Source of the DNA: Adhaeribacter aerolatus
GTDB taxonomy: Bacteria > Bacteroidota > Bacteroidia > Cytophagales > Hymenobacteraceae
DNA length: 64,000 bases
Direction of reading: 5' to 3'
Assembly (NCBI RefSeq): GCF_007991635.1
Contig: NZ_BJYS01000001.1
Location: 310,001-374,000, forward strand
The translations under genes were made by a program, and so were the position numbers. Positions 1 through 64,000 of this stretch are shown one piece after another; positions within the stretch are counted from its first letter, which is position 1; every line of letters starts with the position of its first letter. The notes under the pieces are model-generated. The model did no database searches, was not told where the DNA came from, and worked only from the letters and a program-made list of their open reading frames with translations.

Positions 1-462
1 TTCTTATACGCGTAGATTGAAGTCTTCCATAACTTGCTACCACCAGATGCACCAGACGGCTGCCACACCTAATTTCACATTTATGCCTGTGACGAGTACG
101 ACCGTCGCCAGGCCCATTGCCCGAACGCCAGGGTAGGTTCTGATAATTTATGTGGGATATGTGGCTTACCGGCTTCGATAACCGAGCCTTGCCCTAGCTA
201 TACGTCGATAAGTGATAAGCGGCCACAACTTCATCCAAGCCGTAAACCGCGTCGCCATCGTGTTCCGCGACAAACCCAGCGGCCTCATTGTAGGCTATGT
301 CGGCATCGACGACAAACTCCGCATCCCCACCAAAAAGTACACCGCTGGCGGCGGTAAAGGCAGCATTACGATTGATACAGAAGAAGCTTTTGAACGCACC
401 AAAGAAGTAATCCAGGACCTGCAATCCCTTTTCACGCATATTTTTGCACGCCTATTGAACAG

Positions 463-636
463 TCCCCCTTTGGAGGGGGCAGGGGGAGGACAAAACCCTA
501 TACTCCTGCCGAAACCGTAGCCATCAGCGCTAAACCGCCTTTAACCTATGCTTCGTCCTCATCCGCCACGGCCGGAGAGCAACCGGTTTTGGGTACGCCG
601 GGGAATAATCCTCCCCCTACCCCCTCCCAAGGGGGA
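463..636. repeat. MITE-like G/C-rich inverted-repeat element
   Basis: Two 28-nt arms, 463-490 and 609-636, are inverted copies of each other with 26 of 28 positions matching. They consist of runs of five G or C separated by short A/T steps. The 118-bp interior differs from the arms. The element sits inside the decayed hsdR, after the block ending near 435 and before homology resumes near 840. The trinucleotide CAG occurs on both sides (460-462 and 637-639) and could be a short target duplication, but 3 bp is weak evidence. Similar short G-run palindromes are common interspersed repeats in Bacteroidota genomes. Confidence 0.6.
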
Positions 637-816
637 CAGCACGGAACACCGGTTTATGTGGCTTCGAACGGCAAATCGGTTCTGGAGCGGTTTGGGTGGC
701 GTTATAATAGCTGGCCGTATTTAAACCAAGGGGAAAAGTTTAAGCTGGTGATACGGGCGGTTTATATGATGGTGGCCGAAGAGAAGGTTTGCAAGGTTTT
801 TATGCAACAGGAATAG
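589..816 (+). other. Open frame of unknown nature inside the hsdR remnant
   Basis: A 75-codon frame opens at ATG 589 and stays open upstream of that ATG through the inverted-repeat element. The last 45 residues (ERFGWRYNSWPYLNQGEKF onward) have a protein-like composition but I do not recognise them, and they do not clearly match the expected HsdR segment. This may be a fragment brought in with the repeat, or badly diverged HsdR. It is unlikely to be an independent gene. Confidence 0.25.
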
Positions 817-1748
817 AAGCTAAGTGCGCTGGTGCCCCTTGTAAAAAACTACCTCAACATTAAAGAAATTGCCGTGGATGTACTGTTTTTCAGCACGTAG
901 GGCAGCGGTCCGGAAAATAAAATACCCCAAACCAACATCCGGAAAAAGTAAGGCCAGATAAAAGAACTTATTCACCGCAGCATCGAAAGCGAAGAAATAA
1001 TAGACGTATTCCGAATGGCCGGCATCGACTGCTTCGATATTTCTATTATTAATAATGATTTTCTGGCCACTTCTAAAGAACAGAAAACCGGCAACGAACT
1101 AAAACGGGAACTCCTGCGCCAGATTCTGAACGACGAAATAAAAGTCCGCTCGCCTAAGAACCTGGTGAAATACCGCAAGCTGAAAGAAGAAGCAGAAAAA
1201 TTATTCAGGGCTACCACGACCATTTGTTCGACAGCTTAATTGCTATGCAAAAGCTGCGCGACGTAGCCGCCAGCCTACAAAACGAAGACCAGGTACAGCA
1301 GCAACTAGGGTTAACCGAAGACGAAGAAGCTTTCTACGAAATATTAGCTAAACATCCCCGGGCAAGGCAGGATTTTGAGCTAATATAAGAAGTGGTGAAA
1401 GACGTAACGAAAGTTATCAGAAAGAATGCGCAGTAGCCGGATTGGTATATAAAATCAGATATTAAAGTTCAAATAATGCTGTCGGTCAGAAACATCCTTC
1501 GACGCAAAGGCATTACGGAGGAGATACAGAAAATTCTGTCCGAAATAATGGAACATGCGGAAGAACGATACAAAGCGTGGAAAACCTGGTGGCGTAAGTT
1601 TTATTCCTTTCTGAATAATTAATTAGGCTCCATTTTTCAACACTTTTTATTATTTGTAATTCGTTGGCATGCTGCACCAGTTCTAAACAAAATCACATCT
1701 CATTTCAGCTTACCGCCGTTAAATAAAGCAGGCTCTAATTTTAAGTAG

Positions 1749-2153
1749 ATGAAAACTAGAAATATATGGTCCGGCTGGATAGTCTTTTGCCTTTTGTTTG
1801 CTGTTTGGCTAACCGGCTGCCAAACCAGTAACGCCCCTGCCGGCGCTGCCGATGCGACAACAGCGGAGAAACGCTTGTCGCCCCAACGAGTGGATATCCG
1901 GGGGAGCATTATTATGCGGCGGTATAACCAGGGGCAGGTCGTGCTGGAAATAGATGGCTTTCCTTCGCAGAATACCCGCTATAACCGGGCGTATGTGCTG
2001 GTGTTGCCAACCACCCAAATAATAGGTCCCGATGGAAAATCAATTAGCTTAAGTGAATTACAACAGGGGCAAAATGTAGCTGTTTTGTTGCGTAGTGGTG
2101 GCAAAGGGAATTTAGTAGGAATGGGAGTTGCCCGCAAAATGTGGGTGGAGTAA
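1749..2153 (+). CDS. Small putative lipoprotein of unknown function
   Basis: This 134-residue protein has a hydrophobic N-terminus ending in an LTGC lipobox, with the acylated Cys at residue 24, so it should be anchored in a membrane facing the periplasm or cell surface. After a short Ala/Thr linker, residues about 48-134 form a compact, strand-rich domain (DIRGSI, QVVLEIDGF, YVLVLPTTQI, LQQGQNVAVLLR). The pattern resembles small OB-fold periplasmic domains, but no family is recognised. The ATG is preceded by TAAGTAG with no purine-rich ribosome site, normal for this phylum. It stands alone between the decayed hsdR and a gene-poor stretch. Confidence 0.7.
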   Translation: MKTRNIWSGWIVFCLLFAVWLTGCQTSNAPAGAADATTAEKRLSPQRVDIRGSIIMRRYNQGQVVLEIDGFPSQNTRYNRAYVLVLPTTQIIGPDGKSISLSELQQGQNVAVLLRSGGKGNLVGMGVARKMWVE

Positions 2154-2558
2154 GGCAGCGTAAATCAATCGCATTACCCTGCTCACCGGCTTGAGTTAGT
2201 TATGAAATTACAGACCTCTCTTGCAGGAAGCAGGAGGCGGCTTGCTTAAGCAGTTCTATTTTGTACCTAAAAATGGCTGAAACCAATGTTGCTTTCCAGC
2301 TAATCCTTTCTGGCTAAATATTCTCACCGCTTTAATTTTTAAAACTCCGGCACTTTATTTATAAGTATTAGGGCAGTAACCCACCTGCCACCCACTGCTG
2401 CTGCTATTTTTTTCAGGGTAAAGCAACCATTTAACCTGTTACCTGCTCTTATAGAAAACTAAAGTGTAACAAACCTGAACATAGTGTTCTGAATCCGGAC
2501 ACTTTACTTTAAACGGAAATACCAGTTATTACTTATAAACTCCTTAAATCCAATGTTT

Positions 2559-2566
2559 TAGCTTTG
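2559..2566 (+). promoter_or_regulatory. Possible -7 element (TAGCTTTG)
   Basis: TAGCTTTG matches the Bacteroidota -7 consensus TAnnTTTG, but no TTTG lies 19-21 nt upstream. If used, it would start RNA near 2573, about 50 nt before the small ORF at 2622. Confidence 0.3.
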
Positions 2567-2621
2567 TGGCATACTGATTGAATAAAAAAGAATACCCTTT
2601 ACCCTGATTAAAAAACTAACT

Positions 2622-2792
2622 ATGAAAATGCCCCATTTAAATTCTAATTCTTTACCTACCTTACTGTCTTTCGCAGAAAGCTTCTTAAACACTACCGGCT
2701 CACCAGCCATTATTAATAACCGTATAGAACCGCAGCCCCAAACGGTTAAACCATTACCTACCACCTTTCTTGCTGTCCCTCCCCTATTTTAG
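2622..2792 (+). CDS. Possible 56-residue small protein
   Basis: ATG at 2622, stop TAG at 2790-2792. The product is polar with several prolines and has no signal peptide or transmembrane segment. Support is thin: a -7-like element 56 bp upstream and a reading frame with few alternatives in an otherwise empty stretch. It could be a chance ORF. The rest of 2154-2859 shows nothing else I can name. Confidence 0.25.
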   Translation: MKMPHLNSNSLPTLLSFAESFLNTTGSPAIINNRIEPQPQTVKPLPTTFLAVPPLF

Positions 2793-2859
2793 ATTACATC
2801 ACTCATTTACCGCTACCTGAAAATAAAACAATTATCATCGTTAAAAATATCAATCGATT

Positions 2860-3240
2860 ATGTTAACAGTTTTTATAACCATCGTATTAGGAGTTATTCT
2901 GGAACTATCCTTATTCGCCTGCGGCTACTTCTTTTTCCGTCGGTTTTAAACCTTTCGGTTTAACTAATTCGGTAAAGCCGATTAAATATTTCTTAATAAT
3001 ATTCTTCAGCCTTTTGCTTTTGCTGGTATTAGCGGTTGCGGGTAATGCTATCCTCAATCGTTAATACCCTTATTTATTTATTTCCCCTTCCTACTAATAT
3101 TTTATGCCCTAAATAAAATTGCCAAAACCAGCTACGAAACCATTCGTATTTTATTTGCAACTACACCCTTGGTCTATGACGCACCAACCACTTTCTATGA
3201 GCGCGTACTGCTGATTTATTTGGTACAACATCAACTTTAA
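2860..3240 (+). pseudogene. Frameshifted small polytopic membrane protein
   Basis: Three consecutive reading frames each encode hydrophobic, membrane-like sequence. Frame one (ATG 2860 to TAA 2949) gives 29 residues starting MLTVFITIVLGVILELSLF. An overlapping second frame runs to the TAA near 3062 with a helix KYFLIIFFSLLLLLVLAV. A third frame from about 3063 to the TAA at 3238-3240 begins IPLFIYFPFLLIFYALNKIA. Joined by two frameshifts they would form a protein of about 120 residues with three membrane segments. Either the gene is broken or the sequence has two indel errors. The family is not recognised. Part of the third segment overlaps DNA that resembles the blaI upstream region. Confidence 0.45.
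3093..3163 (+). repeat. Partial second copy of the blaI upstream region
   Basis: This stretch aligns by eye with 6375-6445, upstream of the blaI-like gene. The shared features, in order, are AATATTT, AAAATT, AAACCA, CTACGAAAnnATTCGTA, and ATTTGnAACTAC. Similarity stops after 3163, before the perfect operator and -7 element of the other copy. The dyad here is TACGAAACCATTCGTA (3133-3148). It may be a relic of a duplication or a second repressor site. Confidence 0.4.
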
Positions 3241-3362
3241 ATGCGGCGTACCATTTTTCTTTCAGCCGGTGCGCCACCGGCCGAGGAGCGCATACTTATG
3301 AGATAATGGAGGATAATATTACCTTGGATTTTCCATTTAAGAAAATAACAGGTGCCTGAGTG

Positions 3363-5870
3363 CTACGCTACCTCTTGCCTGAGTAAATATTCTAAGGCGG
3401 TCTGGCGGGTAGCGGTATTTTGTTTGTTTACCGCCATGGACAATGCTTTTCTGGTTCCTAAAAACACCACTAACTTTTTGGCCCGGGTAATACCAGTATA
3501 AACCAAGTTGCGGAACAACATGCCAAAGTGCTGCGTAACCAGCGGAATGATGATGGTTTGGAATTCGCTGCCCTGCGATTTATGAATGGTGATGGCATAA
3601 GCTAAATCCAGTTCCAGTAAATGTTCTTTTTCATACCTGACTTCTTTTACCTCCTGCCCTGCCTTGAAAGCCACTTCTAACTCCATGTTCTCATTATCCA
3701 CCTGGGTTATGGTACCAATATCGCCGTTGAACACATTTAAATCGTAGTTGTTGCGTTTTTGTATAACCCGGTCTCCCTCCCGGAATATGCGTCCGCCAAT
3801 TAAAATCTGGGATTTGCCCACGCGGGTTGGATTAATTTTTTCCTGAATTACTTTGTTCAGGTTGGCGGTACCCAAACTGCCCTTGGTCATCGGGGAAAGA
3901 ATCTGGATTTCGGCGTCTTTACCGTAGTACTTCGGAATAATGGCTTCGTACAATTTTTCTACCATGCCTACCGCCGAAAGGCCATAGTGCAGCGAAGACC
4001 AGGGATGAACGCCTTTCAATACCTCTTTTAACTCTTCGGTATAGCTGCGGGTTTGCTGCAAAGCTTCTATATCTACATGGCTGAACTTGTCCGGAATAGC
4101 AAAGCTGCTGCCCCGGGTATACAGGTCCTGGGCATACGGCGCGGCCGGCTCTTCTAACAAGTTATATTCCTTCACAACCGGGTTGGGTAATTCGCCGGCT
4201 ATTTTCTTTACTTTAGAAATAAACTTGAGTTGCTCGCTGGTGGCTTCTTCGGAGTCGATAAACAAACAATCTTTTTTTTCCGCCCAGATTTGGGGTTTGT
4301 TAAAAGGCGATTCAATCCGGGGGATTTCGCCTTTGTTAATTTGGTGGGCATAAGAAATAATCAGCGATTCCTGCGCCTGCCGGAAAACTTTCGTCAGCCG
4401 CATACAAGGCACCACTCCCGAAGCAATCAGGTCTTTTAACACATTACCGGCGCCTACGGCGGGTAGCTGGTCGGCATCGCCTATCAACACTACTTGCCCG
4501 TGCACCGGCACGGCCCGGAGTAAAGCCGCCGCCAGGTGCACATCCAGCATCGAGCATTCATCCACAATCAAGATATCGGTTTGCAGCGGGTCTTCCTCGT
4601 GGCGTTTAAACCCGCCCTGAGCCGGATCAAATTCAAGTAAGCGGTGAATGGTTTTAGCTTCCAGGCCGATAACCTCGCTCATGCGTTGGGCGGCCCGGCC
4701 GGTGGGGGCCGCCAGCATTACTTTCTTATTCATAAACTGCAGTACGCCCACCAAGGCCCGGGTAGTAGTGGTTTTACCGCAGCCCGGCCCACCCGTGAGA
4801 ATAGAAAGACGCTCCGTTGCGATTTGCAAAACACTTTGGCTTTGTTCTTCGCTCAGAGTTATATGATTTACCTGGCAGAATACTTCCAGGTCCTGTAGCA
4901 GGTGTTCTTTATTTACCCGGACCGGCTGCGCCCTTAACTTCTTAACTTTAACCGCGATATATTGCTCGTCGTAATACAAAGAGTGGGCGTAAAAGCACTT
5001 TTGCACCACGCCTTGCGCATCCGGCAAAAGCCTGATTTTCAGTTCTTCTTTCTGTTCCATGCCCTGGAGAACTGCCTCTAGGGCGGCAGCATTCTGTAAG
5101 GCTAATAATTCTCCAGTGGCCTGGATTATTTGCTGCTGCGTTAAATAACAATGGCCTTCTTCGCGGGCGTTTTGCAGCACATGTTCTATACCGGCCTGGA
5201 TGCGTTGGGGTGAATCGGCGGCTAAACCCAAGCTTTGGGCTACTTTATCGGCCGAGAAAAAGCCAATGCCATAAATATCGGCGGCTAAACGGTAAGGATT
5301 TTTCGTAACTACTTCAATCGCCTCATTGCCGTAGGTTTTATAAATTTTGACCGCAAACAGGGTAGAAATGTTGTGCGATTGTAAAAACAACATCACATTC
5401 CTGATTTCCTGGTGCTCTATCCAGGCCCGGCTAATCATTTCCAGCTTCAGTTTGGCAATGCCTTCTACTTCGGTGAGCTTCTCGATACTGTTCTCAAATA
5501 CATCCAGCGTTTTATCGCCGAAATGCTTTACAATTCTTTTGGCCGTTACCGGACCAACGCCTTTAATCAGTCCGGAACCCAAATATTTTTCCAGCGCATT
5601 GGCTGTAGCCGGTTTCCGTTCGATGGCTTTGCTGGCTTTAAATTGCAGGCCGTAGCTCGGATGATTCGTCCACTCGCCATAGAAATCCATGGTAGCCCCG
5701 GCAAATACCTTAGATTGATGCACCACTACGGTAAGCTCCTCGTTAGGCTTCTGAAAGCTATTTACCTTGAGTACCGTATAACCGGTTTCTAAACTATGGA
5801 ACGTAATGCGTTTTACGATACCCGATAGTTTTTCTAACTCCGCGGAAGGTTGTAGGTCAAGCGCCGGCAT
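3363..5870 (-). CDS. recD2: RecD2-type ATP-dependent DNA helicase
   Basis: This is a superfamily 1B 5'-3' DNA helicase that acts alone in DNA repair, outside a RecBCD complex. Residues 1-90 form the RecD2 N-terminal OB-like domain, followed by helix-hairpin-helix repeats (LGSGLIKGVGPVTAKRIV and SLGLAAD regions, about 95-215). The motor begins with Walker A GGPGCGKTT at about residue 359. It continues with DECSMLD (motif II), GDADQLPAVGAG (motif III) and the C-terminal AITIHKSQGSEF and VYTGITRAKK motifs. The length of 835 residues is usual for RecD2. The frame is open two codons further to a TTG at 5876; I chose the ATG at 5868-5870. The gene is monocistronic, opposite to both neighbours. Confidence 0.92.
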   Translation of the reverse strand: MPALDLQPSAELEKLSGIVKRITFHSLETGYTVLKVNSFQKPNEELTVVVHQSKVFAGATMDFYGEWTNHPSYGLQFKASKAIERKPATANALEKYLGSGLIKGVGPVTAKRIVKHFGDKTLDVFENSIEKLTEVEGIAKLKLEMISRAWIEHQEIRNVMLFLQSHNISTLFAVKIYKTYGNEAIEVVTKNPYRLAADIYGIGFFSADKVAQSLGLAADSPQRIQAGIEHVLQNAREEGHCYLTQQQIIQATGELLALQNAAALEAVLQGMEQKEELKIRLLPDAQGVVQKCFYAHSLYYDEQYIAVKVKKLRAQPVRVNKEHLLQDLEVFCQVNHITLSEEQSQSVLQIATERLSILTGGPGCGKTTTTRALVGVLQFMNKKVMLAAPTGRAAQRMSEVIGLEAKTIHRLLEFDPAQGGFKRHEEDPLQTDILIVDECSMLDVHLAAALLRAVPVHGQVVLIGDADQLPAVGAGNVLKDLIASGVVPCMRLTKVFRQAQESLIISYAHQINKGEIPRIESPFNKPQIWAEKKDCLFIDSEEATSEQLKFISKVKKIAGELPNPVVKEYNLLEEPAAPYAQDLYTRGSSFAIPDKFSHVDIEALQQTRSYTEELKEVLKGVHPWSSLHYGLSAVGMVEKLYEAIIPKYYGKDAEIQILSPMTKGSLGTANLNKVIQEKINPTRVGKSQILIGGRIFREGDRVIQKRNNYDLNVFNGDIGTITQVDNENMELEVAFKAGQEVKEVRYEKEHLLELDLAYAITIHKSQGSEFQTIIIPLVTQHFGMLFRNLVYTGITRAKKLVVFLGTRKALSMAVNKQNTATRQTALEYLLRQEVA

Positions 5871-6130
5871 ATACAAAGAAAGCTAATGCAACAGATATTT
5901 CTACCAAAACGAATAGAAAGTATAACTTTTTATTCTTTGTTATAACTACCAGATGCTACAGAAAACCTGCTATTGTTTCGTCAAATTAATAATTAGAAAT
6001 TATCATCTATTAGATTACTGACATTCTACTGGCAAGATGAGTTTCCTAAGAATTAATTTGTAGAAGCATTAGTTTTAAAGCTTTTGCCAAACTACTGGCT
6101 GGTGAAAACACCATAGTCGTTAGGTTAAGC

Positions 6131-6222
6131 GCAGCATTGCATTGCCCGGGTGCTTTAGCCCCGGGTTTTAAGGGCGATTCGGCCGGAAATATTGTTCATC
6201 CCTGACTGAAGTCAGGGGCAAT
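6131..6222. repeat. REP-like element with two hairpins
   Basis: Two dyads lie 34 bp apart in the 5871-6490 spacer. The first is CCCGGG (6145-6150), a nine-base loop, and CCCGGG (6160-6165). The second is CCCTGACT (6200-6207), GA, AGTCAGGG (6210-6217). Neither is followed by a T run, so they do not look like terminators. Their layout resembles interspersed REP/BIME-type repeats. The rest of 5871-6380 shows nothing further that I can support. Confidence 0.55.
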
Positions 6223-6413
6223 TGAAAGGCAGGCGATTGGAAAAAGGTGCAGGTAGTGATTCTTTTCTCTTAACCGGATGACTATGGTGAAAACACCCAG
6301 TAAGGGCAACAGTTTGCTCCATTTATAAAATGCTAACCAGCCTCATTTTTCACTCTCCCCACAGTACTCCACTTCAGCCAATATTTGCTTCAAACAAAAT
6401 TATTTAAACCAAC

Positions 6414-6429
6414 TACGAAATTATTCGTA
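6414..6429. promoter_or_regulatory. Upstream imperfect operator half of the blaI region
   Basis: TACGAAATTATTCGTA has six-base arms TACGAA/TTCGTA around a four-base centre. Its centre lies 29 bp from the centre of the perfect palindrome at 6443-6458, roughly three helical turns, a spacing suited to cooperative repressor dimers. Confidence 0.55.
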
Positions 6430-6434
6430 ATTCA

Positions 6435-6466
6435 TTTGTAACTACGAAATATTTCGTATACATTTA
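6435..6466 (+). promoter_or_regulatory. blaI-blaR1 promoter
   Basis: TTTG (6435-6438) and TACATTTA (6459-6466) are separated by 20 nt. They match the Bacteroidota -33/-7 consensus TTTG and TAnnTTTG except for the final base. RNA would start near 6473, about 18 nt before the ATG at 6491. Confidence 0.55.
6443..6458. promoter_or_regulatory. Perfect 16-bp operator palindrome for the BlaI-like repressor
   Basis: TACGAAATATTTCGTA equals its own reverse complement and fills the spacer between the -33 and -7 elements, so a bound repressor would block polymerase. BlaI/MecI proteins are dimeric winged-helix repressors that bind palindromes in their own promoters. That this one binds here is inferred from position. 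Confidence 0.6.
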
Positions 6467-6490
6467 TTTAAAATTAGTAATATCCTTTAT

Positions 6491-6880
6491 ATGGCTGCTG
6501 CACAACCCTTAAAACCTACCGATGCCGAGCTGGAAATACTTCAGGTACTCTGGCAAAACGGCCCTTCTACCGTCCGGTTTGTAAACGACGAACTGAATAA
6601 AACCAAAGAAGTAGGCTACACCACCACCCTAAAAATTATGCAGCTCATGACCGAAAAAAACATGGTCCGGCGCGACGAAAGCAACCGGTCGCACGTGTAC
6701 GAAGCCCTGCTAAAAGAGGAAGCAACCCAGAAGCAACTGCTGAATAAATTTTTAGACACTACTTTCCGGGGCTCGGCCAGCCGACTGGTGATGCAAGCCC
6801 TGGGCAGCCACCAAACCACACCCGAAGAACTAAACCAAATACGAGAACTTTTAAATAAACTGGAAGGAGGCTCCAAATGA
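6491..6880 (+). CDS. BlaI/MecI/CopY-family transcriptional repressor
   Basis: This 129-residue winged-helix protein matches the family length and layout. Helices LKPTDAELEILQVLWQNGPSTV and VNDELNKTKEVGYTTTLKIM (residues 7-60) form the DNA-binding domain with the typical YTTTLKIMQLM recognition helix. The VYEALLKEEATQKQLLNKFLD segment and C-terminal helices form the dimerisation region that partner proteases cut in BlaI and MecI. Its last codons overlap the start of the downstream M56 protease by 4 bp (ATGA), so the two are translationally coupled. It very probably represses its own operon through the palindromes at 6414-6458. The inducing signal is unknown. In this phylum such pairs are often not tied to a beta-lactamase, and none is present nearby. 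Confidence 0.9.
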   Translation: MAAAQPLKPTDAELEILQVLWQNGPSTVRFVNDELNKTKEVGYTTTLKIMQLMTEKNMVRRDESNRSHVYEALLKEEATQKQLLNKFLDTTFRGSASRLVMQALGSHQTTPEELNQIRELLNKLEGGSK

Positions 6881-8805
6881 ATTACATTCCTGAATTCCTG
6901 AATCCGGCACTCACCAAAGCCCTGGGCTGGACCATTTTGCACTCCCTGTGGCAAAGCACCTTAATAGCGGTACTTTTAAGCATAGTCATGCTGTTGTTGC
7001 ACCGGCAAAGTTCGCATCTGCGCTACCGGGTAGCTATGGGCGCTTTATTCCTGAACTTGGCAGCAGCCCTCGTTACCTTTATTTATTATTATCAAAGCAG
7101 CCCAATTAAGGCTGGGTTAACTGCTGTTATTGTCCCGGCTACTGCCTCCTTCTCTGAGCCACCAATAGTATCCGCCGAAGCAAATGGGTTTTGGCTATTA
7201 GCGGGCGCGGCCGATTATTTTTCGGCACATTTGCCTTTGCTGGTGAGTCTTTGGTTGCTGGGTATGGCCCTGATGCTGCTGCGTTTTATAGGCGGTTTGG
7301 CTTACCTGCAACGGCTTAAATCTTACAAAACTACCCCAGTAACGGACCAATGGCAAAACCGCTTGCTCCAACTTAGCCAGGAACTGAAAATAAATAAAGC
7401 TATCCGGCTAACTGAATCGGCTTTGGTGCAGACACCGTTGGTTATCGGCTTTTTTAAACCGGTAATTTTATTGCCTTTAGGCACCATTTCGGATTTGCCA
7501 TTGGCCCAAATAGAGGCTATTCTGGCCCACGAACTGGCGCACCTCAAACGCAACGATTATTTTTTTAACCTGCTGCAATCTTTAACCGAAATAATATTTT
7601 TCTATCATCCGGCCATCTGGTGGGTTAGCGATTACGTGCGGATTGAAAGAGAAAATTGTTGCGACGATTTAGCCGTAGCCGTTTGCGGCGATTCATTGGC
7701 GTATGCCCGGGCCCTGGCTACCCTGGCCGAAAGAACCGCGGGCGCGCCCGGTTTATCGCTGGCCTTTGCCGGTAAAGATGGTTCGCTGCTGGCCCGCATT
7801 CGCCGGTTGGTGCAGCAACCCGGCACCCGCCCTTCTTTTACCGATGGTTTTGTAGCCGCTACCGCTTTATTGTTATGCCTTACTTTTCTTTCGGCAACCG
7901 CTTTGGCTAACCTAAATCCTCGGTTAAAATCAACTTTACCGGCCGCACCAGTTCATTCTGTTAACGTGCCTGTGCATCCTGTTATATCCGTTACGGCCCA
8001 ATATCCGCCAGTTGCTGTAAATTCTAAGGCCATTCCGGATACGGTACCCACCTCCAGCGATTTGGTTATTATTAAAAATAAAAGAGGTAAAGTAACCGAT
8101 GTTTTTGTAGATGGCCAACAAGTACCAAAAGACAAGCTGCCGGATTACGCTAACCGGATAGAACAAGCCCTGGAGAATCAGCAGAAAGGTAAAAGAATGA
8201 TTGCTAATGATACCGAAACCCTCCGAAAAGCTGATGCCGCGGTATCAAGGTTAAACCAGCCGGAATTAGCACCGGTAATGCCCCCACCGGCTCCACCCGT
8301 ACCCGTAAATCCAGTTATACCGCCCAAACCAGCCGCACCAATGCTACCCGTGAAACCAGTTAAACCAGCAAAGCCGGCAAAACCAGCGGTTGTGCCAAAA
8401 GCCCCTAAAGACGCGGCTGTCCCGGGCAAAGGTTTTTTCTTTGATGGCAATTTTCCGGGGGGCGATTCCGTGTTTACGCAAATAGAATTCAATCTGAATT
8501 TTGATTCTACCTTTAAAGTTTTGGAAAAGACCATGAAGGTGCAGGAAGAACAATTCCGGAAACAAGAATTGGTGCTGCAGAAACAGTTAGCCAGCCTCCA
8601 GCATAAACAACATTCTTTGCTGCAAGAAAACATGGCCAAAGAACACGCTAAACTGGCAGCCGAACACGCCAAACTTTCTAAAACCCATGGTGCCGCCATG
8701 GAAAAATTAATCTCGGATTTGAAAAAAGAAGGCCTTTACCAGGAAGGTAAAAACCGCCAGATTATTATAAACTCCGAAGGACTTTTTATTGATGGCAAAA
8801 AATAA
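6877..8805 (+). CDS. BlaR1-like M56 membrane metalloprotease
   Basis: This membrane zinc protease is the likely signal-transducing partner of the preceding repressor. The first 320 residues carry about four membrane segments (near 15-40, 47-70, 105-135 and 325-345). HELAH at residues 218-222 is the zinc/catalytic motif, and RENCCDDLAV near 255 supplies the third ligand. Beyond residue 345 lies an extracytoplasmic tail. It includes a Pro/Ala/Lys-rich stretch (about 468-511) and a coiled coil (about 545-625, rich in Gln, Lys, Leu), with no penicillin-binding domain, so the sensed signal is not obviously a beta-lactam. The frame stays open for 28 codons past its TAA stop (see findings). Family membership is secure; the sensed ligand is unknown. 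Confidence 0.88.
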   Translation: MNYIPEFLNPALTKALGWTILHSLWQSTLIAVLLSIVMLLLHRQSSHLRYRVAMGALFLNLAAALVTFIYYYQSSPIKAGLTAVIVPATASFSEPPIVSAEANGFWLLAGAADYFSAHLPLLVSLWLLGMALMLLRFIGGLAYLQRLKSYKTTPVTDQWQNRLLQLSQELKINKAIRLTESALVQTPLVIGFFKPVILLPLGTISDLPLAQIEAILAHELAHLKRNDYFFNLLQSLTEIIFFYHPAIWWVSDYVRIERENCCDDLAVAVCGDSLAYARALATLAERTAGAPGLSLAFAGKDGSLLARIRRLVQQPGTRPSFTDGFVAATALLLCLTFLSATALANLNPRLKSTLPAAPVHSVNVPVHPVISVTAQYPPVAVNSKAIPDTVPTSSDLVIIKNKRGKVTDVFVDGQQVPKDKLPDYANRIEQALENQQKGKRMIANDTETLRKADAAVSRLNQPELAPVMPPPAPPVPVNPVIPPKPAAPMLPVKPVKPAKPAKPAVVPKAPKDAAVPGKGFFFDGNFPGGDSVFTQIEFNLNFDSTFKVLEKTMKVQEEQFRKQELVLQKQLASLQHKQHSLLQENMAKEHAKLAAEHAKLSKTHGAAMEKLISDLKKEGLYQEGKNRQIIINSEGLFIDGKK

Positions 8806-8910
8806 CCAGATAAAATATACCAGAAGTTTAAGAAGCACCTCCCCGAACCGAATAAAAACACCAATCAGCGGATTGAAATAAATAACAATTAACCCGCATC
8901 AGGAGGAAAG

Positions 8911-8938
8911 AAAAGAGAGGCAACCCCTCTCTTTTTTC
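8911..8938 (+). terminator. Rho-independent terminator after blaR1
   Basis: AGAGAGG, a short loop, and CCTCTCT followed by TTTTT, about 105 bp after the annotated blaR1 stop. The remainder of 8939-9114 shows no gene. Confidence 0.75.
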
Positions 8939-9114
8939 TTTTAAACAGGATAATACGGTAATACTACTTACCCTTTCTCTAAAATTATTTACCTATAAAA
9001 TATTGCTGTTAACCTCAGCTTGCCCGCTGCTAAATGCGTTTATGAATCAAGTTGTCACTTGTTTTATTAAAAGCAACAAAAGCGTAACTTAACCAGCGAA
9101 TATTTTTTTTTTAT

Positions 9115-11265
9115 ATGTCCGGCAAAATTAATTTTTCTCCGCACCCTTGGTTTACTTATATAAAAATAGTCTTCTTGTACTGGTTAATAATTATTCCGGA
9201 ACCCGGCAAAGCGCAGGATGCCTGTATGCTGGTACCGGCGCCTTTGCCGCAGCGCGTGGAGCAGGCAACAGTTATTCTGGAAGGGAAAGTTGTTGCCCAA
9301 AAAAGCTTTTGGGATGCCGGCCACCAGAATATTTATACTGCCAATACCGTAGAAGTATATAAAATATTAAAAGGCCGGTTAGCCGCGCCGGAGCAGGTAG
9401 AAATTATTACCGAAGGTGGTACGGTCGGTGACAAAATGCACGTTTATTCGGCCACACTGGCACTAAAACCCGGCCAGCAAGGTATATTTTTTCTGGAGCC
9501 TTTGGGTTTTCCGGCTGCCAACCAGGTTTTGACCAATCTTGTTCGCTTTAGTGTATATAGTAGTTTGCAGGGCTTTATCCGGTACCAGCTACCCGGCCTC
9601 ACCGCCCGGGAGCCTTTCCGTACCTACCACAGCATTCAAAACGAATTATACCCCCTCCTGCTAGCGTTTCCAGACTTAAAACTAATAACCATAAAAGAGA
9701 ACGCTGATTTAAATAAACCTGTTATTTATCCCAATCCGGTACCCAACCGGGCTGCCCGCACCCAAGCCATACCTGCTATTTCGGGCTTTTCGCCCGATAC
9801 CATTACAGCCGGCACCGGCTCCGTATTAACCATTACCGGCCAAAACTTTGGCAGTTCCCGGGATTCCGGCTTTGTAGAGTTTAAGAATGCCAATGATGGC
9901 GGTGCTACCTACATTAAACCTTTAGCTTCTGATTATATTTCCTGGAGCGATAACCTGATTCGGGTGAAAGTACCATCTATTCCGGCGGACGACGGTACCG
10001 GCGTGGCCGGCACCGGGCAGTTTAGGGTTATGAACGGCACCGATACGCGGGCCGCCACCAGCCCGGCCGAACTCGCTATCCGGTACGCAGTATCGAACGT
10101 TTTAAAAGAAGAAAAAGCGTATCAGCCTTACCACATAGATGCCAACGGCAATGGCGGCTACACCATTCAGTTCGCCGCGAATGTACCGGAAGCTGCCCGC
10201 GCCGCTTTCCGGCGCTCCATGCAAACCTGGACCTGCTATACCAACATAAACTGGGTGGCCGATGCAGTTACTTCTACCGCTATCATCTCTGCGGAAGATA
10301 ATATTAACCTGGTACGCCTGGCCGATGCCGGCAGTTTGCCCAGCAATGTATTGGGCCGCACCGTTAGCCGCTACCAAGGCTGCCAGCTTGGTTCTAATTA
10401 TTCTTACCTGGTTAGCGAGTTCGATTTTGAGTTTAACGACCGCACCAGCTGGCAATTCGGGCCGGCTACTCCGGCCATCAACCAGTTCGATTTCGAAACT
10501 ACTACGCTGCACGAATTAGGCCATGCCCACCAGTTAGCCCACATGATTCAGCCCCGATCGGTGATGCATTACTCCATTAGCCGCACCCAGGTTACCCGCT
10601 CCCTGAGCGGCCGCAACGATGTAGAAGGCGGCAACCATGTAACCAACCGCAGCTTTCAGAATAATATTTGTAACCACACCCGCATGGTGCCGCGGGTATC
10701 GGCAGATTGTACGTTGCCGGCTAACCTGCTTTCTTTTGAAGCGGTGTTACAAACCAACGGCACGGCCTTGCTAACCTGGGTTAACCAAAACGAGAGCAAC
10801 CTGGCTTTTTACGAAATCCAGAAAAGCATCGATGCCATTGCGTGGCATGCACTGGCCCGTCAGGCCGCCAGCAGCACCAATGGCCGCAGCTATACCTTTA
10901 CCGACCCGCGCCCCGGCACCGGCTTTACGTACTACCGGCTGCGCTTGGGAAACAAAGATAACCAGTATAATTTTTCACCTTCGCGCCGGATAGGCACCGA
11001 TACCGGTTTAGCTGCCGGTCTACAGCTATTCCCTAATCCAATTCAGGAGCATAACCTGCATTTCGCGTACCAGGCCCCGGCGAATGGTAGAATTCTCATC
11101 CGGATTTATGATATTGTTGGCCGCGAGCATACCTTGCTGGTGAGGAATGTAACAGCTGGCAGTAATCCGTTTTACTTTAGCATGCCTGGCCTGAAAAGCG
11201 GGCTCTACGTGTTGCAGGTTATTCAAGAGAAAGAAGTGCACCAGGCAAGATTTATTAAACCTTAA
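9115..11265 (+). CDS. Secreted metzincin-like metalloprotease with IPT/TIG domain and T9SS sorting signal
   Basis: This 716-residue exported protein starts with a signal peptide (hydrophobic core about 14-27, ending near GKAQD). An N-terminal domain of about 170 residues follows. An IPT/TIG immunoglobulin-like domain covers about 217-325 (ISGFSPDTITAGTGSVLTITG). The protease region has the zinc motif HELGHAHQLAH at 466-476 and a Met-turn VMHYS at 483-487, the signature of matrixin-type metzincins, though the usual Gly of HExxHxxGxxH is Gln here. The final 75 residues (LFPNP, then RIYDIVGRE, and SGLYVLQV) form a type A T9SS C-terminal domain, directing secretion through the gliding/PorSS machinery. 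It is probably a surface or extracellular peptidase of unknown substrate. It stands alone. Confidence 0.82.
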   Translation: MSGKINFSPHPWFTYIKIVFLYWLIIIPEPGKAQDACMLVPAPLPQRVEQATVILEGKVVAQKSFWDAGHQNIYTANTVEVYKILKGRLAAPEQVEIITEGGTVGDKMHVYSATLALKPGQQGIFFLEPLGFPAANQVLTNLVRFSVYSSLQGFIRYQLPGLTAREPFRTYHSIQNELYPLLLAFPDLKLITIKENADLNKPVIYPNPVPNRAARTQAIPAISGFSPDTITAGTGSVLTITGQNFGSSRDSGFVEFKNANDGGATYIKPLASDYISWSDNLIRVKVPSIPADDGTGVAGTGQFRVMNGTDTRAATSPAELAIRYAVSNVLKEEKAYQPYHIDANGNGGYTIQFAANVPEAARAAFRRSMQTWTCYTNINWVADAVTSTAIISAEDNINLVRLADAGSLPSNVLGRTVSRYQGCQLGSNYSYLVSEFDFEFNDRTSWQFGPATPAINQFDFETTTLHELGHAHQLAHMIQPRSVMHYSISRTQVTRSLSGRNDVEGGNHVTNRSFQNNICNHTRMVPRVSADCTLPANLLSFEAVLQTNGTALLTWVNQNESNLAFYEIQKSIDAIAWHALARQAASSTNGRSYTFTDPRPGTGFTYYRLRLGNKDNQYNFSPSRRIGTDTGLAAGLQLFPNPIQEHNLHFAYQAPANGRILIRIYDIVGREHTLLVRNVTAGSNPFYFSMPGLKSGLYVLQVIQEKEVHQARFIKP

Positions 11266-11332
11266 ACTCCTGAAAACATGAACTTTACTAATTAATTAGA
11301 AACCAGGTAAATTATTAAAACCGGACTGGCCC

Positions 11333-11363
11333 TTTGCTTTAAAAGATAAACCCCTTACTTTCC
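11333..11363 (+). promoter_or_regulatory. Possible dgt promoter
   Basis: TTTG (11333-11336), 19 nt, then TACTTTCC (11356-11363). The -33 element and spacing fit the phylum consensus, and the -7 element has the TAnnTT core only. RNA would start about 20 nt before the ATG. Confidence 0.3.
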
Positions 11364-11387
11364 GGTTTTAAAACGAGCGTATTTCTT

Positions 11388-12758
11388 ATGAAAAGCATGC
11401 AATGGGAAAACCTGCTTTCCCGCAAACGCTACCAGGGCCAGGAGTTGGCCGATTCGGATGAGTGGGCCCGGGGCGAATACCAGCGCGATTACGACCGGAT
11501 AGTTTTTTCTTCGGCTTTCCGGCGCTTGCAAAACAAAACCCAGGTAATGCCGCTGCCCGAAAGCGATTTTGTGCATACCCGTTTAACCCATAGCCTCGAA
11601 ACCTCCTGCGTGGGTCGTTCGCTGGGCCGGCTGGCCGGTAAGCAAATTATGCAGCAATATCCGGAACTTAGTAAAACCAACCAGGTAAACGAAACTAATT
11701 TTGGCGATATGGTAGCTGCCGCCTGCCTGGCCCACGATATTGGTAACCCGCCGTTCGGGCACTCCGGCGAAGATGCCATTTCGGCTTTTTTCCAGAGCGC
11801 CGAGGCCCAAACTTTTTTAACCGAACTCACCGACGCTCAGCAAGCCGATCTCCAAAATTTTGAAGGCAACGCCTCCGGTTTCCGGATATTAACCCATACG
11901 TATCCGGCCCAGTGCAACATGGCCGGTGGCCTGCGACTAACCTATACTACGCTGGCCACTTTTACCAAATATCCCAAAGAAAGCTTACCCAAACTAAAAG
12001 GCACTGCCAATACCAGCGAAAAAAAGTACGGTTTCTTCCAGAGCGAAAAAGAATGGTTCCGGACCATTGCCGACGACCTGGGGCTAATTCCGAAAGCTAC
12101 TAACGGCGACGTATTTTACCACCGGCATCCGCTGGCCTTTCTGGTAGAGGCCGCCGACGATATTTGTTACCGTATTATTGATTTTGAAGATGGTTGCCGG
12201 CTGGGTCTTATCTCGCCGGACCAGGGTATTAATTTACTAAAAGAAATTCTGGATGAGTCGCCGGAACGGAAATCGCGTTTAACTTTTTATGACTGGCGCG
12301 AACAGCTCGGTTACCTGCGCGCCCGCATTATTGATAAGCTGATAAACGAAACAGCCGATATTTTTATTCAGAACGAAGCCGCTATCCTGAACGGCACCTA
12401 TGACAAGCCCCTGATAAGCGAAGTTTCGGTTAAAGCCGTTTTAGATAAAATTAAGACCTTATCTATAAAGGAAATTTACCGCAACCGGCCTGTACTGGAA
12501 ATTGAAGCGGCTGGTTTTGAAGTATTGGGCGGTTTGCTGGAGGTTTTTCTGAAAGCCGTTTTCGAACCAAATTCCCGTCGTCACCAGAAGCTGCTCGATT
12601 TGGTACCGGATCAATACTTAGATCTAAACCGATCTATGAGCCCCAACCCTTACGACCGCATCTTACGCATTACCGATTTTATCTCGGGTCTAACCGACCA
12701 GGCGGCCATTTCGTTGTACCGGAAAATTAAAGGAATATCGCTGCCCAAGGTATACTAA
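11388..12758 (+). CDS. dgt: Deoxyguanosinetriphosphate triphosphohydrolase (dGTPase)
   Basis: This cytoplasmic HD-domain phosphohydrolase releases triphosphate from dGTP and related dNTPs, and helps balance nucleotide pools. The N-terminus SDEWARGEYQRDYDRIVFSSAFRRLQNKTQVMP is the family signature. The HD metal site is formed by TRLTHSLE (His68), AHDIGNPPFGHSGED (His116-Asp117) and a downstream ADDICYRIIDFED helix (about 255-265). The length of 456 residues fits the Dgt family. The C-terminal SLYRKIKGISLPKVY is also typical of Bacteroidota homologues. It is single, with a strong hairpin terminator 210 bp downstream. Confidence 0.92.
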   Translation: MKSMQWENLLSRKRYQGQELADSDEWARGEYQRDYDRIVFSSAFRRLQNKTQVMPLPESDFVHTRLTHSLETSCVGRSLGRLAGKQIMQQYPELSKTNQVNETNFGDMVAAACLAHDIGNPPFGHSGEDAISAFFQSAEAQTFLTELTDAQQADLQNFEGNASGFRILTHTYPAQCNMAGGLRLTYTTLATFTKYPKESLPKLKGTANTSEKKYGFFQSEKEWFRTIADDLGLIPKATNGDVFYHRHPLAFLVEAADDICYRIIDFEDGCRLGLISPDQGINLLKEILDESPERKSRLTFYDWREQLGYLRARIIDKLINETADIFIQNEAAILNGTYDKPLISEVSVKAVLDKIKTLSIKEIYRNRPVLEIEAAGFEVLGGLLEVFLKAVFEPNSRRHQKLLDLVPDQYLDLNRSMSPNPYDRILRITDFISGLTDQAAISLYRKIKGISLPKVY

Positions 12759-12967
12759 ATTTACGTACTAGGCCCTATATATAGAATACTGATAATTAAA
12801 CCTTTAACCCTTAAAAATATTTAACAGCTTAGTTTTAATTTAAAATAAGTAAGGGGACAAAACTACTTTGATATACGAATTTCAATAAAGTACTCTATTT
12901 CAATATTTTATATACTTAAAACTTATAACCTTCCACTTACTTACAAACCTAAACAGCTACTTAAAAC

Positions 12968-13002
12968 AAAAGCTACTATCCGCCTCCGGGTAGTAGCTTT
13001 TT
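12968..13002 (+). terminator. Rho-independent terminator
   Basis: AAAGCTACTA, with inner CC/GG pairs, pairs with TAGTAGCTTTTT. It lies 210 bp downstream of dgt. The intervening 12759-12967 is AT-rich and has no ORF worth calling; a 3'-UTR-derived small RNA is possible but unsupported. From 13003 to about 13450 the sequence is very AT-rich with nothing recognised. Confidence 0.75.
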
Positions 13003-13454
13003 AATTATTTACCCAACTAAATTTAGAAATTGGGACTTACCTATTTTTACAACCCGCTGCCTTAGTACCTACATCAATCCGTCATTATCCATGAACAGCA
13101 GCTACGTCGGAGATGAATTTAATTCGTGTTTATGGAAACTGTTTAACCCGTATATTTATATTTTTTTTATAATTATTTAAATATTAATCATTTTAAAACT
13201 ATTCATTTACAGGTTCTGAAAGAGTTAATTTAAAATTCAACAACCAAAATATATTGATTTACGTATATTAATTATAAAAACAGTGGCAGTACTTGTTTTA
13301 ACAAATAATTAATTAATTTTGGGTTGAATAATTCGGGTTAAAAATTGGCAGATTTTGAATGGAAATTTTCCAAAATATAGAAGCTTATCCACATTTAACC
13401 ATAATAGTATTATTCAGAAAAAAATTTAAATTATTTTACCTAGCAAATATTGAC

Positions 13455-13490
13455 ATTGTTAACTTAATTATATATAATTGCATATATTTG
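13455..13490 (+). promoter_or_regulatory. Probable promoter of the 110-residue exported protein
   Basis: TATATTTG (13483-13490) matches the -7 consensus TAnnTTTG exactly. The best upstream element is ATTG at 13455-13458, 24 nt away, longer than the usual 19-21. RNA would start near 13497, giving a leader of about 74 nt. Confidence 0.45.
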
Positions 13491-13570
13491 GTTAAAGCTA
13501 TAATTAAGAACCGAAAAATAAACACCTGATTAGAAAATTTAAGAAAGCAACCTTACAACCTTTTACGTCC

Positions 13571-13903
13571 ATGAAAAAACTAATTACTTCCGTCTTTTTA
13601 CTTTTAGTTTTAGTTTCTGCCCAGGCTGCCGATACGCCCGAGCAAATCAGAGCTAATGCTACCAAAACTACCCGCGAGCTAGCGCAAAAGCTGGGTTTTA
13701 ACGAACAGGAGTACATCAAAGTAAAAGCTTACACCCTCGAAAAACTGATTGCTGTAAAAGAAGTGAGCCAGATGTATTCGAACGATGCAGATATGCGCAA
13801 CAAGAAATTACAGGCTATTGAAGAAGAATACCAGAAAAATGTAGTAGCTGTACTGTCGCCAAAGCAAACCGAAAGCTTTATGGCACTGGTTAAAACCAAC
13901 TAA
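13571..13903 (+). CDS. Small exported helical protein, Spy/LTxxQ-like
   Basis: This 110-residue protein has a classical signal peptide (MKKLITSVFLLLVLVSAQA, cleavage near residue 20). The mature part is almost all helix: an ATKTTRELAQKLGFNEQEYIKVKAY segment, then LQAIEEEYQKNVVAVLSPKQTESFMAL. The LSPKQ turn before a final helix resembles the LTxxQ pattern of Spy/CpxP-type periplasmic proteins common in this phylum, but the similarity is by eye. A periplasmic chaperone or stress role is therefore only a suggestion. It has its own promoter-like element and terminator, so it is transcribed alone and perhaps abundantly. Confidence 0.72.
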   Translation: MKKLITSVFLLLVLVSAQAADTPEQIRANATKTTRELAQKLGFNEQEYIKVKAYTLEKLIAVKEVSQMYSNDADMRNKKLQAIEEEYQKNVVAVLSPKQTESFMALVKTN

Positions 13904-13938
13904 TATTGTCGCCCCTTACAACACACAACAAAACGGGA

Positions 13939-13970
13939 AACCTGCCTTAACGGGCAGGTTTTTTGTTTTT
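13939..13970 (+). terminator. Rho-independent terminator
   Basis: AACCTGCC, loop TTAACG, GGCAGGTT, then TTTTGTTTTT, 35 bp after the stop of the small exported protein. The following 13971-14653 is AT-rich and holds no gene I can support; it must contain the promoter for the SusC gene. Confidence 0.9.
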
Positions 13971-14653
13971 ACACCTGTATACTTTATACGCGGCTATAAA
14001 TTATAACTGGTCGCATTAAACGCAATTACCCGGTTTAATTGGTAGTGTATTTACCCCTAATAACTACTTAAAATAACCGGGCAAACCGGTACAATATAAG
14101 ACCCGCCGGCAAAGAAAGAATAATACGAAACCAACAGTTGAAAACGTTCCCAAATTATATTTAATACTGCCGCTCCCCGCACTTTCTGATATAATATCCA
14201 ACAATACCCTTATTTTGTTAAAATATTCAGCATTACCACTGCCCTTAATACAGAACGCTAAATTTTTAGTTTCTGACCTAATTAATTATCATTGCTTGCT
14301 CAATACAGTTGCTTTACATGCTTTAACGGTTTTCAGATAAGGGTTAGCCAATGCTACTTTCTTCGATAAATAAACCTGACATTTAATTACTTAAGAAGTA
14401 AGTAAGGCCATACTTATTCCTTTGCTTTAATATTTTGACACAGAAAAAATTATGTCTTCAGGCTATATGAAATATTGGAGTATATATTAATAAAAATGAA
14501 CACCCTGCCGCTAAAGAACTAATACTCAGTCTTAAATCAGTTGCAGCAGAAACATTCACCCAGCAGAACCAATCAGGTTGGTCTTGGAAACAACTGTAAC
14601 TAAGTTTTAAACCAATTCTAGTAAACTCACAAGCTTTCTTAAACAAATAACCT

Positions 14654-17600
14654 ATGCACAAAACAAATTCTACTCGTCTAGGCAAATTCGGGTTAGCCAC
14701 CGCACTGGTCTGCCTTTATTTATCGGGGGCTGTCCAGCCTCCGGCCATGGCTGTAGCCCGCAACGTTCCTGCACCAACCACCTTACTGGCTGCTTTACCG
14801 GTTGTGGATATCCGGGGCAAAGTAACCGATGACAAAGGCGAACCTCTGCCGGGTGTTACGGTAGTGGTAAGGGGCACTTCCAACGGTACGGCTACCGGCG
14901 CCGACGGTACGTTTACCTTAAATATACCCGAAACTGCCGGCACCCTGGTATTTTCTTATATTGGATACGTTACGCGCGAAATACCCCTCACCCCGGGTCA
15001 AACCAATATTAACGTAACCTTGCAGCCCGATGCTAAAGCCCTGGAAGAAGTAGTGGTGGTTGGTTACGGTACCCAGAAAAAAGAAAACCTGACCGGCGCC
15101 GTGGCCAGCGTAAATATGGCGGAACAAACGGAAAGCCGGCCGATTACATCTGTCTCTTCCGGTCTGGCCGGCTTGGCTTCCGGTTTATCGGTGAACCAAG
15201 GCAGTGGCCGCCCGGGCGGCGATGGTGCTACCTTGCGGGTACGGGGCCAGGGCACCCTGAATAATTCGGACCCGCTGGTAATTATTGATGGGGCCGTCGG
15301 CAACATGAACCACCTGAATCCGCAGGATATTGAAAGCATTTCGGTGTTAAAAGATGCAGCCTCTGCCGCCATTTACGGTTCGCGGGCTGCCAATGGCGTA
15401 GTTTTGATTACGACCAAAAAAGGGAAAGAAGGTGAATTTAAATTAAACTACAATTCTTTCTTCTCTACGGCCAAGCCATCTAACGTGGTAAAAACGGTTT
15501 CGAACTATGCCGATTACATGGAGCTGGTAAATGAAGGTTTCTCTAACTCTGACCCCAATGCCAAGCCCATTTTTTCGCAGGGTATGATTGATACCTGGCG
15601 GACCAACGAAGGCAAAGAGCCGCTGAAATATCCGAATACCGAATGGACCGACGCAGTTTTCCAGCCCAATTTAATTCAGAACCACAATCTTTCGTTTTCG
15701 GGCGGCTCCCAGACTACCCGCTTCTTCGGGTCTGTTGGGTACCTGAATAACCCGGGCATTATTGAGAAAGCCGGTTACCAGCGCTACAGCATGCGCCTGA
15801 ACCTGGAAGCTAACCTGAAGCCCTGGCTGACAGTAGGGACCTTGCTGAACGGCATTGTGGCCAAAACCGATATTGGCACGAATATTCTGGAGGATGTATT
15901 TACTTTTGCCGGCGCCAGCACGCCCGGCCAGGTTTTAAGAGCCCCCGACGGACGATTTGGCAGTTCCAATAACCCCGAAGATGATCCGCAGGCCAATAAT
16001 GTGCTGCACCGGCTGTATAGCCAGAAAGGCGATATCAGGCAAAATAAATTAACCAGTCGTTTTTTTGGCAAGCTCCAACCGCTGAAAGGCTTATCCATTG
16101 AAGGTTCTTTTAACTATGTTTTTGACGATCAGCTACGGTACCAGCAACCGGTATTTAACGACCGCTGGAACTTCCTGACCGATGCCGTAGCCACCGCCGG
16201 TACCGGCCGGAGTTCGGTCCAGAATCAGAATAACAAAAATTACCAGTATTACATGGATGGCCTGGTGCGTTACGACAAAACGTTTCTGGAACGCTTGGCC
16301 ATGAACGTAATGGTGGGTGCCAGCCAGGAATATTACAAGGACAGCAATTTCAGCGCGAGCAAACTGGATTTAATCGACCCAACGCTGAGTGTGATTGATG
16401 CGGGCACCATGGATGCGGCTGCCGGCGGAAACGCCACCGACTGGGCCATGCGCTCTTACTTTGGCCGGCTTAACCTGGTATTGGACGATAAATATTTATT
16501 TGAAGCCAACCTCAGAAGAGACGGAACCTCCCGCTTTGCTACCGGTTCGAGCCGGTGGGGCATGTTCCCTTCTTTTTCGGCGGGCTGGCGAATCTCCGAA
16601 GAATCTTTTTACAACCTGGCCTGGATGCCTGACTTAAAGGTACGGGCGTCTTATGGCTCTTTGGGTAATAACGCCGTTGGCAATTACGAATATCAGGCGG
16701 TTTACAATGCCGCCAATTATATTCTGAACAATAATTTATTCGTAGGTTTTGCCCAAACGGCTCTCTCCAACGCGGCTTTAACCTGGGAAAGCACCTACAT
16801 TGCCAACCTGGGGTTAGACTTTGGCTTGTTTAACAATAAATTAAACGGCTCTCTGGATGTATTCGATAAAAGAACCAAGAATATTTTAATTGATTTACCG
16901 GCCCCGCTGGTAGTGGGCAATGCATCTATACCCAAACAAAATGCGGCGGAAGTACAAAACCGGGGCGTGGAGCTTAACTTGACTTACCGCGATCAGGTGG
17001 GCGATTTTAAGTACAACATTGGTGGCAACTTCAGTTTTGTAGATAATAAAGTTACCAAATACAAAGGCGACGAGCGCACCATTAACGGTTCTAACCTGAT
17101 TCAGGAAGGCTACGCTATTAACACCCAATATATTCTGGCCGTCGAACGGATTATCCAAACCGATGGCGACCTGGGCCTGGTACAGTATATGATCGACAAT
17201 GCGCCCGTAGACCCGGCAACGGGCCAGAAACGCAATCCCTTTGCGGCTTATGGTACACCTAAACTGGGTGATATCATGTATAAAGATTTAAACAATGATG
17301 GCCTCATCAACGATGCTGACCGTTACACCGTTGGCCATGGCACCGCACCGCGCATTTTCTACGGCTTTAACCTGGGCTTCGACTGGAAGAACTTCGACTT
17401 TTCGGCTTTGTTGCAGGGCGCCTCGGGGCTGCAAACCATCTGGACGGATATTTACCATACTACCGGTGTACGGTGGGGTTATCAGATAAACCAGGAAGTG
17501 GCCGATGGCCGGTGGTATACCGGCCGCACCGATGCGACTTACCCCCGCTTGCTCAATTATACCGATGCCCGCAACACCCGCGCCAGCGATTTCTGGCTAC

Positions 17601-17815
17601 AGAACCGGTCCTACCTGCGCCTGAAAAATGTGCAGTTAGGCTATACCATTCCTAAAGCAGTAACCGAAAAAATAAAAGTTTCATCGTTACGGGTTTACGG
17701 CAGCCTGGAAAACTACCTGACTTTTACAGATTACAAAGGGTTCGACCCCGAAGTAAACGGTGTACAATATCCTACACTTAAACAGGCTTTGCTGGGCATT
17801 AACCTTAATTTTTAA
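14654..17815 (+). CDS. SusC/RagA-family TonB-linked outer-membrane transporter
   Basis: This 1053-residue glycan importer of the outer membrane pairs with the SusD protein encoded 12 bp downstream. After a signal sequence, a carboxypeptidase-regulatory-like domain (VDIRGKVTDDKGEPLPGVTVVVRG, about 51-130) precedes the family signature LEEVVVVGYGTQKKENLTGAV and the plug. The plug contains DPLVIIDGAVGNMNHLNP and ASAAIYGSRAANGVVLITTK. The rest is beta-barrel, ending in an aromatic (GINLNF), as expected for BAM recognition. No N-terminal STN domain is present, so anti-sigma-factor signalling is not expected. The substrate is unknown; the nearby heparinase-type lyase suggests an acidic polysaccharide. 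Confidence 0.93.
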   Translation: MHKTNSTRLGKFGLATALVCLYLSGAVQPPAMAVARNVPAPTTLLAALPVVDIRGKVTDDKGEPLPGVTVVVRGTSNGTATGADGTFTLNIPETAGTLVFSYIGYVTREIPLTPGQTNINVTLQPDAKALEEVVVVGYGTQKKENLTGAVASVNMAEQTESRPITSVSSGLAGLASGLSVNQGSGRPGGDGATLRVRGQGTLNNSDPLVIIDGAVGNMNHLNPQDIESISVLKDAASAAIYGSRAANGVVLITTKKGKEGEFKLNYNSFFSTAKPSNVVKTVSNYADYMELVNEGFSNSDPNAKPIFSQGMIDTWRTNEGKEPLKYPNTEWTDAVFQPNLIQNHNLSFSGGSQTTRFFGSVGYLNNPGIIEKAGYQRYSMRLNLEANLKPWLTVGTLLNGIVAKTDIGTNILEDVFTFAGASTPGQVLRAPDGRFGSSNNPEDDPQANNVLHRLYSQKGDIRQNKLTSRFFGKLQPLKGLSIEGSFNYVFDDQLRYQQPVFNDRWNFLTDAVATAGTGRSSVQNQNNKNYQYYMDGLVRYDKTFLERLAMNVMVGASQEYYKDSNFSASKLDLIDPTLSVIDAGTMDAAAGGNATDWAMRSYFGRLNLVLDDKYLFEANLRRDGTSRFATGSSRWGMFPSFSAGWRISEESFYNLAWMPDLKVRASYGSLGNNAVGNYEYQAVYNAANYILNNNLFVGFAQTALSNAALTWESTYIANLGLDFGLFNNKLNGSLDVFDKRTKNILIDLPAPLVVGNASIPKQNAAEVQNRGVELNLTYRDQVGDFKYNIGGNFSFVDNKVTKYKGDERTINGSNLIQEGYAINTQYILAVERIIQTDGDLGLVQYMIDNAPVDPATGQKRNPFAAYGTPKLGDIMYKDLNNDGLINDADRYTVGHGTAPRIFYGFNLGFDWKNFDFSALLQGASGLQTIWTDIYHTTGVRWGYQINQEVADGRWYTGRTDATYPRLLNYTDARNTRASDFWLQNRSYLRLKNVQLGYTIPKAVTEKIKVSSLRVYGSLENYLTFTDYKGFDPEVNGVQYPTLKQALLGINLNF

Positions 17816-17827
17816 GAAGGAAAAATC

Positions 17828-19525
17828 ATGAAGAAATTACTTTATTTAATATTAATAATAACTACTACCGGTTGTTACGAACTAGATACCCAACCTTACG
17901 ACAAAGTAAGTGCCGGTACGTTTTGGAAAACTGAGGCCCACGCCCTGCAGGGCATGATGGGGGTATATGCCGATATGAAAGACTCCAATCTTTTTGGCTT
18001 ATATTTCATGTTTGATAACCTGACCGATATTGCGCTGGGTTATGACCCGCAGGGGCTAGGGGACATAATAAATGGCAATTTTACCGACCGGACGGGCATT
18101 GTCGTTAATCGTTGGCGGAGTGGCTTCGACGGCATACAACGCGCCAATGCCGCTATTGCAAACATATCTAAAATGGATATACCCGAGGAGTCGAAGAAGG
18201 TGTTTATCGCCGAAGCTCGCTTTTTGCGTGGGTTATATTACTTCCAACTAATGAACTTGTTTGGCGGCGTGCCGCTCTACAACGAAACCGTAGACCTGAA
18301 CCGCGACTTCAACCAACTTTTACTGCCCCGAAACACTGAAGCAGACGTGCGGACGTTTGTGCTGGCCGATCTGACCGCTGCCATAGAAGGTTTGCCGGTG
18401 TCGCACCCGGCTGTCCAACTCGGCCGGGCAACCAAAGGCGCTGCTTATGCGCTCCGGGGCAAGGTATACCTGTACAACAAAGATTGGGCAAAAGCTACCC
18501 AGGACTTTGAAGAAATTGTTTACAACAAGTCTAATAATTACGGCTACGAGCTCTACCCCAATTATGCCGGCTTATTTAAACCAACCGGGCACAATAGCAA
18601 AGAAATGATCTTTGCCATCCAGAACAAAGGCGGCGTTGGCTTTCCGTATGGTATGCCATTAGCACATTACCTGGGTACCCGCTCTACCTTTGGCAGCGAT
18701 TGGAATAACGGCATGCCCAGCACCCGGCTGGCCGATATGTACGAAAACAAAGACGGCACTCCTTTTAACTGGGATGAACACTTTCCGGGTTATACCACCA
18801 ACAACACCGTTAAAAGAGCAGCCATGATGGCCACCCAGCAAAATGGCCGGTTAACCTCCATACCGGACACCGCTAAACTGGGGCAAATTTACCGGAACCG
18901 CGACCCGCGCATGACGCAAACGCTGGTAGTACCTTACTCCTGGCAGTTGGGCTGGAATGCCAACGCGCCGCGTCCGATGCAGTTGGTATTGGCTACCGGC
19001 GTAAACGAAAATTTTGGGCAAATCCGTAATAACCGGGGCTGGCTTACTTACGTGTGGCGCAAGTTTGTACCAGAAGGTAACCTGAATGGTGACTTAACCG
19101 ACCGGGCCCATACGCCTATCAATTTCCCGCTTATCCGGTTAGGCGATGTATTGCTGATGCTGGCAGAAGCCTATAACGAAACCGGGCAACTAAGCAAAGC
19201 CATTGTGGAGTTAAACAAGGTACGGGCCCGGTCGGCCATGCCCGGCTTAAACAGCGGTAAACCGGCTTTAGCAGTAAACAGTAAAGCCGACATGACCCAA
19301 CGCATTATTCACGAACGGGCCGTAGAACTCGCCAGCGAAGGACACCGCTATTTCGACCTGAAAAGATGGGGACTGTTGAAGACCAATACCCAGGGCGTAA
19401 TAGAGAAAAGCATTGTCGGCGATAACCTCCTGACGCGTAATTTTCAGGACCGGCACGTTATCTGGCCTATACCCGCCCAGGAAATAGAAACCAACCCGGC
19501 ACTTGAGCAAAATACCAGTTGGTAA
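17828..19525 (+). CDS. SusD/RagB-family glycan-binding lipoprotein
   Basis: This 565-residue surface lipoprotein forms the lid of the preceding SusC transporter. The signal peptide ends in a lipobox TTGC with acyl-Cys at residue 16. The N-terminal TPR-like part includes AEARFLRGLYYFQLMNLFGGVPL and the C-terminal part LLMLAEAYNETGQLSKAIVELNKVRAR and RIIHERAVELASEGHRYFDLKRWG, both hallmarks of the family. Protein ends with NPALEQNTSW. An AAGGA sequence 6-10 bp before the ATG is an unusually good ribosome site for this genome. It is co-transcribed with susC, and a strong terminator follows. Confidence 0.94.
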   Translation: MKKLLYLILIITTTGCYELDTQPYDKVSAGTFWKTEAHALQGMMGVYADMKDSNLFGLYFMFDNLTDIALGYDPQGLGDIINGNFTDRTGIVVNRWRSGFDGIQRANAAIANISKMDIPEESKKVFIAEARFLRGLYYFQLMNLFGGVPLYNETVDLNRDFNQLLLPRNTEADVRTFVLADLTAAIEGLPVSHPAVQLGRATKGAAYALRGKVYLYNKDWAKATQDFEEIVYNKSNNYGYELYPNYAGLFKPTGHNSKEMIFAIQNKGGVGFPYGMPLAHYLGTRSTFGSDWNNGMPSTRLADMYENKDGTPFNWDEHFPGYTTNNTVKRAAMMATQQNGRLTSIPDTAKLGQIYRNRDPRMTQTLVVPYSWQLGWNANAPRPMQLVLATGVNENFGQIRNNRGWLTYVWRKFVPEGNLNGDLTDRAHTPINFPLIRLGDVLLMLAEAYNETGQLSKAIVELNKVRARSAMPGLNSGKPALAVNSKADMTQRIIHERAVELASEGHRYFDLKRWGLLKTNTQGVIEKSIVGDNLLTRNFQDRHVIWPIPAQEIETNPALEQNTSW

Positions 19526-19540
19526 ACAGTAGCATTTAAG

Positions 19541-19570
19541 ACAGGGAGCCGGATCGGCTCCCTGTTTTTT
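19541..19570 (+). terminator. Rho-independent terminator after susD
   Basis: CAGGGAGCCG, loop GAT, CGGCTCCCTG, TTTTTT. It closes the susCD transcript and separates it from the lyase gene 76 bp on. Confidence 0.92.
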
Positions 19571-19645
19571 CATAGCCGATGCCCGGCTTTTGCCTTACTT
19601 TTTAACAGTTATTCCTTTTCTGCCTGGTTAAAATATTAAATAATT

Positions 19646-21577
19646 ATGTATAAAACGCTGGTTATTCTTCTTTTTATCAGCTTGTGCTCCCGCCTGGGTT
19701 TCGGGTACGAAAAACGCAACCTATTACAAAAAAAAGCAAGTAAAGAGCAGGTTCTGGCCTTGGTACTGCCGGATAAGCAATGGGTAAAATATCCGGCTTA
19801 TACCGACCGGGCCGGCTGGAACCAGTTGTCGGGCAAGTTTCGTGCAACACAAATTAAAGAAGCCGAAAAATACCTGGATTATGAATGGAAGGTAGTAAAA
19901 GCAACCGATTATCTGGCGTTTGAAAAGAGCGGCTCCCGCACTATTATGGAAGCACCATTCGGGGCCAATAGTTCGGCGCTGAGCGCTTTGGTGCTGGCCG
20001 AATTATGCGAAGGACAAGGCCGGTTTATACCCCAGATTATTAACGGGGTTTGGGTATTTTCCGAAATGACTTCTTGGGCGCTATCGGCTCATTTGGGCGC
20101 TTACCAAACGTCTAAACGCGCTTTACCAGATTACCAGGAACACGTAATAGACCTGACTGCCGGCGATATTGGTTCTTTGCTTTCGTGGATCCATTATTTC
20201 TTTAAAGAGCCCTTCGATAAAGTAAACCCCGTAATTGCTAAACGCCTGAAGCAAACTTTACAGGAACGGGTGCTGGATACCTATATGCAGCGGAGCGATT
20301 TCTGGTGGCAGGCTTTTAATTTAAAACCCGGTGGAATGGTAAACAACTGGAACCCCTGGTGCAATTTTAATGTGCTTACCTGCTTTCTGCTGATAGAAGA
20401 TAATCCGGAAAAATTAGCCGCCGGGGTACACCGCACCATGGCCTCGGTAGATGAATTTATTAACTATACCAAAACCGATGGCGCCTGCGAAGAAGGCCCT
20501 TCTTACTGGGGACACGCCGCCGGAAAGCTCTACGATTACCTGCAACTCCTCAGTTATGCCACCAGCGGCCGGATTTCTATCTTCGATCAGCCCATTGTCA
20601 AAAACATGGGCGAATATATTGCCAATTCGTATGTGGGCGATGGCTGGGTGGTAAATTTTGCCGATGCCTCGGCCAAAGGCGGCGGAGATGCCGGGCTCAT
20701 TTACCGTTATGGCCAGGCCGTAAACAGCCAAACCATGCAGCACTTTGCTGCCTACCTGCACCAAAAGAAAAGCAATACAGTAATAAATATTGGCCGCGAC
20801 CTGTTTCGCGCCCTGGAAGAACTTCGCTACAATGCCGCGTTAGCTAAAACCTCGCCTGCCCTGCCCGCCTACACCACGGTATGGTACCCCGAAACAGAAT
20901 TTTGTTATATGAAAAATAAAGCTGGTTTTTTCTTTGCCGGCAAAGGGGGTTTTAACGCCGAAAGCCATAACCACAACGATGTGGGCACCTTTTCGCTTTA
21001 CCTGAACAAAGTGCCGGTTTTCATAGATGCCGGGGTAGGCACCTATACCCGCCAGACGTTCAGCAGCGAACGTTACACTATCTGGACTATGCAAAGCAAT
21101 TACCACAACCTGCCCATGATTAATGGTACGCCACAGGCATTCGGGCCTGATTACCGCTCCCGTTCGGTTGCGTTTGATCCCCGGAAGCAAATTTTTGCCT
21201 TGGATATTGCCGGTAGCTACCCCGAAAGCGCGGCCGTAAAACGCTGGCAGCGGTCTTATACCCTAACACCAAACGAAGGCTTAACCATACAAGACGATTT
21301 TGAATTAAAAAAGGCCAAAACCCCCAATCAAATTAATTTCCTGGTTTGGCAGCAACCGGATATTTCCAGCAGCGGCATTATCCGTTTAGCAGCCGGAGAC
21401 AAAAAAGTTAGCCTGACCTACGATCCAAAACAGTTTAAAGCCCAAACCGAAGCAATAGCGTTAGACGATAAAAGGCTCTCGCAGGTATGGGGAGATAAAA
21501 TTTACCGCCTGTCTCTCATAGCCACTAAAACCACCAAGAAAGGGCAATATTTATTTAAAATTTCGGAAGCGCACTAA
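19646..21577 (+). CDS. Heparinase II/III-family polysaccharide lyase
   Basis: This is a 643-residue exported protein with signal peptide (MYKTLVILLFISLCSRLGFG). The first 370 residues are an (alpha/alpha)-toroid (WALSAHLGAYQ, WNPWCNFNVLTCFLLI, CEEGPSYWGHAAGKLYDYL). The remainder is the heparinase II/III C-terminal beta-sandwich, with AESHNHNDVGTFSLYLNKVP and the DAGVGTYTR block holding likely catalytic His and Tyr residues. Families of this fold cleave uronic-acid polysaccharides such as heparin, alginate or oligo-alginate by beta-elimination; the exact family cannot be fixed by eye. It follows the susCD pair and probably depolymerises the imported glycan. The terminator between them implies separate or attenuated transcription. 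Confidence 0.82.
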   Translation: MYKTLVILLFISLCSRLGFGYEKRNLLQKKASKEQVLALVLPDKQWVKYPAYTDRAGWNQLSGKFRATQIKEAEKYLDYEWKVVKATDYLAFEKSGSRTIMEAPFGANSSALSALVLAELCEGQGRFIPQIINGVWVFSEMTSWALSAHLGAYQTSKRALPDYQEHVIDLTAGDIGSLLSWIHYFFKEPFDKVNPVIAKRLKQTLQERVLDTYMQRSDFWWQAFNLKPGGMVNNWNPWCNFNVLTCFLLIEDNPEKLAAGVHRTMASVDEFINYTKTDGACEEGPSYWGHAAGKLYDYLQLLSYATSGRISIFDQPIVKNMGEYIANSYVGDGWVVNFADASAKGGGDAGLIYRYGQAVNSQTMQHFAAYLHQKKSNTVINIGRDLFRALEELRYNAALAKTSPALPAYTTVWYPETEFCYMKNKAGFFFAGKGGFNAESHNHNDVGTFSLYLNKVPVFIDAGVGTYTRQTFSSERYTIWTMQSNYHNLPMINGTPQAFGPDYRSRSVAFDPRKQIFALDIAGSYPESAAVKRWQRSYTLTPNEGLTIQDDFELKKAKTPNQINFLVWQQPDISSSGIIRLAAGDKKVSLTYDPKQFKAQTEAIALDDKRLSQVWGDKIYRLSLIATKTTKKGQYLFKISEAH

Positions 21578-21710
21578 TATAATTAAATATTAAACCCGGG
21601 TATGGGGTTTCTCTTCAACGCTATTCTGCTGTACTTGCCCAGCAGGAATTAAAGAAACCTTATAATTTAGTAATATTAGGAAGAATAATAATGCAGGCAA
21701 ACAGGAAACA

Positions 21711-21755
21711 TCTCATCCCCCAACCTTATCTCCTCAGGGCGAAGGGGAGCTCCGG
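21711..21755. repeat. Interspersed G/C-run repeat
   Basis: A C-run, CTCCT and GGGGAG arrangement with partial dyad symmetry in the 1.17-kb gap 21578-22749. It resembles, in mirrored form, the repeats at 463-636 and 29354-29375. Confidence 0.4.
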
Positions 21756-21963
21756 TAACGCTTGTTTCAAGCCAAAAGCTTTTAGCAACAGCAGAAATTT
21801 TGGACTGTAAAGTATTATATCGTGGATGCAGTAAATTCCTTTGAAACTACTTTGTCATTTATTACTGCCATCGGAACAAAAGGGTTCGTTACTCCATTCT
21901 CTATTAAAACTTTCTTCAACTACCATTAAACTGCGTTATTACTATAGCTGTAAGACTAATCAA

Positions 21964-22006
21964 AGTCCCTCTCCTTTTTTTAGGAGAGGGATTTAGGGTG
22001 AGGTCC
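21964..22006. repeat. Interspersed hairpin repeat
   Basis: CCCTCTCCT (21967-21975) and AGGAGAGGG (21982-21990) form a 9-bp stem with a T loop, followed by ATTTAGGGTGAGG. Together with 21711-21755 it may bound a 300-bp non-coding segment. Confidence 0.5.
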
Positions 22007-22182
22007 TCGCCTAACCGTATTTATTTAACCATCAACTAAAATATTGCCGCCCCTTGTATTGCCAACAGCCACTTTCCCCGCAGCTCCCAAGGGCATAAAT
22101 AATTTCGGAATAGGAAAGCCGCTAACATAATTCCTACAACTTTCCACCATTCCGCCCTTCGCAAAGTACGGCTATTAACCTC

Positions 22183-22482
22183 CACCCACTACTCCTTTCA
22201 ATACCCTTACAATTAGCTTCCTACCGTCGGCATTTTACCCCGAAAATCCTACCGTTCGTCCCCTTAATTCCGCTATTCGGACAAAACCGCTTTTAAATAG
22301 CGGTGGTGCATCGGAATATTGTACCATCCAACCCGGCTATAAGCGTACCTGGTTGCTTCGGCCAGCGGCTAAAACTACCGGCAGCGCTACTTTTTATTTT
22401 CGCCCGGAAGAGAACAAGTCGGTAACTTTTTTAAAAGAAAGCAGTGTGCTTGTTTCGGGAACCAGATTTCTACCCTGCTAAA
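22183..22482 (+). other. Possible coding remnant without a start codon
   Basis: A forward frame stays open for about 99 codons up to the TAA at 22480-22482 with no usable ATG. Its middle and end read as plausible protein (YCTIQPGYKRTWLLRPAAK, TGSATFYFRPEENKSV). The same frame upstream is interrupted by stops near 22125 and 22180. It may be the end of a lost secreted-protein gene. I do not recognise it. Nothing else is supported between 22483 and 22749 except a weak -7-like TAAGTTTA at 22706-22713. Confidence 0.2.
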
Positions 22483-22749
22483 AATTAAAATATGTTGGTG
22501 CAGGCAACGACTTAAGCCTGGCTTGCATCTGCCTTAACAAGGCAAACCGGCCAAATTAAAGTTGGTAACAATACCCGGGTTTTATTAGCCGGCAATGTTC
22601 GGAAACGAACGAAAAGTGTATTATTTCCGAACACAATTTACGAGTACTTACCCGATATAACACTCAGAAACAACCTTTTACATTATGGCACAATGCTAGT
22701 TTAACTAAGTTTAATTCGTTTCACCCGAACCCTTAATAATAAATACACT

Positions 22750-25188
22750 ATGAAAATTTGGTACCCTCGTCTGATTTTATTTTTCTTCCTGGCAAGCACG
22801 CACCTGGTTCTTGCCCAGGCTACCGGTAGCCTGACAGGTAAGCTGCAGGATAGCAAAGGCGCTGCCGTTGGTTTTGCCAATGTGGCCGTACTGCGCACCT
22901 CCGATTCGGTGGCGGTAACGGGCGCTATTACCGATGCAGCTGGTAATTTTGCCATTAAAACCCCGATTGCCGGCAAATATTTGCTGCGGGTAAGTTTAAT
23001 TGGCTATGCCAATACCAATACCCCACCATTTGAGGTAACCGACGAAAACTTTTCGAAAAATTTCGGCACCCTGACCCTGAAAGAAAACACCAAACAATTG
23101 GCCGAAGTAAAAGTACAGGCCCTGCGCCCTACCATTACCCAGGAGGCCGATAAGATGGTAGTGAGCGTGGAAGGTACCGCCCTGGCCGCCGGCAGCACGG
23201 CATACGATGTACTGGCCAAATCGCCGGGCGTATTTATTGATCAGGATGGCAATATTCAGCTGAACGGCAAATCGGGCATCCGGATTATGCTCGACGGCAA
23301 ACTGACTTATTTGTCAGGCAAGGAACTGCAAACCATGCTGCAGGGCATGTCGGCCGAAAACCTGAAAGATTTGGAAATAATTTCCAACCCTTCGGCCAAA
23401 TACGATGCCGAAGGCACTGCCGGTATAATTAATATTAATTTAAAGAAAAACGACCTGACCGGCATTAACGGCAGCGTATACGGGGGCTTGCAGTACAATG
23501 GGCTGCAAGGCTTTTCGGGCGGCGGCAATATTAATTACAAAAAAGGCAATTGGAGTTCTTTTGCTAATTTGGATGTAGCCCGCCGTACCCAGTTGCGTAT
23601 TGCTACCTTTACCCGCTTGTTCAAAAACGGAGAACGCAGCACCAACTTCGACCAGGACGCTCGCGAAGAAGGCATCCGCGATATTCCCACGTTGCGCTTA
23701 GGCACCGACTACGATATAAATAAAAAACACAGCTTAGGCGTTATGGCCAATCTGATGTTGTTCCGGGCCGATAACGATTTCCGGACCGATACCTACCTGC
23801 GCAACGGCAATGCCCAGCAAGACTCTTTAACCCAGGCTACTAACCTCATAAACGGCAGCTTTTACAACACCACTTTTAATGCGCACTACATAGGTAAATT
23901 AGATACTGCCGGCACCACGCTCACCGCCGATTTAGATTATGTGGCCCTACACGACAAAAGAGAAGCCGAATTTATTAATTATACCAAAAAGATAACTGAC
24001 CCCGGTTTAGGTCGCTTGGATTTGCTCACCAGCGAAAACCGGCCCATGTTTAATATTTATTCGGCCAAAGTAGATTTTACCAAACCGCTGAATAAAAACA
24101 CAAAATTTGAACTGGGTGCCAAAGCCAGCCATGTAACCTCCGACAGCAACTTAAAGTTTTTTAATTACCCTGACGAAGTAAAAACGCCAGATGTAAGAAA
24201 GAGCAACCATTTTATTTACAAAGAGAATATTTTTGCCGGCTACGCTAACTTTAGTACCAACTTCGGCGAAAGATTTAAAATACAAGCCGGTTTACGGGCC
24301 GAGAAAACCGATGCCAAAGGTTACTCTGTTACTACCGATTCTACCAACGCCCGCAACTACTTAAATTTATTCCCAAGCTTGTTTATTACTCAGAAAGTAA
24401 ACAAGGATTACCAGGTTACTTACAACTACAGCCGCCGCATTAACCGGCCCCGCTACGAATCGCTGAACCCCTTCGTGTTCTACCTCGATAAATATACTTA
24501 CGCCAGTGGCAATCCTTATTTGCGGCCACAATACACCAACTCGTTCCAGGTGGTGCAAATGTTTAAAAACACTTATAACCTAACGCTGGGCTACGCCATC
24601 ACTAACGATTTTATGGCCGAAATTCCGGAACAGTTTGTAGAAACGCGTATCACGGTTTTCCAGCAACGCAACGTAGATGAGTTTAAAGATTTAAGCGCTA
24701 CGCTGGTGGCCCCGATTAAAGTATCAGCTAAATGGGATATCAGTAATAACCTGACTTTATCGCACCAGGATTACACCATTATGATGAATGAAAAGGCCAT
24801 GCGCAACGAGCAACTCTTCTTCTACGCCCAGTCTACGAGCAATATTCAACTGCCGCAAAAATTCCGGCTGGAGTTAAATGGCGTTTACCAGGGTGCCTCG
24901 GCTTATGGGTTGTACAAAATAGGTGCTAACTGGGGTGTAGATGCCGGTATTAAGAAAACTTTCCTGACGGATAAACTTGAAGCCAGCCTGAATGTAACCG
25001 ATATTTTCCGGACCCGCCGGATAATTGGCAAAGCCAACTACAACGGCAATATTAATGAGTTTAACCAATATTTTGGTCAGCAAAGCGTACGTTTTAACCT
25101 GCGTTACCGCTTTAACAAAGGCAGCCAGTTCGAAGCTAAAAAACGTAACACCAACCTGGAAGAATTGAACCGCGCCGGCGGCAATTAA
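22750..25188 (+). CDS. Outer-membrane beta-barrel receptor (TonB-dependent receptor-like)
   Basis: This 812-residue outer-membrane protein carries a signal peptide (cleavage after VLAQ, about residue 23). A carboxypeptidase-regulatory-like domain follows (GSLTGKLQDSKGAAVGFANVAVLR, about 26-110). A plug-like domain contains LAKSPGVFIDQDGNIQLNGKSG and IEIISNPSAKYDAEGTAGIINI-like sequence (about 150-230), and a large barrel follows. This is the layout of the outer membrane protein beta-barrel family often annotated as TonB-dependent receptor. It is not SusC: it has no VVVGYG signature and no SusD partner. The protein ends in polar residues rather than an aromatic. The ligand is unknown. It is transcribed alone and ends at a terminator shared with the convergent sulfatase side. 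Confidence 0.85.
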   Translation: MKIWYPRLILFFFLASTHLVLAQATGSLTGKLQDSKGAAVGFANVAVLRTSDSVAVTGAITDAAGNFAIKTPIAGKYLLRVSLIGYANTNTPPFEVTDENFSKNFGTLTLKENTKQLAEVKVQALRPTITQEADKMVVSVEGTALAAGSTAYDVLAKSPGVFIDQDGNIQLNGKSGIRIMLDGKLTYLSGKELQTMLQGMSAENLKDLEIISNPSAKYDAEGTAGIININLKKNDLTGINGSVYGGLQYNGLQGFSGGGNINYKKGNWSSFANLDVARRTQLRIATFTRLFKNGERSTNFDQDAREEGIRDIPTLRLGTDYDINKKHSLGVMANLMLFRADNDFRTDTYLRNGNAQQDSLTQATNLINGSFYNTTFNAHYIGKLDTAGTTLTADLDYVALHDKREAEFINYTKKITDPGLGRLDLLTSENRPMFNIYSAKVDFTKPLNKNTKFELGAKASHVTSDSNLKFFNYPDEVKTPDVRKSNHFIYKENIFAGYANFSTNFGERFKIQAGLRAEKTDAKGYSVTTDSTNARNYLNLFPSLFITQKVNKDYQVTYNYSRRINRPRYESLNPFVFYLDKYTYASGNPYLRPQYTNSFQVVQMFKNTYNLTLGYAITNDFMAEIPEQFVETRITVFQQRNVDEFKDLSATLVAPIKVSAKWDISNNLTLSHQDYTIMMNEKAMRNEQLFFYAQSTSNIQLPQKFRLELNGVYQGASAYGLYKIGANWGVDAGIKKTFLTDKLEASLNVTDIFRTRRIIGKANYNGNINEFNQYFGQQSVRFNLRYRFNKGSQFEAKKRNTNLEELNRAGGN

Positions 25189-25210
25189 GAAGAAATATTC
25201 ATTCAACTTA

Positions 25211-25246
25211 AACCTCACAGGCCCAAAAGCCTTGTGAGGTTTTGTA
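25211..25246 (+). terminator. Rho-independent terminator
   Basis: CCTCACAGGC and GCCTTGTGAGG around an AAAA-containing loop, followed by TTTTG, 22 bp after the receptor stop and between two converging genes. Confidence 0.85.
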
Positions 25247-25270
25247 TTTTATTTCAAATTATTACCGTTA

Positions 25271-26788
25271 TTATCGGATTGACTTTTCTGGCAATTCCGC
25301 TTTAATACCTTCATCAACCGGCATTTTATCGGGGTTAGCGCCGGCATTTTGCAGCAACTGGGCTAATTGGTTTTTCATTTCTGCTACCTTGGCCGCGTAC
25401 TTTGGGTCGTTAATCAGGTTTTTGTTTTCGCCCGGATCAACGGCCAGGTGATACAGTTCTGCTAGATGTTTATCGGGGCTGCCGTCGCCGGTGGGGTAAT
25501 GCATATACTTCCATTGGTCGGTGCGAATGCCGCGTACGTTGGGCGTATACGGGAACTGCTTCTCGTAATTATATTCGTAAAACCAGGCCGTGCGCCAGTT
25601 AGCTGTATCTCCCTGCACTAAGTTCTTAAAAGATTGTCCGTGGATATTTTGCAACGCCGGAGCGCCGCATAGTTCCAGAATAGTAGGGGCAATATCCAGG
25701 GTTAAGACTTGCTTATTTACCTCCACCGGCTTATCTGCGGGCGTTAAACCGGGGTACCGAATTACCAACGGAATGCGGATACTGGGTTCGTGCATGGTGC
25801 GCTTATCTACCATGCCGTGTTCGCCGTTCAGCAAACCATTATCGGAAGTAAAAATAAAAATGGTGTTATCCAATTCGCCTTTTTCCTGCAGGGTTCGGTA
25901 AATCTCGCCTACACTAACATCTACCGAAAGAATAGTAGCCCAATAGGCCTGCACCATGTTCTGGAAATCTTTTACCGCCGCCGCCGAAGAATCCGGGAAG
26001 TTCTTCCGCCACTCGAACAGCGGGCCGTAAATGCCGTGCCAGGTAGGCCGCCGCTGAGCAATCCAGTTAGGCTTATCTTCTAAATTGAAAGCACTTTCGG
26101 GGTAGGTAATGCGGACGTTATCAAAAGCTTGGGCGTATTTGGGTTCGGGCGTGTAAAAGCTGTGGGGCGCTTTATGGCCCAAAATGAGCATAAACGGTTT
26201 AGCATGTTCCTTTTGTAGCCAATCGGTGGCCAATTTAGAAACTACGGTGGTGTAATAACCTTTTATCGGCTTAGCGCCTGCCCCGTTTACGTTAAATTCG
26301 GTGTCGTAATATTTTCCCTGGCCCTTGTGGGTGACAAAATAATCGAAACCGGGCCGCGGCTCGTCGTTCTCTTCGCCCATGTGCCACTTCCCGATATAAG
26401 CTGTTTCGTAACCTTGCTTTTGCAAGACGCTCGGGAAGCTGGGTAAGTTGGCGGGATACTCTGTAAAATTATTAACTACTCCGTGCGCGTGGGCATACTG
26501 GCCGCTGAGAATAGAAGCGCGGCTGGGCGAACAAAGCGAAGTAGTACAAAAATAGTTTTTAAAATTAACACCTTCCGCCGCCAGTTTATCAATATGGGGT
26601 GTTTTCAGGTGCGGATTACCGTTCACGCTTAGGGCATCCCAGCGCTGGTCGTCGGTTAAAATAAGCACCACATTCGGACGTCGCCCCTTCTCCGCAACAT
26701 TATCTTTTCCGCGGCCGCATCCAAAGCCTACTACAAATAAGATTAAACCGATGCCAAATTTAACCGCCAAACCAGTCTTTAATTTCAT
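25271..26788 (-). CDS. Sulfatase (family S1, arylsulfatase-like)
   Basis: This 505-residue exported sulfatase hydrolyses sulfate esters, most likely on a glycan. The N-terminal hydrophobic segment ends in GFGC (Cys24), a weak lipobox, so it is either lipid-anchored or periplasmic. The formylglycine motif CSPSR begins at Cys86. Metal ligands appear in [13 protein letters not shown] and in the [14 protein letters not shown] block. It has the usual alkaline-phosphatase-fold length. The Cys must be converted to formylglycine before use, but the SUMF1-like protein encoded nearby has no cysteine and is exported, so the maturase must lie elsewhere. A terminator just upstream separates it from the DUF1080 gene, so it has its own promoter. 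Confidence 0.9.
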
Positions 26789-26828
26789 ATTGAATATTTC
26801 CTGATTAGATAATCTTAAAAGTATGATT

Positions 26829-26871
26829 AAAAAAGAACACTACCGGTAGCCAAGTAGCTGCCTACTACCGG
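26829..26871 (-). terminator. Rho-independent terminator of the DUF1080 gene
   Basis: Read on the minus strand: CCGGTAG (26871-26865), a 15-base spacer, CTACCGG (26849-26843), then a TTCTTTTTT tail, 22 bp after the DUF1080 stop. Confidence 0.7.
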
Positions 26872-26892
26872 AAATAAACCGAAATAAAATAA

Positions 26893-27594
26893 TTATTCCT
26901 GTAAATCGGCAGGTAATTCTTTGATGGCAATATTCCGGAACCGATGCTGGGCACCGGGTGCCCAGGAATCCAGAATATTCCAGCCCAGTTCTGCGGGCGA
27001 ATACAAGGTAGTCCAGTGCGATTGAAAACCAATCATGCCGGTAGTGACACCGGCGGTAAAATCATTCTTGGGTTGCTTAACGTCCCACATCTGCTCGCCA
27101 TTAATCCAAAGGGTAATATGCGGAATATCCCCTACCATGCGGATCCGAAAGGAATTCCAGTCGTTGGGCCGCCATACTTTAGCCCGGTCGGTAGCTTGCA
27201 TGCTTTTGCTTACCGGCATCCGCTCGCCCAATAAATTGCCCGTACTGTTGGCGGCATCATCCAGTTCAATCTGGTAAGCAATGCCGCTTTCGGAGGAGCG
27301 GATAAATATACCGCCGTTGGTAAAAGAATCAATTTTCGCTTCGAGATACAATTCAAAATTCTTGTATTTCTTATCCGATAACAACACGCCGCCCTGGCCG
27401 AATGGCTGCTGCGTAAGGACGATGGCGCCATCTTCTACCCGAACATCTGGTGTGGTGCCCTGGTGCGTGGTGCGGCTGATGTGCCAGCCTTTTAAGTTCT
27501 TGCCGTTAAATATCTGTTTGAAGCCAGCCGGGATTTGGGCCATTGTGCAGTTGGTTAGCAGCAAAAGAATAAGCAGGTTCAGGAGTAGTTTCAA
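26893..27594 (-). CDS. DUF1080 / 3-keto-disaccharide hydrolase domain lipoprotein
   Basis: A 233-residue exported protein made almost entirely of the DUF1080 (PF06439) concanavalin-like fold. It has FKQIFNGKNLKGWHISR, VEDGAIVLT, KYKNFELYLEAKI, NGGIFIRSSESG and NSFRIRMVGDIPHITLWINGE. Some members of this family cleave 3-keto-glycosides. The signal sequence ends in LTNC (Cys16), a plausible lipobox. The only start upstream of the signal is TTG at 27594; no in-frame ATG exists before a stop, and the next Met (residue 18) would remove the signal peptide. It sits in the minus-strand run containing a haem dehydrogenase, which could supply 3-keto substrates (inference). Confidence 0.83.
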   Translation of the reverse strand: MKLLLNLLILLLLTNCTMAQIPAGFKQIFNGKNLKGWHISRTTHQGTTPDVRVEDGAIVLTQQPFGQGGVLLSDKKYKNFELYLEAKIDSFTNGGIFIRSSESGIAYQIELDDAANSTGNLLGERMPVSKSMQATDRAKVWRPNDWNSFRIRMVGDIPHITLWINGEQMWDVKQPKNDFTAGVTTGMIGFQSHWTTLYSPAELGWNILDSWAPGAQHRFRNIAIKELPADLQE

Positions 27595-27734
27595 AAGCTT
27601 TTGGGTAATAATTTTAGTAATACGTTATAAGTTGTAAGTATTAAGTTACATACCTTTTTGATCGTGTCAGTTTCTGACTGGTATATATTTAAATAGGAAG
27701 TCTATGACTTCCGGAAGTTAAAAACTTCCTGTTA

Positions 27735-28403
27735 TCAAAAGACACAAGTTGCGCTTCGATAAACTTGCGCCAGGGTAGGTAAAATTTTATTTCGTCTTCT
27801 AAATATAATGTATAACAATATAATCAATAAGGCTAGAGCCAAAAGGACATATACATAATTCTTGTTAACTCCCACAATATTTAATTCTCCTGTCTCCAAA
27901 TCGACTGCCCAAGTGTTAGAATCCCTTGTGTTGATAATCAACTGCTGGGCGGCTCCATTTGCGTAGTGATAGCCTTTATCGTCCAGCCATAACTGGTGGG
28001 AAGAGGTCTGTTGAAGAACCGATATAGGTATGCCAAACTTATCACCTGTGATTATGATGGGAGTTCTATTTCTTCTGTATACTTCTACTACTGGTGAATC
28101 AGAGTAGTACCAGTAATTAACATAGGAGAAGTATTTACCATTATTAGACAGCTTGCCTTCAGGATATCCAGTTGGGTTAATTTGCTGCTCCCAAAGCTCG
28201 GTACTATCCTTTGTGTAAACTGTTAATGCCCACTTACGCTCCCAAGGTGATTTTGTGGTATCATTGTCACCAAAGTGAATCCAAGAGAAGATGCCCCCGT
28301 TTTCAGATACTATCTTATATGGAGTCCAAGAGGGAGGCTCATCAGCATATGCCTTCACTACAAGGAACATCAGAGTAAAAAGTACAGAGAGGGCATTCTT
28401 CAT
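27735..28403 (-). CDS. Unrecognised exported protein with C-terminal membrane anchor
   Basis: This 222-residue protein has a signal peptide (MKNALSVLFTLMFLVVKAYA). A strand-rich periplasmic domain contains many aromatic residues (SWIHFGDNDTTKSPWERKW, YFSYVNYWYYSDSP). Near the C-terminus a single membrane helix (YVYVLLALALLIILLYIIF, about residues 184-202) is followed by RRR, placing the short tail in the cytoplasm. I recognise no family. The repeated display of short strands (ELWEQQINP, YPEGKLSNNGKYF, WAVDLETGELNIV) looks like an incomplete beta-propeller. It appears less G/C-rich than its neighbours, which may point to separate ancestry. A 51-bp gap separates it from the SUMF1-like gene. Confidence 0.65.
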   Translation of the reverse strand: MKNALSVLFTLMFLVVKAYADEPPSWTPYKIVSENGGIFSWIHFGDNDTTKSPWERKWALTVYTKDSTELWEQQINPTGYPEGKLSNNGKYFSYVNYWYYSDSPVVEVYRRNRTPIIITGDKFGIPISVLQQTSSHQLWLDDKGYHYANGAAQQLIINTRDSNTWAVDLETGELNIVGVNKNYVYVLLALALLIILLYIIFRRRNKILPTLAQVYRSATCVF

Positions 28404-28429
28404 GATTCTTTATTACCACCAACTAACTA

Positions 28430-28453
28430 CTAATAACTAATTACTAACCGCTA
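28430..28453. repeat. CTAATA-type interspersed spacer repeat
   Basis: CTAATAACTAATTACTAACC and its next bases match the repeats ahead of nuoF (48576-48600) and nuoJ (53417-53441). It fills the gap between the unrecognised membrane protein and the SUMF1-like gene. Confidence 0.6.
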
Positions 28454-28454
28454 C

Positions 28455-29273
28455 TTACTTCACCTCCATTACCAACCGGAAACCAATATCATAGCCGTTA
28501 CCGGGGCCGACAGCGTGGGTCATGTAGGTTGCGTTTTTTACATCGCCGGTAAAGGAGGCACCTTTTAGCACGTGCTCTTTGCCCAAGCGCGGTGGTTTTG
28601 GGTCGGGGAATATTTTTTCGTTGTAGTAATCCTGAACCCATTCCCACACGTTGCCCAGCATGTCGTAAAGACCCCAGGCGTTGGGTTGCTTTTGCCCGAT
28701 AGCGCTGGTGGTAGTGCCGCCTAGTACGGCCACCTTCTGAATATCAGACCAGGGAATATCGCCTTCGGCACCGGCACGAGCTGCGTATTCCCATTCAAAT
28801 TCGGTGGGCAAACGATAGCGGTGTATTTTATCCAGTTTGTTCAGCTTCTTGATAAACTTTTGAGTATCCTGCCAGGTAATATTTTCTACCGGGTGTTTAC
28901 TAGCGCCGCCTGCCATTTTACTGCCCTTAAAAAAAGAAGGATTAGTGCCCATTACTTTTCCCCATTGTTCCTGAGTCACTTCAAACTTACCAATGTAATA
29001 AGCTTTATCTAAGGTTACGTTAAAACCCGGCAGAGCGTCTTGTTTGGCCATTTCATCCGCTTTTGCATAAGCTGAGGCAGGCAAAGTTCTTCGACCGGGC
29101 GGATTGGATTTGGGCCGGCTAACGGCGGGTTGAAATTTACCTACTATCATGTTGCCCGGCTGAATCAGGACAAACTCCATGCCAACGGAATTAGTAAAAG
29201 TTGGCGCCTGCGCCAGCAGCGTCGTACCTGTGAGTACCCAAAATAAGAGCAGTGCTAATATTTTTTTATGCAT
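28455..29273 (-). CDS. SUMF1/FGE-fold exported protein lacking catalytic cysteines
   Basis: This 272-residue protein has a signal peptide (cleavage after TTLLAQ, about residue 22) followed by the formylglycine-generating-enzyme-like fold. It shows NSVGMEFVLIQPGNMIVG, FEVTQEQWGKVMGTNPSFF, PVENITWQDTQKFIKKLNK, YRLPTEFEWEYAARAG, WGLYDMLGNVWEWVQDYY and a final IGFRLV. True FGE enzymes use two cysteines near the C-terminus; this protein has no cysteine anywhere, so it cannot mature sulfatases. Exported homologues are common in this phylum and may act as binding or structural modules. The next gene upstream encodes a haem dehydrogenase, 138 bp away. A CAAAGCTA at 29289-29296 (TAGCTTTG on the minus strand) may be a -7 element. 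Confidence 0.85.
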   Translation of the reverse strand: MHKKILALLLFWVLTGTTLLAQAPTFTNSVGMEFVLIQPGNMIVGKFQPAVSRPKSNPPGRRTLPASAYAKADEMAKQDALPGFNVTLDKAYYIGKFEVTQEQWGKVMGTNPSFFKGSKMAGGASKHPVENITWQDTQKFIKKLNKLDKIHRYRLPTEFEWEYAARAGAEGDIPWSDIQKVAVLGGTTTSAIGQKQPNAWGLYDMLGNVWEWVQDYYNEKIFPDPKPPRLGKEHVLKGASFTGDVKNATYMTHAVGPGNGYDIGFRLVMEVK

Positions 29274-29353
29274 GATTTAAAATCAATCCAAAGCTAATTA
29301 TCTCTATTACCAGATTTACAGGATAATACATATATATAAATCAACCACCCCTA

Positions 29354-29375
29354 CCCCTCCTAATCTTAGGAGGGG
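29354..29375. repeat. Short interspersed hairpin
   Basis: CCCCTCCTAA, TC, TTAGGAGGGG: a 10-bp perfect stem, preceded by ACCCCTA. It lacks a clear T tail on the minus strand after the dehydrogenase gene, so it is grouped with the G/C-run repeats, though it could slow transcription. Confidence 0.55.
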
Positions 29376-29410
29376 AGCTTTCGGCTTATGGTTAAAGCTG
29401 ATTATTCGGT

Positions 29411-31729
29411 CTACTTTTCTTCTACAAAGTTGCGTTTGGTATTGCGGTAGCCTTTGTGTACTTCCAGTTTCTGCATGGTTTCGCCGCCGGGGGTAAGTTG
29501 TTTAATGCTTGCCCGTACTTTCTTCACCTCTTCCGGGGTAATAACCGAAGCATTATTGCCGAGTTCACTGCTGTTCCGCACATAACTCAATACCGAAGCA
29601 ATCCATTCGTCGCTTTGGCCGGCCATAGATGGCATTACATCCGGATAGGTTTTCCCGTCGATGGGGCCTTTTAAGCCGTGCAGCATTATTTCGATGGGCA
29701 CAATTTTATCGGTATCACTCATGCGGGGCGATTTATACAAGGGCGGCGCCATCATGGGGGCACCGGCAATAATACGGCCTTTACCATCGGAGCCGTGGCA
29801 GTTGGAGCAAAGCTGCTTAAAAATAACGGATCCTTTCTGCACCAATTCTCTTTCTTCCGGACTAATATTTTTAACTCTTTCGCGCTCGGCAGCCAGCATT
29901 TTTAAGGTTTGCTCATGCGATTTGTAAGACATCTGCATCAGTTCGTTATTGGGGTTAGCCGCTAATAAACTGGTTAGCAAAGCCTGGGTAGCCGGCGTTT
30001 TATGCGTCCGCAACGATAAACTCAGTTGCACCCGCACATCCGGACTGGAATCGTTCTCCAGGGCTTTCAGTTTTTCGAGTACCTCCGCATCGTTTTGTTT
30101 CAGATACATTTCGCTGATCCAAACGGCGGTTTTTCTTATTTGTGGTTCTGCATCGGCCAAAGCCTGGAACAACAAAGGCTTATCCAGGGCGTTCAATCCT
30201 TCCAACGTCCAGAGGGCATGAATGCGGGCCAAGTGGCTGGGTTTCTTCTTCAGCGGTCCTTTTTCGCCGCGGGCTATTTGCTTTAAAGCCGGCACTACTG
30301 ATTGGTCGTTGCGCACCACCAGCAAGAGTTGGGCATTGTCGCGCCACCAGCCGTTGGGGTGATCTAAATAAGTAAGCAGTTTGGCCGCCGGTTCATTCAG
30401 CATATTGGGCCGGGTTTTATCGGGTTTAATATCTTCGTGTACCACGCGGTAAATGCGTCCCATGCCCCGGTTTTTGTACAGTTCTTTTTCTTCGATTATT
30501 TTGCCCAGGTAGGTACCCGGTCCGCTCCATTCGCTTTCCTGAATAATGCCGTGATACATATCTACAATGTAAAAAGTACCATCCGGGCCGGTGTAGGTAT
30601 TCATGGGCCGGAAATTAAAGTCAGCGGAGGCCAGCCAATCTTTTTTCTCGTAAACGTCTTTTAGAATTATTTTCCCGTTTTCGTTCGTAACCCGGCCGCG
30701 CTTAATAATACGGCCTACCGGCTCCGGAATAAAATAATCGCCCTGCATATCAGCGGGCAGGCGGTCGCCCCGGAAAATAGACTGGCCAGCGCCCGAGGTG
30801 AAACGGTTGAGGGTATTATCTTCGGGGCGCAGGGCACTAGGACCACCCTGGGCATCGAGGTTGCCAATAATGGGCCAGGGCACCATAAACTCAGGCGCGA
30901 ATTGGTCTTTAAAATTTAAAGCACCGTAAGCCGGCATCTGCTGAATTTGCACAGCCGGCAAACCCGGACCAGCTTCCGAGAAAAACAAACGACCGTAATT
31001 ATCGGCGGTAATTCCCCATTGGCCGGTCATGTTATCAATCATGGTATCGGCCACCATTACGCCATTCTGGTATTTGTACCGAAATTTATCGCGGGTCGGG
31101 TAAATCCAGTTATCGAGGTTCCACATCATGCCGCCATTCTGGTGTTCTACGTTGCGCAGGTCTATGGCATCATTCTTAAAAACGATTTTCTTCTGGTCGG
31201 CTTTGCCGTCGCCGTTCGTATCCCGGTAACTCCAGATATGCTGAATATTGGTAATTGTTACCAGTAATTCATCGCCAATGGGCAAAACGGTGCGGGGCAA
31301 TAACAGGCTGTCGATGAATATGGAAGATTTATCCATTTTACCGTCGCCGTCGGTATCTTCCAGTAGTTTAATGCGGCTGGTGGGTTCAAATTGACCGGTA
31401 GCTTTAGAATCTTTCATGTAGGTGTTCATCTCCACTACGTACAGGCGGCCATTGGCATCCCAGGCCATACCTACTGGTTCCTGTACCATCGGTTCGGCGG
31501 CTACCAGTTCTACCCGGTAACCGGGCGGCAGTTGTATTTTCCGCATACTTTCTTCCGGCGAAAGCGGGATTGACGGCGGATTTTTATCTACCACTACGCG
31601 TTCGAAAGGCGGCTCGACTGTATTTTTTTGGGGAACGTTGCAGAAACCGGTCAGCAAGGCAAAAGAGATAATACCAACTACAACTCCGCCTCTTCTTATT
31701 TTTGCTTTTTTATTAGATTTACTATTCAC
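29411..31729 (-). CDS. PVC-type haem-binding membrane dehydrogenase with HEAT repeats and cytochrome c domain
   Basis: A 772-residue exported oxidoreductase. After a basic N-terminus and one hydrophobic segment (about 15-30), residues about 50-400 form a sugar-dehydrogenase-like beta-propeller (GYRVELVAAEPMVQEPVGMAWD, DGTFYIVDMYHGI). The propeller carries two EF-hand-like calcium motifs, DTDGDGKMD and DTNGDGKAD. HEAT-like repeats follow (about 440-590). A cytochrome c domain has the haem motif CSNCH near residue 640 and distal Met candidates (MMAPPLY, MPSMAGQ). The start is GTG; no in-frame ATG precedes the signal segment. It likely oxidises a sugar or alcohol in the periplasm and passes electrons to the haem. 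The substrate is unproven. It lies between the glucanases and the SUMF1-like gene. Confidence 0.8.
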   Translation of the reverse strand: MNSKSNKKAKIRRGGVVVGIISFALLTGFCNVPQKNTVEPPFERVVVDKNPPSIPLSPEESMRKIQLPPGYRVELVAAEPMVQEPVGMAWDANGRLYVVEMNTYMKDSKATGQFEPTSRIKLLEDTDGDGKMDKSSIFIDSLLLPRTVLPIGDELLVTITNIQHIWSYRDTNGDGKADQKKIVFKNDAIDLRNVEHQNGGMMWNLDNWIYPTRDKFRYKYQNGVMVADTMIDNMTGQWGITADNYGRLFFSEAGPGLPAVQIQQMPAYGALNFKDQFAPEFMVPWPIIGNLDAQGGPSALRPEDNTLNRFTSGAGQSIFRGDRLPADMQGDYFIPEPVGRIIKRGRVTNENGKIILKDVYEKKDWLASADFNFRPMNTYTGPDGTFYIVDMYHGIIQESEWSGPGTYLGKIIEEKELYKNRGMGRIYRVVHEDIKPDKTRPNMLNEPAAKLLTYLDHPNGWWRDNAQLLLVVRNDQSVVPALKQIARGEKGPLKKKPSHLARIHALWTLEGLNALDKPLLFQALADAEPQIRKTAVWISEMYLKQNDAEVLEKLKALENDSSPDVRVQLSLSLRTHKTPATQALLTSLLAANPNNELMQMSYKSHEQTLKMLAAERERVKNISPEERELVQKGSVIFKQLCSNCHGSDGKGRIIAGAPMMAPPLYKSPRMSDTDKIVPIEIMLHGLKGPIDGKTYPDVMPSMAGQSDEWIASVLSYVRNSSELGNNASVITPEEVKKVRASIKQLTPGGETMQKLEVHKGYRNTKRNFVEEK

Positions 31730-31780
31730 AGTACTTTAATTTATTTCATTTAAGTGTTTTTCAGGCTTGAGTACTTACCT

Positions 31781-33139
31781 TTATTTCAGGTGCGGACTTT
31801 GGAAGCCCAATTTTTTCAGGCCAGTTTGAATTTCGGGTGCGCTCATAAATAAATTCCAGAGCAAACCGCTACGGTGGTTTTCCATCATAACCACAATTGG
31901 ACCCTGGTCGATGGCGAGGTATTTTTGGGGGTACCAGTTATCGGTTTGGCTAAAGGCATCATAAAAGCCATACGGCCCCCAAACTTTGTCATTCAGGTTA
32001 TTATACCAATATTTCATGGCCCGGATAGATTGCTCCGGGGTATAGGGCATCGACGACAAAGCCGCCGTTGGGGAAATTACGCCCAGGTCCCGCTCTTCAT
32101 CGGGGCCATGAGCCGAGTATCCCTTTACCGAATAGCTGGCGGTAAGTCCCCAGTTATTCGGGCCGTAGCCTGTATATTTCTTAGGGTTTTGGGCACACCA
32201 GGTATAATTAATAAGGCTCTGATTTTTATTTTCCTCCCAGTAGTCGGCGTACTTATCTTTTAGGCCCCGGGGGTCTAAGCCCAGATAAGAATAATGGGCC
32301 CAGAAAAGCGGCCCGCCATTTTTTTGGGTGCCCTGATGCTTTAGTTGCAACTTATAGCCAAAACCCTCGGAGGGCGAAACAATTTTACCATTCTCGGCCC
32401 AGCCCTGGTGGTAAACTTCGGCCGGTACCCCGTGGGTAGGAGAAGAAGCCGCCAGCACGTACATAATCAGGCATTCGTTGTAGCCCCGCACCGCAAAATT
32501 CATGTCCCAACCGTAATTCGGACTCCAGTGCCAGTACAACACATTTTCGTTATCTTTTCGGTACCAGTTAAAATCAATGTCTTTCCATAGCTGGTCGGCG
32601 CGGGCGGCTAACTGTTTTTCTTCGGCATTGCCGTCTTTAAAATATTGCCGCACACATAATAAGCCCTGGGCCATAAAAGAAGTTTCTACCAAATCACCGC
32701 CATCGTCTTTCTTACTAAAGGGCTTTACTTTGCCGGTTTCGCCGTTCCACCAATGCGGCCAAGCCCCATGAAAACGATCGGCTTTTTCGAGGAAAGAAAT
32801 AATTTTCTGCAGCCGGGCTCTACCTTGCTCCCGGGAAATAAATTTCCGTTCCATGCCTACTAAAATGGCCATTACCCCAAAACCTCCACCGCCGGAAGTA
32901 ATAATGTGTTTGTCGTTTTGGGGATAATCACCATCTACGTGGTAGCGCTCGCGGGCTAAGCCGGAATTGGGCTCGGCCCCGTCCCAGAAATAATTAAAAG
33001 TTTGCTTTTGCACCAGCGTCAGCAATTCATCATCGCTTAACTTTTTAGTACTGCCGGCAGTGGAAGTCTCGCCCGGCTTTTGGCAGCTCCAGAAACTTCC
33101 GGTTAAAAAGATTACAACTAGTAAAATATATTTCTTCAT
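31781..33139 (-). CDS. GH144-like endo-beta-1,2-glucanase, lipoprotein
   Basis: A 452-residue lipoprotein with a signal peptide ending in WSC (acyl-Cys about 19). The whole mature part is the glycoamylase-like (alpha/alpha)6 domain (PF10091 type) found in GH144 endo-beta-1,2-glucanases. Key blocks are LLTLVQKQTFNYFWDGAEP, GGGFGVMAILVGMERKFI, RFHGAWPHWWNGETG, GGDLVETSFMAQGLL, WHWSPNYGWDMNF and the final YLAIDQGPIVVMMENHRSG. It probably cuts beta-1,2-glucan into short sophoro-oligosaccharides at the cell surface or in the periplasm. It is a close relative of the next gene upstream, 44 bp away; the pair looks like a tandem duplication. The GH144 assignment is by motif recall, and other related glucosidase families are possible. 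Confidence 0.78.
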   Translation of the reverse strand: MKKYILLVVIFLTGSFWSCQKPGETSTAGSTKKLSDDELLTLVQKQTFNYFWDGAEPNSGLARERYHVDGDYPQNDKHIITSGGGGFGVMAILVGMERKFISREQGRARLQKIISFLEKADRFHGAWPHWWNGETGKVKPFSKKDDGGDLVETSFMAQGLLCVRQYFKDGNAEEKQLAARADQLWKDIDFNWYRKDNENVLYWHWSPNYGWDMNFAVRGYNECLIMYVLAASSPTHGVPAEVYHQGWAENGKIVSPSEGFGYKLQLKHQGTQKNGGPLFWAHYSYLGLDPRGLKDKYADYWEENKNQSLINYTWCAQNPKKYTGYGPNNWGLTASYSVKGYSAHGPDEERDLGVISPTAALSSMPYTPEQSIRAMKYWYNNLNDKVWGPYGFYDAFSQTDNWYPQKYLAIDQGPIVVMMENHRSGLLWNLFMSAPEIQTGLKKLGFQSPHLK

Positions 33140-33183
33140 GCTGTTTTAGATTTTTAAATTTAAAATTACCCGGTTGCTGCATT

Positions 33184-34884
33184 TTAAATGGTTGGGCCCG
33201 AGAATCCCAGCTTCCGCAATCCACTTTTTACTTCGGGGGCACTCATAAATAAATCCCACAACAAGCCGCTCCGGTGATTCTCGATCATGACAATAATGGG
33301 ACCCTGATCGATGGCCAGGTAGGAATCGGCAAACCATTTTTCCTGTAAAGAGAAGGCATCTACAAACCCATATTCTTTCCAGATTTTATCGCCCAGCTTA
33401 TAATAAAAGAAGTGCAGCGCCTGCATCGACTCTTTTGGGGTGTAAGGAAACGAAGAAAGAGCCGCCGTAGACGCAATATAGCTCCGGTCGTTAGTGGGTG
33501 AGCTGGCCGTATAACCGTTCTGGATATCGCTAGCCGTTAAGCCCCAGCAATTTTCGCCGTACCCGTAATATTTTTCAGGATTGGCTTTGCAGTAATTATA
33601 ATTTATTAAAGTGTGGTTTCGGGTTTGCGCTTCGTAATTAGCGTAGGCATCGGTTAAGCCGGTCGGGTTAAGGCCTAAGAAAGAATAATGAGCAAAAAAT
33701 AAAGGTCCACCCAACTCCGGCCCCAGCGGCAACGTTACGCTGTAATAAGTTTTGCCATTCCGCAATCCCCCGTTACCGGCCCAGCCGTTATCGTAAACAC
33801 TTTTGGGTATAGTATGTGTGGGCGAGGCTGCCGCCAGTACATAGGTAACTAAACATTCATTCCACCCCCGGATAGGCAAATTTAAATCCCAGGCAAAGTT
33901 AGGGCTCCAGTGCCAGTACAGGGTATTGCTGTTATCTTTCCGAAACCAATCCCATTCTACTCCCTGATAAATATTGGTAATATTATTTCTTAAGGCTGTT
34001 TCGGAGGCATTACCGGCATTAAAATATTGCCGGGCCGTTAAAAGCCCTTGCATTAAAAATGAAGTTTCTACTAAGTCGGCGCCGTTGTCTTTGGCGCCAA
34101 AAGGTATTACGGCCCCGGTATTGCCATCGAGCCAGTGCGGGTAAGCTCCGTGAAAACGTTGGGCTTTATTTTTAAGAAAATCAACGATTAGCTGCATTCT
34201 AGCCAGTCCTTCGGCGCGGGTAATAAAGCCCCGGTGTACCCCGACAATTAAAGCCATGATACCAAACCCGGACCCGCCGGTAGTAACCGTGTTGCCCGAG
34301 GTATTTCTTTCCCGCGCCAGGCCGCTAACCGGATGCCCAAAATCGTAGAAATATTTAAAAGTCTGGCGCTGCACCAAGGTCAGGAGTTCTTCGTCGGTTA
34401 AGCGGGGGAATTTGTCGGTATTATCCAGACCAGTGCTTAACGTTATGGTTAAGGGGTTGATGAGCCGGCCACCACTAACCGTTTTTAAATTATTATCTAC
34501 CGCCAGGCTAAAATCCGAGAAAGAAGCTAAGTCTTGCTGCGGGGTAACTACTACGGTTTTATCGTCATTCTGTAAAGTAAAAGATAGCGGTAAAGAGGAA
34601 CCGGCCGCATTTTTTAGAGTTATGCCTGTTGCCAGGGTGGAATTGTTGATGGCTTCGGTAAAACTAAATTTAATAGCTGGCCTAATGTTTAAGCCGCCGT
34701 ATTTTAAAGTACCATTATAAACATCATTAACGGTAAAAGAAAGCGAGGTATCAGCCGGAATATTTTCTTTCTCTTTTTTACAGCCCACTACCCCTAGTAA
34801 ACAGCTTAAACATAACAAGTACCAAGTAAAACCGCACAGTTTTGCCAGCCAGTTTTTACTTTTAGTATGATCAATATCTATCAT
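33184..34884 (-). CDS. GH144-like endo-beta-1,2-glucanase with N-terminal Ig-like domain
   Basis: A 566-residue lipoprotein. I chose the ATG at 34882-34884 because it gives a standard signal sequence with lipobox VVGC. The frame is open 21 codons further, but that overlaps an implausible second hydrophobic stretch. Residues about 45-150 form an immunoglobulin-like domain (NIRPAIKFSFTEAINNSTL, DDKTVVVTPQQDLASFSDF) of the kind with a bacterial Ig-like fold. The rest repeats the glycoamylase-like domain of its neighbour: LLTLVQRQTFKYFYDFGHP, RFHGAYPHWLDGNTG, GADLVETSFLMQGLL, WHWSPNFAWDLN, IVMIENHRSGLLWDLF. It is probably the surface-exposed member of the pair. A short spacer (82 bp) separates it from the LamG gene, so it belongs to the same operon. 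Confidence 0.78.
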   Translation of the reverse strand: MIDIDHTKSKNWLAKLCGFTWYLLCLSCLLGVVGCKKEKENIPADTSLSFTVNDVYNGTLKYGGLNIRPAIKFSFTEAINNSTLATGITLKNAAGSSLPLSFTLQNDDKTVVVTPQQDLASFSDFSLAVDNNLKTVSGGRLINPLTITLSTGLDNTDKFPRLTDEELLTLVQRQTFKYFYDFGHPVSGLARERNTSGNTVTTGGSGFGIMALIVGVHRGFITRAEGLARMQLIVDFLKNKAQRFHGAYPHWLDGNTGAVIPFGAKDNGADLVETSFLMQGLLTARQYFNAGNASETALRNNITNIYQGVEWDWFRKDNSNTLYWHWSPNFAWDLNLPIRGWNECLVTYVLAAASPTHTIPKSVYDNGWAGNGGLRNGKTYYSVTLPLGPELGGPLFFAHYSFLGLNPTGLTDAYANYEAQTRNHTLINYNYCKANPEKYYGYGENCWGLTASDIQNGYTASSPTNDRSYIASTAALSSFPYTPKESMQALHFFYYKLGDKIWKEYGFVDAFSLQEKWFADSYLAIDQGPIIVMIENHRSGLLWDLFMSAPEVKSGLRKLGFSGPTI

Positions 34885-34966
34885 AAGCTGCGGGGTAGCT
34901 AAACTTAATAATGCGGCTACCAGTAATTCGGGCATAAGGCCCAACATTTAGTAGCCGCATTTGTCC

Positions 34967-35857
34967 TTATTTTTTAGCTTTTCCTAAATTGTACAGGCTG
35001 CGGATATGGGCATCCGGTAAATTAATATTGTATACCCGTATTTCGTCTATCCGGCCAGTCATCGGGGCAAAGTTTGCGTCGGTATTTACACTTTTACCGG
35101 GTATGCTGTTATAATTGGCTCCAATAATTACTTCGCTGGGTTCGTATGCTTTAAACAAATTATTGCCTACACCCCGGTTCGGGAAACCGCCTACTTTTAC
35201 ACCATCGGCCCAAATATTAAAAACGCCGGAAGCCCCGTCGTACGTAACCACAATGTGCGTCCATTTATCGGCTCCTATTTTAGGCGATAAATTATTATTC
35301 AGGTTATCCTGCGTGCCGCCGCCCACGGTATTAAAAGTAGGTTGGATGCGCAAAATATCGGTATTAGAAGCTGGGTTGGCATTGGTATTTAAAGCCAGGT
35401 TTATATTGCCGTTGAACATACCAGGCCGGGCCAACTGAAAAGTCATGGTTCTTTTGGAGCCATTATTCAGAATTTGTACCCAGTGGCTTATGGTAAAACT
35501 TTTTAACTTATCAGTTTTAAAGTTTTCGAACTGTTTGGCATAGTACAACCAGCCTCCATTTAAATTCAGGGCCTTACCTCTTACGCCGCCTTCCACAAAC
35601 GAATCATTAGCCGTAGAAGTAGGCGCTGTATTGCTGATAGTCTCATTCTTGTTGTCGTCGAAAGACCAGTAAGCAATCAGGTTATTCGGGTAAATTTCTT
35701 CTGAACTGGTGTAGCCATCAATTTTACCTTCGTAATCCGCCGGACTGACGTCAGCCAGGTTGTTAGGATTGCCATCGTATTCGCAGGACGACAGGATAGT
35801 TGCCGCCAGGGCTATACCCAGGCAGCAATTTTTTATATATAAATGGGAGAATTTCAT
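34967..35857 (-). CDS. LamG/concanavalin-like surface glycan-binding lipoprotein
   Basis: A 296-residue lipoprotein with lipobox LSSC (acyl-Cys about 25). A short N-terminal linker (residues about 25-60) leads into a LamG-3 jelly-roll: LIAYWSFDDNKNETI, GGVRGKALNLNGGWLYY, KSFTISHWVQI, DKWTHIVVTYDGASGVFNIWADG, FAPMTGRIDEIRVYN and the final IRSLYNLGK. It occupies the slot right after susD, where SusE/SusF-like surface glycan-binding proteins are usually encoded. It probably helps hold the polysaccharide, and no catalytic residues are apparent. It is separated by 33 bp from susD and read in the same direction. Confidence 0.82.
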   Translation of the reverse strand: MKFSHLYIKNCCLGIALAATILSSCEYDGNPNNLADVSPADYEGKIDGYTSSEEIYPNNLIAYWSFDDNKNETISNTAPTSTANDSFVEGGVRGKALNLNGGWLYYAKQFENFKTDKLKSFTISHWVQILNNGSKRTMTFQLARPGMFNGNINLALNTNANPASNTDILRIQPTFNTVGGGTQDNLNNNLSPKIGADKWTHIVVTYDGASGVFNIWADGVKVGGFPNRGVGNNLFKAYEPSEVIIGANYNSIPGKSVNTDANFAPMTGRIDEIRVYNINLPDAHIRSLYNLGKAKK

Positions 35858-35890
35858 TTTCTTCTATCTTCTATTAATTAAAATATGAGA

Positions 35891-37438
35891 TTAATACCCT
35901 GGATTTTGCTTCAGCACGCCTTTACTCAAATCAATTTGCGTTTGCGGAATAGGTAATAAAATATCCCGGTTCTCATTAAAATTGGTTTTACCGGCGGCCC
36001 GCAATACCGGACCGGCAATACCCCAGCGAACCAAATCGAAAAAGCGGTCGTGCTCCATGGCCAGTTCAACGCGGCGTTCATGGCGGATAGCCTCGCGTAA
36101 TTCAGCTTGGTTGGTAGTAGTAATCGGTGGCAGAATGGAGCTGTTGCCGGCTCTGGCTCTGGCCCGCACCATTTCTAATTTTGCCAGGGCTTCGGCGGTA
36201 TTTCCCAGTTCGTTGGCGGCTTCGGCATACATCAGCAACACATCGGCGTAACGCAGCACCCTTACATTAAACCAATGCCCAAACCGGTTATTCACCGCAG
36301 CCCTGCGAGCCGGATTGGTATAAACTTTATGGTTGTAGCGCGGGTTAGGTAAGCCCAGCGGAGTTTTTTCTCCGTAAATGGTTAATCCTTCGGTGGGACT
36401 GGTCGTTTTACTCGTATACAAAATGGTTCTGGTTCGGCGCGGGTCGCCGGGCTCGTAGGCAGCTTCCAGGTTTTCGCTGGGGGTGTTCCAGCCCCAGCCC
36501 AAATCCCAGGTACCAGTTCCTCTTACGCCTTGAACCTGGGCGTATTGCACGCCATTGGCATCCGGAAAAGCGGGACTGCTGGTTGCCTGTACTTCAAACA
36601 CCGATTCGCTGCTGTTCTCGCCTTCTTCTCTGAATAACCGGTCGTAAGAAGGATTTAAACTATACTGACCAGAAGTAATAACGGCATTAGCCGCCGCTAG
36701 GGCTGGCGCCCATTTCCGCTGAGTTAAATAAACTTTGGCCAGTAAGCCATTAGCAGCTCCCGAAGTAGCCCGGCCCACAAAGGCAGGCGACCAACTCATG
36801 GGTAAACTGGCAGCGGCAAACTTTAAATCACTTTCGATTAAGGCATAAACCTGTTCGGGCGAGCTTTGCGGCACATTGGCTTGCGCTGCCGGATCGGCAA
36901 ATACCTGATCGATGAGCGGCACCTGGCCAAATACCCGCACCAGCATGAAATAAGCATAGGCCCGGATAAATTTTGCTTCAGCTTCGGACTGTACTTTTAT
37001 TTCAGGAGTAGCCACAATGGCTTCATTATTGGCCACCTGGTCTAAAACAATATTTGCTTTATTCACCAAATTAAAATAGCCTGTCCACATGGCATTGGCA
37101 AAGCCATTGTTTACTGCCACCGGAAAGTTATCCATATCAATGGCATTGGCCCCACCATCGGCCGGGGTACTACCCTTGTCAGCATCGTCGCTGCGAATGC
37201 TGGTAATGGCAATAAACGATTGACTGTGCACATTAAAATCGCGCAGGCTGGAGTAGGCGCCAAAAATATACTGGTCGTAAGGCCCGGAACCACCCGGATA
37301 CGGATAATTGTCCTGGGTATACTGGCCTTGCGGGGCGCGGTCTAAAAAATCCTTGTCGCACGACACCAACGTAGAAACAACCGCCAGCAATAATAGGACG
37401 ATGCTGTTAGGCCGTGGAACTTTATTAAATAATTTCAT
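35891..37438 (-). CDS. SusD/RagB-family glycan-binding lipoprotein
   Basis: A 515-residue lipid-anchored surface protein. The lipobox is LVSC (acyl-Cys about 27), followed by the typical CDKDFLDRAPQGQYT. TPR-like helices include EAEAKFIRAYAYFMLVRVFGQVPL. The C-terminal half has VLRYADVLLMYAEAANELGNTAEAL and IRHERRVELAMEHDRFFDLVRWG, and the end is LKQNPGY. It caps the SusC transporter encoded 20 bp upstream. With the downstream LamG and GH144 genes it would bind beta-1,2-glucan fragments (inference from context). Confidence 0.94.
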   Translation of the reverse strand: MKLFNKVPRPNSIVLLLLAVVSTLVSCDKDFLDRAPQGQYTQDNYPYPGGSGPYDQYIFGAYSSLRDFNVHSQSFIAITSIRSDDADKGSTPADGGANAIDMDNFPVAVNNGFANAMWTGYFNLVNKANIVLDQVANNEAIVATPEIKVQSEAEAKFIRAYAYFMLVRVFGQVPLIDQVFADPAAQANVPQSSPEQVYALIESDLKFAAASLPMSWSPAFVGRATSGAANGLLAKVYLTQRKWAPALAAANAVITSGQYSLNPSYDRLFREEGENSSESVFEVQATSSPAFPDANGVQYAQVQGVRGTGTWDLGWGWNTPSENLEAAYEPGDPRRTRTILYTSKTTSPTEGLTIYGEKTPLGLPNPRYNHKVYTNPARRAAVNNRFGHWFNVRVLRYADVLLMYAEAANELGNTAEALAKLEMVRARARAGNSSILPPITTTNQAELREAIRHERRVELAMEHDRFFDLVRWGIAGPVLRAAGKTNFNENRDILLPIPQTQIDLSKGVLKQNPGY

Positions 37439-37458
37439 ATATAATTATCTAAGAAATT

Positions 37459-40400
37459 TTAAAATGATGCATTAATACCAAAAGAATAGATGGCTGGTAC
37501 CGGGAAGGTTCCGTTATCGGCACCGCTGGCAATAGGGTCGGCCAAAGAAGCCTCCGGCGTATAACCCGAAGTGCGGCTGAAAGTAGCTATATTTTGGCCG
37601 CTGATAGACAAACGCAGTTGCTTTATGCCTACTTTATTCATGCGCTCAGACTGGAATGTATAGCCTAATTGCACAGTACGGAAGCGGAAATAATCGCCGG
37701 GTTCCAGGAAATAACTGCTGAACAGGTAATTATTCGCGCGGGTATTATCCAGAATAGGCTCAATGTTGCTGGTACCGGGTCCGCTCCAGGCATTTAGGCG
37801 GTTGGTTTCGTAATTCAGGGTAGCAAAAGTAGCCGTGCGACGTTGGGTATAGACCTTATTACCGGCTACGCCCTGTATTTCCACGAGCGCATCAAAGCCT
37901 TTGTAGCCCGCCGAAAAAGTACTGCCAAAGTTCCAATTCGGAAAAGGTGTGCCTAAGTAACCGCGGTCAGCAGGAGTTATTACGCCATCACCGTTTTTAT
38001 CAGCGTAAGCAATATCGCCGGGCAGCGAATTAGTAAAACTGGGTTGTTTGTCTAAATCGGCGGTAGACTGGTAAATACCCACCTGCTCGTAGCCATAGAA
38101 AAACCCGATAGACTGGCCGGTTCTGGTAACGTTAACCCCGCCATTACCTAATATTTCGAATTCCAGGTTAGGCCCGATAGATTCTACTTTATTTTTGTTG
38201 TAGCTAAAATTAGGCGAGATGCTGTAGGTAAAATCATCACCTATCTGGTCATTCCAGCCCATCGACACCTCAATACCCCGGTTACTGATATTACCCAGGT
38301 TGGTGCGATAGGTATAATTACCGGCGGTACCCGGCAAGGTTAAAGAAGTTAGGATATCTTTAGTGGTCCGGTCGTAGAGGGTAACTTCGGCATTAAACCG
38401 GTTGTCCAGGGCGCGCAAATCTAAACCCACATCAATCCCGCGGACTACTTCCCAATGCAGATTAGGGTCGGGTACATAAGCCGGCGAAACCGAAGTATTT
38501 ACATTTTCGCCGAACACCGCTCTATCTGAAGTAACTAAACCAGGTAAATAAAGGTTTGCCGGCAAACCTAAACCACTACCTACGGTACCCCAGGCAGCAC
38601 GTAGTTTTAAGAAGTCAAAAGGATTTATGTCTTGGAAGAAGCCTTCGTCGCTTACCACCCAGCCTAAACCAACGCTACCAAAATTACCCCACCGGTTGCT
38701 CGGCGAAAACTTAGAACTGCCATCGCGGCGGAAAGTAGCATTTACTAAATATTTACCAGCAAAAGAATAATTTATTCTACCTAAAAAAGACATGTAAGAT
38801 TCTTCGCCGCCGCTGCCGCTGTTATTCAACGGCATCGATGCATCTGCTACATTCAGGTACCAGAAGTTACGATCACGCGGAATATTCAAAGTAGTATCGC
38901 GCCGCATGCCCGAAAGAAAGGTACTGCCGTTAAATAAGGTGGTAAACCCTACCAGGGCCGTTACGTTGTGCTTTTCGTTAAAGGTTTTGTTGTACGTTAA
39001 GGTATGGTCCTGCTGAAATTTCCGGAACTGTTGCTGCGTTTGGGAAACGCTGGTCCGGACAAGTGCATCGTAGGTGGTATCGGTAGCCGCCGTACCTTCG
39101 CCCAGGTTTATAAAACGGTTAGCCAGGGGGCTGTAACTCCGCAAGTTATTAAAGCCCAAATCGGTATATACCGAAGAACGAACCGTGAAATCTTTTAAAA
39201 ATTTAACTTCGGCAAACAAACTGCCAACTACCCGGTAGCCCTGATCAACCGCATTGCCGGTATTCCGGTTTAAGCTGGCAATAGGGTTCCCTACCTGCGC
39301 CCGCTGGAAAGAAGGCATGCTGTAATACAAGTTTTCGCTGGCCTGTACCGGCACAATAGGTGCCGCCCACAAAGCATTGTTCAGGCCTACACCTGGGGCC
39401 TGCTGCCGCCAGTGAAAGCCGGTAAGATCGCCGCCTATTTTAATATTTTGATTAATTCGGATCTCCTCATTAATCCGGGCGACAAACTTTTTGTAGTTAT
39501 TGTATTTTACTACCCCTTCCTGCTCATTATACCCTAAGTTTATCAGGGTAGAGCTTTTTTCGCCGCTGTTTGAAATACTCAAACTGTTGTTGGTAATCAG
39601 GGCATCCTGAAAAATTAAATCTTGCCAGTTGGTGTTACCGGTATAACTGGTATAATCAAAAGGTGCGGCTCCCAGGTTGGTTAACTGGGCATCATATAGC
39701 CTTCTAAACCCGCCGGCATCTACCACATCAATTTTTCTGTTAACCCGTTGCACGCCAACGGAACTCTGGAAATTAATCCGGGTTTCGCCTTTGGCGGCGC
39801 GTCTGGTAGTTACAATAATAACGCCATTCCCCCCCTGCAAGCCAAAGATTGCAATAGAGGAAGGGTCGCGGAGAACTTCCATACTTTCAATATCCGCCGG
39901 GTTCAGGTAATCGATGTTGGTCTGAAAAACACCATCTACCACGTAAAGCGGGTTGGTGTTGCTGGTACTGTTTACCCCTCGGATACGTACAGTTGGGCTG
40001 GCACCGGCCTGTCCGCTGTTGACAACCGTTAAACCAGCCACTTTACCTTGTAAAGAAGATAAAGGGTTTACATTAGGCTGCTTGGCAATCGACTCTCCTT
40101 CTACCGAAGTAATAGAACCGGTAAGGTCTCTTTTACGCTGCACACCATAACCTACTACCACCACCTCTTCCAAGGCTTTTGCATCGGTAGCCAAACCTAC
40201 ATTTATAGTAGTACGATTATTAATAGCTATTTCCTGGTCTACAAAACCCAGGAAAGAAAATACGAGGGTTCCAGTAGCCGGTGCCGATACGGTATAGGTT
40301 CCTGAAACATCAGCAACACCACCAGAAGTGGTGCCTTTAACTTGTACAGTTGCACCGGGCAGTGGGTCGCCGGTGGCAGCATCTGTAACTTTGCCTGTTA

Positions 40401-40476
40401 TGGTAATATTTTCCTGCGCAAAAAGCAGGTTTACCGTAAACAAACAAAACAACAACATTAGGGTTCTTTTCATCAT
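37459..40476 (-). CDS. SusC/RagA-family TonB-linked outer-membrane transporter
   Basis: A 1005-residue transporter. Signal peptide MMKRTLMLLFCLFTVNLLFAQ is followed directly by the carboxypeptidase-regulatory-like domain (ITITGKVTDAATGDPLPGATVQVKG, about 24-105). The family signature LEEVVVVGYGVQRKRDLTGSI comes next, then the plug (NPLYVVDGVFQTNIDYLNPADI, FGLQGGNGVIIVTT) and a barrel ending INASF. There is no STN domain. It imports oligosaccharides released by the surface glucanase with its SusD partner. The 253-bp gap upstream holds the promoter and separates it from the regulator gene read in the same direction. Two adjacent ATGs (40476 and 40473) make the exact start uncertain by one residue. 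Confidence 0.94.
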   Translation of the reverse strand: MMKRTLMLLFCLFTVNLLFAQENITITGKVTDAATGDPLPGATVQVKGTTSGGVADVSGTYTVSAPATGTLVFSFLGFVDQEIAINNRTTINVGLATDAKALEEVVVVGYGVQRKRDLTGSITSVEGESIAKQPNVNPLSSLQGKVAGLTVVNSGQAGASPTVRIRGVNSTSNTNPLYVVDGVFQTNIDYLNPADIESMEVLRDPSSIAIFGLQGGNGVIIVTTRRAAKGETRINFQSSVGVQRVNRKIDVVDAGGFRRLYDAQLTNLGAAPFDYTSYTGNTNWQDLIFQDALITNNSLSISNSGEKSSTLINLGYNEQEGVVKYNNYKKFVARINEEIRINQNIKIGGDLTGFHWRQQAPGVGLNNALWAAPIVPVQASENLYYSMPSFQRAQVGNPIASLNRNTGNAVDQGYRVVGSLFAEVKFLKDFTVRSSVYTDLGFNNLRSYSPLANRFINLGEGTAATDTTYDALVRTSVSQTQQQFRKFQQDHTLTYNKTFNEKHNVTALVGFTTLFNGSTFLSGMRRDTTLNIPRDRNFWYLNVADASMPLNNSGSGGEESYMSFLGRINYSFAGKYLVNATFRRDGSSKFSPSNRWGNFGSVGLGWVVSDEGFFQDINPFDFLKLRAAWGTVGSGLGLPANLYLPGLVTSDRAVFGENVNTSVSPAYVPDPNLHWEVVRGIDVGLDLRALDNRFNAEVTLYDRTTKDILTSLTLPGTAGNYTYRTNLGNISNRGIEVSMGWNDQIGDDFTYSISPNFSYNKNKVESIGPNLEFEILGNGGVNVTRTGQSIGFFYGYEQVGIYQSTADLDKQPSFTNSLPGDIAYADKNGDGVITPADRGYLGTPFPNWNFGSTFSAGYKGFDALVEIQGVAGNKVYTQRRTATFATLNYETNRLNAWSGPGTSNIEPILDNTRANNYLFSSYFLEPGDYFRFRTVQLGYTFQSERMNKVGIKQLRLSISGQNIATFSRTSGYTPEASLADPIASGADNGTFPVPAIYSFGINASF

Positions 40477-40729
40477 AAGATTATCGGGTGGTTAACAAAT
40501 AATGACCAAATATTTATTATTATACCCCCAAATCCCAAAAAGGGTCCACTACATCACTACATCAAAATTTCTTTAGCTGCACTTTTTATTTTTTCTTTAA
40601 ACTTTTGCTTTAAACGTTAAATATTTTTTAAATACTTGAGCCTATAATTAGGCATTTTGCACCCGTCGAAGCCATTTGAGAAAGTAATTCTACGGCTATG
40701 AGAGGTAATGATGTAGTACTCAAAACCGC

Positions 40730-43639
40730 TTAAAGCTCCAGTAAAAACTCTACTAAGTTCTTCTCGTGGTCTAAATTCAGTTTCTTACGCAGCCGGTAGC
40801 GCCGAATTTCTACGCCCCGTACGGTAATATTAAGTAAGGAAGCGATCTCTTTACTACTCATATTCATGCGCAGGTAAGCACAAAGTTTCAGGTCGTTGGG
40901 GGTTAGTTCGGGGTGCCCCAAGCGTAGCTTCTTAAAATAATTTTCGTGGGCTTCGTTAAAACTGTTTTCGAGTAAATTCCAATCCCGCTCATCATTTTTA
41001 CCTTCGTCGATTACGCGCTGAATTTTACGGAGCTGATCGGCGGCAATCTTTTTGCCGGTTGTATCATTTAATTGAATTATCTCTTCCTGAATATTTTGCA
41101 GCAATTCGTTTTTGTAAACAATATTTAAAGCCGAGTTGGCTAATTCGCGGCTCTTACTGGCTAAGTCGGCCTGCAACTGTTCATTTTTCAACTTTACAAT
41201 TCTTTGTTCATTCAGTATAGCCTCCTGGCGCAGCACTTCTTCTTTTTCTTTTTCCAGTTTCTGCTGAATGCGCTGCTGGTCACGTCGCAGTTTTTGCATA
41301 TACCAATATTTAATTAAGCAGTAAAAAATTACCAGCAGAATAAAGTAGCCCACCCAAGCCCAGGCGGTAGCATACCAGGGTGGCGTAACTACAAAAGTAA
41401 AAACAGTTATGGCTGATTCTGTTTTACCGTTCAGTTGAGCTTTTACCAGAAACCGGTAATTTCCGTAGTCTAAATTGGTAAAATCTTTACTGGTTTCGGT
41501 ACTCCACTCCGACCATTGCCCGGAATGCCCCTCCAGAAAATAACTGTATTTTACTTTAGCCTGATTGTAGTAAGGCAAGGCATAAGAGATGCGCAGATTA
41601 TTATGAACAAAGGGAATCTGAACCCGGTTTTTATTATTCTCGGTGATAAGGACTGTCTTGTTTGTTATATTTTCAACCTTCCGAATCAGGACGGTTGGTA
41701 AGGCCTGTTTCGGTTTGGTAATGGTCTTTGCATTATAAAAAACAAAGCCATCGTCTACGCTTATTAAATAAATATCCTTATTTATCCGGCTGATGTTTTC
41801 ATAAAACTGCACCATGCGCCCATTTAAAATATCGAAAGGATTGGTTTTAATATTTAGTTTTCCGGGCTGGGATAAATCTGCCAGTGCCACTTTGCCGTGG
41901 TTAATAAACCAATATTTTGTATCATCGGCTTTTATTATCTTGTTTGATGATGCAAAATCACCTAATTTCTGATTTAATTGCGTGTAAGGGTAAAACTGGT
42001 CGTTTAGGGCATCGTGCACGTAAAACCCAGCTGCCGAAGAAAACAGCAGTTGCCCATTGAGTTTAAAAATATTGAGATTAAAATTTCCGGGCAGCCCTTG
42101 TTGCTGACTATATAGGGTAGTACTTTTCAGTTTTTTTAAGTCTTCGGTGAGGGTAAGCCGGTACAAACCCTGGTAAGCATGGCTCACCCAAATATTCCCT
42201 TTTTCGTCCTGCTCTACGTACAGCGAAGGCTCGTTAAACTCCGGTATTTTGTGGCTGAATACCCAGTTACCCGCAGGGTCTTTTTTATAAATGACCAACC
42301 CGGTGTAAGTGCCTTGTATTAACAGATTTGGGTTCGCATATAATTTATTAATACCCCAGCCCCCTTTCACATCCGAAATGCGGCTCATTTTATTACCCGT
42401 AACCAGGAAAGTACCTTCGTTGTGGCCGCAAAGCAGTTGCCCATCCTGCACCGATAAATGCCACACCTGCCCCTGCGAACCCGGTACCAGGCTAAAATCG
42501 AAAGCATGGAAAGAATGATTATGATTGCTAGGCCACTCGCTGTAAAACAAACCCTGATTGGTGCCCAGGTAAATTTTGTTTTCGTGCACCAAACTGGCGT
42601 AAACAGTACCAAACTTACCGGTTTGGTCGAAATAAAAATATAACGGCGAATTTACTTCTATCCGGTCAATACCATTATCCAGGGCGGCCCACAAGTTTTG
42701 TTCGTTATCGGTGTATAAGCTCAGCACCGTATTATTCTGGAGGCCGCTCGATTTATTCAGGCGCTGCACCAGGCGACCTGCTTCATCCAATATAACCACC
42801 CCGTTCAGGATAGTACCAAAGGCAAAATATTTACCCAGCACCAGGGCGCCGTTGTTTAGCTGGTAGGTTTTCAGAAAACCATCGGCCTGGTTCTGCCAAG
42901 GTGTAATGTTTTTACCATCGAAGAGAAAAAGCCCGTTCTTGGCCGTACCAATCAGGAACTTACCGTGGGGGAAAGGCAAAACCGAAAGTACGCCGGAATT
43001 ACCCAGCAGGGTACTGGCAGAAATAAAATGGAGCGAATCACCTTTTAACTCATAAAGTCCTTTTGAAATAACTTCTACAAAAAAGCGGTTGCCGGCTTTA
43101 AATAAAAACAGGAACGGCTGACCCGACGTAGAGGCACCGGCCCTTAAAACTTTAATTTTGCCTTTTTCATAAATAAAAATGGAGCCAAACGACTGAAACA
43201 GCACCCGCTCGCCGTCCACATATATTTTCCAGATTTCGTCGGTTGGCCGTAAGTGCCGGGGCAGCAGTTTTACAAGGGAGTAGTAAGTAAATTTACCGGC
43301 CTGGTTATAAGCCCAGTAACCAAATTCACTAAAACCGCCGGTGTAAATACGCCCATTGTTATCAGTAGCCACGGCTCTTACAATCTGCTGATTAGGCAAC
43401 TGGTAGAGGTTCCAGTATTTGCCATCAAAAGCCAGCAACCCATCGGAATTACCGAAATACATGATGCCGTTTTTATCTTTTACCGCCGCCCAGTTTTTAT
43501 TACCGGCCAGATAAGATTGTTTAGTGTAATTTTGCACATAGGGCACCCCAATGTTTTGCATATCAGCCGCCAGTAAAGCCGTCAGGGGTAGTTGGGTAAG
43601 AGCAAAAAGGAGAAAAAGGAATTTAATTATATTACTCAT
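40730..43639 (-). CDS. Membrane-spanning beta-propeller/Y_Y_Y sensor with LuxR-type HTH (SusR-like regulator)
   Basis: A 969-residue single-polypeptide sensor-regulator. A signal peptide (about 1-25) precedes two-component-regulator-type propeller repeats (DGKYWNLYQLPNQQIVRAVATDNNGRIYTGGFSEFGYW, then many similar blades to about 660). A Y_Y_Y domain follows (about 680-760: VKYSYFLEGHSGQWSEWS, LDYGNYRFLVKAQ). A single membrane helix (WAWVGYFILLVIFYCLIKYWY, about 772-792) leads into a long coiled coil (about 793-850) and a C-terminal LuxR/GerE-type HTH (ELTPNDLKLCAYLRMNMSSKEIASLLNITVRGVEIRRYRLRKKL). There is no histidine kinase or receiver, so it is not a hybrid two-component system. It would sense glycan in the periplasm and activate susCD downstream from the membrane. 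Confidence 0.85.
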   Translation of the reverse strand: MSNIIKFLFLLFALTQLPLTALLAADMQNIGVPYVQNYTKQSYLAGNKNWAAVKDKNGIMYFGNSDGLLAFDGKYWNLYQLPNQQIVRAVATDNNGRIYTGGFSEFGYWAYNQAGKFTYYSLVKLLPRHLRPTDEIWKIYVDGERVLFQSFGSIFIYEKGKIKVLRAGASTSGQPFLFLFKAGNRFFVEVISKGLYELKGDSLHFISASTLLGNSGVLSVLPFPHGKFLIGTAKNGLFLFDGKNITPWQNQADGFLKTYQLNNGALVLGKYFAFGTILNGVVILDEAGRLVQRLNKSSGLQNNTVLSLYTDNEQNLWAALDNGIDRIEVNSPLYFYFDQTGKFGTVYASLVHENKIYLGTNQGLFYSEWPSNHNHSFHAFDFSLVPGSQGQVWHLSVQDGQLLCGHNEGTFLVTGNKMSRISDVKGGWGINKLYANPNLLIQGTYTGLVIYKKDPAGNWVFSHKIPEFNEPSLYVEQDEKGNIWVSHAYQGLYRLTLTEDLKKLKSTTLYSQQQGLPGNFNLNIFKLNGQLLFSSAAGFYVHDALNDQFYPYTQLNQKLGDFASSNKIIKADDTKYWFINHGKVALADLSQPGKLNIKTNPFDILNGRMVQFYENISRINKDIYLISVDDGFVFYNAKTITKPKQALPTVLIRKVENITNKTVLITENNKNRVQIPFVHNNLRISYALPYYNQAKVKYSYFLEGHSGQWSEWSTETSKDFTNLDYGNYRFLVKAQLNGKTESAITVFTFVVTPPWYATAWAWVGYFILLVIFYCLIKYWYMQKLRRDQQRIQQKLEKEKEEVLRQEAILNEQRIVKLKNEQLQADLASKSRELANSALNIVYKNELLQNIQEEIIQLNDTTGKKIAADQLRKIQRVIDEGKNDERDWNLLENSFNEAHENYFKKLRLGHPELTPNDLKLCAYLRMNMSSKEIASLLNITVRGVEIRRYRLRKKLNLDHEKNLVEFLLEL

Positions 43640-43676
43640 TCTAAGCTAATCGTAGTATAAATTTGGCTGTCTCCAA

Positions 43677-43695
43677 CCTAAACTTATAAGTTAGG
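43677..43695. promoter_or_regulatory. Imperfect dyad upstream of the regulator gene
   Basis: CCTAA, one A, CTTATAAG, TTAGG lies about 40 bp upstream of the regulator start, in the 220-bp gap between divergent genes. It could be an operator; nothing shows which protein binds. Confidence 0.3.
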
Positions 43696-43859
43696 AGGCA
43701 GACAGCAAGCAGATAATAGGTTGGCTAACTTTATTTAACACAACAGGCGATTGCCGGTAAAAGGCACAGGAGGCTGGTTCCCGGATAACAAAAGTAATAG
43801 TAACCCGTTAATTTTTAAGTAGCCTTACTTAAACGAATTACCAATGTTTTAATTATATC

Positions 43860-44762
43860 ATGTCGCACGCGCCCCACGATCACGCCCACCACCATCTGCC
43901 AACTAACCTAACCAAGGCTTTTTTAATCGGCATTGGGCTTAATCTCATATTTGTAATTATTGAAGCCGGGGCAGGCTTGTGGTTAGAGTCGCTGGCACTA
44001 TTATCGGATGCGGGACATAACCTGAGCGATGTGATAAGCCTGGTGCTGGCGTTAGTAGCCATTAAAGTTTCGCAAAAAAAACCTAACGACCGTTTCACCT
44101 TCGGCTATAGCAAATCTACTACCCTGGTATCTTTATTTAATGCTATTTTGCTAATGGTAGCGGTAGGCGCTATTGGTTGGGAGGCTATTAACCGGTTTGG
44201 TCAGGTGCAACCACTTAATGGCAAATGGATTACCCTTGTATCGCTGGTAGGTATCTTAATAAATACCTTAACGGCTTTGCTTTTCTTGAAAGATAAAGAC
44301 CACGATTTAAATGTAAAAGGCGCTTATTTACACATGGCAGCCGATGCACTGGTATCGCTGGGGGTAGTTATCTCGGGTTTGGTTATCATGTATACCAATT
44401 GGTACTGGATAGATTCGGTTGTAAGTTTGCTCATTATCCTGGTTATTATTGCCGGCACCTGGGGGTTGCTTAAAGAATCGCTAAGGCTTTCGCTCGATGG
44501 TGTACCGCGGGGGGTAGATTTAGGCGCTATCCGGGAATACTTAATAAATATCGAAGGCGTACAGGAAGTACATGATCTGCACGTTTGGGCCCTGAGCACC
44601 ACCGACAATTCACTAACGGTACATTTGGTTTTAACTGAAGACCAGCAGGAAAACCTTTTACCCCGTATCCACGACGACCTTTTTCATAAATTTAACATTG
44701 CTCATGCCACCATTCAGCTAGAAGAGCCCGGCAATAAAGAACAATGTTTGCATACCCATTAA
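43860..44762 (+). CDS. Cation diffusion facilitator metal exporter (CzcD/ZitB type)
   Basis: A 300-residue inner-membrane divalent-metal/proton antiporter, probably for Zn(II), Co(II) or Cd(II). The His-rich N-terminus (HDHAHHH, residues 6-12) is a metal-binding tail. Six membrane helices occupy about 18-200. The metal site is formed by LLSDAGHNLSDV in helix 2 and HMAADALVSLGV in helix 5 (H..D pattern). The C-terminal domain (about 205-295) is the ferredoxin-like dimerisation domain, containing LHVWALSTTDNSLTVHL and ending in CLHTH. It stands alone, divergent from the SusR-like regulator, and no metal-responsive regulator is adjacent. Confidence 0.93.
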   Translation: MSHAPHDHAHHHLPTNLTKAFLIGIGLNLIFVIIEAGAGLWLESLALLSDAGHNLSDVISLVLALVAIKVSQKKPNDRFTFGYSKSTTLVSLFNAILLMVAVGAIGWEAINRFGQVQPLNGKWITLVSLVGILINTLTALLFLKDKDHDLNVKGAYLHMAADALVSLGVVISGLVIMYTNWYWIDSVVSLLIILVIIAGTWGLLKESLRLSLDGVPRGVDLGAIREYLINIEGVQEVHDLHVWALSTTDNSLTVHLVLTEDQQENLLPRIHDDLFHKFNIAHATIQLEEPGNKEQCLHTH

Positions 44763-44905
44763 GGGCACTAACTTTTACCAGTTCAGCAATAACATTAAAC
44801 AAAAAATATTAAAACTAGTAAGCTATCGTTAAATACATAAGCAATCAACCCTTAATTTAAATAATTTCTAAATTTACTTTAAACCCATTATGCCGGGCGG
44901 TATCT

Positions 44906-44936
44906 TTTGAATATCCCTGAATATTACCTAATTTTG
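44906..44936 (+). promoter_or_regulatory. nuo operon promoter
   Basis: TTTG (44906-44909), 19 nt, TAATTTTG (44929-44936): an exact match in sequence and spacing to the Bacteroidota primary sigma-factor consensus. RNA would start near 44943, about 25 nt before the nuoA ATG. Confidence 0.8.
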
Positions 44937-44967
44937 CACCAAATTTTAACGAGAGAGAGCAGATAAC

Positions 44968-45348
44968 ATGGAAACGACTGCAGCCACCCATTTACCTTCG
45001 GATTATTTACCTATTTTAATACAATTTGCCGCCGCTTTGGGCTTTGTAATATTTGCCATTGTAGTAACCCACCTGATTGGCCCGAAACGCCACAGTAAAG
45101 TTAAAGATGCCGCCTGGGAATGCGGCGTTGAATCGGTAGGTAATGCCCGTACGCCGGTATCGTACAAATACTTTATGACAGCTATCCTTTTTGTAATATT
45201 TGATGTTGAAGTTATTTTCCTGTATCCGTGGGCGGTTAATTTCCGGGGCCTGGGCATGGAAGGCTTTATTCAGATGATAGTATTTATGACCATGCTGATG
45301 CTGGGCTTCTATTATGTAATTAAAAAAGGAATCTTAAAGTGGGAATAA
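44968..45348 (+). CDS. nuoA: NADH-quinone oxidoreductase subunit A
   Basis: A 126-residue membrane subunit of complex I with three predicted helices (about 12-37, 68-92, 97-117). The conserved loop KDAAWECGVESVGNARTPVSYKYFMTAILFVIFDVEVIFLYPWA is unmistakable. The acidic residues in FDVEVIF and the loop cysteine take part in the quinone-site/proton path in known complexes. It is the first gene of the nuoA-N operon, preceded by a consensus promoter and a purine-rich GAGAGAGAG leader. Confidence 0.95.
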   Translation: METTAATHLPSDYLPILIQFAAALGFVIFAIVVTHLIGPKRHSKVKDAAWECGVESVGNARTPVSYKYFMTAILFVIFDVEVIFLYPWAVNFRGLGMEGFIQMIVFMTMLMLGFYYVIKKGILKWE

Positions 45349-45442
45349 CGCTGATTTACTTAAGTCCGGTTCGTAAACTTTTATAGCTCCAGATGTGTTA
45401 GATATTTGGATATTTCTAATCTGACACCAAAATAAGACTAAC

Positions 45443-45985
45443 ATGAGTAAGATAAATATGGTTGAGGCGCCGGCCGGCGTAGAGGGACAGGGTTTTTTTG
45501 CAACTTCTTTAGAAAAGGTAGTAGGTATAGCCCGGAGTAACTCTTTGTGGCCCTTGCCTTTTGCAACCTCCTGCTGCGGCATTGAATATATGGCCACTAT
45601 GGGTGCGCACTACGATATTGCCCGTTTCGGTTCCGAGCGGCCTAGTTTCTCGCCCCGTCAGGCCGATTTGTTGATGGTTATGGGAACGATTGCGAAGAAA
45701 ATGGCGCCGATTGTGAAGCAGGTTTACGAGCAGATGGCCGAACCCCGCTGGGTAATTGCCATGGGTGCCTGCGCCAGCAGCGGCGGTATTTTTGATACCT
45801 ACAGCGTATTGCAAGGCATCGACCGCATTATTCCGGTTGACGTTTACATACCGGGTTGCCCACCGCGCCCCGAGCAGGTACTGGATGGTTTAATGCGCGT
45901 ACAGGACTTAGCCCGAAACGAATCGCTGCGCCGTCGTAATTCTCCGGAATACCAGGAACTATTAGCGTCTTACAACATCCAATAA
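45443..45985 (+). CDS. nuoB: NADH-quinone oxidoreductase subunit B
   Basis: A 180-residue peripheral subunit carrying the terminal [4Fe-4S] cluster N2, which passes electrons to quinone. Cluster ligands are in TSCCGIEYMA (adjacent Cys pair), MGACASSGG and PGCPPRPE. The length is normal. The 94-bp gap from nuoA contains a weak dyad (TTAGA/TCTAA) but no gene. It ends 3 bp before nuoC, so the two are likely translationally coupled. Confidence 0.96.
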   Translation: MSKINMVEAPAGVEGQGFFATSLEKVVGIARSNSLWPLPFATSCCGIEYMATMGAHYDIARFGSERPSFSPRQADLLMVMGTIAKKMAPIVKQVYEQMAEPRWVIAMGACASSGGIFDTYSVLQGIDRIIPVDVYIPGCPPRPEQVLDGLMRVQDLARNESLRRRNSPEYQELLASYNIQ

Positions 45986-45988
45986 ATA

Positions 45989-46501
45989 ATGGCCGAACAA
46001 GGTTTAACCAATCAGCAAGTTCTAGAAAATATTACAGCCAGATTCGGCGACGCTATTTTTAACGCGCACGAGCCTTATGGTTTACTAACCGTAACCACTA
46101 CCCGCGACCAGATTATTCTGCTTTTAACGCATTTGTACAACGATGCGGAATTGCAAATGAATTTCCTCACCACCATGTGTGGCATTCATTACCCGGAAAA
46201 TAAAGGTGAGGAACTAGGCCTTATTTATCATGTTCACAGCCTGGTACATAATACGCGCCTGCGCATCAAAATATTCTTCCCGATTGCAGATCCGGTAGTA
46301 CCCACGGCAACCAAGTTGTACGCTACTGCTAACTGGATGGAGCGCGAAGCTTTTGATTTTTATGGTATTCAGTTCGAAGGTCACCCCAATCTTATCCGCA
46401 TTTTAAATGTGGAAGACATGACCTATCACCCCATGCGCAAAGAATATCCGCTGGAAGACGGTACCCGCGAAGACAAAGTAGACGTGTTCTTCGGGCGGTA
46501 A
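45989..46501 (+). CDS. nuoC: NADH-quinone oxidoreductase subunit C
   Basis: A 170-residue peripheral-arm subunit (30-kDa type). The signature region is WMEREAFDFYGIQFEGHPNLIRILNVEDMTYHPMRKEYPLED near the C-terminus, with the earlier LTTMCGIHYPE and RLRIKIFFPI blocks. It is separate from nuoD here, unlike the fused nuoCD of enterobacteria. The next gene is 163 bp away across an inverted-repeat spacer. Confidence 0.95.
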   Translation: MAEQGLTNQQVLENITARFGDAIFNAHEPYGLLTVTTTRDQIILLLTHLYNDAELQMNFLTTMCGIHYPENKGEELGLIYHVHSLVHNTRLRIKIFFPIADPVVPTATKLYATANWMEREAFDFYGIQFEGHPNLIRILNVEDMTYHPMRKEYPLEDGTREDKVDVFFGR

Positions 46502-46504
46502 TTT

Positions 46505-46661
46505 TTAGTTATTCGTTATTCGTTGGTCGTAATTCGATATACACAAATTAAGACATCAGGAATTAAGCCAACGGATAAATATAAAAAACAACCATGCGTT
46601 ATTTGTTACGGAGATTGAAATGAAGAAATCGAACAACGAATAACGAACAACGAACAACGCA
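46505..46661. repeat. Inverted-repeat spacer between nuoC and nuoD (CGAACAACG family)
   Basis: The left end (46508-46535) contains GTTATTCGTTATTCGTTGG. The right end (46630-46660) contains the inverted motif CGAACAACGAATAACG plus further CGAACAA units. The two ends could pair over about 18 bp, bounding about 95 bp of unique sequence. The right end stops 4 bp before the nuoD ATG. Confidence 0.6.
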
Positions 46662-46664
46662 AAC

Positions 46665-47921
46665 ATGGCAGAATATAAAACAGAAGAGAAGGTGAAAACC
46701 AATCTGGGATTAGAAAGAATTCCGGATTCGCTGCCTGCTCAATATAACGAAAACGAACGCGAACTTACCACGCTGAACCTGGGGCCAACGCACCCGGCTA
46801 CGCACGGTATTTTCCAGAATATATTACAAATGGACGGCGAGAAAATTATCTCGGGCGTACCAACCATCGGTTATATTCACCGGGCTTTCGAAAAAATTGC
46901 CGAGCGCCGGCCGTTTTACCAGATTACCCCGCTTACCGACCGCATGAACTACTGCTCCTCGCCTATTAATAATATGGGCTGGTGGATGACCGTAGAAAAG
47001 TTATTGGGTGTAAAAACCCCGAAGCGGGCTGATTACATGCGTGTAATTGTAATGGAACTAGCCCGGATTACCGATCACCTGATTTGTAATTCCATTCTGG
47101 GTGTGGACTCCGGCGCTTTTACCGGCTTCCTGTACGTATTTCAGGAGCGGGAAAAAATCTACGAAATTTACGAAGAAATCAGCGGGGCCCGCTTAACTAC
47201 CAATATGGGCCGCATCGGCGGCATGGAGCGCGACTTTACGCCGGTTGCCATCCAAAAACTGCGCGACTGGATGGCCGGATTCCCGAAAGTAATGAAGGAG
47301 TTCGAATCAATGTTTACCCGCAACCGCATTTTCATGGACCGGATAAAAGATGTTGGTCCGATGACGGCGGAACGCGCGCTGAATTACGGCTTTACTGGCC
47401 CTAACCTGCGGGCGGCTGGTGTTGATTACGACGTGCGCGTGATGAACCCGTATTCTTCTTACGAAGACTTTGATTTTGAAATTCCGGTAGGTACCACCGG
47501 CGACACTTACGACCGCTTTATGGTGCGTAACGAAGAAATCTGGCAAAGCTTCCGGATTATCCAACAAGCTTTGGAGAACTTACCCGAAGGTCCTTTCCAC
47601 GCCGATGCACCGGAATATTTCCTGCCACCGAAGCAGGAAGTTTACCGCAGCATGGAGGCTTTGATTTACCATTTCAAGATTGTAATGGGCGAAATTGATG
47701 CCCCCGTGGGTGAGGTTTACCATTCAGTAGAAGGTGGTAACGGTGAGTTGGGCTTTTACCTGGTGAGTGATGGTGGCCGTACGCCGTATCGCCTGCACTT
47801 CCGCCGGCCTTGTTTTATTTATTACCAGGCTTATCCCGAAATGGTGGTAGGCAGCCAGCTTTCCGATGCTATTCTGATTTTGAGTAGCATGAACGTTATT
47901 GCCGGCGAATTAGACGCTTAA
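46665..47921 (+). CDS. nuoD: NADH-quinone oxidoreductase subunit D
   Basis: A 418-residue peripheral subunit (49-kDa type) that forms the quinone-binding cavity with NuoB. Conserved blocks are LNLGPTHPATHGIFQNILQMDGE, GYIHRAFEKIAE, LTDRMNYCSSPINNMGW, the ELARITDHLICN helix, and the end PEMVVGSQLSDAILILSSMNVIAGELD. The fold descends from NiFe hydrogenase large subunits, but the nickel cysteines are absent as expected. The start ATG lies immediately after a repeat of the CGAACAACG type. Confidence 0.96.
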   Translation: MAEYKTEEKVKTNLGLERIPDSLPAQYNENERELTTLNLGPTHPATHGIFQNILQMDGEKIISGVPTIGYIHRAFEKIAERRPFYQITPLTDRMNYCSSPINNMGWWMTVEKLLGVKTPKRADYMRVIVMELARITDHLICNSILGVDSGAFTGFLYVFQEREKIYEIYEEISGARLTTNMGRIGGMERDFTPVAIQKLRDWMAGFPKVMKEFESMFTRNRIFMDRIKDVGPMTAERALNYGFTGPNLRAAGVDYDVRVMNPYSSYEDFDFEIPVGTTGDTYDRFMVRNEEIWQSFRIIQQALENLPEGPFHADAPEYFLPPKQEVYRSMEALIYHFKIVMGEIDAPVGEVYHSVEGGNGELGFYLVSDGGRTPYRLHFRRPCFIYYQAYPEMVVGSQLSDAILILSSMNVIAGELDA

Positions 47922-47984
47922 AATTAATTTAATCAGCGGACTTCTTTCTAGATAAAGAAGCCTGCTGAAATTGCTTATACATAC

Positions 47985-48494
47985 ATGGAGCAAACAACAA
48001 CTCAAAACGAAGTACAATTTTCTGAAAAGGCAATGGCCGAAATCAGAAGATATATTTCACATTATCCTGCCGACCGAAAAAAATCGGCCATTCTGCCTGT
48101 TCTGCATATTGCCCAAGCTGAGTTTGGTGGTTGGGTAAGCCCACAGGTACAGGATAAAGTAGCCGAAATATTAGATATTCAACCAATAGAGGTATACGAA
48201 GTAGCTACTTTTTATACCATGTTCAACCTGAAACCGGTAGGCAAGCACGTACTGGAAGTATGCCGCACCGGCCCTTGCATGTTGCGCGGTGCCGACCACC
48301 TGATTGAACATTTAGAAAACCGTTTGGGCTGCCACGTAGGCGAAAACAGCTCTGATGGTTTATTTACTTTAAAAACGGTAGAGTGCTTAGCGGCCTGCGG
48401 AATGGGACCAATGCTGCAAATTCGGGAGAAATATTACGAGAACCTGGACCCGCAGAAAATGGACCAACTACTCGACGACCTGAGCAAAGAATAA
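47985..48494 (+). CDS. nuoE: NADH-quinone oxidoreductase subunit E
   Basis: A 169-residue thioredoxin-fold subunit (24-kDa type) with the off-path [2Fe-2S] cluster N1a. The ligands are the cysteines of CRTGPC and CLAAC. The N-terminal helical part has YPADRKKSAILPVLHIAQAEFGGW and VYEVATFYTMFNLKPVGKH. It partners with NuoF, encoded 111 bp downstream across a spacer that carries two repeat motifs. Confidence 0.95.
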   Translation: MEQTTTQNEVQFSEKAMAEIRRYISHYPADRKKSAILPVLHIAQAEFGGWVSPQVQDKVAEILDIQPIEVYEVATFYTMFNLKPVGKHVLEVCRTGPCMLRGADHLIEHLENRLGCHVGENSSDGLFTLKTVECLAACGMGPMLQIREKYYENLDPQKMDQLLDDLSKE

Positions 48495-48575
48495 TATTGG
48501 TATTTGGTAGTAAGTATCAGGTATCAGGATTTATAATAAAGAAATTAGCTAGCTATTACTATTCAAAACTAATTG

Positions 48576-48600
48576 CTAATAGCTAATTACTAACTGCTAA
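48576..48600. repeat. CTAATA-type spacer repeat before nuoF
   Basis: CTAATAGCTAATTACTAACT plus GCTAA ends 5 bp before the nuoF ATG. It nearly matches 53417-53441 and 28430-28453. Confidence 0.65.
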
Positions 48601-48605
48601 ACCCA

Positions 48606-49952
48606 ATGGGACTAAAAATATTAACTGAACATATAAACGTACCAGGAATTGATACCTTGGAAACCTACCGCAAAATGGGTGGTTACCGCTCCGTGGAGAA
48701 AGCCCTGAAAACAATGACACCCGAAGAAGTGGTGGAAGAGGTAAAAAAATCGGGTTTGCGGGGCCGCGGTGGGGCTGGTTTCCCGACCGGTTTAAAGTGG
48801 AGTTTCCTGGCCAAACCCGAGGGCAAGCCGCGTTATCTGGTGTGCAACGCCGACGAATCAGAGCCGGGCACTTTCAAAGACCGGGTGCTGATGGAGAAAA
48901 TCCCGCACGCGCTGATTGAAGGCATGATTACCTCCAGCTATGCGTTGGGTGCGCGTACTTCCTATATTTACATTCGTGGCGAATTAATGTTTGTGCTGCG
49001 GATTTTAGAAAAAGCAATTGCTGAATGTTATGCCGCCGGATTATTAGGCGAAAATATTCTGGGTTCTGGTTACTCCCTGGATTTACACGTGCATCCGGGT
49101 GGTGGCGCTTACATCTGCGGTGAGGAAACAGCTTTATTAGAATCTTTGGAAGGCAAGCGGGGGAATCCGAGAAATAAACCGCCTTTCCCAGCAGTTTGGG
49201 GTCTTTACGGCTGCCCAACTGTGGTAAACAACGTAGAGTCTATTGCTTCGGTGCCCTGGATTGTAAATAATACCGGCGACGAATACGCCAAAATCGGCGT
49301 TGGCCGCAGTACCGGTACCAAGCTAATTTCTGCATCTGGCCACATCAACAACCCTGGCGTTTACGAAATTGAACTGGGCTTACCGGTAGAGGAATTCCTG
49401 TTCTCCGATGAATATTGCGGCGGTATCTGGAAAGGCCGGAAATTTAAGGCGATTGTAGCCGGTGGTTCTTCGGTGCCTATTTTAACCGGTGAATTATTCC
49501 TGAAAACCGCCGAAGGTACGCCCCGGGTAATGACTTACGAATCTTTATCGGAAGGTGGCTTTGTGAGCGGCACCATGCTGGGTTCCGGAGGTTTTATTGT
49601 AATGGATGATACCACGTGTATTGTGCGCAATACCTGGAATTTCTCCCGCTTCTATCACCACGAATCGTGTGGCCAGTGTAGCCCTTGCCGCGAAGGAACC
49701 GGCTGGATGGAGAAAATATTGCATCGATTAGAGCACGGCCACGGCAACATGCACGACATCGATTTATTGGTAAACGTGTCGAAGCAGATTGAGGGAAATA
49801 CCATTTGTCCGTTGGGTGATGCGGCAGCTTGGCCGGTAGCCAGTGCGGTACGTCATTTTAGGGATGAATTTGAGTGGCACGTGAAACACCCGGAAAAAGC
49901 AACTGCCCCGGGCGCTGTATACAGTGGTGCCGAAGATTTGGCGTTTGCGTAA
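48606..49952 (+). CDS. nuoF: NADH-quinone oxidoreductase subunit F
   Basis: A 448-residue NADH-oxidising subunit (51-kDa type) with FMN and cluster N3. The nucleotide/FMN-binding glycine loop is [16 protein letters not shown] (about 53-68). [13 protein letters not shown] and [25 protein letters not shown] follow. The cluster ligands are [16 protein letters not shown] near residue 355 and the later ICPLGDA. The length is normal. It is the entry point for electrons, together with NuoE and NuoG. Confidence 0.96.
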
Positions 49953-50077
49953 GCACTACGCGCGATACTCGATTGTTCGAAGTTAGATTATTCGATAAAA
50001 AATCGAAGTACCGAATATCGAGCAATCGAATATCTTTTAAATATTTTAAATACTGATGTTTAGTAGTTGTGAAAAAT

Positions 50078-50108
50078 CGAACAACGAACAACGATTAACG
50101 AACAACGA
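50078..50108. repeat. CGAACAACG-type spacer repeat before nuoG
   Basis: Tandem, imperfect CGAACAA/CGATTAA units end 6 bp before the nuoG ATG. Just upstream (49967-50034) lies a separate TCGATTGTTCGA/TCGAGCAATCGA inverted pair. Confidence 0.6.
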
Positions 50109-50114
50109 AATTAA

Positions 50115-51107
50115 ATGGCTAAAATAACTTTTGACGGCATTGAGGTTGAGGTACCAGACGGAACTACCATCCTGAATGCCGCGCGTAAAATTGGCGGCAA
50201 AGTGGTGCCGCCGGCCATGTGTTACTATACGCCTTTAAAAGGCAGCGGCGGGAAATGCCGGGTTTGCCTCGTAAAAGTAACCCAAGGCTCGGCAAAAGAT
50301 CCGCGCCCCATGCCTAAACTGGTTGCTTCTTGCGTAACGCCGGTACAGGACGGCATGGTGGTAGAAAACACTTTGTCGCCGCAGGTACTGGAAGCCCGTA
50401 AAGGCGTAGTGGAAATGCTGTTAATCAACCACCCGCTGGATTGCCCGGTTTGTGACCAGGCGGGTGAGTGTGATTTGCAAAACCTTTCCTATGAGCACGG
50501 CACCTCCGGCACCCGTTACGAAGAAGAGCGTCGTACTTTCGACCGCCAGGATATTGGTCCGCTGATTCAGTTGCACATGAACCGTTGTATTCTGTGCTAC
50601 CGGTGCGTGTATACCGCCGATCAGATTACCGACAAACGGGTACACGGTGTATTAGGCCGCGGCGATGCCGCGGAAATTGGTACTTACATCGAAAATGTAA
50701 TTGATAACGACTTCTCCGGTAATGTAATAGATGTGTGCCCGGTAGGCGCTTTAACTGATAAAACATTCCGGTTTAAAAACCGGGTATGGTTTACCAAACC
50801 CGTTGATGCGCACCGCGATTGTCCGAAATGTTCGGGTAAAGTAGTATTGTGGAACCGGGGCAGCGATGTACTGCGCGTAACGGCCCGCAAAAACGAGTAC
50901 GGCGAGGTGGTAGAATTTATCTGTAACGAGTGCCGGTTCGAGAAAAAAGAAATGTCCGACTGGACGATTGAAGGTCCCCGCCATATTGCCCGGGCATCTG
51001 TTATTTCGGCGAACCATTATGAATTACCTGTGGTAAATCCGCAAATCATTGCCGACCTACCCGAAAGTACCACCAAAGAATTACACCTTATTCCAAGACC
51101 TATTTAA
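50115..51107 (+). CDS. nuoG: NADH-quinone oxidoreductase subunit G, short form
   Basis: This 330-residue iron-sulfur subunit has the N-terminal [2Fe-2S] domain (CYYTPLKGSGGKCRVCLVKV and a later CVTPVQDG cysteine). It also has the His/Cys-ligated N5-type region (HPLDCPVCDQAGECDLQ) and the ferredoxin-like cluster region (CILCYRCVY, CPVGALTDK). The C-terminal 60 residues hold CPKC and CNEC pairs, like the start of the molybdopterin-type domain. The roughly 550-residue molybdopterin-fold domain of the 900-residue enterobacterial NuoG is missing. Spacing to nuoH is only 6 bp, so this is the native end rather than a frameshift. The family is often annotated as a 2Fe-2S binding protein in this phylum. 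Confidence 0.92.
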   Translation: MAKITFDGIEVEVPDGTTILNAARKIGGKVVPPAMCYYTPLKGSGGKCRVCLVKVTQGSAKDPRPMPKLVASCVTPVQDGMVVENTLSPQVLEARKGVVEMLLINHPLDCPVCDQAGECDLQNLSYEHGTSGTRYEEERRTFDRQDIGPLIQLHMNRCILCYRCVYTADQITDKRVHGVLGRGDAAEIGTYIENVIDNDFSGNVIDVCPVGALTDKTFRFKNRVWFTKPVDAHRDCPKCSGKVVLWNRGSDVLRVTARKNEYGEVVEFICNECRFEKKEMSDWTIEGPRHIARASVISANHYELPVVNPQIIADLPESTTKELHLIPRPI

Positions 51108-51113
51108 ACCCTG

Positions 51114-52199
51114 ATGGAAATACCCGTAATTGCCATACAAGCGCTTATTATCCTCGCCATTTTTGGTATAACCTTACTAATTGCCACGTACTGCACCTGG
51201 GCCGAGCGCCGGATTGCCGGTTTTCTGCAGGATCGCCCAGGCCCGAACCGGGTGGGCCCCTGGGGTTTAGGCCAGCCGTTAGCCGATGCCGTGAAGTTGT
51301 TTTTTAAAGAAGAATTTATTCCAGCCAATGCGAATAAGTGGTTATTTATTGCCGGCCCGTCGCTGGCTATGTTAACTGCCCTTATGAGCAGCGCCGTGGT
51401 TCCTTTTGGCAACACCTTAGTACTCGAAGATATCGGACCCATCCGGTTACAAGGTATCGAGGTGAACATCGGGATGCTCTATATTTTTGGCGTGGTTTCG
51501 CTGGGCGTTTACGGCATCATGATTGGTGGATGGGCTTCGAATAATAAATTCTCTTTATTAGGTGCTATCCGGGCGGCTTCCCAAAATATTAGCTACGAAA
51601 TTGCCTTGGGCTTGTCTTTAATAGCGGTTTTGATGATGAGCGGCACCTTGTCTTTGCGGGAAATAGCCTTGCAGCAAGCCGAGCCTTTATTTGGTATTTC
51701 GGGCATGAACTGGAATATATTTTACCAGCCTTTGGGCTTTATAATATTTTTAACCTGTGCTTTTGCTGAAACGAACCGGACACCATTTGACTTACCGGAA
51801 TCGGAAGCGGAGCTGGTAGGTGGTTACCACACCGAATATGGTTCTATGAAACTGGGTTTATACCTTTTTGCGGAATACGTAAATATTATTGTGGTATCGG
51901 CTGTAATGAGCACACTCTATTTTGGCGGTTTTAATTTTCCTTTCCAGAACGAAATTGGTGCATTACTTTCTAATGACCCGCGCATTGCGCATAATATCAT
52001 AACCATTTTAGGAACTGTGGTGTTCTTCCTGAAAATATTCGCTTTTATCTTTTTCTTTATGTGGGTGCGCTGGACTTTACCACGTTTCCGCTACGACCAG
52101 TTGCTGAATTTAGGTTGGAAAGGTTTAATTCCGCTGGCTATTATTAATATTGTTTTAACCGGCGGCTTTATTTTGTTATCGGAACACTTTGGTTGGTAA
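51114..52199 (+). CDS. nuoH: NADH-quinone oxidoreductase subunit H
   Basis: A 361-residue membrane subunit with about eight or nine helices that links the quinone cavity to the proton-pumping arm. Signature loops are CTWAERRIAGFLQDRPGPNRVGPWGLGQPLADAVKLFFKEE, AFAETNRTPFDLPESEAELVGGYHTEYGSMK and the terminal FMWVRWTLPRFRYDQLLNLGWK. The gene follows nuoG by 6 bp. Confidence 0.96.
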   Translation: MEIPVIAIQALIILAIFGITLLIATYCTWAERRIAGFLQDRPGPNRVGPWGLGQPLADAVKLFFKEEFIPANANKWLFIAGPSLAMLTALMSSAVVPFGNTLVLEDIGPIRLQGIEVNIGMLYIFGVVSLGVYGIMIGGWASNNKFSLLGAIRAASQNISYEIALGLSLIAVLMMSGTLSLREIALQQAEPLFGISGMNWNIFYQPLGFIIFLTCAFAETNRTPFDLPESEAELVGGYHTEYGSMKLGLYLFAEYVNIIVVSAVMSTLYFGGFNFPFQNEIGALLSNDPRIAHNIITILGTVVFFLKIFAFIFFFMWVRWTLPRFRYDQLLNLGWKGLIPLAIINIVLTGGFILLSEHFGW

Positions 52200-52248
52200 T
52201 CCTCCGAAATAATTGGGAATAACCATTTCGGCTTAAAAGAAAAACCAG

Positions 52249-52482
52249 ATGCCGACAGTATTAAGATTACTTGGATTTAGATTTTTCTTTTATAGCAATG
52301 AGGGTACTGAACCAGCCCATATTCATGTTGAAAAAGGGGATTGTGAAGCTAAATTTTGGTTAGAGCCTGTTGAGTTGGTGTATTCAAATGGATTTTCGGC
52401 TAAAGAGATAAATCAACTAAGGGAATTAACGTTAGAACATCAACAACTATTTAATAAGGCTTGGCATGAATACTTTGGTTGA
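52249..52482 (+). CDS. DUF4160-domain protein
   Basis: A 77-residue cytoplasmic protein matching the DUF4160 pattern: MPTVLRLLGFRFFFYSNEG, then EPAHIHVEKGDCEAKFWLEPVEL, ending in helices ELTLEHQQLFNKAWHEYF. The HIHV motif is characteristic. It overlaps the following DUF2442 gene by 17 bp, a coupling typical of toxin-antitoxin-like pairs, although activity is not established for this family as far as I know. It lies inside the complex I operon, between nuoH and nuoI, with a more AT-rich sequence than its neighbours. Confidence 0.88.
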   Translation: MPTVLRLLGFRFFFYSNEGTEPAHIHVEKGDCEAKFWLEPVELVYSNGFSAKEINQLRELTLEHQQLFNKAWHEYFG

Positions 52483-52711
52483 TAAAATAGCGGATGCAAC
52501 TGCGGTTGATGTTTGGTTCGATGAAACTAAGCTGTATGTTAGGTTAATAGATGGCCGGGAATTGGCCGTACCACTCGACTGGTTTCCTAAATTAAGAGAC
52601 TCCTCAGAAGAGGAGAAAAAAGATTGGCGGTTTATTGGCCGGGGAAAAGGCATTCATTGGAAAGCGATTGATGAAGATTTATCTGTAGCCGGGTTATTAC
52701 GCACCAAATAG
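52466..52711 (+). CDS. DUF2442-domain protein
   Basis: An 81-residue cytoplasmic protein with the DUF2442 signature: VDVWFDETKLYVRLIDGRELAVPLDWFPKLRD, then WRFIGRGKGIHWKAIDEDLSVAGLL. Its start lies inside the preceding DUF4160 gene (17-bp overlap). These two families are frequently neighbours and have been proposed as toxin-antitoxin-like modules; which partner would be harmful is unclear. The acquisition looks secondary within the nuo operon, because complex I function does not need it. Confidence 0.88.
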   Translation: MNTLVDKIADATAVDVWFDETKLYVRLIDGRELAVPLDWFPKLRDSSEEEKKDWRFIGRGKGIHWKAIDEDLSVAGLLRTK

Positions 52712-52835
52712 TATACTTAAATAAATTTTGGGTTTTGGAATTTAATTTTTTAGAACCCGGAAGGATATAATTTAAAAATATTGCTCTTTTAAGCTAGCTA
52801 ATAAGTTGTTTAAAGAGACTATAATATAAACTAAA

Positions 52836-53363
52836 ATGCAGTTAACCAATAGAAAAAAAGTACTGGAACAGAAACCGATGACGGTAGCGGAGAAGATGTA
52901 TCTTCCGGCTATTTTCAACGGTCTTTCTATTACCATGCGCCACTTCTTCAAGAAAAAGCCGACAATCCAATATCCGGAGCAAACCAGAGAATTTGGCAAG
53001 GAATTTCGGGGCTTACACGTTTTGCGCCGCGATGAACAAGGTCGGGAGCGTTGTACCGCTTGTGGTTTGTGTGCGGTAGCCTGTCCGGCCGAAGCCATAA
53101 CCATGGTAGCCGGTGAGCGCAAAAAAGGCGAAGAGCACTTGTACCGCGAAGAGAAATACGCGGTATCGTACGAAATTAACATGCTGCGCTGCATCTTCTG
53201 CGGCTTATGCGAAGAAGCCTGCCCGAAAGAAGCTGTATTTTTGCAGAACGATAAAACCGTACCACCCCGTTTTGAACGCGACGAGTTTATTTATGGCAAA
53301 GATCGTTTGGTGGAGCCATTGAACCAGGCTAACTCAAAAGATAATATTAAATACAGATATTAA
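52836..53363 (+). CDS. nuoI: NADH-quinone oxidoreductase subunit I
   Basis: A 175-residue subunit with two ferredoxin-type [4Fe-4S] motifs, CTACGLCAVACPAEAI and CIFCGLCEEACPKEAV, which form clusters N6a and N6b of the electron wire. The N-terminal amphipathic helix (EKMYLPAIFNGLSITMRHFF) contacts the membrane. The 125-bp gap upstream follows the DUF2442 gene and holds no other gene. Confidence 0.95.
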   Translation: MQLTNRKKVLEQKPMTVAEKMYLPAIFNGLSITMRHFFKKKPTIQYPEQTREFGKEFRGLHVLRRDEQGRERCTACGLCAVACPAEAITMVAGERKKGEEHLYREEKYAVSYEINMLRCIFCGLCEEACPKEAVFLQNDKTVPPRFERDEFIYGKDRLVEPLNQANSKDNIKYRY

Positions 53364-53416
53364 TTAGCTTTTTCTCTGCTGGCAGATTGTTTTATAAAAT
53401 ATTGCCAAGTTCATAA

Positions 53417-53441
53417 CTAATAGCTAATTACAAATCGCTAA
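53417..53441. repeat. CTAATA-type spacer repeat before nuoJ
   Basis: CTAATAGCTAATTACAAATC plus GCTAA, 10 bp before the nuoJ ATG. It is the third copy of this motif in the window. Confidence 0.65.
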
Positions 53442-53451
53442 TCACTAAATA

Positions 53452-53970
53452 ATGACTGGTAGTTTATTTTATTTCCTGACTTTTTTAACCTTGTTTGCCG
53501 CACTAGGCGTGGTGTTTTCGAAGAACCCGGTTTATAGTGTTTTATTCCTAATCCTGACCTTCTTTAGCTTATCGGGGCACTATATTTTACTCAATGCCCA
53601 GTTTGTGGCGGCGGTAAATATTATTGTGTATGCGGGTGCTATCATGGTGTTGTTCCTGTTCGTGATTATGTTCCTGAACTTGAACATGGATACGGAGCAG
53701 GCACAAAAAAAATCGGTCTTGACCAAAGTAGCCGGAGCCATTTCGGGCGGCCTGCTGCTGGTTATTATGATTGCTGTTTTAAAAGATGCTGAAGTAGGTT
53801 CTTACGATCCGGAAAACTTCGATTCGCAGATTGGTTTGGTTGAAAACCTGGGCCACCTGCTGTTCACAAAATATTTATTACCCTTTGAATTGGCCTCCGT
53901 GTTGTTTTTAGTGGCCATGGTAGGTGCGGTTATGCTGGGGAAGAAGGAAACGCAGCAACGTCATTTCTAG
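53452..53970 (+). CDS. nuoJ: NADH-quinone oxidoreductase subunit J
   Basis: A 172-residue membrane subunit with five predicted helices. The characteristic third helix AVNIIVYAGAIMVLFLFVIMFLNL carries the pi-bulge region important for coupling. The end, LASVLFLVAMVGAVMLGKKE, is also typical. The 146-bp gap after it is the longest downstream in the operon and holds a hairpin and a promoter-like sequence. Confidence 0.95.
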   Translation: MTGSLFYFLTFLTLFAALGVVFSKNPVYSVLFLILTFFSLSGHYILLNAQFVAAVNIIVYAGAIMVLFLFVIMFLNLNMDTEQAQKKSVLTKVAGAISGGLLLVIMIAVLKDAEVGSYDPENFDSQIGLVENLGHLLFTKYLLPFELASVLFLVAMVGAVMLGKKETQQRHF

Positions 53971-53981
53971 AAATTGTATTT

Positions 53982-54006
53982 AATGGCGGCAGTATCTGTC
54001 GCCATT
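53982..54006 (+). terminator. Hairpin between nuoJ and nuoK (possible attenuator)
   Basis: AATGGCGGCAG and CTGTCGCCATT pair over 11 bp (one G-U) around a TAT loop, 11 bp after the nuoJ stop. The tail is TGTATTTAG, only modestly T-rich, so partial termination or RNA processing is more likely than a full stop. Confidence 0.5.
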
Positions 54007-54030
54007 TGTATTTAGATAATAGCCCGATTT

Positions 54031-54062
54031 ATTGGGTAAATAGCAAAATGCCGGTAACTTTG
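54031..54062 (+). promoter_or_regulatory. Possible internal promoter for nuoK-N
   Basis: ATTG (54031-54034), 20 nt, TAACTTTG (54055-54062). The -7 element matches TAnnTTTG exactly; the -33 element matches three of four bases. RNA would start near 54069, about 48 nt before the nuoK ATG. Confidence 0.5.
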
Positions 54063-54116
54063 CGCCGCTTTTGCAGCACACAAATTTATATTATAAGCTA
54101 CTACAGCTAATTAAAA

Positions 54117-54446
54117 ATGAACGAAATTCCGGAGGTAATCAGAACCATTCCTTTACAGTACTACCTGTTTTTCAGCAGCACCTTATTTGTTATCGGTATT
54201 ATCGGCGTACTTACCCGGCGCAATGCTATTATAATTTTTATGTGTATTGAGCTGATGCTGAATGCTGTAAATTTATTATTAACGGCTTTTTCGGCGTACC
54301 GCTCCGATGCCAACGGGCAAGTTTTTGTATTTTTCATAATGGCCGTAGCGGCTGCCGAAGTGTGCGTAGGGCTGGCCATTATTGTAATGATTTACCGCAA
54401 CTTACGCTCTACCGATATTAATATTCTGAGCAACCTGAAGTGGTAA
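54117..54446 (+). CDS. nuoK: NADH-quinone oxidoreductase subunit K
   Basis: A 109-residue three-helix membrane subunit related to MrpC antiporter proteins. The conserved glutamate of helix 2 lies in FMCIELMLNAVNLLL, and the second one in AAEVCVGLAIIVMIYR of helix 3; both belong to the proton path. The length is normal. It may be the first gene of a secondary transcript. Confidence 0.95.
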   Translation: MNEIPEVIRTIPLQYYLFFSSTLFVIGIIGVLTRRNAIIIFMCIELMLNAVNLLLTAFSAYRSDANGQVFVFFIMAVAAAEVCVGLAIIVMIYRNLRSTDINILSNLKW

Positions 54447-54513
54447 TAAGTTAGATACGAGTATCAAGATACAAGTACCAAGACTTTCAAATAAAAATAT
54501 TCCTGTTCGCAAA

Positions 54514-54538
54514 TAACGAACAACGATTAACGAACAAC
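54514..54538. repeat. CGAACAACG-type spacer repeat before nuoL
   Basis: TAACGAACAACGATTAACG plus AACAAC, 11 bp before the nuoL ATG; same family as at 46630-46660 and 50078-50108. A different degenerate motif (GTATCAAGATACAAGTACC) lies at about 54459-54477. Confidence 0.6.
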
Positions 54539-54549
54539 AAAACTAAAGC

Positions 54550-56499
54550 ATGCAAACAGACCTCTTACCCGCCACTAATTCCGACATGGCATTGTTCTGC
54601 TTACTTATCCCGCTTTTACCTTTACTCGGATTTCTGATCAACGGCTTAGGCAACCGCGTATTACCCAAAAGCCTGATTAGCATAATTGGCTGCGGCAGCG
54701 TGCTCGCTGCGTTTGTTATTTCGCTTATCCTATTCTTCCAATTCGATGGCCGTCCTTACGTGGTAGATCTTTTCGATTGGATCAATGTAGGCAGTCTGCG
54801 GATTCCGTTCTCCTTCATGATCGACCAATTATCGCTGATTATGCTGCTTTTGGTAACGGGTGTGGGGTTTGTCATTCATGTATATTCGGCCGGCTACATG
54901 AGCCACGATGCCGGTTTCGGTAAATTCTTCGCTTTCCTGAACCTGTTCATTTTCTCGATGCTGCTGCTCGTGCTGGGCTCGAATTACGTGATGATGTTTA
55001 TTGGCTGGGAAGGAGTTGGGCTTTGTTCTTACCTGCTCATTGGTTTCTGGAATAAAGTTACGCCGTATAACAACGCTGCTAAAAAAGCTTTCATTGTTAA
55101 CCGTATCGGCGACCTGGGTTTCCTGTTAGGCATCTTCCTGTTATTTATCACCTTCGGTAGCGTTACTTTTGCCGATATTTTCCAGCAAGCCGGACAGTTA
55201 CACGATGTAAACCAACCGGTAATAGTGGCCATTACCATGTTATTATTTGTAGGGGCGATGGGTAAAAGTGCCCAGTTGCCTTTATATACCTGGCTGCCCG
55301 ATGCGATGGCCGGCCCTACCCCGGTTTCGGCCCTGATACACGCGGCTACCATGGTTACTGCCGGTATTTACATGGTTATCCGGTCTAACGTATTATATAC
55401 CCTCGCGCCTGGTACGCTGGATTTTATTGCGATTATTGGTTTAGCCACCGCCGTTTTTGCGGCTACTATTGGCTTATTCCAGAACGACATTAAAAAAGTA
55501 CTGGCCTATTCTACGGTAAGCCAGTTGGGCTATATGTTTTTGGCGCTGGGCGTAATGGCCTATACCTCTTCTATGTTTCACGTGCTGACGCACGCGTTTT
55601 TCAAAGCTTTATTGTTCTTAGGCGCGGGTAGCGTTATTCACGCCATGAGCGGCGAACAGGATATCCGCAGCATGGGCGGCCTTCGTAAATATTTGCCCGT
55701 TACATTTATTACTTTCTTAATTGGTACGCTGGCTATTTCAGGTATTCCGCCGTTTGCCGGTTTCTTCTCCAAAGACGAATTATTGGCGCAGGTATACGAG
55801 CACAGCAAAATCATGTGGGCCTTTGGTCTGTTAACTTCCTTCATGACGGCCTTTTACATGTTCCGTTTGCTGTTCCTGACGTTCTTTGGCACCTTCCGCG
55901 GCACCGATAAGCAACGGCATCACCTGCACGAATCGCCGGCCAGCATGACCATTCCGCTGATTATCCTGGCTATTCTTTCTACCATTGGTGGATTTATGGG
56001 GCTGCCGGCGGTATTCAGCGAAAACCATATCTTATCTAACTTTCTAAGTCCCATATTCGGGTATGCCCGTCAGGCAGTGCCATCGGCTTTTGAAGCGGCT
56101 CATCTGGACCATGCCACGGAATATATGCTGATGGCTATTTCGGTAGCCGTAGCGGTAGTTGCTATTATTCTGGCTTATGTAATTTACGTGAGTAAAAAAG
56201 CGGTTCCGGCCGATGAAAGAACCGAGCTTTCCCCGCTGCACAAACTGGTTTACCATAAATATTACGTCGACGAAATTTATAATACCCTGATTGTGCGGCC
56301 TTTAATGTGGCTTTCTACGGGCTTGTACCGCTACGTAGAGAAAGGTTTGGTAGACCCGCTCGTGAATGGCTTTGGCAAAGGGGTTATTCTGGGCGGCCGG
56401 AACATCCGCTTCCTGCAAACCGGCGCTATTGGCTTTTATCTTTTTGCCATGGTGCTCAGCATTGCCCTTATTCTGTTCCTGAACTTTATTATAAGATAA
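54550..56499 (+). CDS. nuoL: NADH-quinone oxidoreductase subunit L
   Basis: A 649-residue antiporter-like, proton-pumping subunit of about 16 helices. Recognisable are the MLLFVGAMGKSAQLPLYTWLPDAMAGPTPVSALIHAATMVTAGIYMV block with the central lysine, the FQNDIKKVLAYSTVSQLGYMF block and the GIPPFAGFFSKDELL loop. Its C-terminal lateral helix region ends in a final membrane anchor. It is 12 bp from nuoM and typical of the family in length. Confidence 0.96.
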   Translation: MQTDLLPATNSDMALFCLLIPLLPLLGFLINGLGNRVLPKSLISIIGCGSVLAAFVISLILFFQFDGRPYVVDLFDWINVGSLRIPFSFMIDQLSLIMLLLVTGVGFVIHVYSAGYMSHDAGFGKFFAFLNLFIFSMLLLVLGSNYVMMFIGWEGVGLCSYLLIGFWNKVTPYNNAAKKAFIVNRIGDLGFLLGIFLLFITFGSVTFADIFQQAGQLHDVNQPVIVAITMLLFVGAMGKSAQLPLYTWLPDAMAGPTPVSALIHAATMVTAGIYMVIRSNVLYTLAPGTLDFIAIIGLATAVFAATIGLFQNDIKKVLAYSTVSQLGYMFLALGVMAYTSSMFHVLTHAFFKALLFLGAGSVIHAMSGEQDIRSMGGLRKYLPVTFITFLIGTLAISGIPPFAGFFSKDELLAQVYEHSKIMWAFGLLTSFMTAFYMFRLLFLTFFGTFRGTDKQRHHLHESPASMTIPLIILAILSTIGGFMGLPAVFSENHILSNFLSPIFGYARQAVPSAFEAAHLDHATEYMLMAISVAVAVVAIILAYVIYVSKKAVPADERTELSPLHKLVYHKYYVDEIYNTLIVRPLMWLSTGLYRYVEKGLVDPLVNGFGKGVILGGRNIRFLQTGAIGFYLFAMVLSIALILFLNFIIR

Positions 56500-56511
56500 G
56501 TTAACCCCAAC

Positions 56512-57960
56512 ATGATTACAGCCTTATTACTCTTCTGGCCGGCCCTGGCTGGTGTGCTGGTTCTGTTCATAAAAGGCCAGAACGCCAAGCGGGCGGCATT
56601 TGGAGCAGCCGTAGTAGAATTTGTTATTGCTTTATATGCCATGCTGCAGTACCAGCCCAATGCACAGGTACAGTTCCAGTATTTTCAGCCCTGGATCGAG
56701 AACTTCGGGATTAATTTTGCTATTGGCATGGATGGCATCAGTTTGTTACTGGTTTTCCTGACGACCTTCCTGGTGCCTTTAATTATTCTTTCGTCTTTCC
56801 CGCACTCCTACAAAAACCCGAATGTATTTTATGCTTTAATTTTGTTTATGCAAATGGGCTTAATTGGCGTTTTCACCGCGTTTGATGCATTCCTGTTCTA
56901 TTTCTTCTGGGAGGTAGCCCTTATTCCAATCTATTTTATCTCGGCCGTCTGGGGTGGCGAGCGCCGGATTCCGATTACCTTTAAGTTCTTTATATATACC
57001 ATCTTCGGCTCGTTGTTTATGCTGGTGGGCTTTGTTTACCTGTATTTCCAAACGCCCGGCGCCCATACTTCTGATATCAATGCTTTTTACCAATTAAGCT
57101 TAGATACCACACAGCAGAGCTGGATATTCTGGTTTTTGTTTATTGCTTTTGCCATTAAAATGCCGGTATTCCCGTTCCACACCTGGCAGCCCGATACTTA
57201 TACCGAATCGCCCACTCAGGCCACGATGCTGCTATCCGGTATTATGCTGAAAATGGGTATTTACGGCGTAATCCGTTGGTTATTGCCCATTGTGCCGCAA
57301 GGCGTGAGTCAATGGGACGGTTTGGTGCTGGTACTTTCTATTATTGGGATTGTGTACGGCTCTATTATTGCTATCCGCCAACGCGACCTGAAACGCTTAG
57401 TAGCTTATTCTTCTATCGGTCACGTGGGCCTGATTGCCGCTGGTATTTTTACCTTAACCGAACACGGCATGCAGGGCGGTATTATCCAAATGCTAAGCCA
57501 CGGCATTAACGTAGTAGGTTTATTCTTTATCATCGATATTATTTACCGCCGCACTCATACCCGCGATATTAAAAACCTGGGTGGTATCACCCAAACCACG
57601 CCGGCCCTTTCTATTTTCTTCATGATTTTATTACTGGGCACGGTAGCCCTGCCGCTCACCAATGGGTTTGTGGGGGAGTTTCTGTTGCTGTCCGGGGTAT
57701 TTCAATATAATAATTGGATGGGCGCCATAGCCGGTACTACCATTATTCTGAGTGCGGTTTATATGCTGCGCATGTTCCAGGGGGTAATGTTTGGTGAGCA
57801 AAATGCCAATACCGTTACCTTCCGGGATGTAACCGGCACCGAAGCCGCCGTTTTAATACCATTGGTAATCATGGTGTTCTGGATTGGCTTGCACCCCAAC
57901 ACCTTCTTAAGCCTGACCGAACCGGCGGTTGGTCATTTATTAGGCATTATAAATAGATAG
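56512..57960 (+). CDS. nuoM: NADH-quinone oxidoreductase subunit M
   Basis: A 482-residue antiporter-like pump subunit with about 14 helices. Conserved blocks are FYFFWEVALIPIYFI with the helix-5 Glu, FAIKMPVFPFHTWQPDTYTESPTQATMLLSGIMLKMGIYG, RDLKRLVAYSSIGHVGLIAAG and LPLTNGFVGEFLLLSG. The gene is followed by an 82-bp spacer made mostly of TCGA-rich inverted repeats. Confidence 0.96.
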   Translation: MITALLLFWPALAGVLVLFIKGQNAKRAAFGAAVVEFVIALYAMLQYQPNAQVQFQYFQPWIENFGINFAIGMDGISLLLVFLTTFLVPLIILSSFPHSYKNPNVFYALILFMQMGLIGVFTAFDAFLFYFFWEVALIPIYFISAVWGGERRIPITFKFFIYTIFGSLFMLVGFVYLYFQTPGAHTSDINAFYQLSLDTTQQSWIFWFLFIAFAIKMPVFPFHTWQPDTYTESPTQATMLLSGIMLKMGIYGVIRWLLPIVPQGVSQWDGLVLVLSIIGIVYGSIIAIRQRDLKRLVAYSSIGHVGLIAAGIFTLTEHGMQGGIIQMLSHGINVVGLFFIIDIIYRRTHTRDIKNLGGITQTTPALSIFFMILLLGTVALPLTNGFVGEFLLLSGVFQYNNWMGAIAGTTIILSAVYMLRMFQGVMFGEQNANTVTFRDVTGTEAAVLIPLVIMVFWIGLHPNTFLSLTEPAVGHLLGIINR

Positions 57961-58020
57961 CTCGAATTTTCGATGTTTGATTATTCGATTTTAAAATGGA
58001 TCGAAAAATCGAACGTCGAA
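57961..58020. repeat. TCGA-rich inverted repeat between nuoM and nuoN
   Basis: TCGAATTTTCGATGTTTGA and TTATTCGATT on the left partly pair with ATCGAAAAATCGAACGTCGA on the right. Similar spacers occur at 49967-50034 (nuoF-nuoG) and 63198-63260 (moaD-moaE). Confidence 0.5.
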
Positions 58021-58042
58021 TATCTAAAAATCTAATAAAAAT

Positions 58043-59425
58043 ATGAATTCAATTATATTACTTACTTCTTTTGGTATTCTGAACTTGTTTATTGGGTTCA
58101 GCAAATCCAAAAAAATAATTATGCCGCTGGTGCTTTTGTTCCTGGCTATTGTTTTCGTGGTGAACCTCATCGGCTGGAACGATACCCAAACGTACTTCGA
58201 GCGGATGCTAACGATTGACAACTTTGCCATCGCTTTTACCGGTGTCGTGGTTTTAACTACCATTCTGGTACTGCCCTTTGCCCAGCGCTACGTCGATCAG
58301 CAAGACGAGAGTTTAGCGGAATATTTTTCTTTGCTGTTGTTTTCGCTGGTAGGGGCTATTATGATGGTGGCATACGAAAACCTGCTCATGCTTTTTGTTG
58401 GTATCGAAATATTATCTATCAGTATGTACGTACTGGCCGGCAGCGACAAGAAAAATCTAAAATCGAACGAAGCCGGGCTTAAATATTTTCTGATGGGCTC
58501 GTTTGCCACGGGCATTTTACTTTTCGGAATTGTGCTGATTTACGGGGCTACCGGCACTTTTTACATTTCTGAAATCAGTTCGGCGGCTACCGCCCAAAGC
58601 AACAACGAACTAACCTCTCCCTTGCTGGGTATGGGTCTGCTGTTCACCCTGATTGGTATTTCCTTTAAAGTTTCGGTTGCGCCTTTCCACTTCTGGACGC
58701 CGGATGTATACGAAGGTACGCCTACTTTCTTTATGGCTTTTATGTCGACGGTTGTAAAGGCGGCCGGGTTTGCCGGATTTTATAAGCTGATGTCGGTTTC
58801 TTTTGCCGGTGCGCAGGATATCTGGTTCCCGACGCTCATTGCCATGACCGTAGTTACCCTGGCCATTGGCAATATTGGCGCAGTGGCGCAAAATAGCTTT
58901 AAGCGGATGATGGCCTATTCCAGCATTTCGCACGCCGGCTACTTGATGATTGCCTTATTGTCTTTCAACGATCGTTCCGAAAACGCTATATTGTTCTATT
59001 CGCTGGCCTATTCGGTTTCTACGGTAGCGGCGCTGGGCATCCTGAAAATAGTGGCCGATCAGCGCGACGATGTTTCGTATAACGCCTTTAACGGCCTGGG
59101 CCGGACCAATCCTTTACTGGCAGCAGTTATGGCTATTTCGATGTGCTCGCTGGGCGGTATTCCGTTAACCGGCGGGTTCTTTGGCAAGCTGTTTATTTTT
59201 AGTGCGGCTTTAGAGCAGGATTTATTATGGCTGATTATTTTGGCCATTTTAATGGCGGCCGTTGGCTTCTATTACTATTTCCGGGTTATTATTGCCATGT
59301 ACATGCGCGAGCCTAGCGGGGAGCGGGTGCAGGTAAGTGCGCTGGCCTCTTTTGCCTTAATATTTATGACCGTGCTTACGTTTGTACTGGGCATTGCCCC
59401 TGGTTTACTGAGCAATATTTTGTAA
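58043..59425 (+). CDS. nuoN: NADH-quinone oxidoreductase subunit N
   Basis: A 460-residue antiporter-like pump subunit, last gene of the operon. Conserved parts are LLMLFVGIEILSISMYVLAG with helix-5 Glu, LIGISFKVSVAPFHFWTPDVYEGTPTFFMAFMSTVVKAAGF, QNSFKRMMAYSSISHAGYLMIA and GGIPLTGGFFGKLFIF. A strong two-way terminator follows 15 bp after its stop. Confidence 0.96.
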   Translation: MNSIILLTSFGILNLFIGFSKSKKIIMPLVLLFLAIVFVVNLIGWNDTQTYFERMLTIDNFAIAFTGVVVLTTILVLPFAQRYVDQQDESLAEYFSLLLFSLVGAIMMVAYENLLMLFVGIEILSISMYVLAGSDKKNLKSNEAGLKYFLMGSFATGILLFGIVLIYGATGTFYISEISSAATAQSNNELTSPLLGMGLLFTLIGISFKVSVAPFHFWTPDVYEGTPTFFMAFMSTVVKAAGFAGFYKLMSVSFAGAQDIWFPTLIAMTVVTLAIGNIGAVAQNSFKRMMAYSSISHAGYLMIALLSFNDRSENAILFYSLAYSVSTVAALGILKIVADQRDDVSYNAFNGLGRTNPLLAAVMAISMCSLGGIPLTGGFFGKLFIFSAALEQDLLWLIILAILMAAVGFYYYFRVIIAMYMREPSGERVQVSALASFALIFMTVLTFVLGIAPGLLSNIL

Positions 59426-59440
59426 CCCAATATTTTTTTC

Positions 59441-59480
59441 AATAAAAAAGGGACTGCAATATTGCAGTCCCTTTTTTATT
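59441..59480. terminator. Bidirectional rho-independent terminator (perfect palindrome)
   Basis: Forty bases with exact two-fold symmetry. Each 20-nt arm has A-rich outer bases and an inner GGGACTGCAAT, so T tails form in both directions. It ends the nuo operon on the plus strand and the flavoprotein gene on the minus strand. Confidence 0.95.
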
Positions 59481-59505
59481 GAAGGCTAATGAGTAATGTT
59501 CGGGC

Positions 59506-60729
59506 CTACTTAAACAACATCCGGTAATAAAAACCCGGTTTGGTTAACAATCGTTTTATTTCTACGTTAGCCAGTGCTTCTATTAAAAATTGTTTTAAAT
59601 ATTTGCTCTGATTCCCTTTTTTAACCACAAAATTGAAAAGCCACGGGTAACGACATAGCTTTTGCAAACTGTGGCTCACCTTTAGTTCTTTCCACATACG
59701 TCGGTAAATTTCTTTATCGTAAGCCCGGTTAAATTCAGCCGAAAAATTCTGGTGTTCAAAACAATTCAGAATGTGTTCGGCTGCCACGCGTCCGCTCCTG
59801 ATAGCATTACCAATTCCTTCGCCCGAGAAAGGATCTATTAGTGAAGCCGCGTCACCGGTCAATAAAAATCTTTCGCCCGAAATATTCCGGGGTTTAGAGC
59901 CCAAGGGCAAGCCATAACCTTTAACGGTTTCCAGCGGCCGGGCATCTTTAAACCGCTCTTGCAGGTTTGGCGTTGTCTGCAATAATTTTTGCAAGACTTC
60001 CTTCAGGTTCAGCTTCTTTTCCGATACCACCTCCGACAACACCCCTATGCCCACATTAGCTTTGTTATCGGGCAGTGGAAATACCCACAAATAGCCCGGC
60101 AAAATATCCTTGAAAAAATGAAGCTCGATATAATTATCGTCGTGAAATGAGGTAACACCTTCGTAGTAAACCCGCAATCCGGCACTGTAATGGTCTTTCT
60201 CTACTTTTATAGGCCCGAGGTGTTTGGCCACTACCGAATGGGCGCCATCGGCCCCTACTATAATATTGGCGGTAAATTCACCGCGATTTGTTTTTGCCAA
60301 TAATCCATCCGCTTGCGGCAGCACCTGCTCCACCGTACAGTTCTCGATAACCTGAATATTTTTGTATTCTTTTAAATGCTGAAAAAGCAGGTTATCAAAA
60401 TCGAGGCGCTGGCAAATATACCCGCAGCTTTTCTGGTTCTTATGGAAGAAAGGGATATCTACATGCTGGTGATTAGGTGCGAATATTTTTACCCCGTAGG
60501 AAGGCACTTTAGCCGCTAGGGCGCTGAATTCAGTAGCCAGTTTATCTGAAAGCATAGCCAGTTGGTTCACCACATCCACGCTCAAGGCATCGCCGCAGGT
60601 TTTATCGCGGGGGAAAGTAGCTTTATCGAGCAGCGCCACCGCCAAACCGGTATTGGCCAGTTTAATGGCACAAGCCGCCCCGGCCGGTCCCGCTCCTACT
60701 ATTAAAACATCAAACTTTTGTGCCTGCAT
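59506..60729 (-). CDS. Geranylgeranyl-reductase-family FAD oxidoreductase
   Basis: A 407-residue flavoprotein with an N-terminal FAD-binding Rossmann motif GAGPAGAACAIKLANTG (about 11-27). The family-specific KTCGDALS follows near residue 45, with the second FAD motif GADGAHSVVAK (about 158) and GDAASLIDPFSGEGIGNAIRSGR (about 285). These are the marks of the geranylgeranyl reductase/FixC-like group, which saturates isoprenoid chains or serves related electron-transfer steps. The substrate cannot be told; menaquinone or an isoprenoid lipid is possible. It is convergent with the nuo operon and shares its terminator, with no further operon partner. Confidence 0.85.
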   Translation of the reverse strand: MQAQKFDVLIVGAGPAGAACAIKLANTGLAVALLDKATFPRDKTCGDALSVDVVNQLAMLSDKLATEFSALAAKVPSYGVKIFAPNHQHVDIPFFHKNQKSCGYICQRLDFDNLLFQHLKEYKNIQVIENCTVEQVLPQADGLLAKTNRGEFTANIIVGADGAHSVVAKHLGPIKVEKDHYSAGLRVYYEGVTSFHDDNYIELHFFKDILPGYLWVFPLPDNKANVGIGVLSEVVSEKKLNLKEVLQKLLQTTPNLQERFKDARPLETVKGYGLPLGSKPRNISGERFLLTGDAASLIDPFSGEGIGNAIRSGRVAAEHILNCFEHQNFSAEFNRAYDKEIYRRMWKELKVSHSLQKLCRYPWLFNFVVKKGNQSKYLKQFLIEALANVEIKRLLTKPGFYYRMLFK

Positions 60730-61022
60730 ACGCTACTAAATATTTAAACCGGAATGGTATGCGAACTTAAAAATATTAATTTAAAACCAACGGAATTTAA
60801 TGCCCGCGGCCCCTAAAATATAGCCTGATGATTTACTTACTTCTTCCGGATACCATCGGTACTTCGTACAACTAACTTCTACCAGATTAGGTATACAACC
60901 ATTAATTATTTAAAATCGGGCTTTGGTTACCACTGCGGATTAGTTATTGTAGGGTTAAACCCAAACACAAATATTTAAAGCCTGTTAACTATTTCAGAAC
61001 CTTTACTTATAAATAAAATATA

Positions 61023-61637
61023 ATGAAAATAGTTGTTTTAGGTGCTACCGGCACTATTGGCAAAGCCGTTATGGAACTCCTGCAAAGCAAAGGCCACGAA
61101 GTAATTGCGGCCGCACGTTCTACCAGCCCATCTATTGATATTACTGACCCGGCTTCCATCGACCGTTTTTATGCACAGGTAGGAGAAGTGGACGCCATTG
61201 TAAGTGTAGCGGGTGAGGCGGCGTTTGTCCAGGTGGATAAACTAACCGATGAACAAGTGCAGTTAAGCATAAACAGCAAACTTTTAGGTCAGATTAACAT
61301 GGTCCGGAAAGGCTTAACCAGGCTGCGCCCGAATGGCGTAGCTGTTATTACCGGAGGATTTCTGGCTTACATACCCGCTCCGCAAACCGCTATGATTGCA
61401 ATGGTAAATGCCGGTTTGGAAGGATTTACCAAAGCAGCCGCTCTGGATTTAACCGAAGGACGCCGGATTTTAATTGTGCATCCGCCCTGGGTAGCCGAAA
61501 CAGCAGCAGCATTAGGCATGGACCCATCGCCGTGGCCCAATGCCGCTAAAACTGCTGAAGCTTACCTCACCGCTATTGAAGGTACCAAGACCGGAAAACC
61601 GATTTTTGTGGAGGGTTTTACGCCATCTGGCTCCTGA
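61023..61637 (+). CDS. Short-chain dehydrogenase/reductase
   Basis: A 204-residue cytoplasmic oxidoreductase with the nucleotide-binding motif GATGTIGKA (residues 7-15) and an NNAG-like segment (VSVAGEAAF). The usual Tyr-x3-Lys catalytic pair is not evident; where YxxxK is expected the sequence is APQTAMIAMVNAGLEGFTKAAALDL, so Tyr appears replaced. It belongs to the atypical short SDR group often seen as single genes; substrate unknown. It is single, with a long hairpin terminator. Confidence 0.8.
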   Translation: MKIVVLGATGTIGKAVMELLQSKGHEVIAAARSTSPSIDITDPASIDRFYAQVGEVDAIVSVAGEAAFVQVDKLTDEQVQLSINSKLLGQINMVRKGLTRLRPNGVAVITGGFLAYIPAPQTAMIAMVNAGLEGFTKAAALDLTEGRRILIVHPPWVAETAAALGMDPSPWPNAAKTAEAYLTAIEGTKTGKPIFVEGFTPSGS

Positions 61638-61644
61638 TAGAACT

Positions 61645-61691
61645 GTACCCCGGAAAGCTGCTTTGTTTGCCTAAGCAGCTTTCCGGGGTAC
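61645..61691 (+). terminator. Long hairpin terminator after the SDR gene
   Basis: GTACCCCGGAAAGCTGCTT pairs perfectly over 19 bp with 61673-61691 around a nine-base loop. It sits 7 bp after the stop. The T tail is weak (ACAAATATTCCTT), so the stem may act also as a transcript-end stabiliser. Nothing is recognised between 61692 and 61820. Confidence 0.65.
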
Positions 61692-61820
61692 AAATATTCC
61701 TTAACATCCAGATTATATAATCCTTGGCTTTAAATAGTAGCAGACTAATCTCGCTCACCCGAGCATGTTTGGCTTTTGTATTGTCTTCTGGAAATGCCGG
61801 AACAACATTGATGGAATGGG

Positions 61821-62810
61821 TTAACCACCAATGGTGGACATCGATTGAAATACCGGCAATAAAAACTGACGGTGATCTTCAGCTTCAAAACCATCTTTGG
61901 CCCGATTACCAAAGGCTTGTAAAAAAGAAGCTTTTAAGGTATCATTCGAAATATCGGCCCGCAGCAAGTCCCGGATGTTTAATACATCGTCGCCGTACAA
62001 ACAGGTTTTGAGACCACCCTGGGCTGTTACCCGGATGCGGTTGCAGGTACCGCAGAAGGTGCGGGTATAAGCGGCAATGATACCAATATTTCCCGGGTGT
62101 CCTGGAATGGCATAATGTACGGCGGTGGCATTGGGTGCATCGGCTATTTTGGTTATACCGGGGTATACCACCTGTAGCTCATCCAGTATCCGGAGGTAAT
62201 TCCAGGTTAGGCTCGGGTGATTATTGGCGCCACCGTTAAAAGGCATTTCTTCGATAAACCGCATCGATACCGGATACTTCTCGGTTAAATGGGCCAGCGG
62301 AATGATATCTTCGGTGTTCTGGCCTTCCATTACCACCGCATTTATCTTTACCCGAATGTTGTGCTGCAGCAAGGCATGGAAAGTATCCATTACCCGGTCT
62401 AGCTCATCGCGGCGCGTAATTTTAAAAAACCGCTCCCTGTCCAGGCTGTCCAAGCTTAAGTTAACTGATTTTATACCGAGCTTCTTCAATTCTGGCACCA
62501 GTGGGGCAGTGAGTACGCCATTGGTGGTAATATGAATTTCCTCGATGCCCGGAATGGCTTTGATGCGCCACAAAAATGAAAGCAAATCTTTCCGGAGAAA
62601 CGGCTCGCCGCCGGTAATACGCACCTTCCGGATACCCATTTCGGCTAAAACCCGCAGCATGCGTTCCATTTCTTCGTAGGTCAGCAGTTGCTTTTTGGGC
62701 AAATAGTCGATGCCTTCTTCGGGCATGCAATAAAAACAGCGCAGGTTGCACCTATCGGTTACCGCTAACCGCACATAATCTAAAACCCGGCCGTGATTAT
62801 CAACTATCAT
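61821..62810 (-). CDS. moaA: GTP 3',8-cyclase (molybdenum cofactor biosynthesis)
   Basis: A 329-residue radical SAM enzyme that converts GTP to the 3',8-cyclo intermediate in the first step of molybdopterin synthesis. The N-terminal cluster is CNLRCFYCMPEEG (Cys-x3-Cys-x2-Cys, about 22-29). The GGEPFLRKDLL SAM-binding loop follows. The second cluster is FCGTCNRIRVTAQGGLKTCLYG (about 260-280). The C-terminal end MSTIGG keeps the Gly-Gly dipeptide important for activity. It is divergent from moaD across 126 bp that contain a palindrome. Confidence 0.95.
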   Translation of the reverse strand: MIVDNHGRVLDYVRLAVTDRCNLRCFYCMPEEGIDYLPKKQLLTYEEMERMLRVLAEMGIRKVRITGGEPFLRKDLLSFLWRIKAIPGIEEIHITTNGVLTAPLVPELKKLGIKSVNLSLDSLDRERFFKITRRDELDRVMDTFHALLQHNIRVKINAVVMEGQNTEDIIPLAHLTEKYPVSMRFIEEMPFNGGANNHPSLTWNYLRILDELQVVYPGITKIADAPNATAVHYAIPGHPGNIGIIAAYTRTFCGTCNRIRVTAQGGLKTCLYGDDVLNIRDLLRADISNDTLKASFLQAFGNRAKDGFEAEDHRQFLLPVFQSMSTIGG

Positions 62811-62843
62811 GTATTAATTCTGCTCCCCTTCTCCAAAACTTAC

Positions 62844-62866
62844 AGCCTGGAACTTAAGTTCAGGCT
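62844..62866. promoter_or_regulatory. Palindrome between moaA and moaD
   Basis: AGCCTG, then GAACTTAAGTTC core, then AGGCT gives near-perfect symmetry over 23 nt with one unpaired base. It is placed midway between the divergent moaA and moaD genes, so it may be a shared operator; alternatively, the T run after it could terminate rightward RNA. Confidence 0.4.
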
Positions 62867-62936
62867 TTTAACATTTATATAGCACAAGTTAACTTAAAAT
62901 TAAATAAATTGTATCAAAATAGCGTTTTTATTGAAT

Positions 62937-63179
62937 ATGCAGGTTAAAATAGCATTATTTGGCATTACCAAAGAAATAATCGGCGCTTCTAAACTGAATT
63001 ACCAGTTAAGCGAAACGGCCGATGTGAATCAGTTGTTAAATAATCTGAGAGCCGATTACCCGGCGCTACAAAAGCTCTCCTCATTGATGATAGCCGTTAA
63101 CGATGACTATGCCACACCCGAACAGACTTTATCTGCCCACGACGAAATTGCTCTGATTCCTCCGGTTTGTGGTGGGTAA
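62937..63179 (+). CDS. moaD: Molybdopterin synthase sulfur carrier subunit
   Basis: An 80-residue ubiquitin-fold protein that carries the thiocarboxylate used to add dithiolene sulfur to precursor Z. It ends in the required Gly-Gly (PPVCGG). The core matches the family: VKIALFGITKEIIG, LLNNLRADYPAL, IAVNDDYATPEQTLSAHDEIALIPPV. I start at the ATG at 62937; the frame opens two codons earlier with TTG. The catalytic partner MoaE is encoded 94 bp downstream. Confidence 0.92.
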   Translation: MQVKIALFGITKEIIGASKLNYQLSETADVNQLLNNLRADYPALQKLSSLMIAVNDDYATPEQTLSAHDEIALIPPVCGG

Positions 63180-63197
63180 TAATTTGCGTTAATTAGA

Positions 63198-63260
63198 CTC
63201 TTAGATATTCGATTGTTAGATTCTAAAATCCCTATCGAATAATCGAAAATCGAACCCCAA
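63198..63260. repeat. TCGA-type inverted repeat between moaD and moaE
   Basis: TTAGATATTCGATTGTTAG on the left is roughly the reverse complement of the CGAATAATCGAAAATCGA stretch on the right. It belongs to the TCGA-rich spacer class seen in the nuo operon. Confidence 0.5.
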
Positions 63261-63273
63261 ATAATCTAAAACT

Positions 63274-63684
63274 ATGATAGCCATAACCGAAGGACCAATA
63301 AATACGCAGGCGGTAATAGATGCGGTACAAGCTGATGGCGCTGGCGCCATAAACGTGTTTATTGGGACGGTGCGTAACCAGACGCAGGCAAAGCCGGTTA
63401 TTCAGTTAGATTTTGAGGCGTATGATTCAATGGCGGTAAAGAAAATGCAGGAAATTGCAAACCAGGCCGCTGAACGCTGGCCCATTCAGAAAGTTGCTAT
63501 TGTGCACCGGAAGGGCACTTTACAAATTGGCGAAGCCGCCGTGGTTATTGCCGTTTCTACCCCGCACCGCAAAGCTTCTTTTGAAGCCTGCGAATACATT
63601 ATAGATACCCTCAAACAAGTAGTGCCTATCTGGAAAAAAGAAAAATTTGAAGATGGCGATGTGTGGGTTGCTGCGCACCCGTAG
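63274..63684 (+). CDS. moaE: Molybdopterin synthase catalytic subunit
   Basis: A 136-residue protein forming the heterotetrameric molybdopterin synthase with MoaD. It shows the family features GAINVFIGTVRNQTQAKPVIQLDFEAYDSMAVKKM and VAIVHRKGTLQIGEAAVVIAVSTPHRKASFEACEYIID. The catalytic lysines and arginine (HRKG, HRK, the PIWKKEKFEDGDVWV block) are present. The moaC and moaB genes are not in the window. Confidence 0.94.
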   Translation: MIAITEGPINTQAVIDAVQADGAGAINVFIGTVRNQTQAKPVIQLDFEAYDSMAVKKMQEIANQAAERWPIQKVAIVHRKGTLQIGEAAVVIAVSTPHRKASFEACEYIIDTLKQVVPIWKKEKFEDGDVWVAAHP

Positions 63685-63701
63685 AAAAATGCTATGACAT
63701 T

Positions 63702-64000
63702 TTATTTGTTCAGCTGAAACAGTTGGATTAAGCTTTTATTCAACACTGATATTTCTGCAACAGAAAGATTTCCTAATCTACCTATTACTAATTCAACATC
63801 AAGAGTAGCTAATTTATTAAGCCGAACCAAAGAGGTTTTCTTAAGCCCATTATCGTGGCTTGGCTCGAGCTTTAAATCATATTCCGTTTGCCACGAGAGT
63901 TGAGACGTTATAAAAGCTACTGTGACATCGGTAACAGTAGTTATTAACACTAAAGCCGGTCTATTTTTTTGTCCTGATAGGTCAGTAAAAGGAAATGGTA
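63702..64000 (-). CDS. MazF/PemK-family toxin-like protein, N-terminus beyond the window
   Basis: The frame continues through GTG 63950 to the window edge and encodes PFPFTDLSGQKNRPALVLI, the conserved N-terminal strand pattern of PemK/MazF endoribonuclease toxins. It continues with VAFITSQLSW, LKKTSLVRLNKLATLDVELVIGRLGNLS. At least 98 residues are present, and the true start lies outside. Such proteins cut mRNA and are held in check by an antitoxin usually encoded immediately upstream; that region is not visible. Family assignment is by motif. Confidence 0.78.
   Translation of the reverse strand, partial: PFPFTDLSGQKNRPALVLITTVTDVTVAFITSQLSWQTEYDLKLEPSHDNGLKKTSLVRLNKLATLDVELVIGRLGNLSVAEISVLNKSLIQLFQLNK

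Follow-up and report, generated by a model that had tools for sequence, protein, structure and literature searches.

A probable beta-1,2-glucan utilisation locus of Adhaeribacter aerolatus with a candidate oxidative block in the place of its GH3 enzyme

The glycosidic bonds of a few disaccharides and plant glycosides are known to be cleaved by oxidation and elimination. For this route, genetic evidence in other bacteria indicates that DUF1080 proteins act together with a 3-dehydrogenase, and the lactose 3-dehydrogenase LacABC requires three components (PMC9007349). The hydrolytic systems closest to the locus described here combine GH144 and GH3 enzymes. The catalytic and clan residues of the GH144 enzyme CpSGL are E142, E211, F268 and Y330 (PMC12102758), and the GH3 enzymes BT_3567 and Lin1840 are characterised sophorose-hydrolysing enzymes (PMC12369401). 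Our literature search on the biochemistry of DUF1080 eliminase/hydratases found indirect papers only, and that on the activity of DUF7133 or PVC-type haem-binding proteins found none reported.

We analysed a window of 64,000 nucleotides from Adhaeribacter aerolatus (contig NZ_BJYS01000001.1, positions 310,001 to 374,000); the host is a soil bacterium. The window contains a SusC/SusD cluster whose GH144 endo-glucanases carry the CpSGL residues, and the same cluster in relatives keeps a GH3 similar to BT_3567 and Lin1840. The difference from the GH144 and GH3 systems is that here the GH3 is gone from both the cluster and the genome, and a putative oxidative block stands in its place. In common with the pathway of LacABC and DUF1080 proteins such as BT2157, the locus encodes a putative redox protein along with a DUF1080 protein that is exported and shares the fold. 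However, the linked redox protein is a DUF7133-cytochrome c and not LacABC, and the identity of the DUF1080 protein to BT2157 is about 28% when structure-aligned residues are counted.

Gene content and substrate of the cluster

The cluster is an 18-kb run of genes, all on the minus strand, and every gene named for it in the first-pass annotation is an intact open frame at the positions given below. Domains were assigned by Pfam and NCBIfam profile searches. The run begins with a membrane-anchored Reg_prop/Y_Y_Y/HTH regulator (40730..43639; PF07494 and PF07495, with weak PF08281/PF00196), and regulators related to it (58-60%) accompany the cluster in comparison genomes G002 and G116. It is followed by a SusC-type TonB-dependent transporter (37459..40476; TIGR04056, E=4.6e-239), a SusD-type glycan-binding lipoprotein (35891..37438; PF07980, PF14322) and a LamG/concanavalin-type surface glycan-binding lipoprotein (34967..35857; PF13385), the last of which is missing from many relatives' clusters and so is not core. 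The run has the composition of a polysaccharide utilisation locus: a SusC gene next to a SusD gene, enzymes that act on glycans, and a regulator. A promoter scan of the cluster found sites no more frequently than in shuffled sequences.

Two glucanase genes come next. Copy g (33184..34947; PF10091, E=9.1e-74) has an N-terminal Big_5 domain, and it matches the PDB entries 4gl3 (E=6e-161) and CpSGL 5gzh (E=1.7e-146). Copy f (31781..33139; PF10091) is CpSGL-like, matching 5gzh/5gzk at E about 3e-225. In alignments to 5gzh, both copies keep the equivalents of E142, E211, F268 and Y330, and the two enzymes first described as GH144-like are GH144 proteins by profile and by residues. Because both glucanases are of GH144 and carry the four CpSGL residues, the SusC/SusD cluster is, on sequence grounds, very probably a beta-1,2-glucan locus, as had been proposed.

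At the other end of the run lies an S1 sulfatase (25271..26788; PF00884, E=1.8e-64; PF16347) with the motif CSPSR, which fits the type I sulfatase pattern CxPSR. Among the compared clusters it occurs only in G000, G019 and G126, with a distant one (38%) in G116, and by gene content the sulfatase is accessory, not core. The first-pass annotation had paired it with the exported SUMF1-fold protein (28455..29273; PF03781, E=1e-34), whose nearest PDB entries are 2y3c, FGE and PvdO, and this pairing found no support. A formylglycine-generating enzyme needs a catalytic cysteine pair near its C terminus, and the window protein has no cysteine, nor is any conserved across 21 aligned sequences. The SUMF1-fold protein is also present in clusters without a sulfatase, and on both counts a role as sulfatase maturase was ruled out. 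Between it and the DUF1080 gene lies a small orphan gene that the first-pass annotation had passed over (27735..28403); it encodes an exported protein with a C-terminal membrane segment, for which no Pfam or NCBIfam match was obtained and no counterpart was found in the 38 block loci searched.

The missing GH3 and its association with the block

In A. rhizoryzae, Pontibacter and Botryobacter, a sophorosidase-type GH3 that matches BT_3567 (5xxl, E=1.7e-274) and Lin1840 (4zoa) is located between the second GH144 gene and the haem protein gene. Cluster comparison shows that the corresponding slot in the window is a gap of 51 bp (31730..31780), which is too short to hold GH3 remnants. The earlier observation that no GH3 lies downstream was thus borne out, and the whole genome also lacks an ortholog of the relatives' cluster GH3. 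A genome-wide beta-glucosidase search, performed family by family and covering GH1 and GH3, found four GH3 proteins, three of NagZ type (motif KHFPGHGDTDxDSH) and one divergent protein of 686 aa, and no full-length GH1 but five weak partial matches only. An assembly error was ruled out: the genes on either side are intact, the GH3 is likewise missing from another Adhaeribacter MAG, and the same absence is seen in assemblies that are nearly closed, namely G002 (one contig), G003 (three), and G014 and G024 (two each).

We define the block as the genes for the DUF7133-cytochrome c, the SUMF1-fold protein and the DUF1080 protein, and a GH3 as linked when it lies within 12 kb of GH144. Among 150 genomes of the family Hymenobacteraceae, 69 have GH144; the GH3 is linked in 61 of these, unlinked in 2 and absent in 6. 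All six GH3-less genomes have the block beside GH144, while none of the 55 GH144 genomes without the block lacks GH3 (Fisher p=2.5e-5, the six GH3-less genomes being related and five of them belonging to one genus). Each of the 14 block-carrying genomes of the family has it beside GH144, counting the MAG G034, where the contig ends and shows no block gene but the haem gene, adjacent to GH144. The tree of the haem protein places the GH3 absences in three distinct clades, and since every one of these also has a GH3-bearing genome, at least three transitions took place. The genus-mate G009 carries both, with the GH3 downstream of its block, which shows that one does not exclude the other. On sequence evidence, the association at the family level suggests an oxidative substitute for the beta-glucosidase.

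The association is not upheld as a general rule at the order level. Of the 117 GH144 genomes from the rest of the order, 59 have no GH3 at E<=1e-200, and the block too is missing from nearly all of them (for example, from 22 out of 22 in genus g58). A missing linked GH3 therefore needs no oxidative substitute there. The block was also found in three genomes without a GH144 match (G421, G423 and G456), and many block loci have no linked GH144; the block is therefore not specific to beta-1,2-glucan, and its substrate may be something else.

Folds and possible roles of the block proteins

The first block gene (29411..31729) encodes a quinohaemoprotein-like lipoprotein with a DUF7133 propeller, HEAT repeats and a cytochrome c domain (PF23500/Piru_Ver, PF13646, PF00034, TIGR02604). 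Its haem motif is CSNCH, and the CxxCH residues C641, C644 and H645 are invariant in 36 sequences, as in a c-type cytochrome. The best match of its AlphaFold model, whose pLDDT falls under 50 within stretches of residues 231-315, is the PQQ sugar dehydrogenase 3a9g (Z 20.3, rmsd 3.3, 271 aligned), which indicates a six-bladed propeller, a fold that is common to non-dehydrogenases too. The Z-score is about 17.6 against the AA12 structures 6i1q/6jt5, and similar values were obtained for HHIP and DFPase, neither of which is known to be a redox enzyme. The likeness to the PQQ sugar dehydrogenases and the AA12 pyranose dehydrogenase lies in the propeller, which the fungal AA12 enzyme, too, combines with a haem domain in a single chain. 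The features that differ are the HEAT and class-I cytochrome c domains at the C terminus here and the lack of detectable sequence similarity, since the propeller profile gave only chance-level matches against PDB sequences. Of the first label, haem dehydrogenase, the haem motif and the modelled PQQ-dehydrogenase-like propeller stand, while the word dehydrogenase is a guess from the fold.

The third block gene (26893..27594, TTG start) encodes a DUF1080 protein of the 3-keto-disaccharide hydrolase type (PF06439 '3keto-disac_hyd', E=1.6e-34; 120 bits against a cut-off of 26.8). Its identity to those other DUF1080 proteins of the window genome that were compared does not exceed 30%. Its model matches BT3469 4jqt (Z 22.9) and the 3-keto-glycoside eliminase/hydratases 9fbe (Z 20.6, rmsd 2.1 over 170 residues) and 8tda (Z 18.8, rmsd 2.3 over 172 residues). 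The modelled fold, which is that of known eliminase/hydratases, agrees with the earlier proposal of a candidate 3-keto-glycoside-cleaving enzyme.

In G153 and G201, two genomes from this order, the block's neighbour is a GMC and Gluconate_2-dh3 pair that resembles lactose 3-dehydrogenase, and this pair is therefore another candidate for the C3-oxidase. The window genome has four Gluconate_2-dh3 loci, one of them with an 85% relative of that GMC; neither the window cluster nor any other locus tested has such a pair close to the block.

Alternative explanations and a proposed route

The reading that we prefer, at about even chances, is a beta-1,2-glucan locus in which the periplasmic block performs the final splitting of sophorose and short oligosaccharides, the task of GH3 in most relatives. 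Sensing would fall to the regulator, binding and import of the glycan to SusC/SusD together with the LamG protein, and the two GH144 enzymes would cut it to sophorose and short oligomers, a step strongly indicated by their family and residues. Oxidation of the non-reducing glucose at C3 might follow, carried out either by the DUF7133-cytochrome c or by a GMC/Gluconate_2-dh3 complex whose genes lie elsewhere; in the latter case the haem protein could be the electron carrier. From its modelled fold, the DUF1080 protein would eliminate and hydrate the 3-keto-glycoside to glucose and 3-keto-glucose, with the electrons passing to the respiratory chain.

The variant in which DUF7133 is an electron-transfer or binding protein, and the unlinked complex is the oxidase, has clearly less than an even chance. 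The neighbouring pair in G153 and G201, the Gluconate_2-dh3 loci of the window genome and the three components needed by LacABC (PMC9007349) favour it, while the best structural match of the propeller and the absence of the pair near the block elsewhere argue against it. We hold as doubtful, and as somewhat less probable than this variant, the stronger proposal that the DUF7133-cytochrome c represents a new class of periplasmic glycoside 3-dehydrogenase, which with the DUF1080 eliminase/hydratase and the SUMF1-fold protein as helper replaces a glycoside hydrolase and sends electrons straight to respiration; its mark would be the GH3 absence in most Adhaeribacter and one genome of the genus Pontibacter.

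It is unlikely, if not greatly so, that the GH3 was simply lost from an otherwise ordinary beta-1,2-glucan locus, with sophorose being cleaved by an unlinked beta-glucosidase from a different family, or in the cytoplasm after uptake, and with the block acting on something else and kept by inheritance. Such a loss would agree with the order-level genomes that often lack both GH3 and the block, with G009, with the blocks that exist without GH144, and with the divergent copy f at the junction of the lost GH3, which would fit a recombination accident. Yet within the family GH3 is absent only from block-carrying clusters, the block is always linked to GH144, and the window genome has neither a full-length GH1 nor an ortholog of the cluster GH3. 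Natural cyclic beta-1,2-glucans carry succinyl, phosphoglycerol and sulfate decorations, and it is conceivable, though improbable, that the accessory genes strip these rather than attack the backbone. The sulfatase-type phospho/sulfo-ester hydrolase here, with PehA (phosphoric/sulfuric ester hydrolase) among its sub-threshold NCBIfam matches, and the GDSL and alpha/beta-hydrolase esterases and calcineurin-like metallophosphoesterase in the Pontibacter and Botryobacter clusters point that way, but this covers the variable accessory genes and not the conserved block or its link to GH3 absence.

If the preferred reading, with the block as the splitting system, is true, this would be a polysaccharide locus in which an oxidative route displaces the standard glucosidase in several lineages. 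It would provide natural pairs, with and without the glucosidase, for testing why bacteria choose oxidative cleavage, and it would give a function to the DUF7133/PVC-type haem proteins.

Cluster genes and predicted glycan target

The cluster consists of 11 intact genes on the minus strand between positions 25271 and 43639. The contig that contains them is 480 kb long, and the assembly (6.68 Mb) has a marker-based completeness of 100%. Domain search returned every domain named in the first-pass annotation, and its description of the cluster genes is confirmed. One of the 11 genes that this annotation did not mention, at 27735-28403, encodes an exported orphan protein that has a membrane segment at its C terminus. 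It is inserted within the trio (hereafter the block) of DUF7133-cytochrome c, or haem-protein (29411-31729), SUMF1-fold (28455-29273) and DUF1080 (26893-27594) genes, between the latter two, and no match to its protein was found across 38 block-carrying loci.

Both PF10091 proteins, copy f (31781-33139; E about 3e-225) and copy g (33184-34947; E 1.7e-146), match CpSGL, the founding GH144 beta-1,2-glucanase, and the residues named for CpSGL, E142, E211, F268 and Y330 (PMC12102758), have aligned equivalents in both. Taken together with SusC (37459-40476), SusD (35891-37438) and the regulator (40730-43639), these matches and residues make it highly probable that the cluster is a beta-1,2-glucan locus, the activity being predicted from sequence. 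Another SusC/SusD pair, with a heparinase II/III-like protein encoded after it, lies at 14654-21577 on the plus strand and is a separate glycan locus.

The SUMF1-fold protein contains no cysteines and is ruled out as a formylglycine enzyme of known kind. The sulfatase (25271-26788) occurs in only three of the compared clusters, a fourth having a distant homologue. Its pairing with the SUMF1-fold protein was dropped; its substrates may be decorations that natural glucans carry. The LamG protein (34967-35857) is likewise variable, and relatives' clusters contain GDSL, esterase and phosphoesterase genes. Neither the sulfatase nor the LamG protein is core to the cluster.

Absence of the GH3 gene

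In the clusters of Adhaeribacter rhizoryzae, three Pontibacter and Botryobacter, a GH3 protein of 775-785 aa is encoded between the second GH144 gene and the haem-protein gene. That of A. rhizoryzae matches BT_3567 (5xxl) and Lin1840 (4zoa), GH3 enzymes that hydrolyse sophorose (PMC12369401). The window has only 51 bases in this slot, and no ortholog was found anywhere in the genome (best match 32% over part of the protein), which bears out the earlier observation that a downstream GH3 gene is missing. Of the four GH3 proteins that the genome does encode, three have the NagZ motif and one is divergent; in a GH1 search of the genome all matches were partial, at 27-49 bits. Copy f shares only about 70% identity with the A. 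rhizoryzae counterpart, against 82-96% for neighbouring genes, and its branch in the tree lies outside the nine other f copies of the group; the event that removed GH3 may also have replaced copy f.

GH144 was found in 69 of 150 Hymenobacteraceae genomes, with GH3 within 12 kb in 61 and elsewhere in the genome in two. The block adjoins GH144 in all six genomes that lack GH3 (G000, G002, G003, G014, G024 and G034). GH3 is kept by eight other block carriers of the family and by all 55 GH144 genomes that have no block. Fisher's test puts the association at p=2.5e-5, a value that is too favourable because one genus accounts for five of the six GH3-less genomes. In the haem-protein tree these genomes are spread over three clades, every one of which also includes a GH3 carrier, and hence at least three gains or losses occurred. 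The pattern is weaker at order level: 59 of 117 GH144 genomes of Cytophagales outside the family lack GH3 at a stricter threshold (E<=1e-200), nearly all of them without the block. GH3 absence is thus associated with the block within the family, and a linked GH3 can also be dispensed with by other means. In the Spirosomaceae-type genus g58, all 22 genomes carry GH144 and are without both the block and this GH3 (E<=1e-200); the g58 GH144 cluster inspected (locus L152, 1276-11630) is without a linked beta-glucosidase.

The block as a possible substitute

The block is a portable module, since its three genes are kept together across Spirosoma, Rhodocytophaga, Chitinophagaceae and Cyclobacteriaceae, in most cases with no GH144 linked to them. 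Within Hymenobacteraceae it is linked to GH144 in 14/14 block-carrying genomes. Among named genomes, A. rhizoryzae (93%) and a MAG of Adhaeribacter (91%) encode the closest relatives of the haem protein. In the haem-protein tree the G003 clade is closer to Spirosoma/Rhodocytophaga copies than it is to the clade of the window, a hint that the block was recruited more than once. A second DUF7133-cytochrome c gene of one genome (locus L153, 6293-12351; 51% identical) lies near a NagZ-type GH3 gene.

The DUF1080 model (pLDDT 81) matches BT3469 (4jqt, Z 22.9), the 3-keto-glycoside eliminase/hydratase 9fbe (Z 20.6, rmsd 2.1 over 170 residues) and BT2157/8tda (Z about 18.8), all of which score higher than GH16-type jelly rolls (Z about 15-16). 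For the DUF7133 model (pLDDT 74, weak in residues 231-315) the best matches are PQQ sugar dehydrogenases (3a9g, Z 20.3; AA12, about 17.6), and its cytochrome domain resembles c552-type domains. HHIP, to our knowledge not a redox enzyme, matches equally well within error (Z 19.9), and the modelled fold therefore only permits sugar oxidation.

The first-pass annotation had proposed that sophorose may be split by oxidation at C3 and cleavage by the DUF1080 protein in place of a beta-glucosidase. The link of the block with GH3 absence speaks for such a replacement within the family and weakens in the wider order, and we give an oxidative substitution about an even chance. Either the DUF7133 protein or a GMC/Gluconate_2-dh3 complex would be the candidate for C3 oxidation.

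In two Rhodocytophaga-type genomes the module adjoins a GMC oxidoreductase and Gluconate_2-dh3 pair (locus L148, 3796-6086; loci L149 and L009 likewise), an arrangement reminiscent of LacABC, a lactose 3-dehydrogenase that acts together with DUF1080 proteins (PMC9007349). The A. aerolatus genome has four Gluconate_2-dh3 loci, one with an 85% relative of this block-adjacent GMC protein. The block's DUF1080 protein is set apart from the DUF1080 proteins of the genome with which it was compared (<=30% identity), and the 23 DUF1080 matches in the genome suggest that 3-keto-glycoside chemistry is widely used in A. aerolatus.
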